NCBI RefSeq assembly: GCF_033095945.1 | Contig: NZ_AP026800.1 | Span: 558,001 to 622,000 of the forward strand | Origin: Bombiscardovia apis | GTDB lineage: Bacteria; Actinomycetota; Actinomycetes; Actinomycetales; Bifidobacteriaceae | Direction of reading: 5' to 3' | Length of the DNA stretch: 64,000 nucleotides | Shown here: one piece after another, positions 1 to 64,000 of the stretch | How positions within the stretch are numbered: the stretch's first letter is position 1 | How the letters are laid out: the number at the start of each line of letters is the position of its first letter | Notes under the pieces: model-generated | Told to the model about the DNA's origin: nothing | Databases searched by the model: none | Seen by the model: only the letters and a program-made list of their open reading frames with translations | Program-made: the position numbers and the translations under genes

Positions 1-36
1 TCGTGCTGCTTACGAGAGGGTTGGTGGCCCATATAT

Positions 37-94
37 AAGCGGATATTGAAGCTCCGTTTAGTATAAGGCAAAAACGGATATTCTTTATCCGCTT
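37..94. promoter_or_regulatory. Two TetR-type operators upstream of tetR
   Basis: There are two inverted repeats with the same 9-5-9 geometry. The first is AAGCGGATA (37-45) with GCTCCGTTT (51-59); the second is AAACGGATA (72-80) with TATCCGCTT (86-94). The second is palindromic at 8 of 9 positions. The centres lie 35 bp apart and the second site ends 28 bp before the tetR start. This arrangement fits autorepression, and perhaps control of a divergent gene left of the window. The half-site AAGCGGATA occurs in both sites. Confidence 0.6.
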
Positions 95-122
95 ATTGCT
101 TCTTTTGCTGTAAGCTTGAAGT

Positions 123-845
123 ATGTCTCGCTCACAATCACAGCAATCAGACCCTCACGCGCCACTGCGCTCGGACGCTGCCCGCAATCGTGAAAAACTG
201 CTCGAGGCGGGACGGCAAGTGTTTGCACGGAGAGGTCTTGGAGCCACACTTAACGACGTGGCAGAGCAAGCCGGAGTAGGGGTGGGTACTGCTTACCGGC
301 ACTTTGCCAACAAGGGTGAACTCATCGAAGCCATCTCGGTAGGGCAAGTCAACGAGCTTGAGGGGATTTTGCGCCGCAGTCTTGCCAATCCTGATGCGTG
401 GGCCGGGCTCGTTGACTATTTAGAGCGTTCGATGGCCATGCAGACCCGAGATAAAGGCTTAGCTCAGCTCTTTGCCGGGCGCCACCTGCCCAGCGAGCGC
501 TACGACTGGGGTCGCGATCGGATAGCCCCCTTAGTTAACCAAGTAGCCGACCGGGCCCGAGAGCAGGGAGCTATCCGTCCCGAAATAACCGGCACAGACC
601 TTATCTTTATCCAAATTGGCATCTTGGGAATCGCAGAAACGTTGAACGAAGGTGCCGCGAAGGTAAAACGCACCGACGTAGACCAGCTTTACCGCCGCTA
701 CCTCTGGATAGCCCTATCTGGCATCCGAGCTCCCCAAGCCAACAACGAAGCCCAAGACCCCTGGAGTTCCTGGCCCAAGCCCATCCCGGCCCTCACCACC
801 CAAGCCACCCATCAAATCCTCTCCGCCCCCACCCCAGCCAAGTAG
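123..845 (+). CDS. TetR/AcrR family transcriptional regulator
   Basis: This is a 240-residue protein with an N-terminal helix-turn-helix of the TetR type at about residues 21-70. The recognisable stretches are an RE..L.A...VFA segment, then LNDVAEQAGVGVGTAYRHF and NKGELI. The C-terminal ligand-binding part is all-helical and poorly conserved, as is usual for the family, so the inducer cannot be read. The C-terminus ends in a Pro/Thr/Ala-rich tail. Two matching inverted repeats lie directly upstream and suggest autoregulation. TetR regulators of this type usually control a neighbouring efflux or enzyme gene, which is probably to the left of the window. The ATG at 123 is the only good start. 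Confidence 0.9.
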   Translation: MSRSQSQQSDPHAPLRSDAARNREKLLEAGRQVFARRGLGATLNDVAEQAGVGVGTAYRHFANKGELIEAISVGQVNELEGILRRSLANPDAWAGLVDYLERSMAMQTRDKGLAQLFAGRHLPSERYDWGRDRIAPLVNQVADRAREQGAIRPEITGTDLIFIQIGILGIAETLNEGAAKVKRTDVDQLYRRYLWIALSGIRAPQANNEAQDPWSSWPKPIPALTTQATHQILSAPTPAK

Positions 846-872
846 CAACCCGGACTAATTTGACCTTCTACG

Positions 873-3800
873 CTATCGTCTGGGATTGCTCCTACTGGGG
901 GAGCGGGGGGAGCGGCGCTTTTTGGTCAGCTGGTAGGCGGCCCAGCTGAGGGCTGCTAGGGCTGAGAGGCCGAGTAGGCTGCCTCCAGTCAGTCGCTGCA
1001 AGGGGATAGCTCCTGCGGCCGGCAGCGTGTAGCGGTAGGTGTAGCTAAGGTCGTAGTCGGTTTGGCCGGCTCCTGCGAGCGTCCAGTGGACGTGGACAGG
1101 CACAGCACCGGCATTGTGGCCCGGAGCTTTGAGCTTCCAAACCTTGCTGCTCGCGTCCCAAACCGGTGCCGGGCTGGCGTCAGTCGTGTCGAAGGTAATG
1201 CCGGTTACGAGTAGCTGCATGAGCTTCACCAAGACTGGAGCGCTGCCGTCGGTGTTGTTACCGCTGCCCAGCTGCCCGTCGAGGTTGCGGCCCCAAGTAT
1301 AGGCCTGGTGGTCGCTGCCCAATGCCGTGCAATGATCGTATCCCGCGCTAATAGAGGTGTAGGTCACCCCAGTTGGGCGCTCACCTTGCCGGGCGAGTAC
1401 CGGCGTGTGCTGCTCCGTGGTGGTGCCATTGCCCAGCTGACTGTAGCTGTTGGCTCCCCAAGTGTAGGCTTGACGGTTGCTGCCGAGCGCCGCAGAATAA
1501 CTATTGCCTGCACTCACAGCTGCGTAGCTGACTCCTGCGGGTCGCTCGCCCCGCTCGACTGCTAGGGGCAGCGTGCTTCGAGCGCTCGCGTTAGAAACGC
1601 TTGTGGGAATGGTGGCATTGCCTAACTGGCCGTAGCGATTGTCTCCCCACGCGTACGCCTGTTGGTCGCTGCCCAGGGCCACAACATGGGCGCCTCCCGC
1701 GCTGACGGCCGTGTAGGTAACTGCGGTGGGCCGCTGGCCTTCTTGCACGAGAACGGGTGTGCGCTGGTCAATTTGGGTGTTGTTGCCCAGCTGGCCCCGT
1801 TCGTTGCTTCCCCATGCGTACACTTGCCGGTCGCTGCCCAGGGCTAGAGAAAACTCTCTGCCCGCGCTCACGGCCGTGTAGTTGACTCCTGCCGGGCGCT
1901 CGCCTTGCTGCACGCGAACAGCTGCCTGCGCAATCGTTTGGGTGTTGTTGCCCAGCTGTCCGTGATTGTTTTGACCCCATGTGTAGACCTGGTTGTCGCT
2001 GCCCAGGGCCATAGCGTGGTAGCTTCCCGCGCTGATGGCGGTGTAGTTGACTCCTGCCGGGCGCTCGCCGCGCTGCACGAGAACGGGTGTAGTGCTGCCG
2101 CTGCCTGTGCCGCCTGTCGGTATGGTGGAATTTCCGAGCTGGCCGTAGGTATTTGACCCCCATGTGTAGACGCGGCCGTCCGGCGTTAATCCCATAGAGA
2201 AGGAGCCGTTGGCGCTAATCTGCGCGAAGTGTAAGCCAGCAGGGGTCTGGACTCGCACGGGTCGGTTGCTGCGTGTGGTAGTGCCGTCTCCCAGTTGGCC
2301 GGCAGCATTGTTGCCCCAGGCGTAGGTGTTGCCGTCTGAGCCGAGCGCTAAGGAATGGGAGGAGCCAGCGCTGATTTGGCTGTAGCTGATGCCTTGCGGC
2401 GGGTCTGGGGCGGTGAGCGTGAGGGGGTTGCTGCCTTCGGTGGGGCCTTCGCTCGGGTTTAGCGTGAATTGATACGCTTCCCATTTAGCGGTGAGGGTCA
2501 TGTTGGCTCTGACTGGGCTGTTGAAGTCCCAGGCTTCGCCGCTGCTGGTGAACCATCCGTCAAACCAATGGTGCTCCCAGCTGGGTGTGGGGTTGGGCCA
2601 GGCAATGCTTTCATCATCGCCAATTACGGCATATTGGTCGGCAGGTGTGCTGCCGGGAGCCCCGCCCAAATCAAAGTGGACCGTATACGTTCCCTTGTAT
2701 TCGTAGTGAAGTGTGACGGCCGGCTGGTTCATGGTCACGGTGGTGGTTTGTAGCCTGCTGTTACTGTCCCAACTAGAACTGACCCAAGTCATACTCCAGC
2801 CAATGCTCACTGGTACTTGCCCTACATCATGTAATGGAACGCGCACCGTCCAAACACCAGTTGCGGGGTCCTTTACTGGATTGGTTACCGCCACGCCGTC
2901 GAAGCTCACACTGGTCATCTTGAGAGTGGCTACTCCAGTGGGCATGGGGTCTGGGTTTGGGGTGTTAGTTCCTGAGTTGGTGGAGTTGCCTAGTTGTCCG
3001 ACTCTGTTTGATCCAAAACCATAGACGATTCCGTTGTGGTCCAGCGCTAAGATATATTGGTTGGTCCCGCTTATCTGGGCAATAGGGGTGGAGCTAGTGA
3101 TGCTGCCGGCGTTCACTGCTGAAGGGATGTAATTGACCGCGCAGCTGGTCTTGTTTCTGTTGTCGCCGAGCTGTCCGTATTGGTTATTGCCCCAGGTCCA
3201 GATGGTGCCGTTGCTGTCCAGTGCCGACGACATGGAAGAGCCCGCGTTGATAGAGGTCTTGTTGGTCGTTGCGATTCTGGGTGTAGGGGTCGGCGTAGTA
3301 GTTGAACCACAAAATGCGCCGTTTCCACTGTTTTGATAGGTTCCCAGTTCTCCTTGGAAGTTCATACCCCAAGCATGGACATTACCGGCAGTGTCAAGAG
3401 CGAGTGTATGAAACGACCCCGAAGCAACCTGAGTGATTTTGGTTGTGGCAGTTACACTTCCAGATAGAACCCGCTTTGGGGCGGGGTTTTTAGAAGTGGT
3501 GTTGGGTGGAGGGTTGACATTCGTGGGATTGCCGAGCTGGCCGTATGCGTTATCCCCCCAAGCATACAATTTACCGTCTTGGTCAATGGCGAAAGAAGTT
3601 CTCTGGCCTGCAAGGATTTTGATAATACCTGTGGCGGGGAGATCTCCTCCGGTCACTACGATAGGGGGCGTAAACATTGTCGGTAAAGAGTTCTCTCCAT
3701 AAGCGCCTCCTCCCCATACGTAGACTATTCCATTGTTGTCTAATGCCATTCCGTGAGACGCTCCGGCGCTGATTTGAATAATGCCGCTGCTTGGTAGAAC

Positions 3801-4339
3801 ACCACTGGTCAATAGGGTTGGTCTTAAAAGGCTGCCACGTATTCCGTCTTGGCGCTTACCCCAATGCCAAACCCGGCCTTGTTCGTCTAAAGCTAGCGAA
3901 AAATAGTTCCCTGCGCTCACCTGTGTGAAACGGACTCCAATGGGGATGAGTACTCGGATGGGAGATGACACGTTGGTGGTGTAACCAGTGCCCAACTGTC
4001 CTTGACCGTTGTATCCCCATGCGTAAGTGTTTCCATCTTGCGCAATTGCTAACGAGTGGGACTCCCCGGCGCTGATTTGAGTAAAGACAGGCGGTGCAGT
4101 AGAAGCTGGCGGGGGTAATGGTGGCGGTTGCGCTGGCGTTGGCTGGGCCTTTGGTAGGGGAGAGGGTGAAACCGTCTACGGTTTCGGAGCTTGGAGTGCC
4201 GCCGCGAGTGAGCTGGCTTAGGCTGTCGTCTTGGGCTGGGTCTGCGTGTGCAGGGGCCGCAAAATTAGCGGACCCCCCCCCCCAGGACAGTGAGAGCTAG
4301 CGCTAAGGCTACCGCGCTTGCTGTGCGAATGCTTCGCAT
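873..4339 (-). pseudogene. RCC1-repeat LPxAG surface protein (paralogue 1), frame-disrupted
   Basis: The start is ATG at 4339-4337 behind GGAGG, encoding a signal peptide that begins MRSIRTASAVALALALTVLGGG. The frame is broken twice. A G11 tract (4273-4283) inside the signal-peptide codons sends reading into TAA two codons later. A C5 run (4111-4115, coding strand) would need one base fewer to join the N-terminal segment to the propellers. With both corrected the product is about 1154 residues. It would hold a TIG-like strand, seven RCC1 blades (WGxNxxGQLG signatures), an InlB-type B-repeat, a second set of seven blades, a beta-sandwich-like segment and an LPAAG/hydrophobic/KKRR tail. The long open part (873-3995) has no ATG or GTG start upstream in frame. 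One change in the G tract cannot restore this gene, so it may be a locked-off copy, or the C5 run may be a sequencing error. The ligand is unknown. Confidence 0.8.
4273..4283 (-). repeat. G11 homopolymer in signal-peptide codons of RCC1 paralogue 1
   Basis: There are eleven C on the plus strand, giving G11 on the coding strand, within codons 19-23. With G11 the frame reads L-G-G-G-V-R-stop. With G10 it would read on into S-A-N-F-A-A-P and the conserved mature N-terminus. The tract sits at the same codon positions as those at 7877-7887 and 34466-34475. Confidence 0.9.
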
Positions 4340-4428
4340 TATTCCTCCAAACGGGCTGCAGCCGCCAAGTTCGCGACTACCCCGTGCATATATCCAAAAG
4401 TGTTCTGCTGCTTTGCCTGACCGACCCC

Positions 4429-4440
4429 GGTTCCCCAACC
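4429..4440. promoter_or_regulatory. Conserved 12-bp palindrome upstream of RCC1 paralogue 1
   Basis: The site is GGTTGGGGAACC on the coding (minus) strand, about 90 bp before the start codon. The same element lies at a similar distance before the other three RCC1 genes. It could be an operator, or part of a promoter, since GGAAC resembles ECF-sigma -35 elements. Confidence 0.55.
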
Positions 4441-4575
4441 GCAACCCCAACAAAGCCTCCATCTACGACCCAGTTTATCATCATCGCCTGAGAGGGGGAG
4501 TTTGAGCTTTACCTGCTTGTTATTGACGTGCGCACTTGCTTGCGGCGCCGGTGGGTTTGGGTGACTTGGTAGGCT

Positions 4576-4598
4576 GGCCCGGCTTTGGGGGCCGGGCC
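4576..4598 (-). terminator. GC-rich hairpin after RCC1 paralogue 2
   Basis: The arms are GGCCCGGC and GCCGGGCC-like around a short loop, about 12-30 bp past the stop codon at 4610. No clear U-run follows, so its strength as an intrinsic terminator is uncertain. Confidence 0.4.
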
Positions 4599-4609
4599 TT
4601 GGTGGGGAT

Positions 4610-7600
4610 TTAGTTGGTGGCTGTTGGGGTGTGCCGGGGTTGGGCTCGGCGTTTGCGGCTGAGCTGGTAGCCGGTCCAGGTTAGGGAGGCTAGGGCGCTG
4701 AGGCCTATGAGACTGCCGCCGCCCAAGCGTTGGAGGGGGATGGCTCCGGCTTGGGGGAGGGCGAAGTCGTAGTAGGTGAAGCCGGGGTTGATGGTGTAGT
4801 CGTCTTCGGGGCAGCCGGCTAGGCTCCATTTGATGGTGACTGGTACGGTGCCGACTGGGTGTGGTGGTGTGTTGAGTTTCCACTGGTTGTGTTCGGGGTC
4901 GTAGGTGCTGGTGGCGGTGTGTGTGGGGTCGCCGAAGAGTGTGTTGGTGATGTCTATTTTGAACGCTTTAACCGGCCCGAGCTCGGGGCGGAAGGTATTG
5001 GAACTTGGCGTACCATCCCCGAGTATGCCTAACTGGCGGCTGCCCCAGGCGAAGATGCGATGGTCATTACTGAGCACGTAACCTGACGAAGATCCTGCAT
5101 CGACTTGGATGATGGTGTCTGGTGTGTTTCCTGCGCTGATTCGTGTTGGTGTGGGTTGTTTGTAGTCAGGTTCTGTGCCGGCTATGTATCCCCAACCGTA
5201 TGCTTTATGGTCACTACCGAGGGCGAGAGAAGATTCACCTCCTGCGCTGATTTGGGTGACGGTGTCTGGCATGTTTCCGCCGGAAACTCTAGTAGGCAGG
5301 GGATTGGTATCATACATTCCCATGCCGGTGCTTTTGCCAAGCTGGCCGCTGGTGTTTCGTCCCCATGCGTAGACTTTACCGTCACTGCCAAGAGCAAGAG
5401 CATGGGAGATGCCGGCGTCGATTTGGGTGATGCTTGCGGGCAGGTCTCCACCAGTAATACGTCGAGGTACAGGTTGCGCGGTTCCAACTTCGGTGCTGCC
5501 AACCTGGCCCCTGTCGTTGTTGCCCCATGCGTAAACTTGGTGATCGCTGCCTAAAGCCATAGTAAACGAGTTTCCGGTGCTTATTTGTATGATATTTGTT
5601 GGAAGGGTGCCGCCTGTGATTCTAGTAGGTTGGCGAACGGGCATATTTATGCCTACTCCTGCATTAGTGCCCAGCTGTCCGAAGTAATTGCTGCCCCAGG
5701 CGTAAATCTTGTTGTCGCTTCCTAAAGCGAAAGATGATGATGATTGGTCATTGGAGTTGACTTGGAGAACTTCGGCTGGCAGACCGCTGTCTATCCTTTT
5801 GGGGAATGGAATGTTGGGGCTGGTATCTGCGGGCCAGCCTCCGATATTGGCACCCCAACTGTAAACGTGGTGGTCGTCTCCTAAGGCCAGAGCGTGCTGC
5901 CATCCGGCTGCTATTTGGATGAAGTGTACTCCAGCTGGCATTTTGACTCGTACTGGCATGGTTTCATATTCATTGGTGGAACCGGCCCCGAGCTGCTGAT
6001 AACGGTTGTATCCCCAGGCGTAGGTGTTACCATCGCTGGCGATAGCGTACGCAGTGCCAGCGCCTGCGCTGATTTGGGTGAAGCGTAGGCTGCTGGTTTC
6101 GGGTTGGGTGGTGATGGTGGCTGGCGTGTTGCCGTTTGCGTGGCCTCGGTCTGGTGTGAGTTGGAAGGTTCGCTCATCCCAATGGGCGGTCAGGGTTTGG
6201 TCGGTGGTGACGGGCATGCTTAAATCCTAGGGCGTGCCGTCTGCTGTGAACCAGCCGGTGAACTGGTGGCCGGTCCAAGTGGGGTTGGGGTTGGGCCATA
6301 CGAGGTTGCCGCCGTTGGGAATGGTTTGCGCGGCTGGCGTGGTGCCTGGTGCTCCTGCGAGGTTGAAGCGTACGGTAAACGAGTTCTTATACGTATACAC
6401 AATAGTGATAGGAGTTTGAACAATATCGTTCTTCGTCCAGGTAATTACCACGTTGACGCTGCCGATGGGGTGTTGGGGCACGTCGAATGACCACACGCCA
6501 GTAGCAGCATCTGCTTGATAGTTCGTAATAGGTGTGGAGCCAAAAGTGACGCTGGTGATAGCGAGCTGAGGGTCTGTAACTGCTATGGGTGTTACTTGCG
6601 TTAATACAGGAGATGCGGCGGTGTTGCCGAGTTGGCCGAATGCGTTGCTGCCCCAGCCGTAGACTTTCTGGTCGGTTCCTAAACCAAGATAGTGTGCTCG
6701 TCCGATACTGACCTGACTGAAGCTGCTTGGTTGTGCTCCTGCTGGCACTAGTGTCGGCGTACTAGAAGGGCTGCTATTGTTGTTGCCCCACGTGTAAGCT
6801 TGGTGGGCATCGTTGAGGGCTATAGAGCGGGACGAGCCCGCGCATATTTGGGTTATGGTTCCGGGTATGGCGTTGGCTGCTAGGGGGTGGGGTCTGGCTG
6901 TAGGGTCTGTGCCCACGTTGATGATTGGGCCGAGTTCTCCGTTGATATTGCTGCCCCAGGCATACACATAATTATCGCTGGTAAGGGCGAGGCTGTGACC
7001 GTAGCCGGCGCTGACTTGGGTGATGTTGTGTGGCAGGTAGTAGATTTGCTTTGGCCTGGTGGGGGATTGTAGGCTACCGTCGCCGAGCTGGCCGAATTGG
7101 TTATCTCCCCAAGCGTAGACAGCGCCACTACTATCGATAGCTAGCGAGTACCCTCTACCAAATTCACCTCCTGCACTGACTTGGGTAATTTTTGGATTGT
7201 AGGTAATGGTTTTCACTATTAAAGGGTCGGGGTGGGGTTGTGAGTCGCCGGTTGCTTGATCGTAGCCGAGTTCACCGCGCTCGTTACTGCCCCAAGCCAA
7301 GACTTCTTGCTTCATCGACACTGCTAGGGAGTGTGAGCCGCCCGCACTAATCTGGGTGATGTTGTCAAACATGTCACCAGCACGCACCGGCGTGGGCTCA
7401 GTAATAGGAGTGGTAGTACCAACGTTGGTGCTGCTGCCGGTCTGCCCGTAGAAGTTGTCTCCCCACGCATACAACCTATGATTACTAGCCAAAGCCAGAG
7501 CATGCCTTTCGCCGGCGCTGACTTGGGTGAAGGTAACACCATCGGGCGTTTTTACCAGAGTTGGGCGACTAGCTGAACCTCCGACCGTACCGTTACCAAG

Positions 7601-7943
7601 CTGACCGTGGTCGTTACGACCCCACGCATAAATATTGCCCTGAGTACTGATAGCCAGAGAGAAATTATGGCCTGCGCTGACCTGGGTGAACGTGATATTG
7701 CCTGGTGGCATTGGTGGCGTGACGGTGGCGGTGTTGGGTGCGTTGGCCGGGCCGGAGATGGGGGAGAGGGTGAAACCGTTGTTGGTTTCTGATTCTTGCG
7801 TTGATGGTATCGGCTGCGTGCCTGCGTTTGGGGTGGGGTTAGCGTGGACTGGTGTTGGGTGCGCTGAACTAGCGGACCCCCCCCCCCAGGACGGTCAAGG
7901 ACAGGAGCGCTGCTATAGCGCTCGCCGTGCGAATGTGTCGCAT
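4610..7943 (-). pseudogene. RCC1-repeat LPxAG surface protein (paralogue 2), phase-off with in-frame stop
   Basis: The start is ATG at 7943-7941 behind GGAGG, with a signal peptide beginning MRHIRTASAIAALLSLTVLGGG. A G11 tract (7877-7887) shifts the frame into a TAG at once. With G10 the signal peptide joins perfectly to the propeller frame. The first propeller has seven WGxN-type blades (about 6660-7650). It is followed by an InlB-type B-repeat in which a TAG (6227-6229) stands where the paralogues have the Trp of a WDF motif. The same frame then continues with a TIG-like segment, seven more blades and the LPQAG/hydrophobic/SRKRR tail. If both lesions were reversed, the product would be 1110 residues. 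Paralogues 3 and 4 show the expected intact order. Either this is a decaying gene, or it is phase-variable with an additional nonsense mutation. Confidence 0.85.
7877..7887 (-). repeat. G11 homopolymer in signal-peptide codons of RCC1 paralogue 2
   Basis: There are eleven C on the plus strand. As sequenced, the frame ends L-G-G-G-V-R-stop (OFF). One base fewer reads L-G-G-G-S-A-S-S-A and continues without a stop to 6227, so this tract alone gates the first half of the protein. Confidence 0.92.
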
Positions 7944-8034
7944 AACCCCTCCAAACGGGTGCTACCAGTGCTGGAAAGCACTCTACCCGCGCATAAACTC
8001 AAGAAACTTGCTTTGGGCGATACGCGGCGAATCT

Positions 8035-8046
8035 AGTTCCCCAACC
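8035..8046. promoter_or_regulatory. Conserved 12-bp palindrome upstream of RCC1 paralogue 2
   Basis: The coding strand reads GGTTGGGGAACT, one mismatch from the GGTTGGGGAACC found before the three other RCC1 genes. It lies about 92 bp before the ATG. The flanks TGAATC before and TTCGCCGC after also resemble those at 34629-34640. Confidence 0.5.
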
Positions 8047-8426
8047 GATTCAGACACGCTAACGCCCTTCTCATTTAAACCAAGTCTAGCATTACTGTCT
8101 GAGTGTGGGTATTCGACCAGTGTAAGTTAAATAGCGAAAGGGGCCTACAGGGAGTACTTCAGCGATTAGTTTGAGTCCTAGGATGTTGGCTTGCGTGATA
8201 GCTAATGTGCGCACATACGGGGATAGGCGCCAACTACATCGCCGACTTAACACCTCCAGGAACCTATGTGCACACATTTTGGCGTTTAACCCGGTTTCGA
8301 GGAGTACGAAGATGCCGACTCGATGGAGTCGGCATCTTGAAAGCAAAGACGAGACTCACCCCGTCCAGGTATGCTCCAGTCTAGCAAACATTTTCGTGAT
8401 TGTGAATACTGACATGCACGCGGTTT
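8047..8426. other. Non-coding stretch between RCC1 paralogue 2 and the Abi gene
   Basis: I see no convincing gene here. The reading frames present are short and have neither ribosome-binding sites nor recognisable motifs. The base composition falls towards AT compared with the surface genes. The only clear structure is the perfect hairpin at 8309-8338. Confidence 0.6.
8309..8338 (-). terminator. Perfect 13-bp hairpin downstream of the Abi gene
   Basis: AAGATGCCGACTC pairs perfectly with GAGTCGGCATCTT across a four-base loop. It lies about 90 bp after the stop of the minus-strand Abi gene. There is no U-run on either strand, so it may be a factor-assisted terminator or an RNA-stabilising structure. 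Confidence 0.5.
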
Positions 8427-9203
8427 TTAAGAGCTTGCTTCGAGCGTTTTGAAAGTTCGCGCGCTCCTACGCAAGGTTATTGTATCGATCCAGCCATGGG
8501 TTAAGCCGGTTTCAATGGATGACAGCAGTGACATAAGTGCGCCGATGATGCTGTTAATTTTGTATGCTTCTTCGAATAAGTTATCGAAGTGTGCTGCCCG
8601 ATTGCGAACACGACGAACATAATTCATGTTCTTTGCAATGTACATGCGGCCCTTTTCGGTCGGTTCTACGTTTGGGAAAGCCCTGTATAGAGCTATAGTC
8701 CATAGTATTTGTTGCTTTGCTGTCTTTTCACTAGTCGTAGCTTCGCCAATTAGCTTGACCCAAGACCCCCACATGAGGTGTGCGAGAATGTCATCATGGT
8801 TGACCGTTAGATCAACTCGATGATGGTGCGGCTCCTTCCATTTTCTGGCATCTTCAAGTGCCAGCTGACGGGCGTTCAGCAAATTCCCTCTGATCAACGC
8901 GTTCACTAATTGCGGCGCCTGTCCAGGAAGGCACCAATTGGGGTTCTTTAAGTTTTGTGCACACAAGTGGCGCAGTTCTCTGTCTATGGTATTACGAATA
9001 GCAATCTCTACGTAGCCTATTTGTGCTTGGAGCAGGCCCGCGAAGTCTTGGTTCCATTTGCATAAGCTGATAGCTTTTTGGTAGTCACCGTCGGTGCTTT
9101 TTAGGTATCGCTTGAATCGTGCCGCACTAAATAAGAGCTCTGCATAGTTGGCAGACGGATCGGGCTGTATGGGTGTAAAACCGTGACTTTCTTCTGAAGT
9201 CAT
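8427..9203 (-). CDS. Abi-like (AbiD/AbiF, Abi_2) HEPN-motif protein
   Basis: This is a 258-residue protein. It carries the marks of the Abi_2 family: an ..QIGYVEIAIRNTIDREL.. helix early in the protein, HLMWGSWVKL in the middle, and VRRVRNRAAHFDNLF towards the C-terminus. The last contains R-x4-H, the catalytic motif of HEPN ribonucleases. Family members are abortive-infection proteins that stop growth of phage-infected cells, probably by cleaving RNA; that role is inferred here. It stands alone in an AT-richer stretch between surface-protein genes and pepN, so it is probably acquired. No antitoxin partner is visible next to it. Confidence 0.82.
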   Translation of the reverse strand: MTSEESHGFTPIQPDPSANYAELLFSAARFKRYLKSTDGDYQKAISLCKWNQDFAGLLQAQIGYVEIAIRNTIDRELRHLCAQNLKNPNWCLPGQAPQLVNALIRGNLLNARQLALEDARKWKEPHHHRVDLTVNHDDILAHLMWGSWVKLIGEATTSEKTAKQQILWTIALYRAFPNVEPTEKGRMYIAKNMNYVRRVRNRAAHFDNLFEEAYKINSIIGALMSLLSSIETGLTHGWIDTITLRRSARTFKTLEASS

Positions 9204-9903
9204 CGCCGCCCTCCAAACTTTTTGCCGCGCGGATACCTGTAGGCCTGACTCTAGTGTTTTTGACTACCCAATTTTGGTGAAAACTAATAATGTGGGTAAC
9301 TCACCCAAGTTTCGCAGTTTTGTGCATAACTGAGACGAGTCGACATCGGCTACGGGTGAGCGCGATTCTGTACCTAGGACACAAGGGCTTCGCATACTCG
9401 CACAATCGTGATAGTAGGAAGCGCTGTAGTATTGATGCGGACTGGCAGTTGGGAACTTGCGCGCATTGGAAGCAGGTACTTGTTAGGAAGCAAAAAGAAA
9501 TGTTCTTTAGACGGAGTTGAATTCTTGGTTTGGTTATAGCAGGTCGAGCTTATGAGCGCGACGCTCTGCAAGGTGGAAGATAGTTCTTAATGCCGGGGGA
9601 ATGCCCCCGGCTCTTGGAGCCTTCCTTATTGCTAAGGGAAGCGTTTTTAATTATAGGTTGTTTGGTTGGACTAATCAACACTTAATGCTGACCGCGGTGA
9701 AGTGGCTGCTGGTCTTTTCTGCTTGCTGAGCTGATTGGGGCTCGCCAAGGGCGGGGGCGGCGTGGCTGGGGGGCAATTGCTTAGGGCTGCGGATAGAGTA
9801 GGGGGTATGAGTGCCTTTGCGGCGCGGGGCTGGCTGGATTGAGCTGGGCCGGGCGCGGGCGAGTGGGCACGTAGTGGAAAATACAGCAGAAAAGGACGCA
9901 AGA
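9204..9903. other. 700-bp intergenic region upstream of pepN
   Basis: No gene is supportable here. The longest open frame (76 codons, plus strand) has no ribosome-binding site and a composition unlike a protein. The left part is AT-rich and the last 200 bp are GC-rich. One perfect hairpin is present: GCCGGGGG (9592-9599), an AATG loop and CCCCCGGC (9604-9611), without a U-run. Confidence 0.5.
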
Positions 9904-12525
9904 ATGCCAGGAGCAAATCTGACTCGCGTGGAAGCTGAAGAGCGCGCGAGCATCATTTCCAACCCCAAGTACACGGTGAGCCTCGATCTGACTCGCGGCG
10001 CTAAGACCTTCGCTTCGGAAGTTGTAGTCACGTTCGACGCTGCTAAGCGCAATGCGGCGAGCTACCTCGATTTGATTGCCTCCCGCGTGGAATCGGTTGA
10101 GCTCAACGGCGTGGCCCTCGACCCGGCCGAGGTCTACCAAGACAATCGCATTATTCTCAAGGGTTTGAAGGCCCACAACGAGGTGAAGGTTGCTGCCCTG
10201 TGTGACTACTCCCGCACCGGCGAAGGCCTGCACCGCTCCGTGGATCCCTCCGACGGGCGCGTGTATTTGTACACCCAGTTCGAGGTGCCGGATGCTCGCC
10301 GCGTGTACGCAGTATTCGATCAGCCCGATTTGAAGGCCACGTTTGACTTCTCCGTAGTTGCTCCCGAATCGTGGACTGTCTTGGGCAATATGCCTACCAA
10401 GTCTTGCGAGGCAGTAGACCAGCAGACTGAGCGCGGCACCTTGGAGCAGGCTCCGGCCGAGGGCTGCAAGCGTTGGACCTTTGAAACCACGCCGATGATG
10501 AGCTCCTACTTAACCGCTATTTGCGCTGGCCCCTACGCTCAGTGGACCACCGAATATGCCAACGAAGACGGGCGCACTGTGCCCATGGGCCTCTACTGCC
10601 GTCAGTCTTTGAAGCCCGCTCTCGAAAAAGATGTGGACTATCTCTTCGACATCACCCAGAAGGGCTTCGCCTTCTATGCCAAGACCTGGGGCGTGCCTTA
10701 CCCTTACGCCAAGTACGACCAGATTTTCGTGCCCGAATACAACGCCGGCGCTATGGAAAACATTGGCTTGGTGACCTTCCGCGACCAGTACATCTTCGAG
10801 TCCAAGGCCACCGGTGCCAAGGTGAACCGCCGCGTGGAGACCGTCTTGCACGAGCTGGCTCACATGTGGTTCGGCGATTTGGTGACCATGAAGTGGTGGA
10901 ACGACCTGTGGCTCAACGAATCCTTCGCCGAGTTCATGTCGACTCTGTGCACGGCTGAGGCCACTGAATGGTCAGACGACTGGGCCACGTTCTGCATGGG
11001 GGAGAAGGGCTGGGCCCTGCGCGAGGACCAGCTGCCCACCACCCACCCGATTGTGGCTCCTATCAACGATTTGCACGATACCGAGGTGAACTTCGACGGC
11101 ATCACCTACGCCAAAGGCGCTTCCGTATTGAAGCAGCTGGTGGCTTACGTGGGCCGCGAGCAGTTCTTCCAGGGCATCCACAACTACTTGGAGAAGCATG
11201 CTTACTCCAACGCCACTTTGAAGGATTTGCTGACCGAGCTTGAGGCCACTTCCGGCCGCGACTTGGGCCAGTGGTCTAAGGTCTGGCTGCAAGAGTCGGG
11301 CATTAATACGCTCACCTCGCACGTTTCTACCGATGCAAACGGCGTTATTACCGCCATGTCTATCGAGCAGAGCGCTCCGGAAGAGTATCCGGTGCTGCGC
11401 CCCCACCGCCTGGCCATTGGCTTCTACTCGGCTCAGGCCGACGGTAGCGTAGCGCGCACCGACCGCTTCGAGGTCGACATTGACGGCGCATCCACTGAGA
11501 TTACCGAGCTGGTAGGCAAGCAGCGCCCCGACCTGATTTTGGTCAACGACGACGACTTGACCTACGCCAAGCTGCGTCTAGACGAGGCTTCGCTCAAGTT
11601 TGTGGAGGGCAACCTCTACCGCGTCGAGGACCGCCTGGCCCGCGCTATCGTCTCCCTAAGCATGTGGGATATGACGCGCGACGGTGTGTACCCGGCCCAG
11701 AGCTTCATCGATTACACTTTGCGCACGCTCTCCACCGAGCACCAGTCCACCAGCATGCGCTACATGCTCTCCTGCCTGTCTACCACGGCCCACGACTACA
11801 CGGCTCAGGCCACCCGCCCGGAGGCCCTAGAACAGGTAGCACAAGGCCTATGGAAGCTGGCTTCGGCTGCTGAGGCCGGCTCCGACGAGCAGCTTCAGCT
11901 CCTCCAGGCCTACCTGGGCTACGGCGACGACGAGGACTTCGAAGACCACGCCCGCGCCCTGCTGGCTGGCACGAGTGAGCTGGAAGGCGTAGAAGTCGAC
12001 AACAACATGCGCTGGGCAGTCATCCACGCTCTCGCCGCACAAAACATGGCTTCCGAGAGCGAAATCGAGGCCGAATTAAGCAAACGTGATACCACTGAGA
12101 ACCGTGAGTTCGCTATGGGTGCCCGCGCTGTGCGCCCCACTAAGGCAGCCAAGGCTTGGGCTTGGGATCAGGCCTTGCACAACAACGACCTGACCAACTC
12201 GCAAATCGAATCCGCGGCCGATGGCTTCTCGGGCTCGGGCAGCAAGGACCTCTTCGCTCCCTACATTGAGAAGTTCTTCAGCTCGGTGGACTGGGTCTGG
12301 GAGCACAAGACCTTCCACATTGCCGAGACCATCTTGAACCCGCTTTCCGCCGGCGGACTCTACCCCTACAAGGCTGAGCCCCACGACTTGGTTCACGCGG
12401 GCGAGGCTTGGCTGGCAGACCACGAAGATGCGCCCAAGGCCCTGCGCGGCATGATTATCCAGAATGTGGAAACTTCACGCCGCACCCTGCGCGTGCGCAA
12501 CTACAACGAGGGTTTGGCTCGCTAA
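9904..12525 (+). CDS. pepN: Aminopeptidase N (M1 family zinc metallopeptidase)
   Basis: This is an 873-residue cytoplasmic aminopeptidase that removes N-terminal residues from peptides. The M1 hallmarks are present: GAMEN at about residues 282-286, and HELAHMW followed by the second zinc-ligand Glu in LWLNESFAEF (HExxH at about 316-320). The length matches actinobacterial PepN, including the C-terminal ERAP-like helical domain. The frame stays open upstream to 9811. I chose ATG at 9904 because it follows AAAAGGACGCAAG and gives the usual N-terminus MPGANLTRVEAEERAS. A terminator-like hairpin follows at 12572-12611. Confidence 0.96.
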   Translation: MPGANLTRVEAEERASIISNPKYTVSLDLTRGAKTFASEVVVTFDAAKRNAASYLDLIASRVESVELNGVALDPAEVYQDNRIILKGLKAHNEVKVAALCDYSRTGEGLHRSVDPSDGRVYLYTQFEVPDARRVYAVFDQPDLKATFDFSVVAPESWTVLGNMPTKSCEAVDQQTERGTLEQAPAEGCKRWTFETTPMMSSYLTAICAGPYAQWTTEYANEDGRTVPMGLYCRQSLKPALEKDVDYLFDITQKGFAFYAKTWGVPYPYAKYDQIFVPEYNAGAMENIGLVTFRDQYIFESKATGAKVNRRVETVLHELAHMWFGDLVTMKWWNDLWLNESFAEFMSTLCTAEATEWSDDWATFCMGEKGWALREDQLPTTHPIVAPINDLHDTEVNFDGITYAKGASVLKQLVAYVGREQFFQGIHNYLEKHAYSNATLKDLLTELEATSGRDLGQWSKVWLQESGINTLTSHVSTDANGVITAMSIEQSAPEEYPVLRPHRLAIGFYSAQADGSVARTDRFEVDIDGASTEITELVGKQRPDLILVNDDDLTYAKLRLDEASLKFVEGNLYRVEDRLARAIVSLSMWDMTRDGVYPAQSFIDYTLRTLSTEHQSTSMRYMLSCLSTTAHDYTAQATRPEALEQVAQGLWKLASAAEAGSDEQLQLLQAYLGYGDDEDFEDHARALLAGTSELEGVEVDNNMRWAVIHALAAQNMASESEIEAELSKRDTTENREFAMGARAVRPTKAAKAWAWDQALHNNDLTNSQIESAADGFSGSGSKDLFAPYIEKFFSSVDWVWEHKTFHIAETILNPLSAGGLYPYKAEPHDLVHAGEAWLADHEDAPKALRGMIIQNVETSRRTLRVRNYNEGLAR

Positions 12526-12571
12526 AGCCATAGTGCGCCCCCATGTAGCATAGGCTCGCAGTAAGTATTAC

Positions 12572-12611
12572 AAGGCCCCGAGAAGCTGGAGTGAAGGCTT
12601 CGCGGGGCCTT
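12572..12611 (+). terminator. Terminator hairpin after pepN
   Basis: AAGGCCCCG (12572-12580) pairs with CGGGGCCTT (12603-12611), and an inner GAAGC/GCTTC stem extends it. The tail TGCCTATTCT is only moderately T-rich. Confidence 0.6.
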
Positions 12612-12707
12612 GCCTATTCTCCTATCCGAAAGCCGGGGCGGGTACTAAGCTGGTGCTGTATGCTTTTCGCGGGTCTCGGCCCGTTCGCGCGCAACATGAG
12701 GAGTGCA

Positions 12708-14084
12708 ATGCCAAGGCTATTTGGAACTGACGGTGTAAGGGGATTGGCTAACAGGGATTTGACCTCGCAGTTGGCCTTGGACTTGGGTGACGCAGCGGTG
12801 CGGGTGCTCGGAGCAAGTGGCAGTGGCACCAACGGCCGCCGCCGGGCTTTGATAGGCCGCGATACGCGCGTCTCGGGCGACTTCCTCTCTTCAGCGCTGG
12901 CAGCAGGTATGGCAGCCGGTGGTTTCGACGTGATTGACGCTGGCATTATCCCCACTCCGGGCATTGCCTACCTCACTTCGGCGCTCAACGTGGAAATGGG
13001 CGCAGTGATTTCTGCCTCCCACAATCCCATGCCCGACAACGGCATTAAGTTCTTCGCCCGCGGCGGTTTCAAACTGGCCGACACCAAGGAAGACGAGATT
13101 GAATCCGTCTTGGCTCAAGACTGGGATCGCCCAACCGGAGACGGCGTGGGACGCATTTCGCAAGATGCCAGCACCGCAACCAACATGTATATCGAGCATT
13201 TGGTTAACGCTGTAGCGCCAGTTGGGGCGGATAAGATTCAGCCCAAGCCCTTGAAGGGCATTCGCATCGTGGCTGACTGCGCCAACGGTGCCACTTCGGC
13301 CGTAGCTCCCGAGGCTTTGCGCCGGGCTGGGGCAGACGTAGTGGTGATTAACGCCTCGCCAGATGGCTACAATATCAATAAAAATGCGGGCTCCACCCAC
13401 CCCGAGCAGTTGCAGGCGATGGTGAAGGCTTCGGATGCGGACATGGGCGTAGCCTTCGATGGTGACGCTGACCGCTGCCTGGCCGTAGATGAAGACGGCA
13501 ATATGATCAACGGAGACCAGATTATGGGTATTCTGGCCCGGGCTAAGCAGCGCGAAGGCAAGCTGGCTAACGATACGCTGGTAGTGACGGTTATGAGCAA
13601 TCTGGGGCTCAAGCTGGCCCTAAAAGATATGGGCATAGCTACGGTGCAGACCGGTGTGGGCGACCGCTATGTCTTGGAGGAGATGCTGCGCGGCGGCTTT
13701 ACCCTAGGCGGCGAGCAGTCCGGGCATGTGATAAACCGCGAGTTTGCAACCACTGGCGACGGTACGCTGACGGCCCTGACCTTGGCTAAAGAAGTAGCGC
13801 GCTCTGGTAAGAGCTTGAAAGAGCTGGCTGCCGACTTCCCGCAGCTGCCCCAGCAATTAGTCAACGTGCCGAACGTAGACAAGGCTGCGGCCAACACGAA
13901 TGCTACAGTGCAGGCTGCTATCGAGCGCGAGGAGCAGCTGCTGGGCTCTACTGGCCGCGTATTGCTGCGTGCTTCGGGCACTGAGCCTTTGGTGCGCGTA
14001 ATGGTTGAGGCCGAGACCCAGGAGCAGGCCGACGATGTGTGCGGCAGGCTCGCACAGGTAGTTGCCGACGAGCTGAGCTTGTAA
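12708..14084 (+). CDS. glmM: Phosphoglucosamine mutase
   Basis: GlmM converts glucosamine-6-phosphate to glucosamine-1-phosphate for peptidoglycan precursor (UDP-GlcNAc) synthesis. The 458-residue product begins MPRLFGTDGVRG. It carries the phosphoserine loop ISASHNPMPDNGIKFF (Ser near residue 103), the metal loop DGDADRCL, the sugar loop GGEQSGH, and a C-terminal RASGTEPLVRVMVEA phosphate-binding segment. The frame is open upstream, but the ATG at 12708 follows GAGGAG and gives the family N-terminus. The def gene follows with its start 73 bp after the glmM stop, probably in one transcript. Confidence 0.96.
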   Translation: MPRLFGTDGVRGLANRDLTSQLALDLGDAAVRVLGASGSGTNGRRRALIGRDTRVSGDFLSSALAAGMAAGGFDVIDAGIIPTPGIAYLTSALNVEMGAVISASHNPMPDNGIKFFARGGFKLADTKEDEIESVLAQDWDRPTGDGVGRISQDASTATNMYIEHLVNAVAPVGADKIQPKPLKGIRIVADCANGATSAVAPEALRRAGADVVVINASPDGYNINKNAGSTHPEQLQAMVKASDADMGVAFDGDADRCLAVDEDGNMINGDQIMGILARAKQREGKLANDTLVVTVMSNLGLKLALKDMGIATVQTGVGDRYVLEEMLRGGFTLGGEQSGHVINREFATTGDGTLTALTLAKEVARSGKSLKELAADFPQLPQQLVNVPNVDKAAANTNATVQAAIEREEQLLGSTGRVLLRASGTEPLVRVMVEAETQEQADDVCGRLAQVVADELSL

Positions 14085-14157
14085 GCGTATACGCGGAAAA
14101 ACGTTGCCGGAGCACCTATTTGCGGGCGTTTTGGCTTGGATAGCGGTGGAGGAAAGT

Positions 14158-14811
14158 ATGTTTGCAGACGAATCGAAGGTCGATGCTGAGCTCAATGCTG
14201 ACGTGGAGCAGGCCTTGGCCCAGGCGGGGGAGGACCAGCTTTTCCCCATCGTGCAACTGGGCGAGCCCGTCTTGCGCCAGCAGGCCGAGGTTTATAACGG
14301 TCAGCTCAAGCACGAGACGCTGGTCAAGCTGATTGAAGCCATGCGCCAAACTATGCACGAAGCGCCAGGCGTGGGCCTCGCAGCCCCTCAGATTGGCTTA
14401 GGGCTAGCGTTTGCGGTACTCGAAGACCATGTGCGCGACGATGAAGACGACCCGCGCGAGATTGCTGAAATGCCCTTCCGCGTGATTATCAACCCGCGAT
14501 ATGAGCCTATCTCAGATGTAACTGCCAGCTTCTTTGAAGGCTGCCTCTCCTTCGAAGGCTACCAGGCAGTGCGGCGGCGCTGGGTCGACATTAAGGCCTA
14601 CTGGGAAGACGAGAACGGTAAGGCTCACGAGGAGCGCCTGCACGGCTGGCCTGCCCGCATTTTCCAACACGAGACCGACCATTTGAGCGGCGAAGTCTAC
14701 ATCGACAAGGCACAGCTGCGGAGCTTGACTTCCGACGAAAACTTGGGAGAATACTGGGCGTATGATCCGGTACCGGCCCAGGCTGCTGAAGAGCTGGGAT
14801 TTGAGCTTTAG
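14158..14811 (+). CDS. def: Peptide deformylase
   Basis: Def removes the formyl group from nascent proteins. All three motifs are present: GVGLAAPQIGL (motif 1), EGCLSFEGY (motif 2, with the metal-binding Cys) and QHETDHLSGEVY (motif 3, HExxH type). The ATG at 14158 follows GGAGGAAAGT and gives 217 residues. The frame could start earlier, but that would add residues atypical of the family. An acidic N-terminal extension of about 40 residues precedes the core, as in other bifidobacterial-type deformylases. It lies downstream of glmM. Confidence 0.95.
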   Translation: MFADESKVDAELNADVEQALAQAGEDQLFPIVQLGEPVLRQQAEVYNGQLKHETLVKLIEAMRQTMHEAPGVGLAAPQIGLGLAFAVLEDHVRDDEDDPREIAEMPFRVIINPRYEPISDVTASFFEGCLSFEGYQAVRRRWVDIKAYWEDENGKAHEERLHGWPARIFQHETDHLSGEVYIDKAQLRSLTSDENLGEYWAYDPVPAQAAEELGFEL

Positions 14812-14909
14812 GCGCTATCGTAGGCGGGTAGGCGGGCGCTCGCGGTTCGGGCGGTTCGCTACTAGAATGGAAGAGTAACGACCATAGCCTCAACGAAGGA
14901 GTATTGATT

Positions 14910-15113
14910 ATGGACGAGAAAGCATTGGTAAGCAAGCTGTCCGCAGCTCAGACTGTCGACGAGATTATTGCTATCTCCAAGGAGGCGGGCAATGAGCTCA
15001 ACTACGAGCAGGCAGACAAGCTGATTAGCCGCATTATGCAGACCAAGAACGATGCTGCCCAGCTTTCGGGCGACACCGTTGAGAAGATTGCCAAGGAAGT
15101 CTTCGGTATCTGA
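14910..15113 (+). CDS. Small conserved protein with Nif11-like region
   Basis: This is a 67-residue acidic, helical protein. Its ATG at 14910 follows GAAGGAG, which is a better start than the TTG two codons upstream. The stretch VDEIIAISKEAGNELNYEQA resembles the conserved segment of Nif11-type leader domains (EIIAIAKEAGFEIS.E..). There is no double-Gly cleavage site, Cys-rich core or modification gene nearby, so it is probably not a peptide precursor. No function can be assigned. It is monocistronic, with its own strong terminator at 15141-15180. Confidence 0.7.
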   Translation: MDEKALVSKLSAAQTVDEIIAISKEAGNELNYEQADKLISRIMQTKNDAAQLSGDTVEKIAKEVFGI

Positions 15114-15140
15114 GTTTTTTGCTCGCGTTTGCGCGTGAGT

Positions 15141-15180
15141 AAGGGCCCCGCAAGGAGTGGTTTCCTGCGAGGCCCTTTTT
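15141..15180 (+). terminator. Rho-independent terminator
   Basis: AAGGGCCCCGCAAGGA pairs imperfectly with TCCTGCGAGGCCCTT and ends in TTTTT. It directly follows the small Nif11-like gene. Confidence 0.85.
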
Positions 15181-15270
15181 GTGTGTAAGACTTCGTGTGT
15201 GTTGCTTCGTAGTGTTTTCTAACTCCTTGTGGTGCTTGTATTGACAGCGATAGCCGGGGCTAGGGGAGGG

Positions 15271-16164
15271 CTATTGCGCGCATTCGATAGTGGTCTGCTC
15301 AGGATCGATGCAGGCGGGGTCGAGGGTAATTTCGCCAATGCTATCGGCATGAATCATACCACTGGTAGGATTGAGGATACTGTCGATGTGTCCGTCAACT
15401 TGAGCGTCTACAGTTGAGTATTCAAAAGCGAGGGTAGTGTTGAGCAGACGGCAGTGGCGTAGGGTCAAATCTTTGATATAGCACAGGCCTTGCAGGCTTT
15501 CGATAGTGCAGTTTTCGAAGGTGAGATGCTTGGAGTTCCAACCCAAGTATTCGCCGTAAATGCGCGAGTTGGTGACCGTCACGTTGCTGGTGTTCCAGAA
15601 GGCATCTTTGGATAGGATGCGCGCGTTGTCGATAGTGATGTCGCTGCAACCGTCGAAAGCGTAGTTGCCGTCGAGATTAAAGCGGCTGGTCCGAATCCCG
15701 GTGCTATCTTTGCCAAAGTAATCGCCCTGGGCGCTTACGTTGTCCATCTCAATGTCAGAGCACGACCAGAGCGTTTCGCTAGCGTTGGGCATAGTGACAT
15801 CGTTCAAGCTAATTCCCGAGGAGCGGCGGAAGGTCTTGGGCGCCTCAATAGTGGAGTTGCTTATGGCGATGTTGTGGGTATACCAGATGCCTGAGCGAGC
15901 CATCTCAAAGAGCGTGCAGTCCTCCATTCCAACGTCATTGCAATACCAGAGCGGATACTTCCACTGAAAGAGCGAGCCCTGCAAGCGCACATCGCGAGCA
16001 TGCTTAAGAGGAGACTCCCCATCTGCAAAAGTAACGCGCACAAAGTCCTGCCCCTGAGCCCGGAAAGCTGCCCGCTCCCCAGTAAGCCGCTCCTGCACGC
16101 GCACGGGCCTATCAAGCGCCCCAGCTCCCGCAGTTCCCTCACGCGCACCACCCAAGCCAGCCAT
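15271..16164 (-). CDS. DUF3737 right-handed beta-helix protein
   Basis: This is a 297-residue protein matching the DUF3737 family: LTGERAAF near the N-terminus, DGESPLKHARDV, FQWKYPLWYCNDV, MARSGIWYTHNI, NASETLWSCSDI, YAFDGCSDITI, SKDAFWNTSNVTV, GEYLGWNSKHLTF and LAFEYSTVDA. The repeating pattern of short hydrophobic strands ending in N/D-x-x-hydrophobic predicts a parallel beta-helix. No enzymatic role is established. I chose ATG at 16164 because it lies six bases from a GGGGAGGA site. The frame remains open further upstream, but that part is not family-like. An Ala/Gly/Arg-rich stretch of about 25 residues precedes the family core. Confidence 0.85.
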   Translation of the reverse strand: MAGLGGAREGTAGAGALDRPVRVQERLTGERAAFRAQGQDFVRVTFADGESPLKHARDVRLQGSLFQWKYPLWYCNDVGMEDCTLFEMARSGIWYTHNIAISNSTIEAPKTFRRSSGISLNDVTMPNASETLWSCSDIEMDNVSAQGDYFGKDSTGIRTSRFNLDGNYAFDGCSDITIDNARILSKDAFWNTSNVTVTNSRIYGEYLGWNSKHLTFENCTIESLQGLCYIKDLTLRHCRLLNTTLAFEYSTVDAQVDGHIDSILNPTSGMIHADSIGEITLDPACIDPEQTTIECAQ

Positions 16165-16290
16165 ACCCATTCCTCCCCAATCCAAAGCCACCCGGCAAAA
16201 CCGCCGAACCCCCAAAAACCCTATACCTTCAACCCACTCGAAGTGCAAGCTCATTGCATAAGAATTGAAGAACAAATGTGAACTGCAACT

Positions 16291-16416
16291 TTGACAACAC
16301 CTGTAGTTTCTCTGTACGGTACTGGTCAGCATGAGTATTTATTTATGCCATGATAAACAGATATCAATCGTTCGGCCCGGCTTTCTTTGGAAGGTGCGGG
16401 CCGGATCTCTTTTTTG
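16291..16416 (+). ncRNA. Candidate small RNA with own promoter and terminator
   Basis: TTGACA (16291-16296), an 18-base spacer and TACGGT (16315-16320) make a weak but plausible promoter. About 50 bases after the predicted start begins a terminator: CGGCCCG (16373-16379), a 17-base loop, CGGGCCG (16397-16403) and a run of T. No plus-strand gene lies upstream for it to terminate, and no ORF of note lies between. A short transcript of about 90 nt is the simplest reading, but none is proven. Confidence 0.35.
16373..16416 (+). terminator. Orphan intrinsic terminator
   Basis: A CGGCCCG/CGGGCCG stem is followed by ATCTC and six T. It lies in the gap between a minus-strand gene and a plus-strand gene, so it terminates no annotated gene. 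Confidence 0.7.
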
Positions 16417-16583
16417 TGAGTCCCAGCTTTAATTGTCTGTTTACTTTGCCGTTGCACTTGGAATGGGTTCAATGATTGTTGTATGAAGAATCAGTCAGTT
16501 TAGCAGTTTTGCTCACATAAGTCAGCTGCTGGTTTGATGAATTGCAAAAGTGTATTGACGAGGGCGGACGGGATAATGGGGGG

Positions 16584-17249
16584 ATGGAGATGATTTTGCT
16601 CAATGATGCTCGGGTGCTGGCTGTTCAGCTGCGGGAGAGTGGTGAGGAGATGGTTTCGCTCGCCGGGCTGGGCGCGCGCCTTGAGGTGGACTGGTCGCGC
16701 TCGCAGATTGCCTCGAATTCGGAGCGGTTCTGCTATGCTCGCCGCACGGTTGGGCAGATGCTGGTCAAGGCCGCGCAGTCTTTGCCTCAGGGATTGATCT
16801 TGTATCTCAAGGAAGCGTATAGGCCTTACGGGCGGCAGATTAAGTCGTTTGAGGAGAGCCTAGATTGGTTTGCTGAGCGCAATCCCGGGCTTGATGCAGA
16901 CGAGATATATCGGCTCACCTGCCAATATGTGGCACCGCCGCAAGTGGCCGGGCACCCAACTGGCGGCGCAGTCGACGTGACCCTCATGCGAGATGGCCAT
17001 GAGCTCGATATGGGCTGCGCTTTCAACGAAGAGCCCGAGGCTCCGCGCAATCTGCCTTACACCGAATGCCCGTATGTAAGTGAAGACGCGCAGGCGAATC
17101 GCAAGCTACTTGCCGATGCTATGAGTGCCGCCGGTTTCGTCAACTATCCGAGCGAGTGGTGGCACTGGTCGTACGGCGATGCCTACTGGGGTTTTGTGAG
17201 CCACAATCCCGCCTGCTATACAGCGCAAGACGAGACTTCGTTAGAATAA
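16584..17249 (+). CDS. VanX-type D-alanyl-D-alanine dipeptidase (M15D)
   Basis: This is a zinc D,D-dipeptidase of about 221 residues. The active-site signatures are KEAYRPYG (catalytic Arg region), AGHPTGGAVDVTL (zinc-binding His and Asp) and PSEWWHWSYGD (catalytic Glu and third zinc His). Chromosomal VanX-like enzymes in bacteria without vancomycin resistance are thought to recycle D-Ala-D-Ala. No vanH/vanA partners are visible, so a resistance role is unlikely. In-frame ATGs at 16584 and 16590 follow a G-rich site. The last 203 bp of sequence shared with the fragment at 18000-18202 are identical. Confidence 0.88.
   Translation: MEMILLNDARVLAVQLRESGEEMVSLAGLGARLEVDWSRSQIASNSERFCYARRTVGQMLVKAAQSLPQGLILYLKEAYRPYGRQIKSFEESLDWFAERNPGLDADEIYRLTCQYVAPPQVAGHPTGGAVDVTLMRDGHELDMGCAFNEEPEAPRNLPYTECPYVSEDAQANRKLLADAMSAAGFVNYPSEWWHWSYGDAYWGFVSHNPACYTAQDETSLE
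17028..17230 (+). repeat. 203-bp exact duplication, copy 1
   Basis: Within the dipeptidase gene, this segment is identical base for base to 18000-18202 (offset 972 bp). The flanks past the right end are still similar but diverged, including a shared GGTGCGCGCTGCCT. Confidence 0.95.
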
Positions 17250-17313
17250 GCCGTTTAGGGAATTTGCCTTACAGAGAAGATAAGTAGTTTGCGCGGGAGG
17301 GGTGCGCGCTGCC

Positions 17314-17559
17314 TCAGTGTTGTTTGAGTACTTGTAGCAGGACAACAACAATCACTGCTGCAATGATGAATGGGATCATGTAAAACAAAGCCACATAGTG
17401 AGCTGTGCTAAGCTCCGGGTGTTGCAGTAGGTCTAAATAACCCTTCAACGTGTGCAAAGCACCAAACATCAGAATTGCAGCGAAAATGAGCCATTGCATC
17501 ACCGTCAGTGCGATGCTAACTAGCGATTGAGCCGATGCTGCGTCTAAAGAATTCATCAT
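17314..17559 (-). CDS. Small two-TM membrane protein
   Basis: This product of about 81 residues has two hydrophobic segments: IALTVMQWLIFAAILMFGAL and FYMIPFIIAAVIVVVLLQVL. The ATG at 17559 lies eight bases from a GGGAG; the frame extends 11 codons further up without a better site. No family is recognised. It sits alone between the dipeptidase gene and its truncated copy. Confidence 0.6.
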   Translation of the reverse strand: MMNSLDAASAQSLVSIALTVMQWLIFAAILMFGALHTLKGYLDLLQHPELSTAHYVALFYMIPFIIAAVIVVVLLQVLKQH

Positions 17560-17867
17560 TTCATCTACTCCCTGATATCTTTTGCTCCGCATTGCCTACG
17601 GTTCTATACCTATATTTCGATCTTCTCGATTACACAGAGCTTATATTGACTAAGAAAAGTTCATATAATCTTCGCCACCTCCTTTGTCGGTGAAGATGTC
17701 TGCTCAATGCAGGCATGGTGATATTTTATCAAAAACATTTGGTTAGTCACATCTGGAACAGTCTTCGAATATAGTGATTATCACGGCTATGAATGGAAGC
17801 CTTTGGTTGAAAAACTTGCGGCAGGCCTCACATGTAGCGAGAAGTGTGTCCCGATTAAGGGAGCGCG
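17560..17867. other. Intergenic gap without recognised features
   Basis: This is an AT-rich stretch with no open frame of note, no strong hairpin and no repeat that I could find. It separates the small membrane gene from the rearranged segment. Confidence 0.5.
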
Positions 17868-17999
17868 CTAGCGACGCCGGTATTTACGCCACATTCGCTC
17901 GTACTCTTGCCCGCTAGCACCGACTCTGATGGCCTCGATGTCGGCTTTCACTGCGGCTTTCTGTGTTTCGAGCTGCTGGCGTCGCGCTTGGGGAAGGGG
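17868..17999 (-). pseudogene. C-terminal remnant of an unknown gene
   Basis: On the minus strand a clean coding stretch ends at TAG (17868-17870). It reads about 40 residues rich in charged, helix-forming amino acids, ending EYERMWRKYRRR, with RRQQLETQKAAVKADIEAI before that. It has no start and is cut at 18000, exactly where the duplicated dipeptidase segment begins. It looks like the tail of a gene broken by the rearrangement. The parent gene is not recognised. Confidence 0.5.
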
Positions 18000-18230
18000 G
18001 AAGAGCCCGAGGCTCCGCGCAATCTGCCTTACACCGAATGCCCGTATGTAAGTGAAGACGCGCAGGCGAATCGCAAGCTACTTGCCGATGCTATGAGTGC
18101 CGCCGGTTTCGTCAACTATCCGAGCGAGTGGTGGCACTGGTCGTACGGCGATGCCTACTGGGGTTTTGTGAGCCACAATCCCGCCTGCTATACAGCGCAA
18201 GAGGAAGCAGCAATAGAAGCTGCGAGCTAG
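18000..18230 (+). pseudogene. Truncated duplicate of the VanX-type dipeptidase
   Basis: This is an exact copy of the last third of the dipeptidase gene (203 bp), with a different last dozen codons. It keeps the EWWHW motif but lacks the Arg and the GHPTGGAVD zinc site, so it cannot be active. The frame can be read back to 17907, but that part is unrelated sequence, antisense to the remnant at 17868-17999. The copy ends 63 bp before tRNA-Arg. Confidence 0.85.
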
Positions 18231-18292
18231 GGGAGTTGCCTTCAAGTGGGGATTGTGAAATAAACTGCGCGGAACTGGTGCGCGCTGCCTTG

Positions 18293-18365
18293 TGCCCCGG
18301 ATGCGATTCGAACGCACGACACCTTCTTTAGGAGAGAAGTGCTCTATCCCCTGAGCTACCGGGGC
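18293..18365 (-). tRNA. tRNA-Arg (anticodon CCT)
   Basis: This is a 73-nt cloverleaf: acceptor GCCCCGG with CCGGGGC, anticodon stem CTTCT/AGAAG and loop CTCCTAA (anticodon CCT), T-arm with GTTCGAATC, and discriminator A. A truncated gene duplication lies next to it, which fits the use of tRNA-Arg loci as recombination or integration points. Confidence 0.95.
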
Positions 18366-18505
18366 AACGCTACACTACTGTAGCACGGAGCCTGCTGTTT
18401 GTGGGCCTCCTTGTGTTGATGCGGATAGTGGCACGCCACGGGCTGAGCGGTCGCGGGTAGCGCTCACAATCGGAGTAAGAGCAAACTAAGATAGGAGTTG
18501 GGCGG

Positions 18506-19540
18506 ATGGCAAAAGTGCGGCGGGTGCCTGGAGTGCGGTTAGTGCTCAGCTTTCTGGCTCGCGCCCTGGCTCTTATAGCGCTCATTGGCACCGGCGCTCA
18601 CTATTTGCCCAGCCAGTTTGCGGCCTGGCCCTTTGTGCCCGAAGTGGTGTCGCTCACACCCTGGTATGCGCTCGCTGCCCTCATAGCGCTGGTCTTGTCT
18701 CTGCTTTCTCGCCGTTGGTTTACCTCTTTGCTGGCTCTGGCCTGCCTGTATGTGGGCGTCTCCTGGCAGCTGCCGTTCTTTTCGGATGAGCACACGCTGC
18801 CCAAGGATGCTTTGGCGGCTGGGGCTGCTGAGCAACCGATAAAAGACGACTATGCGGCTCGTGTGATGACGGCTAATGTGTTCCGCGGCCACGCAGATGC
18901 GGCGACTATCGTGCAGGTAGTGCGAGACAATCGCGTGGAAGTGCTGGCCCTGCAAGAGACGACCGATGACTTTGTGAAGCGCTTAGAGAAGGCTGGCATT
19001 AAGGACTATCTGCCCTATTCCAAGGTCTCCTCCGCGGACGGCAAATATGGCAACGGCTTGTGGTCGCTTACCCCGCTGGGTTCGCCGGCCCGCGACGACG
19101 TGGACTCTTCCGCCTCTCAAATGCCAGCAGGCACCGTGACCTTTGGCCAAGACCGCGATATTCGCTTCGTCTCAGTTCACACCACCTCGCCATCTCCGGG
19201 CTCCTGGCAGCAGTGGAAGCGCAGTCTCGACGAGCTTTCGAATATGAAGAGCCACGTGTATACCCGCTACGTATTTTTGGGCGATTTCAACGCTACCTAC
19301 GACCATGCGCCCTTCCGCGACTTTTTGGGCAACCGCTTTAGTGACGCTGCCCGCTATTCCGGCCACGGATTCACCTTTACTTGGCCCATGGATAGGCCCG
19401 GCATTCCGCCATTTGCAGGCATTGATCACATTGTGGTAGACCGGGGCATTCAATCAGGGCAGCTCAAAACGCTTTCGATTCCCGGCTCAGACCATCGCGC
19501 TCTCGTCGGCACGATTTGGGTGGGGGAGTCGGGCCGCTAG
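18506..19540 (+). CDS. Membrane-anchored endonuclease/exonuclease/phosphatase-fold protein
   Basis: This is a 344-residue protein with three N-terminal membrane helices (about residues 10-90). They are followed by a domain of the DNase I/exonuclease III/phosphatase fold with TANVFRGHAD, LALQETTDDF (metal-binding Glu), VSVHTTSP, FLGDFNATYDHAPF (catalytic Asp/Asn) and a final GSDHRALVGTI (catalytic His). Actinobacterial proteins of this layout have the catalytic domain outside the membrane, with unknown substrate (nucleic acid, phospholipid or phosphoester). The ATG at 18506 follows AGGAGTTGGGCGG. Confidence 0.85.
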   Translation: MAKVRRVPGVRLVLSFLARALALIALIGTGAHYLPSQFAAWPFVPEVVSLTPWYALAALIALVLSLLSRRWFTSLLALACLYVGVSWQLPFFSDEHTLPKDALAAGAAEQPIKDDYAARVMTANVFRGHADAATIVQVVRDNRVEVLALQETTDDFVKRLEKAGIKDYLPYSKVSSADGKYGNGLWSLTPLGSPARDDVDSSASQMPAGTVTFGQDRDIRFVSVHTTSPSPGSWQQWKRSLDELSNMKSHVYTRYVFLGDFNATYDHAPFRDFLGNRFSDAARYSGHGFTFTWPMDRPGIPPFAGIDHIVVDRGIQSGQLKTLSIPGSDHRALVGTIWVGESGR

Positions 19541-19619
19541 CCAAGCAGCATGCAAAAGTCGGGAGTGCGTGCGCGTGCGGGCGTGTGAGCGGAGGAAGGT
19601 TCCTCTCTTAGATGCGAAT

Positions 19620-19650
19620 AAGGCCGGCAGAGCGCTTGCTTGCCGGCCTT
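19620..19650. terminator. Hairpin after xseB
   Basis: AAGGCCGGCA and TGCCGGCCTT form a perfect 10-bp stem with an 11-base loop. It lies just past the xseB stop (minus strand) and after the stop at 19540 (plus strand), so it could serve both. Confidence 0.6.
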
Positions 19651-19673
19651 ACGTGCGCGTATTACGCGAATTA

Positions 19674-19985
19674 CTACTCCAGATTGGACTGGGTGCCCGC
19701 AGAAGCCCCAGCGGAGGCCTGCTCAGCCTGAGCTGCATCGAGCTTGGCCCGTACCTGCCCAAGGAGTTCCTGAGCCCGCTTGGCCAGTGCCTCGCCAATC
19801 TCCCACTGGTGCATGGAAGCATCCAGGTCGAGCCCGCCTGCCTCCAAGGCTTGCACGGCCTCAATGAGCTGGTCGCGAGCCTGCTCGTAAGGCAGTTGCG
19901 CAATAGCTTCGCGCTCCTTATCGCTCAGGGTCGAGGCCAGCGGCTCCTGGCTCTCGGTTTGCTTGCTGGCTTTTGCTGCTGCCAT
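19674..19985 (-). CDS. xseB: Exodeoxyribonuclease VII small subunit
   Basis: XseB is the small subunit of exonuclease VII, which degrades single-stranded DNA. The 103-residue product has the family helical hairpin: IAQLPYEQARDQLIEAVQAL, then LEAGGLDLDASMHQWEIGEALAKRAQ. The Ala/Ser-rich N- and C-terminal extensions are typical of actinobacterial copies. The start at 19985 follows AAGGAGATCAAC. It lies directly downstream of xseA on the same strand, 76 bp away. Confidence 0.94.
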   Translation of the reverse strand: MAAAKASKQTESQEPLASTLSDKEREAIAQLPYEQARDQLIEAVQALEAGGLDLDASMHQWEIGEALAKRAQELLGQVRAKLDAAQAEQASAGASAGTQSNLE

Positions 19986-20061
19986 GTTGATCTCCTTGAT
20001 AGTGTCTTACATTTGAAGGTTGGTGTACAACGCTTTGTTTGGAACGTTGTAGCTGTGCGAC

Positions 20062-21411
20062 TCAGTTGCCCGGCTCTACGGTGGTCGTCTTAGTGGCCTC
20101 CAGAGCGCCGCGCTTGAGCGTGATTTTGATTTCGGCTCCGTCGGCTATGGCCGTTGCATCTGAGGCGACAGCCCCGTCTGCGGTCTGCACGACAGCGTAG
20201 CCGCGGTTGAGCGTGGACTGCGGTGAGAGCGCAGTGAGCGAAGACTGAAGCTTCTCAACGGTCAGCGAGGCATCATCGACGATTCTGCGCAGGGAAATGT
20301 CTAGGCGCACCTGAGCGTCGTCAACAAAACGCTGGGGCTTGTCGAGCATGGTGAGCGGCTGCGTGAGGCTTGGCCGATTGGCATAGCCCTCAATCAGCCG
20401 GGTTTCGTTCTCAACCAATGCCTGGATGCGGGCTCCTATGCGCAGGCGGGCCTCCTCGACCATGCCCTCCTGCTCGATAAGGTCTGGCACTACGCGCTTT
20501 GCAGCATCGGTGGGAGTTGAAGCACGCAAGTCGGCAGCCAAATCAATGAGCGTCCAATCGTCTTCGTGGCCAATGGCCGAGACGATAGGGGTTTTACAGG
20601 CGGCAGTAGCGCGCACTACTGCTTCGTCGGAAAAGCCCAGAAGGTCCTCGAAAGAGCCACCGCCGCGGGCTACGATAATCACGTCCACTGCCGGGTCTGC
20701 GTCTAAACGCTCAATGGCGGCCACTACTTCGGGTGGGCACTGTGGGCCTTGTACGTGGGCGTGGACTACTGAAAACTCAATGGTGGGCCAGCGCAGGCGG
20801 GCGTTGGTGATAACGTCGCCTTCTGCGCGAGCTTGGGGAGCGCAAATGAGACCGATGCGCTCGGGGAACTCGGGCAGGGCAATCTTGTTATCAGCGTCGA
20901 AGAGCCCCTCGCCCTTGAGCTGGCGGCGCAGCTGCTCAATCTGCTCCTTCAAATCACCAGTGCCCACGCGGCGAATGTCGTCGGCCATAAAGCTCAGCCG
21001 GGTTTGCTTGGTCCACAAGTCCGGTTTGCCATGAATCACGACTCGGTCGCCCTGGTGGAAGTCGCGGGCCTTAGTGGCAAAAGCGCGGAATCCCATGACG
21101 GAGATAGAGATGTCTTCAAAATTGTCGCGCACTGTCAGATAGGCAGAGCCTGCGCGACGGGTATTGATTTCAACGATTTGCCCCTCTACCCAAGCTCCGG
21201 GCCAGCGGGCTACCGCGTCGTGATACTTTTGGCTCAGCACCGAGACGGGCCAAGGGCTTTCCGAAGTGGTGTCGCGAGCTAAACGGGGCAGTTCGCTCAA
21301 GGGTTTGGGTTGGTCGATGGAGCCGGCAGGGCGCTCGCTACCGCTGCCTGCGAAGCTGAGCGTACCCTCGCCAGGGCCGAACGCCTCTCGAATGGCCATA
21401 TTTGCTAGCAC
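20062..21411 (-). CDS. xseA: Exodeoxyribonuclease VII large subunit
   Basis: XseA is the catalytic subunit of exonuclease VII. An N-terminal OB-fold (about residues 50-150, with GAWVEGQIVEIN and HGKPDLW) is followed by the catalytic domain with FPERIGLICAPQARAEGDV, DVIIVARGGGSFEDLLGFSDEAVVRA and PIVSAIGHEDDWTLIDLAADLRASTPTDAA. A coiled-coil region and a short C-terminal segment complete it. GTG at 21411 lies six bases from GGGAGG; an ATG at 21399 is the alternative. A TATACT -10-like box sits about 20 bp upstream. The gene forms an operon with xseB. Confidence 0.95.
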   Translation of the reverse strand: MLANMAIREAFGPGEGTLSFAGSGSERPAGSIDQPKPLSELPRLARDTTSESPWPVSVLSQKYHDAVARWPGAWVEGQIVEINTRRAGSAYLTVRDNFEDISISVMGFRAFATKARDFHQGDRVVIHGKPDLWTKQTRLSFMADDIRRVGTGDLKEQIEQLRRQLKGEGLFDADNKIALPEFPERIGLICAPQARAEGDVITNARLRWPTIEFSVVHAHVQGPQCPPEVVAAIERLDADPAVDVIIVARGGGSFEDLLGFSDEAVVRATAACKTPIVSAIGHEDDWTLIDLAADLRASTPTDAAKRVVPDLIEQEGMVEEARLRIGARIQALVENETRLIEGYANRPSLTQPLTMLDKPQRFVDDAQVRLDISLRRIVDDASLTVEKLQSSLTALSPQSTLNRGYAVVQTADGAVASDATAIADGAEIKITLKRGALEATKTTTVEPGN

Positions 21412-21660
21412 GGCACCTCCCAAAGAGTATAGATACCTCAACAATTCACCAACTCAGGGACAATTTCATTCACGGTTTTTGTTAGCTGAGACTAGTTAAT
21501 AATGATGGAAGTGCCGGCAAGGGCTATGGCTTTCCCCTATCATAAGTGTTATGGAACAGCGAGCGTGGCTTCTTTACGGAACACCCTAAGCTATCCTAGA
21601 TAAAAGATAACCATCCCCATATGCGGGAGCAGATGGTAGCCGCGCTGGAGAGGGAGAGTC

Positions 21661-22671
21661 ATGGGGTTTGTCACCATTCGGGATGTGGCGCGCAAGGCCG
21701 GTGTCTCTACTGCCGCAGTTTCTCAGATTTTGCACGACAAAGGGCGTTTCTCGGTTGAGACGCAAAAACTGGTGCGCCAAACCGTTGAAGAACTGGGCTA
21801 TATTCCCGATTCACGCGCTCAGGCTATGCGTTCCGACTCTACCCGCATGGTGGGTATTTTGGTGCCAGACCTGCGAAACCCCTATTTTGCCAACTTGGTC
21901 TCTTCGATGGAGACCATGCTTTACGAGCAGGGTTTTGGCGCCCTTATCGGCACTTCAGACGAGTCCGTCAAGCGTCAAGACAACTTCCTTATGCGCCTTA
22001 TGGGCCAGCGCATCGACGGCGTGATTGCGGTGCCACAAGGAGACCAAACTCCCGGAATTAAAATGTTGGTAGAGCGTGATTTGCCCCTAGTGTTCGTGGA
22101 CCGTCGTGTGCCTGGCATGGACGGCACGGTACCCTACGTGGTTTCCGACCCCAATCCGGGTTTGCGCGATGCCTTGGCCACCCTGCGTGATTACGGCCAT
22201 ACGAGCGTGGCTTATGTGGCTCACCCCTCGCTGGGTTCGTTCAGTGTGAACGAGCGTGCTGAGGCCTTCCGAGAGCTGGGCCCCCAGTTCTTTAGCGCCA
22301 GCAAAACTGCGGTCTTTTCTTGCGGCGAAAGTCTCGAATCGCGCAAAGAAGCCTTAGATGGAATCCTTGATTTTGGGGCTACGGCAGTAATTTTCGGCTA
22401 TTCGCCCGACGCTATTAGCTGCATAAGTCTCTTGCGTTATCGCGGCGTTGAGTTAGGTCGCGAAATGTCCCTCGCTTCTTTCGACGATATTGAAGCTTTC
22501 CGATTACTCTCACCTCAGGTTGCGGTCATATCTCAACAGGTGGAGCAGATGGGGCAACAGGGGGTTTCGATTCTCCTTGACCACATTCGCGGAGATCACC
22601 ACAAGGATTGCCAGCCAGTCAGTATTCCCACTAGCTTTGACTTGCGCGGCTCGGTAGGTCGAGTCCAGTAA
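21661..22671 (+). CDS. LacI-family transcriptional regulator
   Basis: This is a 336-residue repressor. The N-terminal HTH is VTIRDVARKAGVSTAAVSQIL with the hinge YIPDSRAQAMRS. The effector domain has the periplasmic-binding-protein fold (VGILVPDLRNPYFANLV, DGVIAVPQG, LVFVDRR). It sits just before ribokinase, nucleoside-permease-like and nucleoside-hydrolase genes. I therefore infer that it senses ribose or a nucleoside and controls that module. AACGTT-centred palindromes typical of LacI operators lie at 22770-22783, and a related core is found before the second nucleoside-hydrolase gene. The start follows GGGAGAGTC. Confidence 0.9.
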   Translation: MGFVTIRDVARKAGVSTAAVSQILHDKGRFSVETQKLVRQTVEELGYIPDSRAQAMRSDSTRMVGILVPDLRNPYFANLVSSMETMLYEQGFGALIGTSDESVKRQDNFLMRLMGQRIDGVIAVPQGDQTPGIKMLVERDLPLVFVDRRVPGMDGTVPYVVSDPNPGLRDALATLRDYGHTSVAYVAHPSLGSFSVNERAEAFRELGPQFFSASKTAVFSCGESLESRKEALDGILDFGATAVIFGYSPDAISCISLLRYRGVELGREMSLASFDDIEAFRLLSPQVAVISQQVEQMGQQGVSILLDHIRGDHHKDCQPVSIPTSFDLRGSVGRVQ

Positions 22672-22756
22672 GTAATTTGGGGTGCGCTAACTCAAGGGGG
22701 GTTGAGATGAATACACACGGCGTAATTGGACAGTTTTACGTAAAGCATTTAGACTG

Positions 22757-22783
22757 ATAACTGTTATTGATAAAACGTTATAT
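22757..22783. promoter_or_regulatory. Candidate LacI-type operators
   Basis: ATAACTGTTAT (22757-22767) is a perfect odd palindrome. ATAAAACGTTATAT (22770-22783) is a palindrome with one mismatched pair around AACGTT. They lie between the LacI-type gene and the GNAT gene, in front of the nucleoside module. The assignment to the neighbouring LacI protein is inferred. Confidence 0.4.
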
Positions 22784-22810
22784 CAGCTGTTGCTCGATGG
22801 GGAGGTGCCG

Positions 22811-23326
22811 ATGCAGGTTACCGTACGCTACGATGCGCTTACGCCCGAACTTTACGCGAGCGTTCGCACCACTGCGCATTTTCCTGAATACGACCCTGCC
22901 GACGTGCGAGCAGCCCTCGATGGTAGCTTCTGCTCGGTAGTGGTGTATGCCGATGGTCTGCCTGCCGGAATTGGTAGGGTAGTGGCCGACGGTCGCATCG
23001 CCTTCTTCATCAAAGACTTAGTTGTGCTGCCCCAATACCGCGGTCAGCGTATAGGCTCAGCCATCTTGGACGCACTTATTGAGCGCATTAGCCGCTCTTG
23101 CTGTGATCACGCTTATGTGGGCTTGCTTTCAGCCAGCGGTAAAGAGGGCTTCTATGAGCGTCACGGTTTTACACGCAGACCTAGCGATGATATGGGTAGC
23201 GGTATGATTCGTTTTCTCGACCACACCGAGCCCGGTGCCGCCAGCGCCGACTCGCTACCGCCCTGCCAGCAGGGTTGTGCCGACCAGCCCGAGCCAGCAG
23301 CCATCATAAGCGTTCAAGAATCGTAG
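22811..23326 (+). CDS. GNAT-family N-acetyltransferase
   Basis: This is a 171-residue acetyl-CoA-dependent acetyltransferase. The GNAT core is visible: a strand with FCSVVVYADGLPAGIGRVV, IAFFIKDLVVLPQYRGQRIGSAILDALI (motif A, the Q/RxxGxG/A acetyl-CoA loop) and GKEGFYERHGFTRRP (motif B). The acceptor substrate cannot be read. The ATG at 22811 follows GGAGG at five bases. About 30 C-terminal residues past the fold are low in structure. It lies between the regulator and ribokinase genes but may be unrelated to them. Confidence 0.85.
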   Translation: MQVTVRYDALTPELYASVRTTAHFPEYDPADVRAALDGSFCSVVVYADGLPAGIGRVVADGRIAFFIKDLVVLPQYRGQRIGSAILDALIERISRSCCDHAYVGLLSASGKEGFYERHGFTRRPSDDMGSGMIRFLDHTEPGAASADSLPPCQQGCADQPEPAAIISVQES

Positions 23327-23487
23327 GTGACGATGTGAACACCGATGGTGTGTACAGCGTAAAGGAGCACTCATAGACTTCATTGTTTCTCTGTAAAAGA
23401 GATGGGAACTCCACAATTCCATCCATGCAGCTGTAAACTGTTATATGCGGCTGTTCGACCGCACGAGCGAAAGTGATATTCAAAACT

Positions 23488-24483
23488 ATGCAAGGCCAAG
23501 AACTGTTGAATACGAAGGACTTCTCCGGAGGCTCCGTGGTGATTTTCGGCTCCATGAATGCCGACTACACGGTCACTACCAAGCGCTTGCCCACTGGCGG
23601 CGAAACTGTAGTGGGCGGACCTCTGACCATCCTGCCCGGCGGCAAATCCTCTAACCAAGCTGCAGCAGTGGCCCGATTGGGCTCTGGTGCCACGATGCTA
23701 GGCAAGCTCGGCACCGATGCCAACGGTGACTTTCTAGAGACACAGCTGGTCAAAGCTGGCGTAGACATGAGCGCCGTCTCCCGCTGCGATGGGCCCAGCG
23801 GTGCCACTGTCATCACGGTCGACGAGCATGGTGAAAACACTATCGTTATTTCCGCAGGTGCCAATGAGCATGTCGACCCTGCATACGTGGATTCAGTCTC
23901 CAAGGAACTGACTTCTGGCTCCGTTCTAGGCCTGTGCCTCGAGAGTCCTATGGAATCGGTGACGCGCGCTGCTCAGCTGGCACACCAGGCCGGCCTGACG
24001 GTCGTCCTCAACGATTCTCCCTTCCAAGGCGAATTGCCCCAGGACTTGATTGACAATGTCGACCTGCTGCTGGTCAACGAGCACGAGATGTGGCAGCTGA
24101 TTAGCCAAGAGGGCGACGAAACTCCTGCGCTTTCTGGCGAAGGCTGGTGGCAGAAGCTGGATTGGGCTGAGATTTACGGTCGCCTCAAGGCCGTGGGCTT
24201 CCAGCGGGTTGTGGTCACTCTCGGTTCTGCCGGGTCTATGGTGCTCGAAGATGGAGTGGCCGAGCACGTGGAGGCACTCAAGGTCTCTGCTGTCGATACA
24301 ACTGGCTGCGGTGATGCCTTTATGGGCGCTATTTTGGCTGGTTTGGCTACCGGGTCTAGTCTTTTGGATTCAGCCCGCGTGGCTTCCTATGTCTCTGCTT
24401 ATGCGGCGACTGGCCGTGGTGCCCAGTCCTCCTACGGCACGCTTGAGCAAGTGCGCGCTTACTTCGCTGATTGCGATAAGTAA
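23488..24483 (+). CDS. rbsK: Ribokinase-like PfkB sugar kinase
   Basis: This is a kinase of about 331 residues in the PfkB family. It has GSMNADYTVTTKRLPTGGET (substrate lid), GGKSSNQAAAVARLG (signature 1, GGK.xNxA), VVLNDSPF, LLLVNEHE, VVVTLGSAG and DTTGCGDAFMGAIL (signature 2, catalytic Asp). It most likely phosphorylates ribose released by the nucleoside hydrolase encoded nearby, feeding the pentose-phosphate and bifid pathways. GTG at 23473 is an alternative start; the ATG at 23488 gives the more usual length. A strong terminator follows. Confidence 0.88.
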   Translation: MQGQELLNTKDFSGGSVVIFGSMNADYTVTTKRLPTGGETVVGGPLTILPGGKSSNQAAAVARLGSGATMLGKLGTDANGDFLETQLVKAGVDMSAVSRCDGPSGATVITVDEHGENTIVISAGANEHVDPAYVDSVSKELTSGSVLGLCLESPMESVTRAAQLAHQAGLTVVLNDSPFQGELPQDLIDNVDLLLVNEHEMWQLISQEGDETPALSGEGWWQKLDWAEIYGRLKAVGFQRVVVTLGSAGSMVLEDGVAEHVEALKVSAVDTTGCGDAFMGAILAGLATGSSLLDSARVASYVSAYAATGRGAQSSYGTLEQVRAYFADCDK

Positions 24484-24495
24484 GATTCATACTAC

Positions 24496-24540
24496 AAAGC
24501 CCGGCTGCTGAGCCTATTCAAGGCCAGCAGCCGGGCTTTT
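24496..24540 (+). terminator. Rho-independent terminator after rbsK
   Basis: AAAGCCCGGCTGCTG (24496-24510) pairs with CAGCAGCCGGGCTTT, ending in TTTT. This is a strong 15-bp stem. Confidence 0.9.
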
Positions 24541-24623
24541 GCTGTCATCCCTCACTGGCCCATTATGATGTCTGGCGGGCTCTGTGCTCGCTGTACGAAT
24601 ATAAGAGAGGGCCCGATATGATT

Positions 24624-24652
24624 GAGGGCACCTGCCGAAGCGAGGTGCCCTC
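24624..24652 (-). terminator. Terminator hairpin after the MFS gene
   Basis: GAGGGCACCT and AGGTGCCCTC form a perfect 10-bp stem with a nine-base loop, 21 bp past the stop of the minus-strand MFS gene. No clear U-run follows. Confidence 0.6.
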
Positions 24653-24672
24653 ACAAGCGTTTTAGCTAGCGA

Positions 24673-26094
24673 TTACTGCTGCTTGCTGTAGATGGTCTTG
24701 TTGAAGAGCAAGTAGACCATGAGTCCGACGAAGATGATGGCTGCGTCGAGAAGGAAGAGGTTGGAATAGTTGGCAGCGAAACCGGTGGTGCCGTTAATGG
24801 AGCCTCTGGAGAGTGCCGGGGAGCTCATAAGTCCGCCGATGATGGCGATGCCCACGGAGCCGGAAACGTTGATGGCCAAATCGTTCATGCCCACGCCGCG
24901 GCCAGACTCATCCTTGGGCAGGGTGTCCAAGACGGTCGAAACCAGCGGGGAGTATAGAAAACCGCCGCCACCGTAGTAGAGGCAGCCGGCCAGCGTGAGG
25001 GCAATCGGGCCCCAGTTGATGCAAAATACCGCCAGTACGAAAGCGATAATCTTCATGCTAGCTGCGGTGATGATAGCGGCCTTGCGCCCAATCTTGCCCA
25101 CAATCCAGCCCGAGGAGATGCCCACGCAAGCACCAACGATGAAGGCCCACACAACGTGCATGGAAACCTGCGAGGTAGTCATGTGGAACATCTTGGTAGC
25201 AATGCCGCTGAAGAGGGGGGAGAAGGAATAGTTGGGCAGCCACAGAATCAGAATCAGTGAGATGGCCATGAGCCAGCGCTTATTACGGAAGAAGGCGGGC
25301 GTGATGAAGGGGTTGGATGCCTTGTGAATGTAGACTGCGAAGGCGATGAAGAGGAGGGCGGAGAGTGCAATCATCCACCAAGCCTTGTACGAGAAGAACA
25401 GGGTGATGAAGGCTGTGGCCGTTCCGAAGATGACGAAACCGACGGTGTCGACCTTCTGACCGTTTCCGGTCCTATCTGGCAGATTCTTCAAGAGCATTGG
25501 CAGGAAGAAAACGGTGATGGCGGGGATAAGGAAAAGATACTGCCAGTGGATGGAAGTGAGGATACCGGCTGCGAACACGCCGATTGCTGCCGAAAGCTGG
25601 TAGCCGGCGGTAAAGAGGCCAAAGAAGATGACCTTGAGCGAATCCTTCAAATACTTGGTTGCCACAACCAGATAGACCGAACCGGCCACCTGTTCGCCTG
25701 CGGTCTGCACGGCGCGGGCTACGATAACGACCCAAATGTTGGGATTGATGTAGAAAGTAGCGAAAAAGCCGCCAATAGAGCCGATTGCCAGCAGGACGAT
25801 ACCAACGACTACTAGTTTTTTGAGTGAGACGAAGTCGCCCAAGGAGCCGTAGACGAAGCAGACGATGCCGAGCACGATGCTGGGAATGGCGGTAATGAGC
25901 GAAGCTTGGCTGGGCGCACCTACGGCATCGCCGATTTGTGTAAATACTAGGTTGAATCCTTGTAAACACAGGGTGCCCAAAATAAAGGTAATAAGCAGCG
26001 GAATCAGGGCCTTAACAGCCATGTCGCTGGTGATTTCTTGCTGCTCTTTTGCTGCGACTGCCGACGCGCTGCCGGCGGTTGATGAGTTAGACAT
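24673..26094 (-). CDS. MFS transporter, probable nucleoside/ribose uptake (module 1)
   Basis: This is a 473-residue membrane protein with 12-14 hydrophobic helices. It has MFS loop signatures such as YGSLGDFVSLKKLVVVG after helix 2 and GRGVGMNDLAINVSGSVG near the C-terminal half, as in DHA2-like carriers. It lies 62 bp downstream of a nucleoside hydrolase gene on the same strand. The pair recurs at 48664-51094, so the substrate is inferred to be a nucleoside. The start at 26094 follows AGAGGAAATT. The substrate is not readable from sequence alone. Confidence 0.85.
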   Translation of the reverse strand: MSNSSTAGSASAVAAKEQQEITSDMAVKALIPLLITFILGTLCLQGFNLVFTQIGDAVGAPSQASLITAIPSIVLGIVCFVYGSLGDFVSLKKLVVVGIVLLAIGSIGGFFATFYINPNIWVVIVARAVQTAGEQVAGSVYLVVATKYLKDSLKVIFFGLFTAGYQLSAAIGVFAAGILTSIHWQYLFLIPAITVFFLPMLLKNLPDRTGNGQKVDTVGFVIFGTATAFITLFFSYKAWWMIALSALLFIAFAVYIHKASNPFITPAFFRNKRWLMAISLILILWLPNYSFSPLFSGIATKMFHMTTSQVSMHVVWAFIVGACVGISSGWIVGKIGRKAAIITAASMKIIAFVLAVFCINWGPIALTLAGCLYYGGGGFLYSPLVSTVLDTLPKDESGRGVGMNDLAINVSGSVGIAIIGGLMSSPALSRGSINGTTGFAANYSNLFLLDAAIIFVGLMVYLLFNKTIYSKQQ

Positions 26095-26156
26095 AATTTC
26101 CTCTAATGCTAATAAAAGTGCGGGGAATAGGGGATAGGGGATAGGTGGGGGGGCGA

Positions 26157-27110
26157 TTAGCAGCTGGCTGCCAGGCCACTAATGCGGCCCATGAACTCTT
26201 GCAGGAAGCGGTCCTTGTCGACGCCTACGGCCACCTGGGTTGTCTTGACGGGATCGTTGAGGCGGTCCTTGTCTCCAATAGTGCGACCGCGAGTGGGCTC
26301 TTCTAGGTCAACTTTAAGATTGACTCCCAGCGTGGTGATGAGGCTGGGGTCGATGGCCACGGCAACTGCCAGCGGATCGTGCAGGCCGCAGCCGCCCAGC
26401 TGAGGGGCAGTCTTGGCGTAGGCGCGAATGTAGTAGTCGGTCATATCTGCCAAGAAGTCACCGGCCTTGGTGTGCAAGTCGCGCCATTGCTGGGTTTCCT
26501 TAGTGGTCAGAAGCGTTTGCAGAGTCACATCTAATCCAACCATCGTCACCTGTGCGCCCGACCTAAAGAGCGCATCTGCCGCCTCCGGGTCTTGCGAGAT
26601 GTTGGCTTCGCGCCAAGGGGCTACGTTGCCGCTCACGGTAAGCGCCCCGCCCATAATGACGATGTTGCCAATTTCGTTTATGATGCTCGGGTCGCGCTCA
26701 AAGGCGGCAGCAATATTGGTCATAGGGCCAGTTGCTACGTATATGAGGTCCTTGCCGTAGGTGTGTGCGGCGCGGATAATGAAGTCGACGCCGTTTTCCT
26801 CTTCCGGCTGGCGGGGTGAGGGGGCGATTTCAGCTTCGCCAACGCCGTTATCTCCGTGGATAAAAGCGGAGACCGGCAAGACTTCGAAGCTGTCTTTGGT
26901 GCTTGCATGGGGCAGGCCGGGGAATGCAGGCACTTCCTTGTGTCCGAAGAGATCGGTGACTGCTAAGTCGTTGTGCACGCCCTGCTCAAGTGTGACGTTG
27001 CCGTATGTGCCGGTGATGCCTATGAGCTCAACTTCTGGACTGCCGAGCGCATAAGCAATGGCTAGCGTGTCGTCAATTCCAGTGTCAAGGTCGAGGATGA
27101 GCTTGTACAT
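26157..27110 (-). CDS. Ribonucleoside hydrolase, IUNH family (module 1)
   Basis: This 317-residue enzyme splits N-glycosidic bonds of ribonucleosides to free base and ribose. The calcium-binding signature is LDLDTGIDDTLA at residues 5-16, followed by GITGTYGNV, ATGPMTNIAAAF, IVIMGGAL, NISQDPEAAD and a C-terminal LHDPLAVAVAI with the ligand Asp. Base preference is not predictable here. It is the first gene of an operon with the MFS gene, and ribokinase lies just beyond. A TGGTAA-(13)-TTACCA inverted repeat lies about 90 bp upstream. Confidence 0.93.
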   Translation of the reverse strand: MYKLILDLDTGIDDTLAIAYALGSPEVELIGITGTYGNVTLEQGVHNDLAVTDLFGHKEVPAFPGLPHASTKDSFEVLPVSAFIHGDNGVGEAEIAPSPRQPEEENGVDFIIRAAHTYGKDLIYVATGPMTNIAAAFERDPSIINEIGNIVIMGGALTVSGNVAPWREANISQDPEAADALFRSGAQVTMVGLDVTLQTLLTTKETQQWRDLHTKAGDFLADMTDYYIRAYAKTAPQLGGCGLHDPLAVAVAIDPSLITTLGVNLKVDLEEPTRGRTIGDKDRLNDPVKTTQVAVGVDKDRFLQEFMGRISGLAASC

Positions 27111-27201
27111 AGAATGCCTTTCATATAATTCCAGCGACGGAAAACCTCTTTAAGAGTAACAACCAAGTGTGATGGCAATGACTACTTTGTCGATACAAGG
27201 T

Positions 27202-27226
27202 TGGTAAAAGGTTTTATTGCTTACCA
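27202..27226. promoter_or_regulatory. Inverted repeat upstream of nucleoside hydrolase 1
   Basis: TGGTAA (27202-27207) and TTACCA (27221-27226) are separated by 13 AT-rich bases. It is a possible regulator site in the promoter region of the minus-strand operon. Confidence 0.3.
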
Positions 27227-27379
27227 TTACATAATAGACGTATCTGCACTGAGCGTCAAAATACGGTTCGGGAAATAGACAATTTCCTCCCGTGCACCGC
27301 CCCTAATCTTGCGTCGGGCATACATCGGAAATGAATGACATCGTGGCGTGTTAGGATAAGTCGGAACAAGCAACGATCC

Positions 27380-27586
27380 GTTATCAGCGGGGAGCTTCCG
27401 GAAGAACAGCACTTGAATCTTGCGAGTGCCTACTAGAACCGGCGGGCGGGGCCCGTATAGCCCCTTCAAGCGGTTGTGTTTGCTGGCAAGTTAGCAGCGC
27501 AACAAGCGAGGTGGTACCGCGCAGGTGAAGCAATTCGCCCCCGTCCTCGGCCTAGGAATGAGCCAACGAGTCTAGGAGCGTGTGCG
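27380..27586 (+). promoter_or_regulatory. T-box leader of ileS (probably translational)
   Basis: The leader carries the T-box sequence GCGAGGTGGTACCGCG (27506-27521), where TGGT can pair with the ACCA end of uncharged tRNA-Ile. It is followed by CGTCCTCGGCCTAGG (27540-27554). No terminator with U-run lies between the T-box and the gene. Instead CCTAG can pair with CTAGGAG just before the start, which is the translational (Shine-Dalgarno-masking) form known for actinobacterial ileS. The 5' limit and specifier loop are approximate. Confidence 0.82.
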
Positions 27587-30500
27587 GTGAGTCAATCAGC
27601 GAATGAACCCTTCAATCCCAACGAGCGGGCGCAATCTGTCTACCCCAAGGCAAGCGAGGGCGCCGCAAACAAGCAGGTGGGCCCCAGCCCCAGCTTCCCC
27701 CAGATGGAAGAGCAAGTCCTCAACTATTGGGATCAAGACGATACCTTCAACAAATCGGTAGAGCGCCGCGCCTCGGGAGACAACTCCAGCAATGAATTCG
27801 TCTTCTTTGACGGCCCTCCCTTTGCCAACGGATTGCCCCACTACGGCCACTTGCTCACCGGCTATGCCAAAGATGTGATTCCCCGCTATCAGACCATGAA
27901 AGGGCGCAAGGTCAAGCGCGTCTTTGGTTGGGATACCCACGGTCTGCCCGCCGAGCTTGAGGCCCAAAAGGAGCTGGGTATTGAGTCGGTAGACCAAATC
28001 GAGGCTATGGGCATCGAAAAGTTCAACGACGCCTGCCGCGCTTCGGTTTTGAAATACACCAGCGAGTGGAAGGACTACGTGCACCGCCAGGGTCGATGGG
28101 TGGACTTTGACCACGGCTACAAGACGCTCGACATCCCCTTCATGGAGTCGGTCATGTGGGCCTTCAAGCAGCTCTACGAGAAGGGCTTGGCCTACCAGGG
28201 CTACCGGGTGCTGCCTTACTGCCCCAAGGATCGCACGCCCCTTTCGGCCCACGAGCTGCGCATGGATGCCGATGTCTACCAAGACCGCCAAGATACCACC
28301 GTTTCCATGGCCGTGAAGCTGCGCGACGAAGAAGATGCCTACGCCGTTTTCTGGACCACGACTCCTTGGACGGTGCCCACCAACTTCGCTATCGTCGTTG
28401 GTGCCGACATCGATTACGTGGAAGTTCAGCCGGTCGAGGGCCAGTTCGCCGGTAAGAAGTTCTACTTGGGCAAGGCCCTCCTGCCTTCCTACGAGAAGGA
28501 ACTGGGCGAGGGCTACCAGATTGTGCGCGAGCTCAAGGGCTCCGACATGGTCGGCTGGCGCTACTGGCCCGTCTTCCCCTACTTCGCAGACGAAAGCGCG
28601 ACCGCTCAGGGCGCAGTGCCCGGCCCCAACGCTTATCAAATCTTTACCGCAGACTACGTAGACACCGCTGAAGGCACCGGACTTGTGCACCAGGCTCCCT
28701 ACGGCGAAGACGATATGAACACCCTCAACGCCCAAGGCATCAAGTCCACAGACGTACTCGACGAAGGCTGCCGCTTCACCGCTGCCTGCCCCGATTATGA
28801 GGGCGAATACGTCTTCGATGCCAACAAGCCGATTCTGCGCAACCTGCGTGATGGTAGCGGCCCCTTGGCAGCCATCCCTCAGGAGCGCCGGGCCCTACTC
28901 TTCCAAGAGAAGTCCTACGTGCACTCCTACCCTCACTGCTGGCGTTGCGGCACCCCGCTTATCTACAAGCCCGTCTCTTCTTGGTTCGTTTCCGTTACCA
29001 AGTTCAAAGACGAAATGCTTCAGCTCAACCAAGAAATTAACTGGATTCCCGACAACGTCAAAGAGGGCCAGTTTGGCAAGTGGCTGGCCAACGTGCGCGA
29101 CTGGTCCATCTCCCGTAACCGCTTCTGGGGCTCGCCCATCCCGGTGTGGGTGTCAGACAACCCTGCCTACCCGCGAGTAGACGTGTACGGCTCCCTCGAA
29201 GAGCTCCTGCGCGACTTTGGCGATTATCCGCGCGACGGCAAGGGCGAAATCAACATGCACCGCCCCTACATCGACAACCTGACCCGCCCCAATCCAGACG
29301 ACCCCACGGGCCAGTCCACAATGCGCCGCATCACCGACGTCATGGACTGCTGGTTCGAGTCCGGCTCTATGTCGTTTGCTCAATTCCACTATCCCTTTGA
29401 GAACAAGGAATATTTTGAGCAGCACTTCCCGGCTGACTACGTGGTGGAATACATCGGCCAGACCCGCGGCTGGTTCTACCTCCTGCATGTGATGGCCACG
29501 GCCCTCTTCCACAAGCCTGCTTTTGAAAACGTCATCTGCCACGGCATCGTGCTCGGCGACGACGGCCAGAAGATGAGCAAGCACCTACACAACTATCCAG
29601 ATGTGAACGAGGTCTTTAACGAGTACGGCTCCGACGCTATGCGCTGGTTCCTTATGAGTTCGCCCATCCTGCGCGGCGGCAATCTTATCGTGACCGCCAA
29701 AGGCATTCGCGACACCGTGCGCCAGGTGCTCCTACCTATCTGGTCGTCTTACTACTTCTACACCCTCTACGCCAACGCGGCCAATGGGGGAGCGGGCTAC
29801 GACGCTCACCGCCTTAGCCCCGAGGAAGTCGACGATCTCCCAGCTATGGACCGCTACCTGCTGGCAGCCACCCGCCGCCTTGTTGAGGGCTTGCAGCGCT
29901 CGCTCGACGATTTCGCTATCTCTGACGCCTGCGCCAAGGCCTCTGAGTTTATCGACCTGCTGACTAACTGGTACATTCGCAACAACCGAGACCGCTTCTG
30001 GTCCGAAGACGCGCGCGCCTTCGACACCCTCTACACGGTCTTGGAAGTCTTCTCTAGAGCCATTGCGCCCCTGGCTCCTATGGAGACCGAGGAGATTTGG
30101 CGAGGGCTTACCGGCGGCGAGTCAGTCCACCTTGAGGATTGGCCCTTCTTGACCGATGCTGCCACCGGTGAAAGCACCGAGCTCGGCTTGGTATTGCGCG
30201 ACGACCCGGCTCTGCTGGCGGCTATGGAGAAGGTACGCGAGATTGTCTCTTCCACGCTCTCCATGCGTAAAGCTGAGCAGATTCGCGTGCGCCAGCCCCT
30301 CTCCGAGCTCTCAGTCATTGTGGAAGACCCGCAGGCAGTAGCTGCTTACGAGGGTATCCTCAAGTCGGAGCTCAACGTGAAGTCTGTAGACTTCTCCACG
30401 CTTGAGCAGGCTCAGGAGCAGGGTCTGCGCATCTTGCAAGAGCTCAAGGTCAACGCTCGCGCGGCTGGCCCCAGGCTGGGCAAACAGGTCCAGTTCGCTA

Positions 30501-30940
30501 TCAAGGCATCCAAGACCGGCGCTTGGCACTTAGACGGCGGCACTCCGGTGGTGGAAACCCCTAACGGCGACATCGCCCTAGAGCCGAGCGAATACGAGCT
30601 GATAAACCGCGTAGAAGAGAGCCAGGCTGAGGGTAGTGATTCCAAGGCCTCAACCGCCCTCCCAACCGGCGGTTTCGTAATCCTCGACACCCAGCTCACG
30701 CCCGACTTGGAAGCCGAAGGCTACGCGCGAGACTTGATTCGCCTAGTCCAAGACGCCCGCAAGGCTGCCAACCTCGACATTGCCGACCGCATCGCGCTGT
30801 CTCTAACCTTGCCGGCCGCCGAGGCCCCCAAGGCCAGCCAGTTTGAGTCTCTGATTGCGTCCGAGACCTTGGCCAGCAGCGTGACCATCGAGTCCAGCGA
30901 CTCCGCCCAGGAGCCCCAGGTCCAGGTAACCAAGGCCTGA
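27587..30940 (+). CDS. ileS: Isoleucyl-tRNA synthetase
   Basis: This 1117-residue class I synthetase charges tRNA-Ile. The HIGH motif appears as HYGH (residues 85-88, within FANGLPHYGH) and KMSKS as KMSKH (about residue 662). The editing domain (with TTTPWTVPTNFA) and the anticodon-binding domain are complete, and the size fits the eukaryote-like IleRS type found in many Actinobacteria. GTG at 27587 follows TAGGAGCGTGTGCG; the frame is open to 27476, but that part is the T-box leader. Expression is predicted to rise when uncharged tRNA-Ile binds the leader. Confidence 0.96.
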   Translation: MSQSANEPFNPNERAQSVYPKASEGAANKQVGPSPSFPQMEEQVLNYWDQDDTFNKSVERRASGDNSSNEFVFFDGPPFANGLPHYGHLLTGYAKDVIPRYQTMKGRKVKRVFGWDTHGLPAELEAQKELGIESVDQIEAMGIEKFNDACRASVLKYTSEWKDYVHRQGRWVDFDHGYKTLDIPFMESVMWAFKQLYEKGLAYQGYRVLPYCPKDRTPLSAHELRMDADVYQDRQDTTVSMAVKLRDEEDAYAVFWTTTPWTVPTNFAIVVGADIDYVEVQPVEGQFAGKKFYLGKALLPSYEKELGEGYQIVRELKGSDMVGWRYWPVFPYFADESATAQGAVPGPNAYQIFTADYVDTAEGTGLVHQAPYGEDDMNTLNAQGIKSTDVLDEGCRFTAACPDYEGEYVFDANKPILRNLRDGSGPLAAIPQERRALLFQEKSYVHSYPHCWRCGTPLIYKPVSSWFVSVTKFKDEMLQLNQEINWIPDNVKEGQFGKWLANVRDWSISRNRFWGSPIPVWVSDNPAYPRVDVYGSLEELLRDFGDYPRDGKGEINMHRPYIDNLTRPNPDDPTGQSTMRRITDVMDCWFESGSMSFAQFHYPFENKEYFEQHFPADYVVEYIGQTRGWFYLLHVMATALFHKPAFENVICHGIVLGDDGQKMSKHLHNYPDVNEVFNEYGSDAMRWFLMSSPILRGGNLIVTAKGIRDTVRQVLLPIWSSYYFYTLYANAANGGAGYDAHRLSPEEVDDLPAMDRYLLAATRRLVEGLQRSLDDFAISDACAKASEFIDLLTNWYIRNNRDRFWSEDARAFDTLYTVLEVFSRAIAPLAPMETEEIWRGLTGGESVHLEDWPFLTDAATGESTELGLVLRDDPALLAAMEKVREIVSSTLSMRKAEQIRVRQPLSELSVIVEDPQAVAAYEGILKSELNVKSVDFSTLEQAQEQGLRILQELKVNARAAGPRLGKQVQFAIKASKTGAWHLDGGTPVVETPNGDIALEPSEYELINRVEESQAEGSDSKASTALPTGGFVILDTQLTPDLEAEGYARDLIRLVQDARKAANLDIADRIALSLTLPAAEAPKASQFESLIASETLASSVTIESSDSAQEPQVQVTKA

Positions 30941-30947
30941 TTCTCCC

Positions 30948-30995
30948 TAAACACCAGTGCCCCGCGGGTTTACGCTCGCGGGGCACTGGTGTTTA
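30948..30995 (+). terminator. Long perfect terminator hairpin after ileS
   Basis: A 19-bp perfect stem (30948-30966 with 30977-30995) has a ten-base loop. A G9 run follows instead of a U-run. Fifteen bases of the right arm (GCTCGCGGGGCACTG) recur at 34722-34736, on the other side of RCC1 paralogue 3. Confidence 0.75.
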
Positions 30996-31103
30996 GGGGG
31001 GGGGCAAAGCCGGCTATGGGGCGCTCCTCCGGTTGTGGTTGGGGAGCGCTGGTTTTGGTAGCCTGCTTTCCGCCGGGTGTCAGCGGGGCAATGGGTTAGC
31101 GGG

Positions 31104-34100
31104 TTAGTGGGCGGAGGTGGTGGTGTGTTTGGTTACTTTCAGCTGCTTGGCTGAGAACTGGTGGCCGGCGTAGGTTATGGCTGTCAGGGTTGACAACGCC
31201 AGCAGTGTGCCGCCGCCTAGGCGTTGGATGGGCAGCGCTCCGGCCTGGGGCAGGGTGAGGAAGGTGTAGTAGTCGTAGGGCAGGGGGTAGTCGGGTTGGG
31301 CGATGCCGCCTAGGGTCCAGTGGATGTTGGCGGTGACTCTGCCTTCGGGGTGGGCTGGAGCCGTTGTGTCCCAAGTGGGGTCGTTCCATGCGGGGGTCGG
31401 TGTGGCTTCGGTTTGGTCGAATTTGATGCCAGTGACGATGATCTGGGGGATGCCCACGGGCCCGGGCGTCCTGCGGTTGGTGGTGGTGCCGTTGCCGAGT
31501 TGGCCGTAGCTGTTGTTTCCCCAGCTGTAGGTGTGGTGGTCGCTGCCGATAATCAGGCCGTGATTGCCGCCTGCGCTGATGGTGGTCCAGGTGTTGGTGG
31601 GGTTGCCGCTGCTGGCCGGGTTGACGGGTGTGGGTGTGCTGCGGTTGGTGGTGGTGCCGTTGCCGAGTTGGCCGTAGTAGTTGTTTCCCCAGCTGTATGC
31701 GTGGTGGTCGCTGCTGATGGCGAGGCTGTGGCCCGCGCCTGTGCTGATGGTGGTCCAGGTGGTGTCTGGTTTGCCTGCTGGGTCCTTGACGGGTGTGGGT
31801 GTGCTGCGGTTGGTGGTGGTGCCGTCGCCCAGCTGGCCGTACTCGTTCCATCCCCAGCTGTATGCGTGGTGGTCGCTGCCGATGGCCAGGCTGTGATACT
31901 CGCCTGCGCTGATGGTGGTCCAGGTGTTGGTGGGGTTGCCGCTGCTGGCAGGGCTGACGGGCGTTGGCGTAGTCCGTCTGGTGGTGCCGTTGCCGAGTTG
32001 GCCGTAGTAGTTGTTTCCCCAGCTGTATGCGTGGTGGTCGCTGCTGATGGCGAGGCTGTGCCGGAGGCCTGCGCTGATGGTTGTCCAGGTGGTGTCTGGC
32101 TTGCCTGCTGGGTCCTTGACGGGTGTGGGTGTGCTGCGGTCGGTGGTGGTGGTGCCGTCGCCGAGTTGGCCGTAGTAGTTGTTTCCCCAGCTGTATGCGT
32201 GGTGGTCGCTGCTGATGGCGAGGTTGTGGCCCGCGCCTGCGCTGATGGTTGTCCAGGTGGTGTCTGGTTTGCCTGCTGGGTCCTTGACGGGTGTGGGTGT
32301 GCTGCGGTCGGTGGTGGTGCCGTCGCCCAGCTGGCCGTACCCGTTCCATCCCCAGCTGTAGACGTGGCCGTCGTCGCCGATGGCGAGACTGTGAAGGTCG
32401 CCTACGCTGATGTGGGTGAAGTGGACGCCGGCGGGTGTTTTCACGCGTACGGGCTGGCTGCGGTTGGTGGTGGTGCCGTCGCCCAGCTGACCGTCTTGGT
32501 TGTTGCCCCATGCGTAGGTGTTGCCGTCGGTGCCGATGGCGAGGCTGTGCTGGTCGCCTGCGCTAATTTGGGTGTAGGCGAAGACGGTGGTGGGGTCGGG
32601 TGGTGTGATGTGGATGGGGTTGCCGCCGGTGTCGGGGCCGGAGGTGGGGGAGAGTTTGAACTCCCATGCCTGCCAGGTGGCTTTCAATGTTTTGTTGCTG
32701 TTGATGGGTTGGGTGAAGTCCCATGGTTGGTTGGTGGTGGTGTCGGCCCAGCCGGTGAACCGGTGGTGCTCCCAGCTGGGGTCGGGGCTGGGCCAGTCGA
32801 TGGGCTGCGGGTCGTCCGAGTACACGAACTGGTCGCCTGGCAGCGCGCTACTGCTGTGCCCGGTAGCGTCGCCCAAGACAAACTTGACCTTGTAGGCGGT
32901 GGCGTAGGTGTAGTGGAGGGTGACGGTGCCGGTGTAGTAGTTGGGGTTGGTGACGTTGCCGTTGGGGCCGAGGGCGTCGATGTGGTAGTGGACCACGACG
33001 TTGGCTGGTCCCGCGCCGTGTAATGGCACGTGCATGTCCCAGGCGCCGGTTGTGGTATTGATGGTTTTCTGGCTGACGGACGTGCCGTCGAAGGTGACGG
33101 TGTCGATCACGTATTTGGCTGTTCGCACCTGTATGGGTGTGTTTTTGTCGGCGCTGTTGTCTGGCGGGTTGCCGGCACCGTTGGTGCCGTTGCCGAGTTG
33201 GCCCTCGGCGTTTCTTCCCCAGGTGTAGGCGTGGCCGTTGTCGGCGATGGCCGCGGTGTATGCTCCTCCCGCGCTGATTTGCGTGTAGTGGGCTCCGGGC
33301 GCGAGCTCGCCTTGACGTACCTTGATTGGCGTGGTGACGGTGGTCTCGGTGCCGTTGCCGAGTTGGCCCTGGGTGTTGTCTCCCCAGGTGTAGGCGTTGC
33401 CGTCGCTAGCGATGGCAACGGTGTGCGTTCCGTCCGCGCTGGTCTGGGTGTAGTGGGCTCCGGGTGTGAGCTCGCCTCGGCTGACTTTGACGGGTGTTTT
33501 GGCGATGGAGCCGTTGGTGCCGTTGCCCAGCTGTCCGTAGTCGTTTCTTCCCCAGGTGTAGGCGTTGTCGTCGCTGGCGATGGCTACGGTGTGGTTCGAG
33601 CCCGTGCTGACGCTGGTGTAGTGGGCTCCGGGTGTGAGCTCTCCAGCGCCGACCTGGCCGGGCGTGCTCTGGATGTTGCCGCTGGTGCCGTTGCCGAGCT
33701 CGCCGACGTAGTTGTCTCCCCAGGTGTAGGCGTTGTCGTCGCTGGCGATGGCCGCGGTGTGCATTCCTCCCGCGCTGATTTGTGTGTAGTGGGCTCCGGG
33801 TGTGAGCCCTCCTTGGCTGACTTTGCCGGGCGCGCTGGTGTTTCCTCCTCTGGTGCCGTTGCCCAGCTGGCCGGCGTTGTTCGCTCCCCAGGTGTAGGCG
33901 TTGTCGTCGCTGGCGATGGCGGCGTTGTGGTAATCGCCGGCGCTGATTTGTGTGTAGTGGGCTCCGGGTGCGAGCTCGCCTTGGCTGACTTTGACGGGTG
34001 TGGGGGCGTTGGGGCCGCTGGTGCCGTTGCCGAGTTGGCCTTGGGTGTTGTTTCCCCAGGTGTAGGCGTACCCGTCGTCGCCGATGGCCAGGCTGTGCCC

Positions 34101-34532
34101 GCCGCCTGCGCTGATCTGGGTGAAGCGTACACCCACGGGCGTATGGACGCGTACTGGCAGGTTGCGATTGGTGGTGGTGCCGTCGCCCAGCTGACCGTCT
34201 TGGTTGTTGCCCCATGCGTAGGTGTTGCCGTCTGAGCCTATGGCCAGGCTGTGTCCGCTGCGTGAGCTGATCCGGGTGAAGTAGACGCCGCTTGGCGGGG
34301 CGGGAGGTGTGATGGTGGCTGTGGCGTCGGCGTTGGCGGGGCCTTTGGTGGGGGAGAGGGTGAATCCGTTTACGGTTTCAGAAGTTTGCTGGTTGCCGCG
34401 TGTGAGCTGGCTGGAGGGGGTGTTTGGGGTTGGTTCAGCGTGGGCTGAGGTCGTGAGACCGATTGCCCCCCCCCCAAGGACAGTCATGGCTAGTGTCACG
34501 ATAGTGGCGCTAGCAGCTCGCAGACTACGCAT
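31104..34532 (-). CDS. RCC1-repeat LPxAG surface protein (paralogue 3), in frame
   Basis: This is a 1142-residue protein. The ATG at 34532 follows GGAGGGAAATA and opens a signal peptide (MRSLRAASATIVTLAMTVLGGG) that includes a G10 tract at codons 19-23, read in frame here. The mature part has a TIG-like strand (FTLSPTKGPAN), then seven RCC1 blades with TWGxNxxGQLGN signatures. A beta-sandwich-like segment and an InlB-type B-repeat (FTGWADTTTNQPWDFTQPI..NKTLKATW) follow, then a second TIG-like strand, seven more blades, and a LPQAG/hydrophobic/basic tail (about 1094-1142). Propellers of this kind bind proteins or glycans, but the ligand is unknown. Several C-terminal blades are almost identical. 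An earlier frame start at 34601 is unlikely. Confidence 0.87.
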   Translation of the reverse strand: MRSLRAASATIVTLAMTVLGGGAIGLTTSAHAEPTPNTPSSQLTRGNQQTSETVNGFTLSPTKGPANADATATITPPAPPSGVYFTRISSRSGHSLAIGSDGNTYAWGNNQDGQLGDGTTTNRNLPVRVHTPVGVRFTQISAGGGHSLAIGDDGYAYTWGNNTQGQLGNGTSGPNAPTPVKVSQGELAPGAHYTQISAGDYHNAAIASDDNAYTWGANNAGQLGNGTRGGNTSAPGKVSQGGLTPGAHYTQISAGGMHTAAIASDDNAYTWGDNYVGELGNGTSGNIQSTPGQVGAGELTPGAHYTSVSTGSNHTVAIASDDNAYTWGRNDYGQLGNGTNGSIAKTPVKVSRGELTPGAHYTQTSADGTHTVAIASDGNAYTWGDNTQGQLGNGTETTVTTPIKVRQGELAPGAHYTQISAGGAYTAAIADNGHAYTWGRNAEGQLGNGTNGAGNPPDNSADKNTPIQVRTAKYVIDTVTFDGTSVSQKTINTTTGAWDMHVPLHGAGPANVVVHYHIDALGPNGNVTNPNYYTGTVTLHYTYATAYKVKFVLGDATGHSSSALPGDQFVYSDDPQPIDWPSPDPSWEHHRFTGWADTTTNQPWDFTQPINSNKTLKATWQAWEFKLSPTSGPDTGGNPIHITPPDPTTVFAYTQISAGDQHSLAIGTDGNTYAWGNNQDGQLGDGTTTNRSQPVRVKTPAGVHFTHISVGDLHSLAIGDDGHVYSWGWNGYGQLGDGTTTDRSTPTPVKDPAGKPDTTWTTISAGAGHNLAISSDHHAYSWGNNYYGQLGDGTTTTDRSTPTPVKDPAGKPDTTWTTISAGLRHSLAISSDHHAYSWGNNYYGQLGNGTTRRTTPTPVSPASSGNPTNTWTTISAGEYHSLAIGSDHHAYSWGWNEYGQLGDGTTTNRSTPTPVKDPAGKPDTTWTTISTGAGHSLAISSDHHAYSWGNNYYGQLGNGTTTNRSTPTPVNPASSGNPTNTWTTISAGGNHGLIIGSDHHTYSWGNNSYGQLGNGTTTNRRTPGPVGIPQIIVTGIKFDQTEATPTPAWNDPTWDTTAPAHPEGRVTANIHWTLGGIAQPDYPLPYDYYTFLTLPQAGALPIQRLGGGTLLALSTLTAITYAGHQFSAKQLKVTKHTTTSAH
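31588..32330 (-). repeat. Near-identical tandem blades in RCC1 paralogue 3
   Basis: Units of about 165 bp, each one RCC1 blade, repeat with few differences through the C-terminal propeller. The segment encoding SSDHHAYSWGNNYYGQLG occurs at about 31660-31733, 31988-32060 and 32155-32228. This points to recent intragenic duplication or conversion. It is a coding repeat, not a CRISPR array. Confidence 0.8.
34466..34475 (-). repeat. G10 homopolymer in signal-peptide codons of RCC1 paralogue 3
   Basis: Ten C on the plus strand keep the signal peptide in frame with the mature protein (L-G-G-G-A-I-G). One base more would give the same early-stop arrangement seen in paralogues 1 and 2, if the same logic holds. 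Confidence 0.9.
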
Positions 34533-34628
34533 TATTTCCCTCCAAAACGGCCTACAGCACGCTTTTAGGTGTGGGCCGGTACTTAATAGCCAAGTAATCA
34601 ATAAGTGGGTTCTATGCGGCGAAATTAT

Positions 34629-34640
34629 GGTTCCCCAACC
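34629..34640. promoter_or_regulatory. Conserved 12-bp palindrome upstream of RCC1 paralogue 3
   Basis: The coding strand reads GGTTGGGGAACC, about 97 bp before the ATG. The flanks TGAATT and TTTCGCCGC resemble those of the site at 8035-8046. Confidence 0.55.
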
Positions 34641-34746
34641 AATTCAAGCACGCAAAATACCCGTATCTAACCACCAAGTCTAGCATCGCAGTCGCAAGGC
34701 CGCATCCGCCACAGGTTTCATGCTCGCGGGGCACTGCTGTATATGC

Positions 34747-37700
34747 CTATTGCCTATTGCGGAGGGGGTTGCTGTACCTGCGTTTGTTCGCAATCTGGTA
34801 GCCGGCAAGAACCATTCCACCCATCGTGCCGATGGACATAATGGCTGCTCCGCCTATACGTCGAGTGGGAGTAGCTCCCGCAGCGGGCAGAGGAAGGCTG
34901 TCGTAAGTGAAAGGTAAAGGATAATCATCTTGTGCTTGACCGCTGATTGTCCACTGTATTTTGACCGTGGCTGGGCCTGGTGCGTGGTCTGGGGCGGTGA
35001 CATTTTCCCATACCCCTTTAGTGCTGTTCCACGTGGGAGGGCTGGTGGTGGAGGGAGTGCCATCGAAGGTGACGCCTGTAATCTGTAATCCGTGATCAAT
35101 CTGCGAGAGTTTGACAGGTTCGGGTTTGTTGCTAGGTGTGCCAGATTCACCGTCTCCGAGCTGGCCGTACTCGTTGTCGCCCCATGTGTAAACTAGTCCT
35201 TCGTCGCTGATGGCCAGACTGTGTTGGCCCATGGAAGACACGAGCTTGGTGAAGTGGTGGCCGGCGGGCAGGTCCCCTTGTCTTACGCGCTCTATGCCTC
35301 CTTGGTTGCTGGCAGGAGTTTCCCACTGCCATATCCCGTCACCTTTCACGCCGTTGCCGAGCTGGCCGGACCAGTTGCCGCCCCAGCTATATAAAACGCC
35401 GTCGGAGTATGCCAGAACATGCTGTCCTCTGGCAGCGATCTGATCAAAGGGCGCTCCAGTCGGTGAGTGTATGACGATGGGCGTGGTTGCACTCCCTCTT
35501 CCGATTGCAGAGCTGAAGGGAAAGCCGAGCGAGCCATAATAGTTCCATCCAAAGCCATACAACTGCTGTTGATCGTCTATGGCGAAGACGTGGTTGTCTC
35601 CGGAGATGATTTTCACGAAGTGGCGTCCTGCCGGTAGCTCTCCTGGCAGGGCCTTGACGATTGAGGTGCTGACGATGCCTCGGCCAACGTCGCCGTTGGC
35701 AAGTTGACCTTCCCAATTGCGTCCCCAACCGTAGATGTCATGGTTGCTAGTCAGGGCCAAACTGTGATATCCGCCCGAACTGACCTGTACGTAGTGGGAG
35801 CCGTCGGGCGGGGAAGCGACGAGATGGGGCTGATTGCTGTCGATGCGATCGCCGGTGGCCTGCTGTCCATAATTGTTGCGGCCCCATACGTATACATTGC
35901 CTTGATCGTCTAGGGCGGTGCAGTGGAAGGCACCAGCGCCGAGCTGCGTAATGGGGCCGGCACTAGCCGGTATGGCCACCTCAACCGGTACGTTGCTGCT
36001 GCCGCGGTCGGTACCAGTGCCCAACATGCCATACCGTCCGTCGCCCCAGCTGTAGACCTTGCCGTCATCGGTCAGGGCCCAGCTGATGTCCCAACCAGCG
36101 CACACCTGGATGAAGCGAACATTGTCTGGCGTTTTGACCCGAACCGGGTGAGTGCTGGAAACATAGTCGCCAGTACCGAGTGCGCCGAAGTCGTTTTTCC
36201 CCCAAGCATAGAGGGAGCCGTCGGAGGCGATGGCCAGGCTGTGGTACCAGCCTCCGTCCACTTGGGTAAAGCGCAGGCCTTCAGGCGGAGCAGGCGGTGT
36301 CACATTTATAGCCGTGCCGCCCGTCGCTGAACCTCTGACCGGGTCGATCGTGAACCGGTAGGGCTCCCACTTGGCTTTTAGCGTCATGTCGGAGGTAATG
36401 GGCTCGGTGAAGTCCCAGAAGTGGCCCGGCCTGTCTTCCCAACCCAGAAACCAGTTGTGTTCCTTGGTCGGATTGGTCTTCGGATAGTGAGCGGCTGTCG
36501 GGGTGTCTTGGGGTACACGCTGGTCGGGCAGGGCTTGGCTGTCACCTCCGTTGATATCGAATTGGACGGTGTAGAAGGACAGGTACAGGTAGTGCAAGTT
36601 CGCTGTCTGTACCTCGCCTGGAGTCATTGCGCCTGAGGAAGTTAGGTAGTTCAACCGGTAGTCTGCATACACGTTAACTTGTTCGGAGCTGTTGATTGGT
36701 ACCGGCACTTTCCACGCCCCTGAATCCGGATCCTCGGTGTGGCTAGGTACGGGTGTGTTTCCAAACTTTACGTCGGATAGGGTGAATTCTATGATTGGGG
36801 TTTCCATAGGAGTGGGCTGGGTGATGGCGGTGGAACCATTGCCCAGCTGGCCGATGCTGTTGTCTCCCCATCCATAGACATAATTGTTGCTGGCCAAAGC
36901 AAAGGAGCAGAAGTTCGTTGCGGTTACCTGCGTGTAGTGGGTGGAGATTGGTAATTCGCCTTGATTGATTTGCACAGGGGCGAGCTGGTCGGTGCCTCCA
37001 TCGTCGCCCAGCTGACCGGTAGCATTGCTTCCCCAAGTGTAGACCTTGTTGTCACTGCCGAGGGCGATCGTGTGGTTTAATCCTGCGCTGACCTGCGTAA
37101 AGTGCTCGCCGGCTGGCAGTGCGCCTGTATTGACGAGCACAGGCAATCTTTGTCCAGTTGTGTTGCCGGTGCCGAGCTGTCCGCTCTCGTTGGCCCCCCA
37201 AGCGTATAAGACATTATTCGTGTCTATGGCCAAGGCGTGGTTGTAGCCCATGTCCATGCTCTTGAATTGCACATCGTCGGGCGCGGCACCTAGTTTGACC
37301 TGCACCGGAGTCGAAGAACGCGTGATTGCACTACCATTTCCCAATACCCCGTATTGATTAGCTCCCCATGTATAGAGCTTGCCGTTGCTGCCCAAGGCTA
37401 GTGCGGTGTTTAAACTAGAATTGGCGATCCGCACGTAGTGCTCGCCGGCAGGCAGCTCTCCTTGTGCGACCACAACGGGTAAGTTGCTGGAAGGGGTGAG
37501 CCCGTTGCCCAGTTGCCCCATTGCGTTCTGACCCCAAGCGTATATTCTGTTGTCGCTTCCCAGAGCTAAGGCGAAGCCGTTGCCCGCCGCGATTTGGATG
37601 AAGTGCTCAGAGGTCGGCAGCGCACCTTGGGCGATGGCTTGGGGCAGGGGCTGATTGATCTGGAGAGGTACAGCAGGGTTCCCCATCTCCCCATACGTGT

Positions 37701-38181
37701 TGCTGCCCCACGCGTAGATCTTATGGTCGTCGGTCAGTGCCATAGAGAAGGTGCTGCCTACGGTCACCTGAGTGAAATGGACACCGGACGGCGTTTTGGC
37801 CCGTATTGGACGAGTGCTGCTGCCGCCGCTGGTACCGTTGCCTAGTTGTCCGAAACTATTATCTCCCCAAGTGTAAACGAGATTATCTGAGCCCAGCGCT
37901 ATGGAATGCATCACATTTGTCTTGATTTGGGTGAAGGAGACTTTTTTCGGATTTGGAGGTGTGACCGTGGTTTCAGCATTGGTGTACGCCCAACCTTGTG
38001 AGGGTGAGATAGTTAAACCGTCCACAGTCTCTGAAGGTGGATTGGAACCACGTTGGAGTTTGCTTATGTCGTCGTTTGCGGGATTAGCTGAACTGTGTTG
38101 TGCTATTCGGGAGATACCACAACCTACTCCAACTAGTGAAAGAAGTATCAAAATAGCGCACAGGGTGCGATAACGGCGCAT
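34747..38181 (-). CDS. RCC1-repeat LPxAG surface protein (paralogue 4), no G tract
   Basis: This is a 1144-residue protein. The ATG at 38181 follows GAGAGGGGAG and starts a signal peptide MRRYRTLCAILILLSLVGVGCG. The frame is open upstream to 38289 without a better start. The order matches the other paralogues: SETVDGLTISPSQG (TIG-like), seven RCC1 blades, a beta-sandwich-like part, an InlB-type B-repeat (WFLGWEDRPGHFWDFTEPI), a TIG-like strand, seven blades and a LPAAG/hydrophobic/NKRR tail. It lacks the poly-G tract of its relatives, so it should be expressed without slipped-strand switching. A Cys at residue 21 could suggest a lipoprotein, but the lipobox is poor. The blades are diverged from one another. 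Confidence 0.87.
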   Translation of the reverse strand: MRRYRTLCAILILLSLVGVGCGISRIAQHSSANPANDDISKLQRGSNPPSETVDGLTISPSQGWAYTNAETTVTPPNPKKVSFTQIKTNVMHSIALGSDNLVYTWGDNSFGQLGNGTSGGSSTRPIRAKTPSGVHFTQVTVGSTFSMALTDDHKIYAWGSNTYGEMGNPAVPLQINQPLPQAIAQGALPTSEHFIQIAAGNGFALALGSDNRIYAWGQNAMGQLGNGLTPSSNLPVVVAQGELPAGEHYVRIANSSLNTALALGSNGKLYTWGANQYGVLGNGSAITRSSTPVQVKLGAAPDDVQFKSMDMGYNHALAIDTNNVLYAWGANESGQLGTGNTTGQRLPVLVNTGALPAGEHFTQVSAGLNHTIALGSDNKVYTWGSNATGQLGDDGGTDQLAPVQINQGELPISTHYTQVTATNFCSFALASNNYVYGWGDNSIGQLGNGSTAITQPTPMETPIIEFTLSDVKFGNTPVPSHTEDPDSGAWKVPVPINSSEQVNVYADYRLNYLTSSGAMTPGEVQTANLHYLYLSFYTVQFDINGGDSQALPDQRVPQDTPTAAHYPKTNPTKEHNWFLGWEDRPGHFWDFTEPITSDMTLKAKWEPYRFTIDPVRGSATGGTAINVTPPAPPEGLRFTQVDGGWYHSLAIASDGSLYAWGKNDFGALGTGDYVSSTHPVRVKTPDNVRFIQVCAGWDISWALTDDGKVYSWGDGRYGMLGTGTDRGSSNVPVEVAIPASAGPITQLGAGAFHCTALDDQGNVYVWGRNNYGQQATGDRIDSNQPHLVASPPDGSHYVQVSSGGYHSLALTSNHDIYGWGRNWEGQLANGDVGRGIVSTSIVKALPGELPAGRHFVKIISGDNHVFAIDDQQQLYGFGWNYYGSLGFPFSSAIGRGSATTPIVIHSPTGAPFDQIAARGQHVLAYSDGVLYSWGGNWSGQLGNGVKGDGIWQWETPASNQGGIERVRQGDLPAGHHFTKLVSSMGQHSLAISDEGLVYTWGDNEYGQLGDGESGTPSNKPEPVKLSQIDHGLQITGVTFDGTPSTTSPPTWNSTKGVWENVTAPDHAPGPATVKIQWTISGQAQDDYPLPFTYDSLPLPAAGATPTRRIGGAAIMSIGTMGGMVLAGYQIANKRRYSNPLRNRQ

Positions 38182-38267
38182 AAAACTCCCCTCTCTAGAA
38201 AAGCACAAAATGTGGCTATGCCTTGTCAGAAAACCTGTGCTAAAGCAGCGCAGCCCAAGTTTAAAAG

Positions 38268-38279
38268 GGTTCCCCAACC
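38268..38279. promoter_or_regulatory. Conserved 12-bp palindrome upstream of RCC1 paralogue 4
   Basis: The coding strand reads GGTTGGGGAACC, about 87 bp before the ATG. It is conserved although the rest of the upstream region differs from those of paralogues 1-3. Confidence 0.55.
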
Positions 38280-38928
38280 CCCTGAGCATGTAAAGCTCAG
38301 TGCATGAGATCTTAGTTTAACACCTGCTTACTCAAGATGTCGCCATGAGCGAAGGTTACGGTTTGCCCTGAAAATGAGGGCCTCAGCTTCCATGTCTTGG
38401 CTCCTGCGGCGGGAAGAGACCTATGCCCATACATCAGTTCTATTCAGAATTGGCCGCGAGCTGCGCAAATGTGCGCTATTTCACAGAAGAAGCGTCCTCG
38501 AAATCCTCCCTTGTACGCCGTTTTGAGAGCTGATAACCCCCGTAGCTAGCGGCGGTGAGGCTGCTGAGTGTCACTACTGCTGGCAATTAGGTGCAAGGAG
38601 GGTGAGGTATCTGCATAAGAGAATGTAATCATAGGGAAGCCCCCCCTATGTCGGGGGGGGGAATTAGGTGCTTGGTGGCCGAAAAGTGCGCTTGCTGGCG
38701 GCTAATCGCGAACTTTCGGCCATTTTTGCCCTAAAAATGGCACTTTTTTGCGCACTTTTGCCCCTAATCGCGAACTTTCGGCCACTGAGGGGTATACGGG
38801 ATATTGAGTACAGGCCGTTGGGTAACAAAACGGTGGGGGCTCGCCGGACTGTTTTAACTCGGCAGTTGCTCAGGCAGGTAAAGGCGAGCAGGTTCTTTTA
38901 CCGCAGTCGTTGGTGTGTTCGTGGTGTT
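38280..38928. other. Non-coding region with homopolymers and nested repeats
   Basis: No supportable gene lies here. It holds C7 (38640-38646) and G9 (38653-38661) separated by six bases, able to form a hairpin. The repeat cluster at 38676-38786 follows. The rest shows nothing recognisable. Confidence 0.6.
38676..38786. repeat. REP-like nested direct and inverted repeats
   Basis: A 21-bp direct repeat CTAATCGCGAACTTTCGGCCA occurs at 38702-38722 and 38764-38784. GTGGCCGAAAAGTGCGC at the left (from 38676) is matched in inverted form by GCGCACTTTT (38750-38759) and TTTCGGCCAC (38777-38786). CATTTTTGCCCTAAAAATG (38721-38739) is a central palindrome. The whole could fold into a compound hairpin of about 110 nt. 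Confidence 0.75.
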
Positions 38929-39609
38929 TTATTTGAACTCTTGGAGGTAGCGGTAGAGGGTGGGGATGGATACGTTGATTTCTGGGGCTACGAGGGGTAC
39001 GGCGCCCTTCATGAGGAATACGCCCTCCTCGTGCAAATCGCGGATGACGCTGAGGCGCTCTTCTTTCGAAAGCTTGCCCCGGCTCAAGCCTAGGCGATCA
39101 ATAGAGTCGTGAACCATGCGCTTGATGGTTTCACTCGAATCGCCTTGCAGATTTTCGTCGATAGTAGTGAGGGGCAGGTGGGCATTGCTGTTGCCGCTCA
39201 AAGAGGTCAAAATCTCAATAGCATCGTTCAAGCCGGTCACGTTGACATTGATGCAAAGAAGGCCAATTAGAGACTGAGAATCGTCTTTAATAAAGTAAGT
39301 AAAGGAGCGAAAAATGTGTCCGTTTAAGGACTTGCCCCGGTAATTGGCTACGTAGTCGTTGCTGATGGCGGAGCCGGTTTTAATCAGGCGCAGCGCTTGG
39401 TCAGTGGTGCCGTCGCCCACCTTGCGGCCCGAGAGCTTGCCATTTTTGATATACACTACGGAAGATTCAAGGTTTTGCACGTCGTGGACCACTATCTCCG
39501 CCATGGAGCCGAATGCTTCAGACAAAAAATCGGCCAGGGGAAAGACTTCCTCCAACTGGTGGACCGTAAAATGCATTGTCTGCTCCCAACTTTCGTCTTG
39601 CTCTTTCAT
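38929..39609 (-). CDS. YheO/DauR-type transcriptional regulator (PAS_6 + HTH)
   Basis: This is a regulator of about 226 residues. The N-terminal YheO-like PAS domain has GSMAEIVVHDVQNLESSVVYI, SNDYVANYRGKSLNGHIFRSFTYFI and LLCINVNV. The C-terminal DauR-like HTH (RGKLSKEERLSVIRDLHEEGVFLMKGAV..ISIPTLYRYL-type) ends the protein. Characterised relatives sense D-amino-acid metabolism, and the neighbours here (RidA, an MFS carrier, a PLP aminotransferase) fit an amino-acid-related role. The ATG at 39609 is preferred over the TTG at 39630, but neither has a strong ribosome-binding site. Confidence 0.85.
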   Translation of the reverse strand: MKEQDESWEQTMHFTVHQLEEVFPLADFLSEAFGSMAEIVVHDVQNLESSVVYIKNGKLSGRKVGDGTTDQALRLIKTGSAISNDYVANYRGKSLNGHIFRSFTYFIKDDSQSLIGLLCINVNVTGLNDAIEILTSLSGNSNAHLPLTTIDENLQGDSSETIKRMVHDSIDRLGLSRGKLSKEERLSVIRDLHEEGVFLMKGAVPLVAPEINVSIPTLYRYLQEFK

Positions 39610-39628
39610 TGTAAGCGGTGAGAGTGCC

Positions 39629-39665
39629 AAAAGGGCGGCTGCAGGGAAAGTGCAGCCGCCCTTTT
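39629..39665 (-). terminator. Rho-independent terminator of the ridA-MFS operon
   Basis: AAAAGGGCGGCTGCA and TGCAGCCGCCCTTTT form a perfect 15-bp stem with a seven-base loop. On the minus strand it ends in TTTT, 23 bp past the MFS stop. Confidence 0.85.
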
Positions 39666-39687
39666 AAGCAGGGAGAAGAGACTTCGC

Positions 39688-40944
39688 TTACTCGAACAAG
39701 TAGTTCTCATCGGTGCGCTGCTGGAAGCGGAATACGACAAGCAGCACGCAGACGACTACCGAGATAATGACAATGCCCCACAAGGAGCCAGTAACCGGGT
39801 CGATATTGAAAGCGCCAGATACGGCCTTGAAGAACCAAGTTGAAGAGGTGAAGCCCAAGCTCGTAATGGCGGAGAAGAGGCCCATTACCAGCGGGTAACG
39901 CTTGCGCTCGGTCAAATTGGAGAGCATGAAGGGGCAGGTGGCCATAATGATAGCTGAACCGGAGCCGATGAGGAATGCTGCCAGGCAGGTAATCGGGAGC
40001 GAGCGCGTGAAGAGCAAGAGCAGAGCCCCGGCCGCAAACAAAGCCAACGAGAAGGGGATCGTCATGTTTTTGCAGACTTGCTTGATGGAGTTAATGAGCA
40101 GGCCAATCACAATAGAAGCGCCAGTGTTGAACATAAGAGCTAAGCCGGCGGCATCGGAATTGCCCAGGTTGTACATGTCTACTTAGACCGCAAGTTTGTT
40201 ATACATGACGGCAACGAGGAAGATGCTGAGGAAACCTAGAAGTTCGCAGACCACAATGTTTGCAGTGCTTTGACGGGCTCCTGCCTTGAGCTGATACTGG
40301 TCGGCGCTGCTGCTGTCGTCGGTGACTTTCTCGGCCGGAACGAAGAGGAAGACTGGAATGAGAGCCAAGACGGCAATGGCATAGAGCCAGTAGTTATATA
40401 CCCAGCTTTGGAGGGCCAAAAGTCCGCCCACATACATAATGACCATCGAAGCGCCGTTTTGCACGGCCAGATTCCAGCCCATCAGCGTAGAAAGCTGCTT
40501 GCCGTGGAAGAAGTGCGCTTCCAAGCTGGGAAGCATGGTGGTAATAATGCCCACGCCAAAGCCTACGACGATGGCGAAGAAGAGGAGCTCGTTGACCGAA
40601 TCATGCATCACAATCGGCAGCAAGCCACCCACGGAAACAAAGAGACAGGCCGTAATGCCTACGAAGCGGAAGGAGAGGCGTTCCAAGAGCTTACCGAAGA
40701 TAACGGCGGAAACCATGGCGGCAGAGGAGCCGATGGAGACAATGGACTCAACTTTGGATGGATCTTCGTTGGGGAAGCTCTCCTGAATCTTGGCGACCGA
40801 GGGCGAGATGTTAGCGTCGAAACGCGAGACGACAGCCAGCACAAAAATACCGATGAGTACGCCAATTGTGGCCTTACTGAAGAGGGAACTGGCGGAAGTT
40901 TTGGATTGGTTGGTTGACTGGGGCTTGGATGGTGAGTTGGCCAT
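39688..40944 (-). pseudogene. MFS transporter gene interrupted by an in-frame stop
   Basis: The reading frame codes for a 12-helix MFS carrier of about 418 codons. It starts MANSPSKPQ at 40944, two bases after the ridA stop, with its ribosome-binding site (GGAGGAAGGAG) inside the end of ridA. A TAA at 40183-40185 interrupts it after MYNKLAV. The same frame continues at once with VDMYNLGNSDAAG and five more helices. No frameshift is needed, so a single substitution explains it, perhaps a Tyr codon to TAA. The truncated product lacks the C-terminal helices and is probably non-functional. The substrate is unknown. Confidence 0.85.
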
Positions 40945-40945
40945 G

Positions 40946-41299
40946 TTAACTCCTTCCTCCTGAGGCTACGATGGCCTCGATTTCGATGTCTGCACCGGGG
41001 ATAAGTCCGGCTACGGCAAAAGCGCTCCGGGCTGGGTAAGGTTCCGAGAAGAACTCTGCATAGACCTCGTTCATCTGTGCGAAGTCGGCAAAATCGCGCA
41101 AGAAGACGGTGGTTTTAATGATGTCTTGGCGCCCGCATCCAAACTCTTTGACGGCTGTTTCAAGGTTGGAGAGCGCCTGTTGCGTCTGGGCACGAATACC
41201 CTCTGGATAAGTACCAGTGGCAGGGTCGGTGGGTAATTGACCGGAGACGTAGTATGTTTCACCCTGCTGGCGCCAAGTGGAGTACGGATGCGTTGACAT
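40946..41299 (-). CDS. RidA/YjgF/YER057c/UK114 family protein
   Basis: This is a 117-residue protein of the Rid family, whose members hydrolyse reactive enamine/imine intermediates released by PLP enzymes. The family segments are YYVSGQLPTDPATGTYPEGI, TQQALSNLETAVKEFG, IIKTTVFLRDFADFAQMNEVYAEFF and YPARSAFAVAGLIPGADIEIEAIV (catalytic Arg in the PARSA loop). The start at 41299 follows GGAAGGACACC. It is co-transcribed with the MFS gene and divergent from a PLP aminotransferase/lyase gene, whose product could release the iminoacids it clears. Confidence 0.92.
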   Translation of the reverse strand: MSTHPYSTWRQQGETYYVSGQLPTDPATGTYPEGIRAQTQQALSNLETAVKEFGCGRQDIIKTTVFLRDFADFAQMNEVYAEFFSEPYPARSAFAVAGLIPGADIEIEAIVASGGRS

Positions 41300-41697
41300 T
41301 GCGGTGTCCTTCCTGTGTATGAGTTGGCCCAGCGCTTCGATGTGCTCGGCCAGATGTACTAATAATAACTTATTATCATGATTCTGCAAATATGGCAGAG
41401 GGGCTCTGGGTGACAATTGGTGCTGCTGTCTATTTGTGAATGAGTAAACGGCTGTTAGAAAGCGCTTTCTGTGAGGATTGACTGGTGGTTTGCTGATAGG
41501 GCTACTGTGTGATAATTTTATATCAACACACGGAGAGTGTGGGCCCATGTATTGCGCGGCGGGCTCTGCGGCCAGCGAGGACCGGATTGAAAGCTGCTAG
41601 GGCATAAGATATACGGCTCCGCATGGAGTCAAGTGGGCTGGCTGGCTGCTAGAGTTCAAGCAATGCGGTCGGTAGAGCGCACGAGGAAAGGATTGTC
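41300..41697. promoter_or_regulatory. Divergent ridA/patB control region
   Basis: The 398-bp gap between divergent genes holds a perfect palindrome ATAATAA-C-TTATTAT (41362-41376), 63 bp before ridA. It also holds an imperfect one around GATA..TATC (41507-41530). These are candidates for operators or promoters of the ridA operon and of the aminotransferase gene. No gene is supportable in this interval. Confidence 0.45.
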
Positions 41698-42912
41698 ATG
41701 ACGAAGTATGATTTCACCTCAATTATGGACCGGCGGGGCAAGGATGCTATCGCTATTGACGGCGTGGGGGCTATGCCCGGATTCAACCCAGACCCGCCAA
41801 AAGAAGGCTTCGATATCATCCCTATGTGGATTGCTGATATGAACTTTCCGACGGTTCCCACGGTGCCGCAGGCGATGATTGACCGTGCAAAGCACCCAGC
41901 ATACGGCTACTATGCCATGCCAGATAGCTACTTTAAAGCCATTATTGACTGGCAGCGCGACCGCCATGGAGTCGAAGTGCCCAAGGAGGCCATTGGCTAC
42001 GAGAATGGTGTGATTGGTGCCGCGGTTGCCACTCTGCGCTCCTTCGTCTCTCCCGGTGACTCGGTCTTGGTACACAGTCCCACTTACTTGGGCTTTACGA
42101 ACATGCTCAACGACAACGGCTACAACATTGTCCATTCTCCACTCAAGAAGGATGCTCAGGGCACGTGGCGTATGGATTACGATGATATGCGCCAAAAGCT
42201 GCGCGACAACAACATACACGTGGCCGTCTTCTGCAGCCCTCACAACCCTTGCGGCCGCGTGTGGGAGCGTGAAGAGATTGAGGAAGCTATGAAGGTCTTT
42301 GAAGAGGCCGAGTGTACGGTGATTTCCGACGAGATTTGGTCGGATATTCTCTTGGGCGATTCCGAGCATGTTCCCACGCAATTGGTGAGTGAGTATGCCC
42401 GCAACCACACGGTCGCCACCTATGCGCCCAGCAAGACCTTCAATTTGGCAGGCTTAATCGGCAGCTACCATATTATTTACAACAAGGCCCTGCGCGACCG
42501 CGTCACTTCGATGGGGCACAAGACTCATTACAACGAGATGAACGTGATGTCTATGCATGCCCTGTTGGCTGCTTACAGTCCAGAAGGGCGCGAATGGGCC
42601 GACGAGCTATGCCAAGTATTGGCTGGCAACGCTGATTTTGCTTACAACTACATTCAAGAGCACTTCGAGGGCGTGGAAGTTTCGAAGCCTGAAGGTACCT
42701 ACATGATGTTCTTGGATTGCAAGGGTTGGTGTGAGAGCCACAACAAGAGCTTGGATAAGCTCATTAAGGCTGGCTGGGATGTAGGTGTCACTTGGCAAGA
42801 TGGTCGCCAGTTCCAAGACCCTTGGTCGATTCGGTTGAACTTGGCCTCGCCATTCAGCCGGATTGAGGAAGCCTTCAGCCGTATGGATAAGTACGTTTTT
42901 AACGCTGAGTAA
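41698..42912 (+). CDS. MalY/PatB-type PLP-dependent C-S lyase/aminotransferase
   Basis: This is a 404-residue fold-type I PLP enzyme. It has PMWIADMNFPTVPTVPQAM near the N-terminus, the YENGVIGAAVATLRSFVSPGD loop, VFCSPHNPCGRVW (cofactor-binding Asn), ISDEIWSDILL (Asp for the pyridine nitrogen) and YAPSKTFNLAGL with the Schiff-base Lys. The C-terminal Arg that holds the substrate carboxylate is in WSIRLNLASP. PatB/MalY members cleave cystathionine or cysteine. The RidA neighbour fits an enzyme that releases 2-aminoacrylate. The start follows AGGAAAGGATTGTC. Confidence 0.92.
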   Translation: MTKYDFTSIMDRRGKDAIAIDGVGAMPGFNPDPPKEGFDIIPMWIADMNFPTVPTVPQAMIDRAKHPAYGYYAMPDSYFKAIIDWQRDRHGVEVPKEAIGYENGVIGAAVATLRSFVSPGDSVLVHSPTYLGFTNMLNDNGYNIVHSPLKKDAQGTWRMDYDDMRQKLRDNNIHVAVFCSPHNPCGRVWEREEIEEAMKVFEEAECTVISDEIWSDILLGDSEHVPTQLVSEYARNHTVATYAPSKTFNLAGLIGSYHIIYNKALRDRVTSMGHKTHYNEMNVMSMHALLAAYSPEGREWADELCQVLAGNADFAYNYIQEHFEGVEVSKPEGTYMMFLDCKGWCESHNKSLDKLIKAGWDVGVTWQDGRQFQDPWSIRLNLASPFSRIEEAFSRMDKYVFNAE

Positions 42913-42956
42913 GATTACTGCGCTATCTAGCAGGCACTGCCAATGCTAGTAAGGCG

Positions 42957-43000
42957 AAGGCGGTGGTTCCGGTGCTATTGGACATCAGGGCCACCGCCTT
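42957..43000 (+). terminator. Hairpin after the PatB-type gene
   Basis: AAGGCGGTGG (42957-42966) pairs with CCACCGCCTT (42991-43000) across a 24-base loop. Only a weak T-rich tail follows. Confidence 0.55.
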
Positions 43001-43078
43001 GCTCTTGAGACGCTTGCAAGTGAGCAAGAACTACTGGCATCTATAAGGGGGTTATATCGGCTAGTACCAGAGCGCTAA

Positions 43079-44020
43079 TCAGGCGCCGACCTTGTCGCTC
43101 ACTTTGTTGAGGGCCTCAACATCTTCATCGCTCAGCTCAAGCTTGGCTGCTGCCAAGAGGGCGGGCAGCTGGCTGGGAATGCGGGCCGAAGCAATAGGAG
43201 CCGCAATCTGCGGGCGATGGTTGAGCCAGGCGAGGGCCACGGTAGCCAGTTCAGCGTCGTGCTCCTTGGCGATGCGGTCCAGCTCAGAGACCACGTCGAG
43301 CCCGGCAGGTGTGAAGTAATCCTTGACCATGCCCTCGCGCTTCTTACCCTTCAAGTCGTCCTCGGTGCGATACTTGCCGGTGAGGAAGCCTGAAGCTAGC
43401 GAGAAGTAGGGGAACACGGACAGATTCTCATCTTTGGCCACCTGCATGAGTCCGCTCTCATAATCCTTGCGGTGCACCAGATTATATTGGGGCTCAAGGG
43501 CCACAGGCAGGGTCAGGTTGTTCTCGTGGGCAATCTTGAACCACTCACGAATGCGCTCGGCCGAATAGTTGGACAGGCCAATTGCGCGCACCTTGCCGTC
43601 TTTGACTAGCTTGTCGAAAGCGGCGGCGGTCTCCTCAAGCGGCGTCTTCTCGTCGTCGAAGTGAGCGTAGTAGAGGTCGATGTGGTCAAGGCCCAAGCGT
43701 AGGAGGGATTCATCGGCGGCTGCGGTGATATTGTCAGCCGAAAGTCCTTGGTACTGCGGGTGCTGGCTCACTTTAGTGGCCACCATGACCTGGTCGCGCT
43801 TGCCCGAAGTTGCCAGCCAACGGCCCAAGACTATTTCAGATTCGCCACCCGAGTGGCCCGGAGCCCAAGCGGAGTAGACGTCAGCGGTGTCGATAAGGTT
43901 GCCGCCCGCCTCCACGTATGAGTCGAGTACTTCCTTGCTGTTCGCTTCGTCGCTAGTCCATCCGAAAGTATTGCCGCCCAAAACTAGTGGGAACACATCA
44001 GTATCTATCAGCTTTGCCAT
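43079..44020 (-). CDS. Aldo/keto reductase
   Basis: This NADPH-dependent oxidoreductase of about 313 residues has an (alpha/beta)8 fold. Visible AKR elements are LGGNTFGW, LIDTADVYSAWAPGHSGGESEIVLGRWL (catalytic Asp/Tyr), VMVATKVSQH (Lys), HIDLYYAHFDDEKTPLEET (His position), RAIGLSNYS and IAAPIASARIPSQL near the cofactor end. The substrate is not predictable. The ATG at 44020 follows AGAAAGGCACAAGG; the frame extends to 44077 without a site. It is monocistronic. Confidence 0.92.
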   Translation of the reverse strand: MAKLIDTDVFPLVLGGNTFGWTSDEANSKEVLDSYVEAGGNLIDTADVYSAWAPGHSGGESEIVLGRWLATSGKRDQVMVATKVSQHPQYQGLSADNITAAADESLLRLGLDHIDLYYAHFDDEKTPLEETAAAFDKLVKDGKVRAIGLSNYSAERIREWFKIAHENNLTLPVALEPQYNLVHRKDYESGLMQVAKDENLSVFPYFSLASGFLTGKYRTEDDLKGKKREGMVKDYFTPAGLDVVSELDRIAKEHDAELATVALAWLNHRPQIAAPIASARIPSQLPALLAAAKLELSDEDVEALNKVSDKVGA

Positions 44021-44205
44021 CCTTGTGCCTTTCTTCTGTGCTGAGCACCCGGCTGTCTGCCCCCGTCTTGATGGCAAGTGCTTTACTGAGTTCTCTCACT
44101 TATTATTGTCCTCGCTTCGGCTGAACAATGAGTGCAATTGCGCCTCCTGCTAAAAAAGCGCGTGTTGGATAAAATTCCTACTTAACTCTTACCCTCGCTC
44201 CTGCC

Positions 44206-44235
44206 TTGTCTTCCTGATAGGCTTATGGCTAATAG
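44206..44235 (+). promoter_or_regulatory. Candidate promoter of the SPFH gene
   Basis: TTGTCT (44206-44211), an 18-base spacer and TAATAG (44230-44235) lie 25 bp before the ATG at 44260, which follows CGGAGGGAAAT. A short leader is predicted. Confidence 0.4.
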
Positions 44236-44259
44236 ATATAAGAGGAATCGGAGGGAAAT

Positions 44260-45213
44260 ATGCACGGATTATTAGCGCTGCTCGTGTTAGTTGTGCTACT
44301 GGTGATGGTTCTGGGGGGAGCTATTTACGTGGTGCCTCAGCAGAAGGCATATATTATTGAGCGCTTTGGTAAGTTCCATTCCATCGCCCTAGCAGGTTTG
44401 CATTTCAAGATTCCTTTTGTTGACCGCGTGGCCAATAAGACCAATATGCGGGTCAACCAGCTCAATGTGAAGTTGGAGACGAAGACGCGAGACAATGTGT
44501 TTGTAACGGTCATCGTGTCTACTCAGTTCCGTGTAGACCCCAAAAATGTAGCTACGGCCTACTACGAGCTACAAGACCCGGCCGGTCAGCTGCGCTCTTA
44601 TATGGAAGATGCCCTGCGTTCAGCAATTCCTTCCCTCACCCTGGACGATGCTTTTGCTCGCAAAGACGACATCGCTTCCGATGTGCAGCGCACGGTGGGC
44701 CAAGAAATGCAGCGCTTTGGCTTCTCAGTTATCAAGACGCTGGTTACTGCTATCGATCCTTCCGCTCAGGTGAAGCAGGCTATGGACTCTATCAATGCTG
44801 CTCAGCGCGAGAAGGAAGCTACACGCGAGCGGGCTGAGGCTCACCGTATCGAGATTGAGACTCAGGCTACAGCAGATGCTGAGAAGACCCGCTTGCAGGG
44901 TGAAGGCCAGGCCAACTACCGCCGCGAGATTGCTAACGGTATCGTTGACCAGATTAAGAGTCTGCGCGCTGTGGGCATGGATATTGACTCAGTCAACAAT
45001 GTGGTGCTCTTCAACCAGTATCTCGACGTGATGCGCTCGCTAGCCGAGTCGGCTAACGCTAAGACGGTTGTCTTGCCTGCCTCGACTCCAGGTGGTTACA
45101 ACGATTTGTATAGCCAGATGACTTCTGCGTTGATGACGGCACAGTCGAGCGATTTGGCCGACGCTGCTGCCGAAGTGCAAGCTGCCAGTCAGCAGACGGG
45201 GTTGCAGTACTGA
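44260..45213 (+). CDS. SPFH/band 7 (stomatin-like) membrane protein
   Basis: This is a 317-residue protein with one N-terminal membrane helix (about residues 4-25), then the band 7 domain: VPQQKAYIIERFGKFHSIALAGLHFKIPFVDRV, VSTQFRVDPKNVATAYYEL and RSAIPSLTLDDAFARKDDI. A long charged coiled coil (about 180-250) includes an AQREKEATRERAEAHRIEIE-type stretch. Such proteins oligomerise in membrane microdomains and scaffold proteases or other complexes. No NfeD partner is adjacent. The start follows CGGAGGGAAAT. Confidence 0.93.
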   Translation: MHGLLALLVLVVLLVMVLGGAIYVVPQQKAYIIERFGKFHSIALAGLHFKIPFVDRVANKTNMRVNQLNVKLETKTRDNVFVTVIVSTQFRVDPKNVATAYYELQDPAGQLRSYMEDALRSAIPSLTLDDAFARKDDIASDVQRTVGQEMQRFGFSVIKTLVTAIDPSAQVKQAMDSINAAQREKEATRERAEAHRIEIETQATADAEKTRLQGEGQANYRREIANGIVDQIKSLRAVGMDIDSVNNVVLFNQYLDVMRSLAESANAKTVVLPASTPGGYNDLYSQMTSALMTAQSSDLADAAAEVQAASQQTGLQY

Positions 45214-45342
45214 AGCTATGAGGTAAGAAATGAGCATGAATGCTGGATATGATGCAGTCATACGTTTGTAGTGCTCGAGATAGCGGGTTCCAGAATGTTT
45301 TTCTAGGGCCCGCTTTCATTTTTTAGCTCTGTGCCAAATATG

Positions 45343-45371
45343 TTAACAGTGTCAACTTTATGTGGAATAAT
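45343..45371 (+). promoter_or_regulatory. Promoter of the MacB-like ABC transporter gene
   Basis: TTAACA (45343-45348), exactly 17 bases, then AATAAT (45366-45371) match the housekeeping consensus at five of six positions each. The predicted leader to the ATG at 45462 is about 85 nt. Confidence 0.65.
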
Positions 45372-45461
45372 AAATTAGCACGGTCAGTGTTGCTTCCTTG
45401 ATTGCTTGGTTGGGGCGGCTTCGTTCGATATGATCGTCCACAACCAGGGGAGCGAAAGCCC

Positions 45462-48323
45462 ATGTTGCAGATCCACCAGATAACCAAACAATATAAGACT
45501 GGCGACTTTAGCCAGCAAGCCTTGGATGATGTGAGTTTGAACCTGCGTGACAGCGAGTTTGTTGCCGTTTTAGGTCCCTCGGGCTCAGGCAAGACCACCT
45601 TGCTGAACATCATTGGCGGCCTGGACCGCTATGATTCCGGAGATATTATTATCAATGGCACATCCACTCGGCTCTACAAAGACCGGGATTGGGATTCTTA
45701 CCGTAATCACACCATCGGCTTTGTGTTTCAATCCTACAATTTGATCCCTCATCAGTCCATCATCTCCAATGTGGAACTGGCACTGACGATTTCGGGTGTC
45801 TCGCGCTCTGAGCGCCGCGAGCGAGCGCAGAAGGCCTTGGAAGAAGTGGGTTTGGGTGACCATATCAACAAGCTTCCTAATCAACTTTCCGGCGGCCAGA
45901 TGCAGCGCGTAGCTATTGCTCGCGCTTTGGTCAACAATCCTTCGATTGTGCTGGCCGATGAACCCACTGGTGCCTTAGATTCGCAGACTTCAGTGCAGAT
46001 TATGAACCTTCTACAAGAAGTGGCTAAGGACCGCTTGGTTGTGATGGTGACCCACAATCCGGAGTTGGCCCACGAATATGCCACTCGCATCGTAGAGCTT
46101 CACGACGGCAAGATTGTCTCTGATTCAAATCCGTTGGAATTGACCCAGGAGAACGAACAGCCTGCCGAACATCGCAACTTGGGACACGCTTCTATGTCTG
46201 TTGCTACTTCGTTAGCGCTTTCGTTCAACAATCTGAAAACCAAGAAGGCCCGCACCTTCCTCACCTCCTTTGCTGGATCCATAGGTATTATCGGTATCGC
46301 TTTAATTCTTGCGGTTTCTAACGGTGTCAATATATATATCGACAAAGTCCAGCAAGACACCATGACCTCGTACCCGATTTCTATTCAGGAGCAATCCTTC
46401 GACCTGAATAAAATTATGGGTTCGGCTCAAGAGAGCGCACAGTCCTCTAAGGATCAGGAAGGGAAAACAGGCAGTAAAGCCATTTACCCTGATGATTCGG
46501 CTATTACCTCCGTCTCTAACCTGACTAGTTCTATAAGCAGTAACAATCTCAGTGCCTTCAAACGCTACCTTGACAATCCTGACAGTGAGATCAATCAATA
46601 CGTAGGCAAGGTGGGCGTGCAGTACTCTTACGACACCAAGTTCTCGGTCTTCGGCCATGATCCTAAGGGCACTCTCGTCTCGGCTTCGGGCGTGACCATC
46701 GGTGGTGGCCAGCAAGGGGGAGTGGCCTCTCAGATGGCCTCGATGGACAGCAATACGGCTGACTTCTCCCAGGTGCAATCGATGCAAATGGCAACACTGA
46801 CAGGCAAGGCACAGGCCAAGTCGTCTCCTAAGATTTTTACCGAAATCATGCCCGGCAAAGACGAAGCCAAAGCACCAATCGGCAAGGTAATTACCGACAA
46901 CTATGAGGTTATGCATGGGTCTTGGCCCAAGGACAAGAACCAAATAGTGTTGGTTCTGGATGAACACAACAAAATTCCCTTGGCCACCCTCTACGATTTG
47001 GGTCTTAAGCCTGCCAGTGATTACAACGACATGATGTCTCAGCTCAACAATGGCCAGAAGGTGAAGGCAGACACGGCCAAACTGGATTATGATCAAGCCA
47101 TGAAACAGACGCTCGACTTGGTGCCGGCTTCCGACCAGTATGTCAAGGGCGCTGACGGACACTATCAGTATGTTGGAGACGACGCCGGACAGGTGAGTCA
47201 GCTCCTCGACAAAGCTGTGCATTTGAAGATTGTGGGCATCGTCAAGCCAATCCCCAAAGCTTCGGCCACTCCTTTACCTGCCGGTGTGGGCTACTCTCGT
47301 GAGCTGACCAATTACTTGATTGACTATGCAGGCAAGAGTCAGATCGTGGCCGACCAGCAGACCGACCGAGACCACAACGTGCTCACCGGCCTCAACTACA
47401 CGGCCGCTGACGATACGGCTAAGGCTGAGCAAGCTAAGGCTTTTGTTGCTTCGCTAGATGAAACCCACAAGGCGGCTATGGGTTCTGCATTCATGAGTGG
47501 ACAAAATGGTGAAAGTGGGCAGTCTCAGCCTCAGCCGGGTGTTCAAGCCCAGCAGATGCCAGGTGCTGCTGGCCCGGCAGGGCAAGCGGCTGGCATGACG
47601 GCCCAGATGGGTCAGCAGGCTGCGGCTGCCTCCCTTGATCAATATATGGCCAATGCCAACCAGGAGCAGTTGGTTACTATTTATGAGCAGTACGTGCGCC
47701 CGCAGGTCGGCTCTTACAAAGACAACATGACCTCTTTTGGTTTAATTAGCAGGGATGCGCCCAGCAGTATTCGCATTTACGCTGATTCCTTCCAAGCCAA
47801 GCAGTCCATCACGGATTCGATTAACCATTACAACGACAAGGCCAAGAAAGACGACAAGATTACCTATACCGATTACGTGGGCCTGATTATGAGTTCGGTA
47901 ACGACGATTATCAACGTGATTTCGGGCGTTTTAATAGCCTTCGTTTCGGTTTCTCTGATTGTTTCCTCCATTATGATTGGCATCATTACCTATATCTCGG
48001 TCTTGGAGCGAACCAAGGAAATTGGTATTTTGCGAGCTATGGGTGCTTCTAAACACAATGTTTCGCAAGTGTTCAACGCGGAAACCGGCATCATCGGCCT
48101 CCTCTCAGGTCTCCTAGGAGTGGGAATCAGCCTGCTCCTCCTGCTGCCGGGCAATGCCATCATTCACAAGCTCATGGGCACTGCTGATGTCAACGCAGTG
48201 CTGCCGGTCAACGGTGCGGTGATTCTGGTGATTTTGAGCGTGGTACTTACCCTGATTGGCGGGCTGATTCCTTCGAGGAAAGCTGCCAAGCAGGACCCGG
48301 CCACTGCTCTGAGAACTGAGTAA
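45462..48323 (+). CDS. MacB-like ABC transporter, fused ATPase and FtsX permease
   Basis: This is a 953-residue fusion. Residues 1-230 form the ABC ATPase with GPSGSGKTT (Walker A, near residue 39), LSGGQMQR (signature), IVLADEPTGALD (Walker B) and a switch His. A first membrane helix follows near residue 290 (FLTSFAGSIGIIGIALILAV). A large extracytoplasmic domain comes next, with a Gln/Pro/Ala/Met-rich stretch near residues 690-740, and three C-terminal helices make up the FtsX-type permease. Such type VII exporters act as mechanotransducers or in efflux of peptides and drugs. The usual separate subunits are fused here, as in other bifidobacterial examples. The ATG at 45462 follows GGGGAGCG. 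Confidence 0.92.
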   Translation: MLQIHQITKQYKTGDFSQQALDDVSLNLRDSEFVAVLGPSGSGKTTLLNIIGGLDRYDSGDIIINGTSTRLYKDRDWDSYRNHTIGFVFQSYNLIPHQSIISNVELALTISGVSRSERRERAQKALEEVGLGDHINKLPNQLSGGQMQRVAIARALVNNPSIVLADEPTGALDSQTSVQIMNLLQEVAKDRLVVMVTHNPELAHEYATRIVELHDGKIVSDSNPLELTQENEQPAEHRNLGHASMSVATSLALSFNNLKTKKARTFLTSFAGSIGIIGIALILAVSNGVNIYIDKVQQDTMTSYPISIQEQSFDLNKIMGSAQESAQSSKDQEGKTGSKAIYPDDSAITSVSNLTSSISSNNLSAFKRYLDNPDSEINQYVGKVGVQYSYDTKFSVFGHDPKGTLVSASGVTIGGGQQGGVASQMASMDSNTADFSQVQSMQMATLTGKAQAKSSPKIFTEIMPGKDEAKAPIGKVITDNYEVMHGSWPKDKNQIVLVLDEHNKIPLATLYDLGLKPASDYNDMMSQLNNGQKVKADTAKLDYDQAMKQTLDLVPASDQYVKGADGHYQYVGDDAGQVSQLLDKAVHLKIVGIVKPIPKASATPLPAGVGYSRELTNYLIDYAGKSQIVADQQTDRDHNVLTGLNYTAADDTAKAEQAKAFVASLDETHKAAMGSAFMSGQNGESGQSQPQPGVQAQQMPGAAGPAGQAAGMTAQMGQQAAAASLDQYMANANQEQLVTIYEQYVRPQVGSYKDNMTSFGLISRDAPSSIRIYADSFQAKQSITDSINHYNDKAKKDDKITYTDYVGLIMSSVTTIINVISGVLIAFVSVSLIVSSIMIGIITYISVLERTKEIGILRAMGASKHNVSQVFNAETGIIGLLSGLLGVGISLLLLLPGNAIIHKLMGTADVNAVLPVNGAVILVILSVVLTLIGGLIPSRKAAKQDPATALRTE

Positions 48324-48350
48324 TAGCTGCTTCGTAGGCTTCAAACAGGT

Positions 48351-48389
48351 GGGCTGTACCGGTGTAAAACACGGTACAGCCCGTTTTTT
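48351..48389 (+). terminator. Rho-independent terminator after the ABC transporter
   Basis: GGGCTGTACCG (48351-48361) pairs perfectly with CGGTACAGCCC (48372-48382) and is followed by GTTTTTT. Confidence 0.92.
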
Positions 48390-48391
48390 GT

Positions 48392-48663
48392 ACGATGAAA
48401 TAGGTTTGAACATCAACAACGAATGGCCGATTTGACCACGGTGCTGAATCGTTTTATCATAGTAGGGCGCAGTAGCGAGTGGAAGCGACTCAAGGAGGAT
48501 TGAGCCCGGCGATTCAAACCGTCGAAACCGCTTGTATCGTTCGCTGGTGAGCGTAGAAAGTTGTCAGTTAACGTTCCTAGGGGTGCATCGAAGGTGATGG
48601 CAATGCAGTTTGTGCTCACTTCCTTCAAACACACGTTACCGGGAACAGTCAGGAAAGTACATC
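48392..48663 (+). promoter_or_regulatory. Leader region of nucleoside module 2 with an AACGTT site
   Basis: This gap holds AACGTT (48570-48575) within CAGTTAACGTTCC, about 90 bp before the hydrolase gene. The same core sits at the candidate LacI operator 22774-22779 of module 1. No gene is supportable here. Confidence 0.35.
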
Positions 48664-49629
48664 ATGACGAAGAAAATTATTCTCGACTTGGACACTGGTA
48701 TTGACGATACCCTTGCGCTCTCATACATTTTGGGATCTCCCGACGCAGAACTCATCGGCATTACCGGAACCTATGGCAACGTCTTACTCGAGACTGGCGT
48801 CAACAACGATTTGAACCTGCTCGCTATGTTTGGACGCGAAGACATCCCCGTCTTCAAAGGACCCTCGCACCCAAGCGATGCAAGCGACTTCTCTGTGCCA
48901 CCTAGCTCCGGCATTTTCCATGGCGAAAACGGTACAGGCAACATCGAAATTCCTGCGAAGTCGACCAAGCAGGCTCAAGAGCAGTCTGCGGTTGACTTCA
49001 TTATCGAGTCTGCTCGCAAGTATGATCAAGATGAGCTGGTGTACGTTCCTACCGGTGCTTCGACAACGCTCGATGCCGTGTACGCCAAGGCTCCCGATGT
49101 GATTGACCGACTCAAGGTAGTGATGATGGGCGGCGCTCTTACTCAGCCGGGTAACTGCAATCCCTTCATGGAAGCCAATATTTCTCAGGATCCTCAGGCC
49201 TCCAACCGCGTGTTTGCCACCGAAGCCAACATTACCATGATTGGTCTCGACGTGACTATGAAGGTGCTCATGACTAAGGAAGACACGCAGCAGTTGCGCG
49301 AGCTGGGCACTAAGGCCGGCCGCTTCTTGGCAGACATGACTGACTACTATATCGATATCAGCGAGCAGGAAGACCCTGCTTTCCAGGGTGGCTGCAACCT
49401 CCACGACCCGCTTGCTGCCGCGGTAGCGCTCGATGCCACACTCGTGCAGACCTTCCCTGTCAACTTGATGGTCGAAACTGAAGGCCCCGGAATCGGCCGT
49501 ACCATCGGAGACCCCAACAGACTGCTCAGCCCCGTCAAGAACACCAAGGTTGCTATTGATGTCGATGGTGACCGCTTCGTAAAGCGCTTCAAGGAGCGTC
49601 TGTTTGCTTTGGCTGCACAGTCCGAGTAA
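48664..49629 (+). CDS. Ribonucleoside hydrolase, IUNH family (module 2)
   Basis: This is a 321-residue nucleoside hydrolase, homologous to the one at 26157-27110 but clearly diverged. The signature LDLDTGIDDTLALSYILGSPD is near the N-terminus, with GITGTYGNV, a VPTGASTTLDAVY variant of the usual ATGPMTNIA loop, VVMMGGAL, NISQDPQASN and LHDPLAAAVAL. The altered middle loop may mean a different base preference. The ATG at 48664 follows CAGGAAAGTACATC. It is followed 70 bp downstream by an MFS gene, as in module 1 but without a ribokinase. Confidence 0.93.
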   Translation: MTKKIILDLDTGIDDTLALSYILGSPDAELIGITGTYGNVLLETGVNNDLNLLAMFGREDIPVFKGPSHPSDASDFSVPPSSGIFHGENGTGNIEIPAKSTKQAQEQSAVDFIIESARKYDQDELVYVPTGASTTLDAVYAKAPDVIDRLKVVMMGGALTQPGNCNPFMEANISQDPQASNRVFATEANITMIGLDVTMKVLMTKEDTQQLRELGTKAGRFLADMTDYYIDISEQEDPAFQGGCNLHDPLAAAVALDATLVQTFPVNLMVETEGPGIGRTIGDPNRLLSPVKNTKVAIDVDGDRFVKRFKERLFALAAQSE

Positions 49630-49699
49630 GAGCTTGCCCTTGCCCGCGGTGGGGGCCTAAGACCGACTCATTCCTACGATTTGTAAGAAAGAACAAATA

Positions 49700-51094
49700 A
49701 TGACTGAACAACAACAGGTTGACGATTTTGAAATCAACCGCGCTAAAACCAAGAAGGCGCTGCCTGCTTTGCTGGTCGTGTTCCTGCTGGGAACGCTCAT
49801 GCTTCAGGCCTTCAACCTCGTATTCCAAAATATTGGCGATTCTCTCGGCATGTCGTCGAGTGCTTCACTCATTAGCACCCTGCCCGGCATTGTCTTGGGC
49901 GTGGTCTGCATGCTCTACGGCACCTTGTGTGACTTCGTTTCGCCCAAGCGTATGACCCTCTTTGGTGTAATTGCACTCATCGCCGGCAGCCTCTTAGGTT
50001 TCTTTGGTGCTTCCAACTTCTGGATTGTGTTAGTAGCCCGCATGATTCAGGTGGCCGGTGCTCAGGTGGCCGGTTCTATCTTCTTGGTGATGACGGTAAA
50101 GTACCTTAACGAGCGTGAAAAGGCTGTGTATTTGGGCGTGTTCAACGCTGTGTACTATCTGGCTGCAGCCGTGGGTGTCTTCGCAGGCGGTTTCATCACC
50201 TCCTTCGACTGGAAGTACCTCTTCTTGGTGCCCGTCCTCTCTGTATTCTTTATTCCAGTACTCATCAAGAACACTCCAGACATTGGTGCTAAGGGTGAGA
50301 AGATTGATTTCTTCGGTATTGCTCTCTTCGCCGTGTTTGCCGCTCTTATCGCCATCTACTTCTCCTTCCCTGGCCCTTGGGTGCTGGTAGCGCTAGTTGT
50401 TTCTGCTCTGGCCTTCGTTTTGTGGATTGCTAAGGGCAAGAACCCCTTCTTGAGTAAGAAGTTCGTGACCAACAAGGCTTACATGACCATCATCTTGATT
50501 CTGTTCGTCTTCTACTTCTTTAACTTTGCCTGCGTGCCGATTTACAACGTCATCGGCGAGCAGATTTACGACATTCCGCTCACTACTATCTCCCTGTGCC
50601 TCACCATCGTCTACGTGGTAGCCACCTTGGTTGGTATGTTCTCCGGCCCTGTTGTAAACTGGATGGGTAGGCTCAACACGATGATTGTGGCTGCAATTCT
50701 TATGATTGTGGGCTTCGCAGGCTCGGCTATCTTCATCAGCAAGGGCTTCTACCTGCTTACTTTCTTCTCCTGCATCTTCATCGCAGGCATCACCATCACC
50801 TACACTCCCATCTACGATGCAGGCTCCGAAGCTCTGCCCGTAGAGGAGAATGGCCGCGGTATCGGCATCTTGGATTTGGTAATGAACACCTCCGCTTCGA
50901 TTGGTATGGCAGTCTACTCCGTGCTGCTCGCCAATCCCAGCCTTGGTAAAGGTTCGCTCTTCGGAGTGCCCAGTGGCATCGAAGCGCAGACCGCTAACGT
51001 CTTCTGGGCGATGGCTGCTGCTGCACTGCTCGCTCTGATTCTCGTATTCGTCTGCCGCAAGAGCTTGGCTGGCAAGTCGACTGACGAGCAGTAA
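49700..51094 (+). CDS. MFS transporter, probable nucleoside uptake (module 2)
   Basis: This is a 464-residue polytopic membrane protein with the same plan as the carrier at 24673-26094. It has LMLQAFNLVFQNIGDSLG in helix 1, MLYGTLCDFVSPKRMTLFG in the loop after helix 2, and NGRGIGILDLVMNTSASIG in the C-terminal half. Pairing with a nucleoside hydrolase gene suggests nucleoside import, so that uptake and cleavage are coupled. The start follows a weak AAGAAAGAAC. A strong terminator follows the gene. Confidence 0.86.
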   Translation: MTEQQQVDDFEINRAKTKKALPALLVVFLLGTLMLQAFNLVFQNIGDSLGMSSSASLISTLPGIVLGVVCMLYGTLCDFVSPKRMTLFGVIALIAGSLLGFFGASNFWIVLVARMIQVAGAQVAGSIFLVMTVKYLNEREKAVYLGVFNAVYYLAAAVGVFAGGFITSFDWKYLFLVPVLSVFFIPVLIKNTPDIGAKGEKIDFFGIALFAVFAALIAIYFSFPGPWVLVALVVSALAFVLWIAKGKNPFLSKKFVTNKAYMTIILILFVFYFFNFACVPIYNVIGEQIYDIPLTTISLCLTIVYVVATLVGMFSGPVVNWMGRLNTMIVAAILMIVGFAGSAIFISKGFYLLTFFSCIFIAGITITYTPIYDAGSEALPVEENGRGIGILDLVMNTSASIGMAVYSVLLANPSLGKGSLFGVPSGIEAQTANVFWAMAAAALLALILVFVCRKSLAGKSTDEQ

Positions 51095-51113
51095 GAACTG
51101 AACTAGTCGCAAT

Positions 51114-51156
51114 AAGGGCGGCGGGTTCCCTCTAGGTTGGGGAACCCGCCGCCCTT
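51114..51156 (+). terminator. Terminator after nucleoside module 2
   Basis: A perfect 17-bp stem (51114-51130 with 51140-51156) has a nine-base loop. It can serve both the plus-strand MFS gene and the minus-strand patatin gene that ends at 51179. Confidence 0.85.
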
Positions 51157-51178
51157 GTATGTGGAAGCTTGTGCGGCT

Positions 51179-52030
51179 TTACTCTTCGACGAAGTCTGCG
51201 ATGACTGCGGCATTAGCGTATCCCTTGCGATACATGCGCTCAATGCCTTCCTGGCTGCGGTTCAGCGTGTTGAGTCCGCACAGATCGTCGGGAGCTACGA
51301 TCAGTACCTTCCCGGCTTCTTCTAGACGGTGGGCCAGCTCTAACTCTGAGTTGTAAAGGTCATAGCGATTTTGCAGGCTTTCTGCCGCTTTAGGATAGGT
51401 GCGGCTCAAGATGCGAGCAGGCAGGACATCGGGCTTGGGGGAGCGCTCATAGTCGCGCTGGCGGGTCAGTACTATCACCACTTTGTCGGCGCCATCTACC
51501 AAAGCCTTGCTCACTGGAATGGGATCGGCCATGCCGCCGTCGTAATAAGGCACACCGTCGATGACATAGGGCTGGTTGGCAACTGGCACTGAGGATGAAG
51601 CTTTCATTACCGAGTAGTCATCTTGATGGATGTCGCTCTTGTCAAAGTATTTTGCCTCACCGGTAAGTGCATCCATCGCCACGACTGTAAACTGTGCAGG
51701 ATTGTCTCGCAAGGCTGGGTAATCAAGCGGATATTCACCATCGGAGTTAGACAGTGTGCCATACACGTAATCTAAGTTGGCGAAGTTGTGTTCTTTCATG
51801 AAATTACCAGGAGAGGCATATTCCTTACGCGCTGAAAAAACGCTATAAAAGCGGTACGTGCGTCCCGGCTGCCCAGAAAGGTAGGAAGAGAGGTTGGCTG
51901 AGCCCGCAGAGACACCATAGCAGTGATCAAAAGCGATGCCCATGTCCATTACACGGTCTAAAACGCCCGCCGCATACACACCTCTGAAGCCGCCGCCGAC
52001 GTCGATAATCGCAGTCTTTTGTTTATTCAT
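51179..52030 (-). CDS. Patatin-like phospholipase/acylhydrolase
   Basis: This is a 283-residue cytoplasmic acylhydrolase of the patatin family with a Ser-Asp dyad. The oxyanion loop is DVGGGFRGVYAAGVLD, the nucleophile elbow GVSAGS (GxSxG) and the catalytic Asp DGGMADPIPV. Bacterial members of this subgroup (RssA/YjjU-like) hydrolyse lipids of unknown identity. The start at 52030 follows GGGAAGGAAACTGAGA. It is monocistronic. Confidence 0.9.
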   Translation of the reverse strand: MNKQKTAIIDVGGGFRGVYAAGVLDRVMDMGIAFDHCYGVSAGSANLSSYLSGQPGRTYRFYSVFSARKEYASPGNFMKEHNFANLDYVYGTLSNSDGEYPLDYPALRDNPAQFTVVAMDALTGEAKYFDKSDIHQDDYSVMKASSSVPVANQPYVIDGVPYYDGGMADPIPVSKALVDGADKVVIVLTRQRDYERSPKPDVLPARILSRTYPKAAESLQNRYDLYNSELELAHRLEEAGKVLIVAPDDLCGLNTLNRSQEGIERMYRKGYANAAVIADFVEE

Positions 52031-52102
52031 TCTCAGTTTCCTTCCCTAGCAGCTGGCTCTAAGCGATGCGCCGCCCACTTTACTTGCAGCATATATGCAG
52101 GC

Positions 52103-52885
52103 TTAGGACATGCTTTCTAACAAGTGCCAAGACAGTTGTTTAACTGCGCAGTCAGGATTTGAGTTGCTAAGCGTGACGCTGCCATTGGCTGCCTGGTTAT
52201 TGAGCTGATTGGCTTGAGCCAATACATCTCGCAAGTGACGAGCCGTGCCTTCGTTGCCGTCAATAATGGCCAGTTCAGGAGGGCAGTAGTGCTCAAAATA
52301 GTGGCGATAAAACACAAAGTGGGTGCAGCCCAAGACAATCGAGTCGATGTTGGTGAGGTCATAGCTGGCAAAGTAACGCTCTAATGTAGCTTGTACCAAG
52401 CTTTCGTTGCCAAGCTTGCCTGATTCCACAATGGTTACCAAATCGGGGCAGGGCTGCTTGTAAATGGTGTGGTCGGCCTCGAAACGGGCCATGAGACGGG
52501 CGAACTTCTCTTCCTTAAGGGTGAGTGGGGTAGCGGCTACAATAACGCGTTGACTGCGCCCCTGGCCCCTGTCGCAGGCCACTTTTAAGGCAGGCTCCAT
52601 GCCTACGATGGGAATCTGGTAGCGTTCGCGCAAGGCTGGAGCACACACCGAAGTGGCTGTATTGCAAGCTATAACAATAGCTTTAGCGCCTTGCTCCACG
52701 AGTTTATCGGCAATAAGGAAGCAGCGTTTTTGCACCTCTTCGGGAGTTTTCGTACCGTAAGGGGCATGAGCGGAGTCGCCGAAAAATACAAGGTTTTCAT
52801 GGGGCATGAGTTGGCGTACCGCACCCATGACCGACAAGCCTCCCAAGCCTGAGTCAAAGATGCCAATAGGTGCGCTACTTGCCAT
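52103..52885 (-). CDS. murI: Glutamate racemase
   Basis: MurI makes D-glutamate for peptidoglycan. The 260-residue protein has [52 protein letters not shown] (first catalytic Cys) and [14 protein letters not shown] (second catalytic Cys). The start follows GGAGGTTGGA. It lies 77 bp from the VKOR gene on the same strand and may share a transcript with it. Confidence 0.96.
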
Positions 52886-52962
52886 TCCAACCTCCGTATC
52901 GTTGCTGCTACTTACGAGCCTACTCCCGCGCTTGACTCCTATTGCGCCCTGAGCGAGTCGGG

Positions 52963-53610
52963 CTAGAAGATGGCTGAGCTGTAATTAACGAGCACTAGAG
53001 CCACCATGGCTGCAATCCACACTGCATCGACCATGAGGTCAAAGTGGAGTCGGTAATACTTGCGTAAAGCCCTGCCGAGAGCACCAAAACGCTCCTCGGC
53101 CAACGGCAGTCCCTGAACGCTGACGCTAGCGTGGCTGAAGGCCATAAACTGTATGGTCGCAGAGAAAGTTAGCACTAGGCACCAGGGGCACAGGGCTTTA
53201 ATGACGAAGATGGACTGACTAAAGAGCCAGTAGGCGTATATGAAGGCTGCGAAAGAGCCTAGCCAGCTGGCCCGAGCGAACCACCTTGGTACGCTGACCC
53301 CCATTAAACCCACAACGGCAATAGTCACGAAGACAGATTCAACCGAAATGCCTAGGAAAGCATTGGGGAAACTCATGTTGCCGAAGTGGACAATCTCCGA
53401 CTGCCAGGATTGCGCTACCGTGGTGCACGAAAGAGTAGAGTTGATGTCGCAGCTGAGCTTCGATTCAGGGTTGCGCGCCATTTGCAAGGTCTCAGCTGAG
53501 ATTACGAATGACACTACGAGGGCCGCTACAGAAGCAATAAGAGCCAGTAAGTATGTCCAAGTGCGAGAATTGCGCCAACCAGTGTTTGCTGCAAAAGAGG
53601 GTGAACTCAT
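52963..53610 (-). CDS. Vitamin K epoxide reductase family protein
   Basis: This is a 215-residue integral membrane protein with four to five helices. It has the two VKOR cysteine pairs: [13 protein letters not shown] in the first extracytoplasmic loop and ALCPWCLV (CxxC) at helix 4. Actinobacterial VKORs re-oxidise DsbA-like thiol oxidases that form disulfides in exported proteins. No DsbA is adjacent. The start at 53610 follows GAGGAGCATCT. Confidence 0.92.
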
Positions 53611-53725
53611 AGATGCTCCTCGGAAACTGCGCGGCTGAGCTTAACGAGTAGGCTGAGCGCCTGCCGGTACTGGACAACAGCCTAGGTGAGATGAAACTTT
53701 GTACAAAGCAGCCTACGATAGAGCT

Positions 53726-54664
53726 ATGACTCATCAGCTGAAGGAACAAAGCAGCAGGCTTGGCCAAAGCCGTGATATGGAGCAGCAGCAGCGAGGCGGT
53801 GCTGAAGCTTGGGATTTACACTGCCATACCGTCTTTTCCGACGGCACGCGCACCCCTGAGCAGATGGTGGTGGAAGCTCAAACCCTGGGACTGGCTGGCG
53901 TGGCTATTACCGACCACGATACGACTCAGGGCTGGGCTGAAGCGCGTGCAGCTGGGACTGCCCACCAGCTGCCGGTGATGCTTGGTACTGAGATTACTGC
54001 TGACGATGCGGGTGTATCAGTTCACATGTTGGCCTACCGCTACGATGAGCACAATGCCGCGCTAGCTCAACTCTTTGAACAGACCCGCCAGGCTCGGCTG
54101 GAGCGCGCCCGCAAGATGGTGGCGCTCATGGCTCGCGACTATCCCATTAGCTGGGAGTCTGTGCTGGCCCAAGTTAAAGAAGGGGAGCGGACTACCGTGG
54201 GCCGACCCCACATTGCCGACGCTCTCGTGGCAGCTGGAGTCTATCAAACTCGTTCCGAGGCTTTCGCCGGTGCCTGCTCGGCCCAGAGCCCCTACTACTT
54301 GCCCACACCTTCGCCATCGGCCCAGGAAGTTGTGCAAGCGGTAAAAGCCGCCGGTGGAGTGGCTGTAGTCGCGCATCCGGGAGCGGTGAACCGTAACCGT
54401 GTGCTCTTGTCTGACCAGCAGATTAAGCAGCTGGCTGACCTTGGCCTAGACGGACTCGAAGTATGGCACCGAGACAACGACGATCAGCAACGCGAACGTC
54501 TCTTGGGGCTGGCTGAGCGCTTCCGCCTGCTCGTTACTGGAGGTTCAGACTGGCACGGTGCCGGCAAGCCTAACCGTTTGGGCGAAAACACTACACCGCA
54601 GGCAACTGTAGATGAAATAATCGCCCGCTCGCCTGAGCAAACAGCTAGGCAATACGGGCGATAG
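53726..54664 (+). CDS. PHP-domain phosphoesterase
   Basis: This is a 312-residue metal-dependent phosphatase of the PHP superfamily (YciV/RNase AM-like). Metal ligands are seen in WDLHCHTVFSDGT, AITDHDTT, MLGTEITA, VVAHPGA and GGSDWHG. Relatives hydrolyse 3',5'-nucleoside bisphosphates or trim 5' ends of RNA. The substrate here is inferred only by similarity. The ATG at 53726 is preferred to an upstream start at 53699. The N-terminal 25 residues are Gln-rich. Confidence 0.9.
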   Translation: MTHQLKEQSSRLGQSRDMEQQQRGGAEAWDLHCHTVFSDGTRTPEQMVVEAQTLGLAGVAITDHDTTQGWAEARAAGTAHQLPVMLGTEITADDAGVSVHMLAYRYDEHNAALAQLFEQTRQARLERARKMVALMARDYPISWESVLAQVKEGERTTVGRPHIADALVAAGVYQTRSEAFAGACSAQSPYYLPTPSPSAQEVVQAVKAAGGVAVVAHPGAVNRNRVLLSDQQIKQLADLGLDGLEVWHRDNDDQQRERLLGLAERFRLLVTGGSDWHGAGKPNRLGENTTPQATVDEIIARSPEQTARQYGR

Positions 54665-54682
54665 AGAATTTGCGCAGGGCGG

Positions 54683-54907
54683 TTAGAGGGCCCCGAAACC
54701 TACAGGACGGGTGCTGTCTGAACCGACTACAGCGTAGCCCAAAGCGCCAGCGGGCACGATGATGTGGCGGCCCTTACTGTCGATAAGGTTAATAGATTCG
54801 CCGTTTTTGAGGGCGCTCTCAATGCTGGCCGAAACTTCGTCTGCCGGTGCATCCGTGCTGAAAGACACGGGTCGTGATACATCCTTGATGCCGAATTCAA
54901 TATCCAT
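54683..54907 (-). CDS. DUF3107 family protein
   Basis: This is a 74-residue protein typical of DUF3107: MDIEFGIKDVSRPVSFST at the N-terminus, then a helix and GRHIIVPAGALGYAVVGSD. It is a small conserved actinobacterial protein of unknown role, commonly found near UvrD-type helicases as here. The start follows CGGAGAGAATAT. It lies downstream of the APH-like gene on the same strand. Confidence 0.88.
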   Translation of the reverse strand: MDIEFGIKDVSRPVSFSTDAPADEVSASIESALKNGESINLIDSKGRHIIVPAGALGYAVVGSDSTRPVGFGAL

Positions 54908-54982
54908 ATATTCTCTCCGTATGTCGTAGCTTCCGCCGAAAAGCAGTTGCTGTGGTTCTTATTATTCGCGCTTACACACGAT

Positions 54983-56956
54983 TCAGCTATCAGCTTGCGT
55001 GCCCTTGAGCCGAGTACTGCTCGAGGGGCCTTCTGTATTTGCACCGGGATGGTCGGGTTGAACCATCTCGGTTGGTGTCGACTCGGGCGAGGGGCCGCTC
55101 CTGCTGATAATTACGGTTTGTGCGTCAGTGTCAGCTCGGCTAGAGAACTGCTTGGCCTTGCCTTGATCGCTTTTCGCTGTGCTCTTGCTACGCTCGTTAG
55201 CGTCGTCTTCGGCTTCCTCAGGGGAGTCTTCGGAGTGATTGCGCTCAAATTGGGCGCTCGCTGCAAACAGATCCATACTGGAGTTCGACTCCTGCTCGGC
55301 GTCTGCTGGCGAATCTGAACCAGATGCGTCTTGTGTTTCTTTAACGCCAGGAGTGGCCGACCATGAGAACGATATGCTCTGAGCCTCGTCATCGCTATCA
55401 TTGCCTGACAGGCCCATTGGTGCAGGTTTAAGCGTTTCTGAATGGGCCAGGGAACTCTGGTGACTTTCCTGAGTTTGCTCTTGGGCCAAGTTGGTCATGC
55501 TCACTCGGTCAATGGCCATCGTTTCTGAAGTCTTGGGGACTACCTGTTCAATTTTCGCGCTTTCCTGACCAGCCTTGCTGTGCCGGCCTGGATTGCGAGG
55601 TGCATCCTCGTCAAACTCGACCTCTGGTGGTACGGATTGCCCCGAATCGCTCGTGTGGCTTGCGATCATGTCTGGCAGGGTTGGCGGGCGTACTGCCGCA
55701 TGCCTGCCCGTAGTGAGTCCGGCGGCTGGTTGTTCCTGATCCTTGCGGTAGGCCGGGCGCACCGCCGTTGCATCTTCCTCAACTTGTGCGGCGGCTGGTG
55801 CTGGGGCCGGAGCGGGTGGCTGACCAGCGTTTGCCTGCTGTTTTCGAGCAGCTTGTGCACGCTTGGCATCTTCTCGCAGCAGCACTCCTACGGTCACGGT
55901 AGTTGGACTGTCGTCGGGGATGACTGGCGGAGCGTCTTGCATAGAGCCTGTTTGGTTGGGCTTGGGTCGGTTGGCAGCAGCACCCGCTGAGGGGGCATAC
56001 GACTTAGGTACCCGGTCGTTGAGCTGCTGAGCTAAGCGCTCAACCTGAGCCTTGAAACGGATAATCTTTTCGTTATCGGCGTGCTCAAGAGCGAGCACAA
56101 AATCGCCTACCTGTTCCATTTGCAGCCAAAGATTCGCGCGCAACATAATCAAATCATCGAGCTGAGAGCCCATAATGCGTCCATAGGCAGCGATTACTGC
56201 ATCGCGTCCAGACTGGTCAAGTTTGGCAAAAATCCAAGCCAGATCGCGGGCAGGATCGTTGACTTGCATGTTCTGCCAGTTGTGTACTGCGCTCAAGCCC
56301 GAGCCGGTAAAGAGGAAATCGCCGTCTGCAAAACCGCCGTGCACCATGCGGGTATTAAACGACCACAGGCCTTCGGTGCGGATAATGCGAGACCAAGAAT
56401 CCGTAATTTCGCGGGGCACATGGCCTGTGTGTTTGAGATTGGCAATCCAAGACTTGAGTTGGTTCGCTATCTCCGTAGTTGAAAAAGCCGGATAGAATCG
56501 CTCGCGCAGCCCCCGAGGGTCTACCCGATGAATAGCGCCGATAGCTGTACCTACTGCCGAGCATTCTTCGTTGGTTAGCAGTTTCAAACTTTGTGCGTGA
56601 CCGGGGGTGTGGGTCATAATCGCCACAGCTACATCGCCAGTGGGTCCCTTGGGGTCAGTGCCGGGCTGATAACTTAATACTTGCTCTATGTGAAAACCGA
56701 GGGCAGCCATGCCCCGCACATCTTCTAAGGCCTCAGCAGCTTTAACTCGCTTACTCAGCCGCTTCTTACCTTTTGGAGTGCTTGTGGCCCAAACGTCGTA
56801 GAGACGCCCAGAAGCATTTTGCACGATGGCACAGTCGATTCCCATACCCTCGTCTTGTGCGCTGGCTTGGTCAGATGCTCGGGCGCCAGTGAAGTAGGCA
56901 TCTGGCATGGCCGCCGATGCCAAGGCGACGAGTGTAAGCTTTGTTCGTTCAGTCAC
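54983..56956 (-). CDS. APH-like pseudokinase with long disordered C-terminus
   Basis: This is a 657-residue protein. The N-terminal 330 residues resemble aminoglycoside/macrolide phosphotransferase-type kinases (IGAIHRVDP, MVHGGFADGDFLF, SAVHNWQNMQVNDPARDLAWIF). The key residues are changed: the catalytic HGDxxxxN loop reads HGGFADGD, and the metal-binding D of IDW reads HNW. It is therefore probably catalytically dead. About 320 C-terminal residues are Pro/Ala/Ser/Glu-rich and low in structure. The start is GTG at 56956, only one base after GGAGGG. The gene is divergent from the UvrD gene. Confidence 0.8.
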   Translation of the reverse strand: MTERTKLTLVALASAAMPDAYFTGARASDQASAQDEGMGIDCAIVQNASGRLYDVWATSTPKGKKRLSKRVKAAEALEDVRGMAALGFHIEQVLSYQPGTDPKGPTGDVAVAIMTHTPGHAQSLKLLTNEECSAVGTAIGAIHRVDPRGLRERFYPAFSTTEIANQLKSWIANLKHTGHVPREITDSWSRIIRTEGLWSFNTRMVHGGFADGDFLFTGSGLSAVHNWQNMQVNDPARDLAWIFAKLDQSGRDAVIAAYGRIMGSQLDDLIMLRANLWLQMEQVGDFVLALEHADNEKIIRFKAQVERLAQQLNDRVPKSYAPSAGAAANRPKPNQTGSMQDAPPVIPDDSPTTVTVGVLLREDAKRAQAARKQQANAGQPPAPAPAPAAAQVEEDATAVRPAYRKDQEQPAAGLTTGRHAAVRPPTLPDMIASHTSDSGQSVPPEVEFDEDAPRNPGRHSKAGQESAKIEQVVPKTSETMAIDRVSMTNLAQEQTQESHQSSLAHSETLKPAPMGLSGNDSDDEAQSISFSWSATPGVKETQDASGSDSPADAEQESNSSMDLFAASAQFERNHSEDSPEEAEDDANERSKSTAKSDQGKAKQFSSRADTDAQTVIISRSGPSPESTPTEMVQPDHPGANTEGPSSSTRLKGTQADS

Positions 56957-57083
56957 CCCTCCAGACTAATACAAGCGGTGCCTTAGTGGGAGCAACCCTT
57001 CAACTTGCCCACATATCCACCGCCTATGGCGAAAGTATCAGGAAACGAAAGCTGTCGGGTAGGAGCTTTGGCACAATGGAGGG

Positions 57084-58589
57084 GTGAGTAAGCAAGCGCA
57101 GGCAGAACAATTGCTCGAAGGGCTCGACCCTTCGCAGCTTCAGGCAGCCCAAGCTCTCGAAGGGCCGGTGCGCATTATTGCAGGTGCAGGAGCGGGTAAA
57201 ACGCGTACTATTACCCATCGTATTGCCTATGCTTGCGCCAATGATGCTTGGGATCCCGCTCGCACGTTAGCAGTGACCTTCTCGGTTAAAGCAGCGGGGG
57301 AGTTGCGCTCGCGGCTCAGTAGCCTAGGCGTGAGTGAACACGTCAATGCGGCCACCTTCCACTCGGCTGCCCTCCACCAACTGCGGCAGGCTTGGCCCGA
57401 TATTTCAGACTCGTATTTTCCGCAGGTAGTTCAAGACTTGCGCCCTTTTATGTCTCGCGCTTTCCAACGAATTACTAGCCAGAGCGAGCCCGAACCGCAA
57501 GATATGCGCACCTTGCTTGACGAGGTGGGCTGGGCCAAAGTTTCGCTTATAGCCCCAGACGATTACGCTCGTGTCTGTGCCGCAACGCACCGGGAGCCGC
57601 CTCTGGGCCTTGACCCCACGCGCATGGCCGACATTATGGAGTCCTTCGAATTGGAGAAGACCTACTACGGGGCTATGGATTTCAACGATATTTTGCTCAT
57701 GACTTGCCATGTTTTAGAGGAGTTTGACGAGGCAGCAAGCAGGATTCGCAACTCTCTAGGCTGGATTACCGTCGACGAGTACCAGGACGTTTCGCCCCTG
57801 CAACATAGGCTTTTAGACTTGTGGTTGGGACACAACCGCTCGGTGTGCGTAGTAGGAGACCCTGCGCAGACCATCTACTCCTTTGCGGGAGCCAGCTCCT
57901 ATTATTTACTGGACTTTGACCATGAATTTGCGCCGGTCAGTGCGGACATCGAACTCAACACCGACTACCGGTCAACCCCTCAAATCGTTGATTTTGCCAA
58001 CCGAATCCTGGCTGCTTCACCTGAGCGGGGAGACTACCTCAAGCTCAATTCTCAGAACGATTCTGGCCCGCGAGTGAACTTCATGCGCTACGAGAGCGAC
58101 GAGCAGGAAGCGCAAGGTGTAGTGCGCCGTATTGAGCGAATGATAGGCCGCGGGGCGCAACCGGGGGAGTGCGCAGTCTTAACCCGCATCAACGCCCAGC
58201 AGCAGTTGATATGCGCCAAACTTAAGGAAGCTGGTATCCATTACCGGGTGAGGACGGAAGCGGGCTGGCAGCGCTCAATGTCTACCGAGCAGCTATCCCA
58301 GCTCGATTCCAAGGAGTTGCTTGAGACACTGCGAGGGCAGGGGCCGGGCATGGTCACTATCTCAACCGTCCACGCCTCCAAGGGTTTGGAATTCGATCAC
58401 GTCTTTCTGGTGGGCTGCTCCGAAGGCTTAGTGCCCTTCGGCTCGCCGCAGTCTGGTCCTGCCTTAGAAGAAGAGCGCAGACTCATGTATGTAGCTGTTA
58501 CGCGAGCCGGGGAAACCCTTCATGTCTCCTTTGCTGACCGCAAGGATTCGGCAGGTGGGCCTCTGCGCTCGCCTTCGCGTTTTATTTAG
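57084..58589 (+). CDS. UvrD/PcrA-family DNA helicase (short, UvrD2-like)
   Basis: This is a 501-residue superfamily 1 helicase. Walker A is IIAGAGAGKTRTITHRI, motif II ITVDEYQDVSPLQ, motif III GDPAQTIYSFAGAS, motif IV LNTDYRSTPQIV, motif V TVHASKGLEFDHVFLVG and motif VI RLMYVAVTRAGETL. It is shorter than typical UvrD2 (about 700), with a reduced 2B region and no C-terminal HRDC domain. It is predicted to act in DNA repair. GTG at 57084 follows GGAGGG at very short spacing, like the divergent APH-like gene. Confidence 0.9.
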   Translation: MSKQAQAEQLLEGLDPSQLQAAQALEGPVRIIAGAGAGKTRTITHRIAYACANDAWDPARTLAVTFSVKAAGELRSRLSSLGVSEHVNAATFHSAALHQLRQAWPDISDSYFPQVVQDLRPFMSRAFQRITSQSEPEPQDMRTLLDEVGWAKVSLIAPDDYARVCAATHREPPLGLDPTRMADIMESFELEKTYYGAMDFNDILLMTCHVLEEFDEAASRIRNSLGWITVDEYQDVSPLQHRLLDLWLGHNRSVCVVGDPAQTIYSFAGASSYYLLDFDHEFAPVSADIELNTDYRSTPQIVDFANRILAASPERGDYLKLNSQNDSGPRVNFMRYESDEQEAQGVVRRIERMIGRGAQPGECAVLTRINAQQQLICAKLKEAGIHYRVRTEAGWQRSMSTEQLSQLDSKELLETLRGQGPGMVTISTVHASKGLEFDHVFLVGCSEGLVPFGSPQSGPALEEERRLMYVAVTRAGETLHVSFADRKDSAGGPLRSPSRFI

Positions 58590-58631
58590 TGCACGCAGTC
58601 CCAAGAGTTTCCCCTGATTTAGTGCAGTTGT

Positions 58632-60278
58632 TTAATCCTGTTTACTTTCCTCATCATTGTCTGCATCGTTGTCATCGCCATCCTCATCGTGGTGCTCAGC
58701 AGGCTTAGCGTCAGTAGAACCGCTGGTATTGCTTTCAGTCCCGTTATTGCCCTGTTTGCCATCTTCAGCAGCATCAGACTCAGGCGAATCTTGGTCGCTA
58801 TCGAGCAGTTTAGCTAATTCAGCATCCCAATCAATGCTGCTGCCAGTGCTGCCTGCAGCTCCAGACTCAGTTGCTTGGTTGTTTCCGCTTGCCTGAGAGA
58901 AGGTTGGCTGGCTGCTTCCCTGCAATGCTTGAGCGTCAATATCAGCAGCATCTTCGGAGTTTTCTTCCGGCAGGGCGGGCAGTAGGTCTGGGTGGCTCCA
59001 CATAGTATCGCGCTCGCTGGCAGAAGACTGGTTACTGATGTGCTCCCAAACCTCAGCTGCCTCGCGCAAACGCTTAGGGCGCAACTGCAGCCCCATAAGT
59101 GTTCCAAAGGTTCGTTCTGCCGGCCCGCCTACTGCTCGCTGGCGTCGCATCATCTCTCGGAGCTGTTCCAAATGGGGCAGGTAAGCCATGCCAGAGCGCC
59201 AGACCACGCAATCAACCCAGCCGTCTACCTGAGCCAGCAAGGTTTCCAAACTACGCATGGCCTCTTCCTGCTCGGGAGTGTCTTGTACACCGACCTTGCC
59301 GAGATTGATGGCACCGGCCATTGATTCAGGGTCCAAGCTCACTGCTTGGTCGATTTGGTCTTGCATAGCTTCCAAGTCAATGTTGACCCCACGCGCATAC
59401 TTGCCAATCAGTGCTTCAAAGCGGGGCATGAGCCAAGGCACTGCAGCATACAGACGGGCATGTGCGGCTTCGTTCAAGGCTAGGAAGTTCATCACTTCGC
59501 CCTCATCAATTTCTAGGGAGGTAGCGTATTCGCGGATATTTTGGGAAATTAACCCGCCGGCAGGATTGCTGAGTAGAGCGACTCCTTGATCGAAGGAACC
59601 GTGCACTTCGCTCGACATGTCGCCTGCTGCTTGCCCCAGTTGCATGGCGAAAGAAGTATTGCCCAGTAGACTAATCAGCGTTTTGGGATCTTTCAACCCC
59701 TCGGGCATAGGGATAGGAATCGGACCAGCAAACATGCCTGAAACTTCGCCTTCAGGCAGGTCTCCAAAGCGCGAGCCCAAGACTTCTAACAGTGCCTTGT
59801 TCATAGAGCTAGCCACTGGTGCCGCGAACTTGGCCCAAGAATCTAAGGTTCCGTCTACCCAAGAGGAGCGTGTGAGAGTCTGCGCTTGGCCTGGGGCTGG
59901 GTCGAAAGAGCAAACGGCATCCAGCCACAAATTCGCTTGACTCATAGCTTGGGTCACTTGCTCTGCTTGCGCCGCGCTCACCGTCGAGTCCGAATCTTTG
60001 GCCTGGACCCGCCCTTGGGCAATAGCTTTGGCGAGTTTGACGTTGATGGGGCCCTCTTCTACGCTCTGCTTCATGTCTCCGGGCGTGTTGAGTCCTCCGG
60101 CAGTGAAAGCGCTGAGCATGGCTTTCACCTCAGTTGGATTGGGCAACTGGCCGCCGTTTTGCGCCATAATCTGGCTGCGCACGCTCTCCGGTAGGGCGGA
60201 GAATTGGCTCCAAGCCATCTCGCCTTGGATGGGGCCGAAGCAATCAATCATCCACTGGTGGATTGCATTTTCGTCCAT
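58632..60278 (-). CDS. Zincin_2-like (DUF2342) putative metalloprotease family protein
   Basis: This is a 548-residue protein of the actinobacterial putative-hydrolase family: FGPIQGEMAWSQFSALPESVR, MFAGPIPIPMPEGLKDPKTL, VALLSNPAGGLISQNIREYA and FLALNEAAHARLYAAVPWLM. The place of the zinc motif HExxH reads NEAAH, so the first His is Asn and catalysis is doubtful. The last 140 residues are acidic, Gly/Ser/Asp-rich and probably disordered. The start follows GAGGACGGAAACAGC. It is convergent with the UvrD gene. Confidence 0.8.
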   Translation of the reverse strand: MDENAIHQWMIDCFGPIQGEMAWSQFSALPESVRSQIMAQNGGQLPNPTEVKAMLSAFTAGGLNTPGDMKQSVEEGPINVKLAKAIAQGRVQAKDSDSTVSAAQAEQVTQAMSQANLWLDAVCSFDPAPGQAQTLTRSSWVDGTLDSWAKFAAPVASSMNKALLEVLGSRFGDLPEGEVSGMFAGPIPIPMPEGLKDPKTLISLLGNTSFAMQLGQAAGDMSSEVHGSFDQGVALLSNPAGGLISQNIREYATSLEIDEGEVMNFLALNEAAHARLYAAVPWLMPRFEALIGKYARGVNIDLEAMQDQIDQAVSLDPESMAGAINLGKVGVQDTPEQEEAMRSLETLLAQVDGWVDCVVWRSGMAYLPHLEQLREMMRRQRAVGGPAERTFGTLMGLQLRPKRLREAAEVWEHISNQSSASERDTMWSHPDLLPALPEENSEDAADIDAQALQGSSQPTFSQASGNNQATESGAAGSTGSSIDWDAELAKLLDSDQDSPESDAAEDGKQGNNGTESNTSGSTDAKPAEHHDEDGDDNDADNDEESKQD

Positions 60279-60396
60279 GCTGTTTCCGTCCTCTTGTTCG
60301 TTGCTGGCCTAGCTGCTCATGAGCTTTGGGCTTTGTAATACCAAATGCCAAACTTATGCGTGTGTGCGCTGGCGAAATTATCGCTATCTCCATAAT

Positions 60397-61344
60397 ATGG
60401 GAGCTATGGCAGATTTGCACCCAAAAGACGCTTCGTACGCGGCAAGCGCACAAAAGACCGGTTCACCAGGGCCTGTATTAATAAACCGAGAACATGCTTC
60501 TAAGCTGGTTGGGCGGCAGAGTCGGGGCTCCAAACGAGGATTCAGCAAACGTTCAATAGCTATGTTTGTAGTGGCCGTTTTGACCTTCGTGGTGCTCGCT
60601 GCTCCCAGCCCTTACGTAGTGGAAACTCCTGGCCCAACTCAAGATGTGCTGGGCAGTTCCAACGGTAAGCAAGTCATCGCCATAAGTGGGACTCAGGTCT
60701 ACGAGACTAAGAATGGCGGCAAACTGCTCTTGACCACTGTCAATGCTGCTGGCATTCCTGGAGCGCCAGTTTCGGGTTTGGAGACGCTCATAAACTGGGT
60801 CAATCCCCACGCAACTGTATTGCCCAAGGAGGTTATTTTTCCACCGGGGCAGTCTCGCGAGCAATACCTTGAGGACAATAAGAAAGACATGACTGGCTCT
60901 CAGGATTCTGCTACGACTCAGGCGCTCAAGTTCCTCGAAGGCAAAGGCACGGATACTTCCGGTATCAAAGTAAATATGCACGTAGACGATATTGGCGGCC
61001 CTTCAGCAGGTTTGATGTATGCCTTAGGCACCATCGACAAGCTCACCGAGCAAGACGAGACCGGCGGCCAAGTTATAGCAGGCACTGGCACGATGGAGGA
61101 GGGGGGAAAAGTAGGCAGAATCGGTGGTATTCAGCTCAAGATGCTGGGCGCCAAGCGAGACGGAGCCACTTGGTTCCTGGCCCCCGCCGGCAACTGCGGA
61201 GAGGTAGTAGGACACGTCCCCGAAGGCCTACGCGACGTAAGAGTAACCACTTTAAGTGACGCCTACGAAGCCCTCACTAAAATCTCCCAAAACGAAGCCG
61301 ATACTCTCCCACATTGCACCGCATCGAAAACCACAACAGAATAA
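60397..61344 (+). CDS. YlbL/Lon-like S16-type protease without PDZ domain
   Basis: This is a membrane-anchored serine protease of about 315 residues. One N-terminal helix (AMFVVAVLTFVVLAA) is followed by a segment typical of YlbL proteins (VETPGPTQDVLG, MTGSQDSATTQALKFL). The S16 catalytic domain has Ser in DDIGGPSAGLMYALGTID and Lys in GRIGGIQLKMLGAKRDGATWFLAP. In most relatives a PDZ domain lies between the MTxSQ segment and the catalytic domain. Here only about 15 residues separate them, so PDZ appears to be missing. ATGs at 60397 and 60406 are both possible starts, with weak ribosome-binding sites. Confidence 0.87.
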   Translation: MGAMADLHPKDASYAASAQKTGSPGPVLINREHASKLVGRQSRGSKRGFSKRSIAMFVVAVLTFVVLAAPSPYVVETPGPTQDVLGSSNGKQVIAISGTQVYETKNGGKLLLTTVNAAGIPGAPVSGLETLINWVNPHATVLPKEVIFPPGQSREQYLEDNKKDMTGSQDSATTQALKFLEGKGTDTSGIKVNMHVDDIGGPSAGLMYALGTIDKLTEQDETGGQVIAGTGTMEEGGKVGRIGGIQLKMLGAKRDGATWFLAPAGNCGEVVGHVPEGLRDVRVTTLSDAYEALTKISQNEADTLPHCTASKTTTE

Positions 61345-61486
61345 GATAAGCACCTACTTGTGTAAGAGTGAACACCGATATTCGACGGGTGCGTATCGCA
61401 TTCTTGTGACAGCAAATTAGTGAAGTAGGTTACCTAATTTAGGATTCGGCTTGCGGCTGTCCTTGGTGGGTTGCTATGCTGAGAGC

Positions 61487-61909
61487 GTGGCTGAAATAAC
61501 AACCAAGAGAGCAGACGAGTTCGACTTCCATTCCGGATCTATTGTTCAAGAATGGCTTTGGGATGACGATGTCGACGACAGCATTCGCCAGCAGATTGAA
61601 GATCTGACTGGTGAGGAGCTGGTAGACGAAGACTACGACGCACAGGTGGATGGGGTAATCATCTGGTGGCGTGATGGGGATGAAGAAGACGATTTGGCAG
61701 ATACCATCGTCGATGCTTCCACTTCACTAGAAGACGATACGCCGGTGTGGATTTTAACTCCTAAACCGGGGCGCCTTGGCGCGCCAGGCCCTAGTACTTT
61801 GCCCAATGCGGCGAAGACTGCTGGTATGAACGCGGCAACTCCCTTAACGGTGAATGCTGACTGGAATGCTATGCGCTTGCGGGCTTTTGGCAAGGGTAAG
61901 CAAGCCTAA
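61487..61909 (+). CDS. DUF3052 family protein
   Basis: This is a 140-residue acidic protein of the DUF3052 family: SGSIVQEWLWDDDVDDSIR, EELVDEDYDAQVDGVIIWWRDGDEEDDL, PVWILTPKPGRLG and VNADWNAMRLRAF. It is conserved in Actinobacteria, with unknown function. GTG at 61487 gives the family N-terminus; the open frame reaches 61451. A strong terminator follows. Confidence 0.88.
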   Translation: MAEITTKRADEFDFHSGSIVQEWLWDDDVDDSIRQQIEDLTGEELVDEDYDAQVDGVIIWWRDGDEEDDLADTIVDASTSLEDDTPVWILTPKPGRLGAPGPSTLPNAAKTAGMNAATPLTVNADWNAMRLRAFGKGKQA

Positions 61910-61982
61910 TTGCGGTTTTTACTGGTGTAAGCACCGAGCGTACTTCAGCTAGGGCAAGTTTGTACACCGTTGAAAATGTTAT

Positions 61983-62020
61983 AAGAGGAACGTCTGCTGA
62001 GCGGGCGTTCCTCTTTTTTT
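61983..62020 (+). terminator. Rho-independent terminator after DUF3052
   Basis: AAGAGGAACG (61983-61992) pairs with CGTTCCTCTT (62006-62015) and runs into seven or more T. Confidence 0.92.
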
Positions 62021-62152
62021 AATAAGTTTTCGAGCGTGTTGCATGCCACTATTGCCACTATGGTTTTCTTAAACTATTGAAGCTCTACACAATAGTAGGG
62101 TAGGGGATGATCAATACAGTGGGAAAATGGTGTTGCGTATCGGGATTCAATG

Positions 62153-62226
62153 TGGGCGATGAGGGATTCGAACCCCCGACATCCACCGTGTAAAGGTGGC
62201 GCTCTAACCAGCTGAGCTAATCGCCC
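62153..62226 (-). tRNA. tRNA-Val (anticodon TAC)
   Basis: This is a 74-nt cloverleaf: acceptor GGGCGAT/ATCGCCC, anticodon stem CCACC/GGTGG around loop TTTACAC (anticodon TAC), T-arm with GTTCGAATC, and discriminator A. Confidence 0.96.
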
Positions 62227-62402
62227 TCGTCTGTACAGTTTAGCAAAACGTGTGAAAAACACATGTTACGCAGTGCAGCACAAGCACAGAATACTATAGT
62301 AGCTTGTCATCAGGATATTTGGCGCGCCGTCTGCGTGCTCACGTAAGCTAGGGGCAGAGAGAAGTTTCTGACCGCAAGACAAGGCAGGAGGTCGGTGTCC
62401 CG

Positions 62403-63860
62403 ATGGCACATGAGCCTGAATCCAATCGGAACGACGCGATGATTGCGCGTGCGGGCAAGCGTAAGTGGGGTTACGATACTCGGCAGGTAGACGCCTTCCT
62501 TGCTCGTGCCCACAAGCTGTATGAGAGCGAAGTTCCTAAGCTCACTCAGCAAGACATTGGCAATATCTCCTTCGACCTGCGCAAGAATGGTTATATCATT
62601 CCGCAGGTTGACGCTGCCCTGTCTCGGCTCAGTAGGGCTGTTTCTGACCGCCGCACCTCTTGGCAAATCACCCAATATGGTCGCCAACAGTGGCTCACCA
62701 ACGCTGTAGCTTTGCAACAGAAGTTAGCAGTACATGCAATGAGAGCTGATCGTGAGCGCTTTGCTCCTGGCCGCGACGGCGATCCTTCATACGACCGCAA
62801 GCAAGTGGATCGTCTGGTTGACCAAGTGGTTGCTAAAAGTGCAAGCCAGCTAGGTCTCGAAAATACCGGTGCTTATAGCGATGATAATTTGGCTGACATT
62901 ACTGCCGATCGTGTTTCCAATGTAATCTTCACCCAGCGTAAGGGTAAACACGGTTATGACGAGCGTCAGGTGGACTATTACCTGGTCCGTGCCATTGAGC
63001 TTTTGCAACAGTTGGAATCTTATGTACGGTTGGGTATTGGCGACAATCTGAGCGGTGCCAAGAGTGCTGCTAAGTCTAGCCAGGCTGCCCAATCGGCTCC
63101 AGCTTCTGACGACACAGTCTCAGCTTTTGGGACGCGTCAGGAAGAACTCGTTCCAAGCAAGTCCGTACCTTCTCGTGCTAAGACGCGGGCTGCTGAGCCG
63201 GTTGCGAGTATTGCTCCTGTGCCTGTGGAGCCTACCGTAGAAGATGCTTCCCATTTAGAACAACCAGTAGATGCTGAAGATGATGGTCAGTTTGATCAAT
63301 TACATCAGGCTGAGCAGGCCATTTTTGACGGTGCTGATGCTGCGCAGGTACCTCAATTGGACGCTCCTCTTGCTGAGGAAAAAGTGGCGAGTCCAGTGCC
63401 GGATCCTCAAACGGTGCCAGGCCGTAAGCAGCCTGCTACTCGTGCTGCGGATTCACTAAGAAAGGCTCCTGCTGCTCGCGTTCGGACCGCTGCTCCCGCT
63501 GCTCCGGTTGATCAGAACAGCTCCTCGCTCGCAGCATTGGCGAAGACTCCGGCCCAGCCACAAGCTGCGGATGATGTGCCAGCTGTTGGTCCTGCAAAAC
63601 GCCCCTCGCGCCACGCTGCTACCGCTGCTCCTCTAGAGGAAACGTCTCAGTTCAATCCGCTCACTGATTGGGATGATGACACTGGTTCCGGCCAGACTCC
63701 GTCTCATTCTTCTACTTCTGTTATAAGTGAGCCTGAACCTGAGCCTAGCCCAGAAGAGTCTCTCTTTTCGGTGAAGCTGCCTCAGGTCAATGTAGATATT
63801 CCAAGCCTAGGCTTCCCCTCCTTATCTGAAGAAGACATACTGGACGAGACCCGTAGGTAG
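62403..63860 (+). CDS. DivIVA-domain repeat protein
   Basis: This is a 485-residue protein. It carries four copies of the short DivIVA-type motif GYxxxxVDxxL: residues 24-33 (GYDTRQVDAFL), 64-73 (GYIIPQVDAAL), 130-139 (SYDRKQVDRLV) and 185-194 (GYDERQVDYYL). Single DivIVA domains bind curved membranes at poles and septa. The multi-copy form matches the DivIVA-repeat family known from a few Actinobacteria. Beyond residue 215 the chain is Ala/Pro/Glu-rich and probably disordered. A role in cell-envelope growth or division is inferred. The start follows GGCAGGAGGTCGG. Confidence 0.88.
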   Translation: MAHEPESNRNDAMIARAGKRKWGYDTRQVDAFLARAHKLYESEVPKLTQQDIGNISFDLRKNGYIIPQVDAALSRLSRAVSDRRTSWQITQYGRQQWLTNAVALQQKLAVHAMRADRERFAPGRDGDPSYDRKQVDRLVDQVVAKSASQLGLENTGAYSDDNLADITADRVSNVIFTQRKGKHGYDERQVDYYLVRAIELLQQLESYVRLGIGDNLSGAKSAAKSSQAAQSAPASDDTVSAFGTRQEELVPSKSVPSRAKTRAAEPVASIAPVPVEPTVEDASHLEQPVDAEDDGQFDQLHQAEQAIFDGADAAQVPQLDAPLAEEKVASPVPDPQTVPGRKQPATRAADSLRKAPAARVRTAAPAAPVDQNSSSLAALAKTPAQPQAADDVPAVGPAKRPSRHAATAAPLEETSQFNPLTDWDDDTGSGQTPSHSSTSVISEPEPEPSPEESLFSVKLPQVNVDIPSLGFPSLSEEDILDETRR

Positions 63861-63902
63861 GTAAGGCATGGCTGGCTTCGCTCTTCGGCACTGTCAGATA
63901 GA

Positions 63903-64000
63903 ATGACCACCGTGTCACAGCAAGCCAGTCAAATCAGCCAAGAGCCAAGCAATAAAGATCGCCCAAACGAGCCCTGGACTAGGGCTAGGCGGTTAATGGC
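63903..64000 (+). CDS. Start of the next gene (partial)
   Basis: An open frame from ATG at 63903 (or GTG at 63912) runs off the window. The visible 32 residues are polar and end WTRARRLMA. This suggests a cytoplasmic tail that may lead into a membrane or enzyme domain. The family cannot be named. Confidence 0.45.
   Translation, partial: MTTVSQQASQISQEPSNKDRPNEPWTRARRLM

Follow-up and report, generated by a model that had tools for sequence, protein, structure and literature searches.

Forty genes in the genome of Bombiscardovia apis (1,937,113 bases, single contig) carry a run of G's inside the same signal-peptide sequence, and the length of this run sets whether the reading frame continues into the mature protein. 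It is probable (about 0.73) that these genes constitute a repertoire of contingency genes, which are switched by slipped-strand phase variation at the G-run of this cassette. As proposed here, the cassette would comprise a start site, the n- and h-region of a signal peptide and about ten G's encoding LGGG at the end of the h-region, and would be common to about 40 genes for wall-sorted surface proteins. We infer that slipped-strand errors at the run occur in living cells during replication, by which one G would be gained or lost. In one frame class the ribosome would pass through the signal peptide, and the mature protein would be expressed, exported, cut and anchored; in the other frames a stop after 23-44 codons would leave the cell without the surface protein. 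The run is located in the portion expected to be cleaved off by signal peptidase (cleavage placed by eye, AxA motifs), so that changes of 3 nt would leave the mature protein unchanged and identical in every ON length. Such switching may serve to vary adhesion or recognition in the bee gut.

Tracts and RCC1 genes of the window

The window, i.e. the whole stretch of 64,000 nucleotides that was analysed, contains three G/C runs of at least 10 nt, namely C11 at 4273-4283, C11 at 7877-7887 and C10 at 34466-34475 on the plus strand. On the coding strand of three minus-strand genes (A, B and C, starting at 4339, 7943 and 34532) they read as G11, G11 and G10. Each of these genes has a GGAGG site preceding the ATG and encodes a signal peptide of the type MRxxRxAS...LTVLGGG, in which the run occupies codons 19-22, with its onset 56-57 nt from the A of that start codon. 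A run scan of the window thus recovered the tract lengths and positions given in the first-pass annotation, as well as the shared signal-peptide codons. Its reading of the frames was likewise reproduced: as assembled, G10 of gene C leads into the mature protein (1142 aa), and G11 of genes A and B is followed by V-R-stop. The features are as follows.

31104-34532, minus strand: gene C, encoding an RCC1 surface protein of 1142 aa that is in frame as assembled; signal peptide MRSLRAASATIVTLAMTVLGGGAIGLTTSAHA, 14 RCC1 stretches
34466-34475, minus strand: G10 tract in the signal peptide of gene C
34539-34543, minus strand: GGAGG ribosome-binding site of gene C
31107-31253, minus strand: sorting-signal-like C-terminal end of gene C (LPQAG, hydrophobic stretch, basic tail)
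4610-7943, minus strand: gene B, encoding an RCC1 surface protein, with the frame lost at the tract and a further interruption by an in-frame TAG
7877-7887, minus strand: G11 tract in the signal peptide of gene B
7948-7952, minus strand: GGAGG ribosome-binding site of gene B
6227-6229, minus strand: TAG within gene B, with the mature-protein frame on either side
873-4339, minus strand: gene A, RCC1 surface protein gene, frame lost twice, at the tract and about 170 nt further downstream
4273-4283, minus strand: G11 tract in the signal peptide of gene A
4344-4348, minus strand: GGAGG ribosome-binding site of gene A
about 4088-4110, minus strand: second frame break of gene A, where similarity to paralogues switches frame (tblastn, five query proteins)
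34747-38181, minus strand: gene D, tract-free RCC1 paralogue, readable, related signal peptide MRRYRTLCAILILLSLVGVGCG
38116-38127, minus strand: site of gene D matching the tract position, GTA GGT TGT GGT, no homopolymer

RCC1 repeats in propeller-like arrays score above the Pfam cut-off in genes A, C and D and in both pieces of gene B. The Flg_new (InlB) repeat of Pfam is above cut-off in genes A and D, reaches 25.3 versus 27 bits in the first piece of gene B and is not reported for gene C. All four proteins end in LPQAG or LPAAG in place of the canonical LPxTG motif, followed by a hydrophobic stretch and a basic tail, and these predicted ends resemble those of wall-sorted proteins. Gene D matches the profile of the cassette over residues 1-16 (E 0.045); having no homopolymer, it would not be switchable by tract length.

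The separate TAG that had been described for gene B is present in the same frame. The second frame break of gene A was absent from the first-pass annotation. Because genes A and B carry these further lesions, neither is simply an intact gene switched OFF, and the ON and OFF states originally assigned to the three window genes are not supported in that form, the more so as the lengths may be off by one base. Gene C appears to be the only intact switch within the window. Two G9 runs are located between genes, one at 30996-31004, just past an inverted repeat behind ileS, and one at 38653-38661, beside a C7 run and upstream of gene D.

A signal-peptide cassette across the genome and in relatives

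The B. apis genome contains 80 G/C runs of at least 9 nt, versus about 13 expected when an order-2 Markov model of the window is scaled to the genome. For runs of at least 10 nt, the same model predicts 0.13 per 64 kb, versus the three seen. Chance or base composition as the origin of the runs was rejected, as the Markov counts lie far below those seen. In the sequence examined around the 80 places, 81 runs of at least 8 nt were identified, 40 of which are located within a cassette signal peptide (MRxxR...LGGG), with the onset of the run 56-62 nt from the start. Only two lengths occur among these 40 genes, G11 (n = 32) and G10 (n = 8). As assembled, nine genes are in frame and 31 are out of frame; translation of the latter ends after 23-44 codons. 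The mature parts comprise 29 RCC1 proteins and, based on Pfam, ten LRR/internalin-like proteins, nine of which also match Flg_new (InlB-type), and one protein with InlB-type (Flg_new) repeats only. One signal-peptide cassette therefore serves unrelated mature folds.

GGG makes up 8.1% of the 3359 glycine codons in the mature parts of these genes. Given this rarity, three consecutive GGG codons at one place in 40 genes constitute a feature at the DNA level and not at the protein level. Two tract-free B. nodaiensis paralogues (543392 and 1683648) encode LGGG by mixed codons, as CTA GGA GGT GGA or CTG GGA GGT GGG, which indicates that the protein does not need the run. A protein-level need for LGGG was rejected on both grounds.

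A second design, with C11 in the signal peptide, was found in four large genes (242216, 246585, 384168 and 729204), all out of frame as read and with less certain start codons. Two of these match LRR/Flg_new in Pfam, one of them also RCC1, and two remained without a match in the 830 residues searched. Elsewhere in B. apis, a nearly identical sequence occurs twice (839723-839746 and 863149, about 23.4 kb apart), and its run differs between the two places, G10 versus G11. One RCC1 gene has a copy close to each of them (at 841-842 kb and 864-865 kb, respectively).

A profile built from the 22 residues of the cassette has matches in four of 27 genomes of the genus: 39 in B. apis, 29 in Bombiscardovia nodaiensis, eight in Bifidobacterium xylocopae and seven in Bifidobacterium actinocoloniiforme, a few of which are tract-free signal peptides. 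RCC1 proteins resembling that of gene C are present in 22 of the 27 genomes. The family is hence more widespread than the cassette, which is absent from 23 of the 27. Bombiscardovia coagulans, for instance, has RCC1 genes and no match to the 22-residue profile. The claim that tract length sets the frame extends to a recurrent design, counted in 40 genes of B. apis, 27 of B. nodaiensis, six of B. actinocoloniiforme and seven loci of B. xylocopae, and each of these four species has both readable and stopped members. The tracts are G10 in 26 of the 27 B. nodaiensis genes, 20 of which are in frame. Those of B. actinocoloniiforme comprise four times G11, one G12 and one G13, with two of six genes in frame. 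The seven B. xylocopae loci range from G12 to G14 and three stop soon after the run. These counts cover seven of the eight B. xylocopae matches and leave out B. nodaiensis 1049354 (stop before the run) and B. actinocoloniiforme 518654 (GTG start), neither of which is a signal peptide. B. apis and B. nodaiensis originate from the same bee species. The G+C content of the stretches examined here is 53.2%, versus 53.9% given for B. apis KimH in PMC10433979.

When the named relatives were searched for synteny of the ileS-RCC1 neighbourhood, RCC1 motifs were detected at none of 80 loci; two unrelated long G-runs were flagged. A B. xylocopae database protein starts in another frame (MRGASTHPPRGGGGLQ...) because its annotated start was placed before the out-of-frame run, a warning that start sites in genes of this kind can be called wrongly by automatic annotation.

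Selection, tract lengths and alternative explanations

In 36 of the 40 genes, the frame beyond the run is open either throughout the sequence examined (mostly about 830 codons) or as far as a sorting-signal end of its own. This includes 27 of the 31 out-of-frame genes, the exceptions being A, B, 696470 and 1522798. Pairwise dN/dS values (NG86) were calculated against the best B. nodaiensis match, many pairs being paralogues near saturation, and amount to 0.16-0.42 for the out-of-frame genes (27 of 31 computable) and 0.17-0.49 for the in-frame genes (seven of nine); dS was saturated for the remaining four and two genes, respectively. For seven reciprocal-best pairs (64-91% identical), with the B. 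apis member out of frame and the B. nodaiensis member in frame, dN/dS is 0.16-0.32. As dN/dS is equally low in out-of-frame and in-frame genes, most out-of-frame genes are not dead, and selection acts on proteins that cannot be made from the assembled lengths. It is very improbable that the out-of-frame genes are pseudogenes left by turnover within a large family. The four exceptions, with their further breaks or early ends, would fit such decay, but the open mature frames of the other 27 and a dN/dS no higher than that of the in-frame genes led us to reject it for most genes. Purifying selection does not by itself separate switching from non-standard decoding or from wrong lengths.

Homopolymer length is the weak point of PacBio sequencing. 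The lengths are uniform per genome (G11 in 32 of 40 genes of B. apis, G10 in 26 of 27 of B. nodaiensis), more so than expected of independent switching. For both B. nodaiensis (Kim37-2) and B. apis (KimH), PMC10433979 gives PacBio Sequel or RSII as the platform and HGAP/CANU as the assemblers, and states that the raw reads are public (DRA013792, DRA013793); its accessible sections do not mention short-read polishing. The genome analysed here is perhaps PacBio-derived as well. Considering this origin and the uniform lengths, single ON or OFF calls are unsafe, and the switchable design is to be trusted far more than any single tract state. An assembly artefact, in which the true lengths are one off, the majority of genes are in frame and homopolymer consensus error created the mixed states, would account for the species-wide uniformity and for the equal length of nine of 11 within-assembly pairs with similar flanks. 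However, no constant shift brings all 40 genes in frame, since nine are in frame as assembled, 26 with one G fewer and five with one more. Two of the 11 pairs do differ in length: 797104 (G10, in frame) and 807785 (G11, out of frame), with flanks 91% identical upstream and 93% downstream, and 461214 and 691615, with 95% and 80%, respectively. Two B. xylocopae loci also differ, with G12 and G13 ahead of the same downstream sequence (by eye). An artefact moreover leaves the upkeep of the run unexplained, given the rarity of GGG and the mixed codons in sister genes, and we regard it as unlikely. Between B. apis and B. nodaiensis, 10 of 12 pairs with similar flanks differ in length. A search of database proteins for one gene in both ON and OFF form within a species returned no pair.

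Non-standard decoding would also explain why selection preserves the out-of-frame genes. If programmed RNA polymerase slippage (or ribosomal frameshifting) yielded some full-length protein from every length, the tract would set a level instead of acting as a genetic switch, and uniform lengths per genome would fit a maintained slippage site. Against this, PMC9187656 describes pili of Bifidobacterium breve in in-frame constructs and not in the parent, with the transcript dropping after the early stop; by analogy, this speaks indirectly against such decoding in B. apis, which we regard as improbable.

The first-pass annotation knew of no such switching for RCC1 proteins in Bifidobacteriaceae. 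This stands: no earlier report of RCC1 phase variation in bifidobacteria or bee-gut Bifidobacterium was found in the literature seen, with most subscription journals outside the search. Poly-G switching of surface proteins in Bifidobacteriaceae, however, has already been published (PMC9187656, PMC11287997). The closest system (PMC9187656) comprises the sortase-dependent pili of B. breve UCC2003 (bbr_0113 and bbr_1889), a member of the same family, with an early G10-G11 tract, a Sec signal before it, an LPXTG-bearing mature part after it and an early stop when out of frame. In culture, the G11 tract was present as 37% G11, 59% G12 and 3% G10, with G10 reaching about 30% in mice, and the second tract was steadier (93.4% G10, 6.5% G9). 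Within-culture variation has thus been demonstrated in B. breve, whereas switching in B. apis is proposed from the sequence. B. breve has two pilus clusters with a dedicated sortase, in contrast to about 40 dispersed RCC1/LRR genes in B. apis, where the run lies inside a signal peptide common to all and the mature domains are RCC1, LRR and Flg_new. Gardnerella, also of the Bifidobacteriaceae, has many surface-protein genes with tracts of at least 8, one of which was 9 or 10 in sister colonies; about 70% of its G/C tracts are located upstream of genes, however, and neither a shared signal-peptide cassette nor an RCC1 family is mentioned in the parts of PMC11287997 available. The RCC1 proteins of honeybee bifidobacteria (PMC4449606), found also in B. 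actinocoloniiforme, belong to the same protein family, with many paralogues and a wall-anchoring C-terminus. They carry a Flg_new domain upstream of each RCC1 domain, which has counterparts above cut-off in genes A and D of the window. A word search of that text gave neither phase variation nor homopolymers. The mechanism is hence known in Bifidobacteriaceae, and the scale, the shared cassette and the RCC1/LRR targets appear to be new. If slipped-strand switching holds, a bee-gut symbiont would possess a large slippage-switched surface set, built by repeating one signal-peptide module that is exported and then discarded. It would offer an accessible non-pathogen for studying how combinatorial surface variation serves colonisation, phage avoidance or host recognition.

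Replication orientation

The dnaA gene is located at 793 in B. apis, 976 in B. nodaiensis and 1398707 in B. actinocoloniiforme. In the first two, GC skew (examined parts outside large repeat genes) flips sign near the point opposite dnaA; the terminus of B. actinocoloniiforme was assumed to lie opposite dnaA. All 73 signal-peptide G-run genes are oriented head-on to the replication fork (40 of 40 in B. apis, 27 of 27 in B. nodaiensis and six of six in B. actinocoloniiforme). The other long runs of B. apis are unbiased, with 19 of 34 on the same strand by hand count, leaving out 994491 (too near the terminus) and five places of the poly-C class. In five single-contig control relatives without a cassette match, again with the terminus assumed opposite dnaA, all RCC1 genes among the matches listed (of 238) are head-on as well. 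The orientation is therefore a property of the RCC1 family, which weakens head-on orientation as a property of the tract.

The poly-C genes are co-directional in seven of eight cases in B. apis and B. nodaiensis, with weaker gene calls, which places their G-run on the same replication strand as in the head-on poly-G genes. None were found in B. actinocoloniiforme. A broader, tentative view, which we consider possible but doubtful, is that the cassette, spread over unrelated folds, forms a genome-wide switchboard by which cells would differ in which of the roughly 40 propeller and LRR proteins they display, with the G-run kept in one fork orientation that may help to set the switching rate. Faster evolution has been proposed for head-on genes (PMC6220195, in the parts accessible), and the B. 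apis repertoire, if switched as proposed, would also allow one to ask whether head-on orientation tunes slippage.

Co-directional exceptions among RCC1 genes are the B. apis poly-C gene at 246.6-251.9 kb and B. nodaiensis 274438. The orientation of the RCC1 surface genes flips between the two replichores. Among the non-RCC1 ORFs of at least 200 aa in the window, chosen among overlapping ORFs and counted by hand, 18 are co-directional and 14 head-on.
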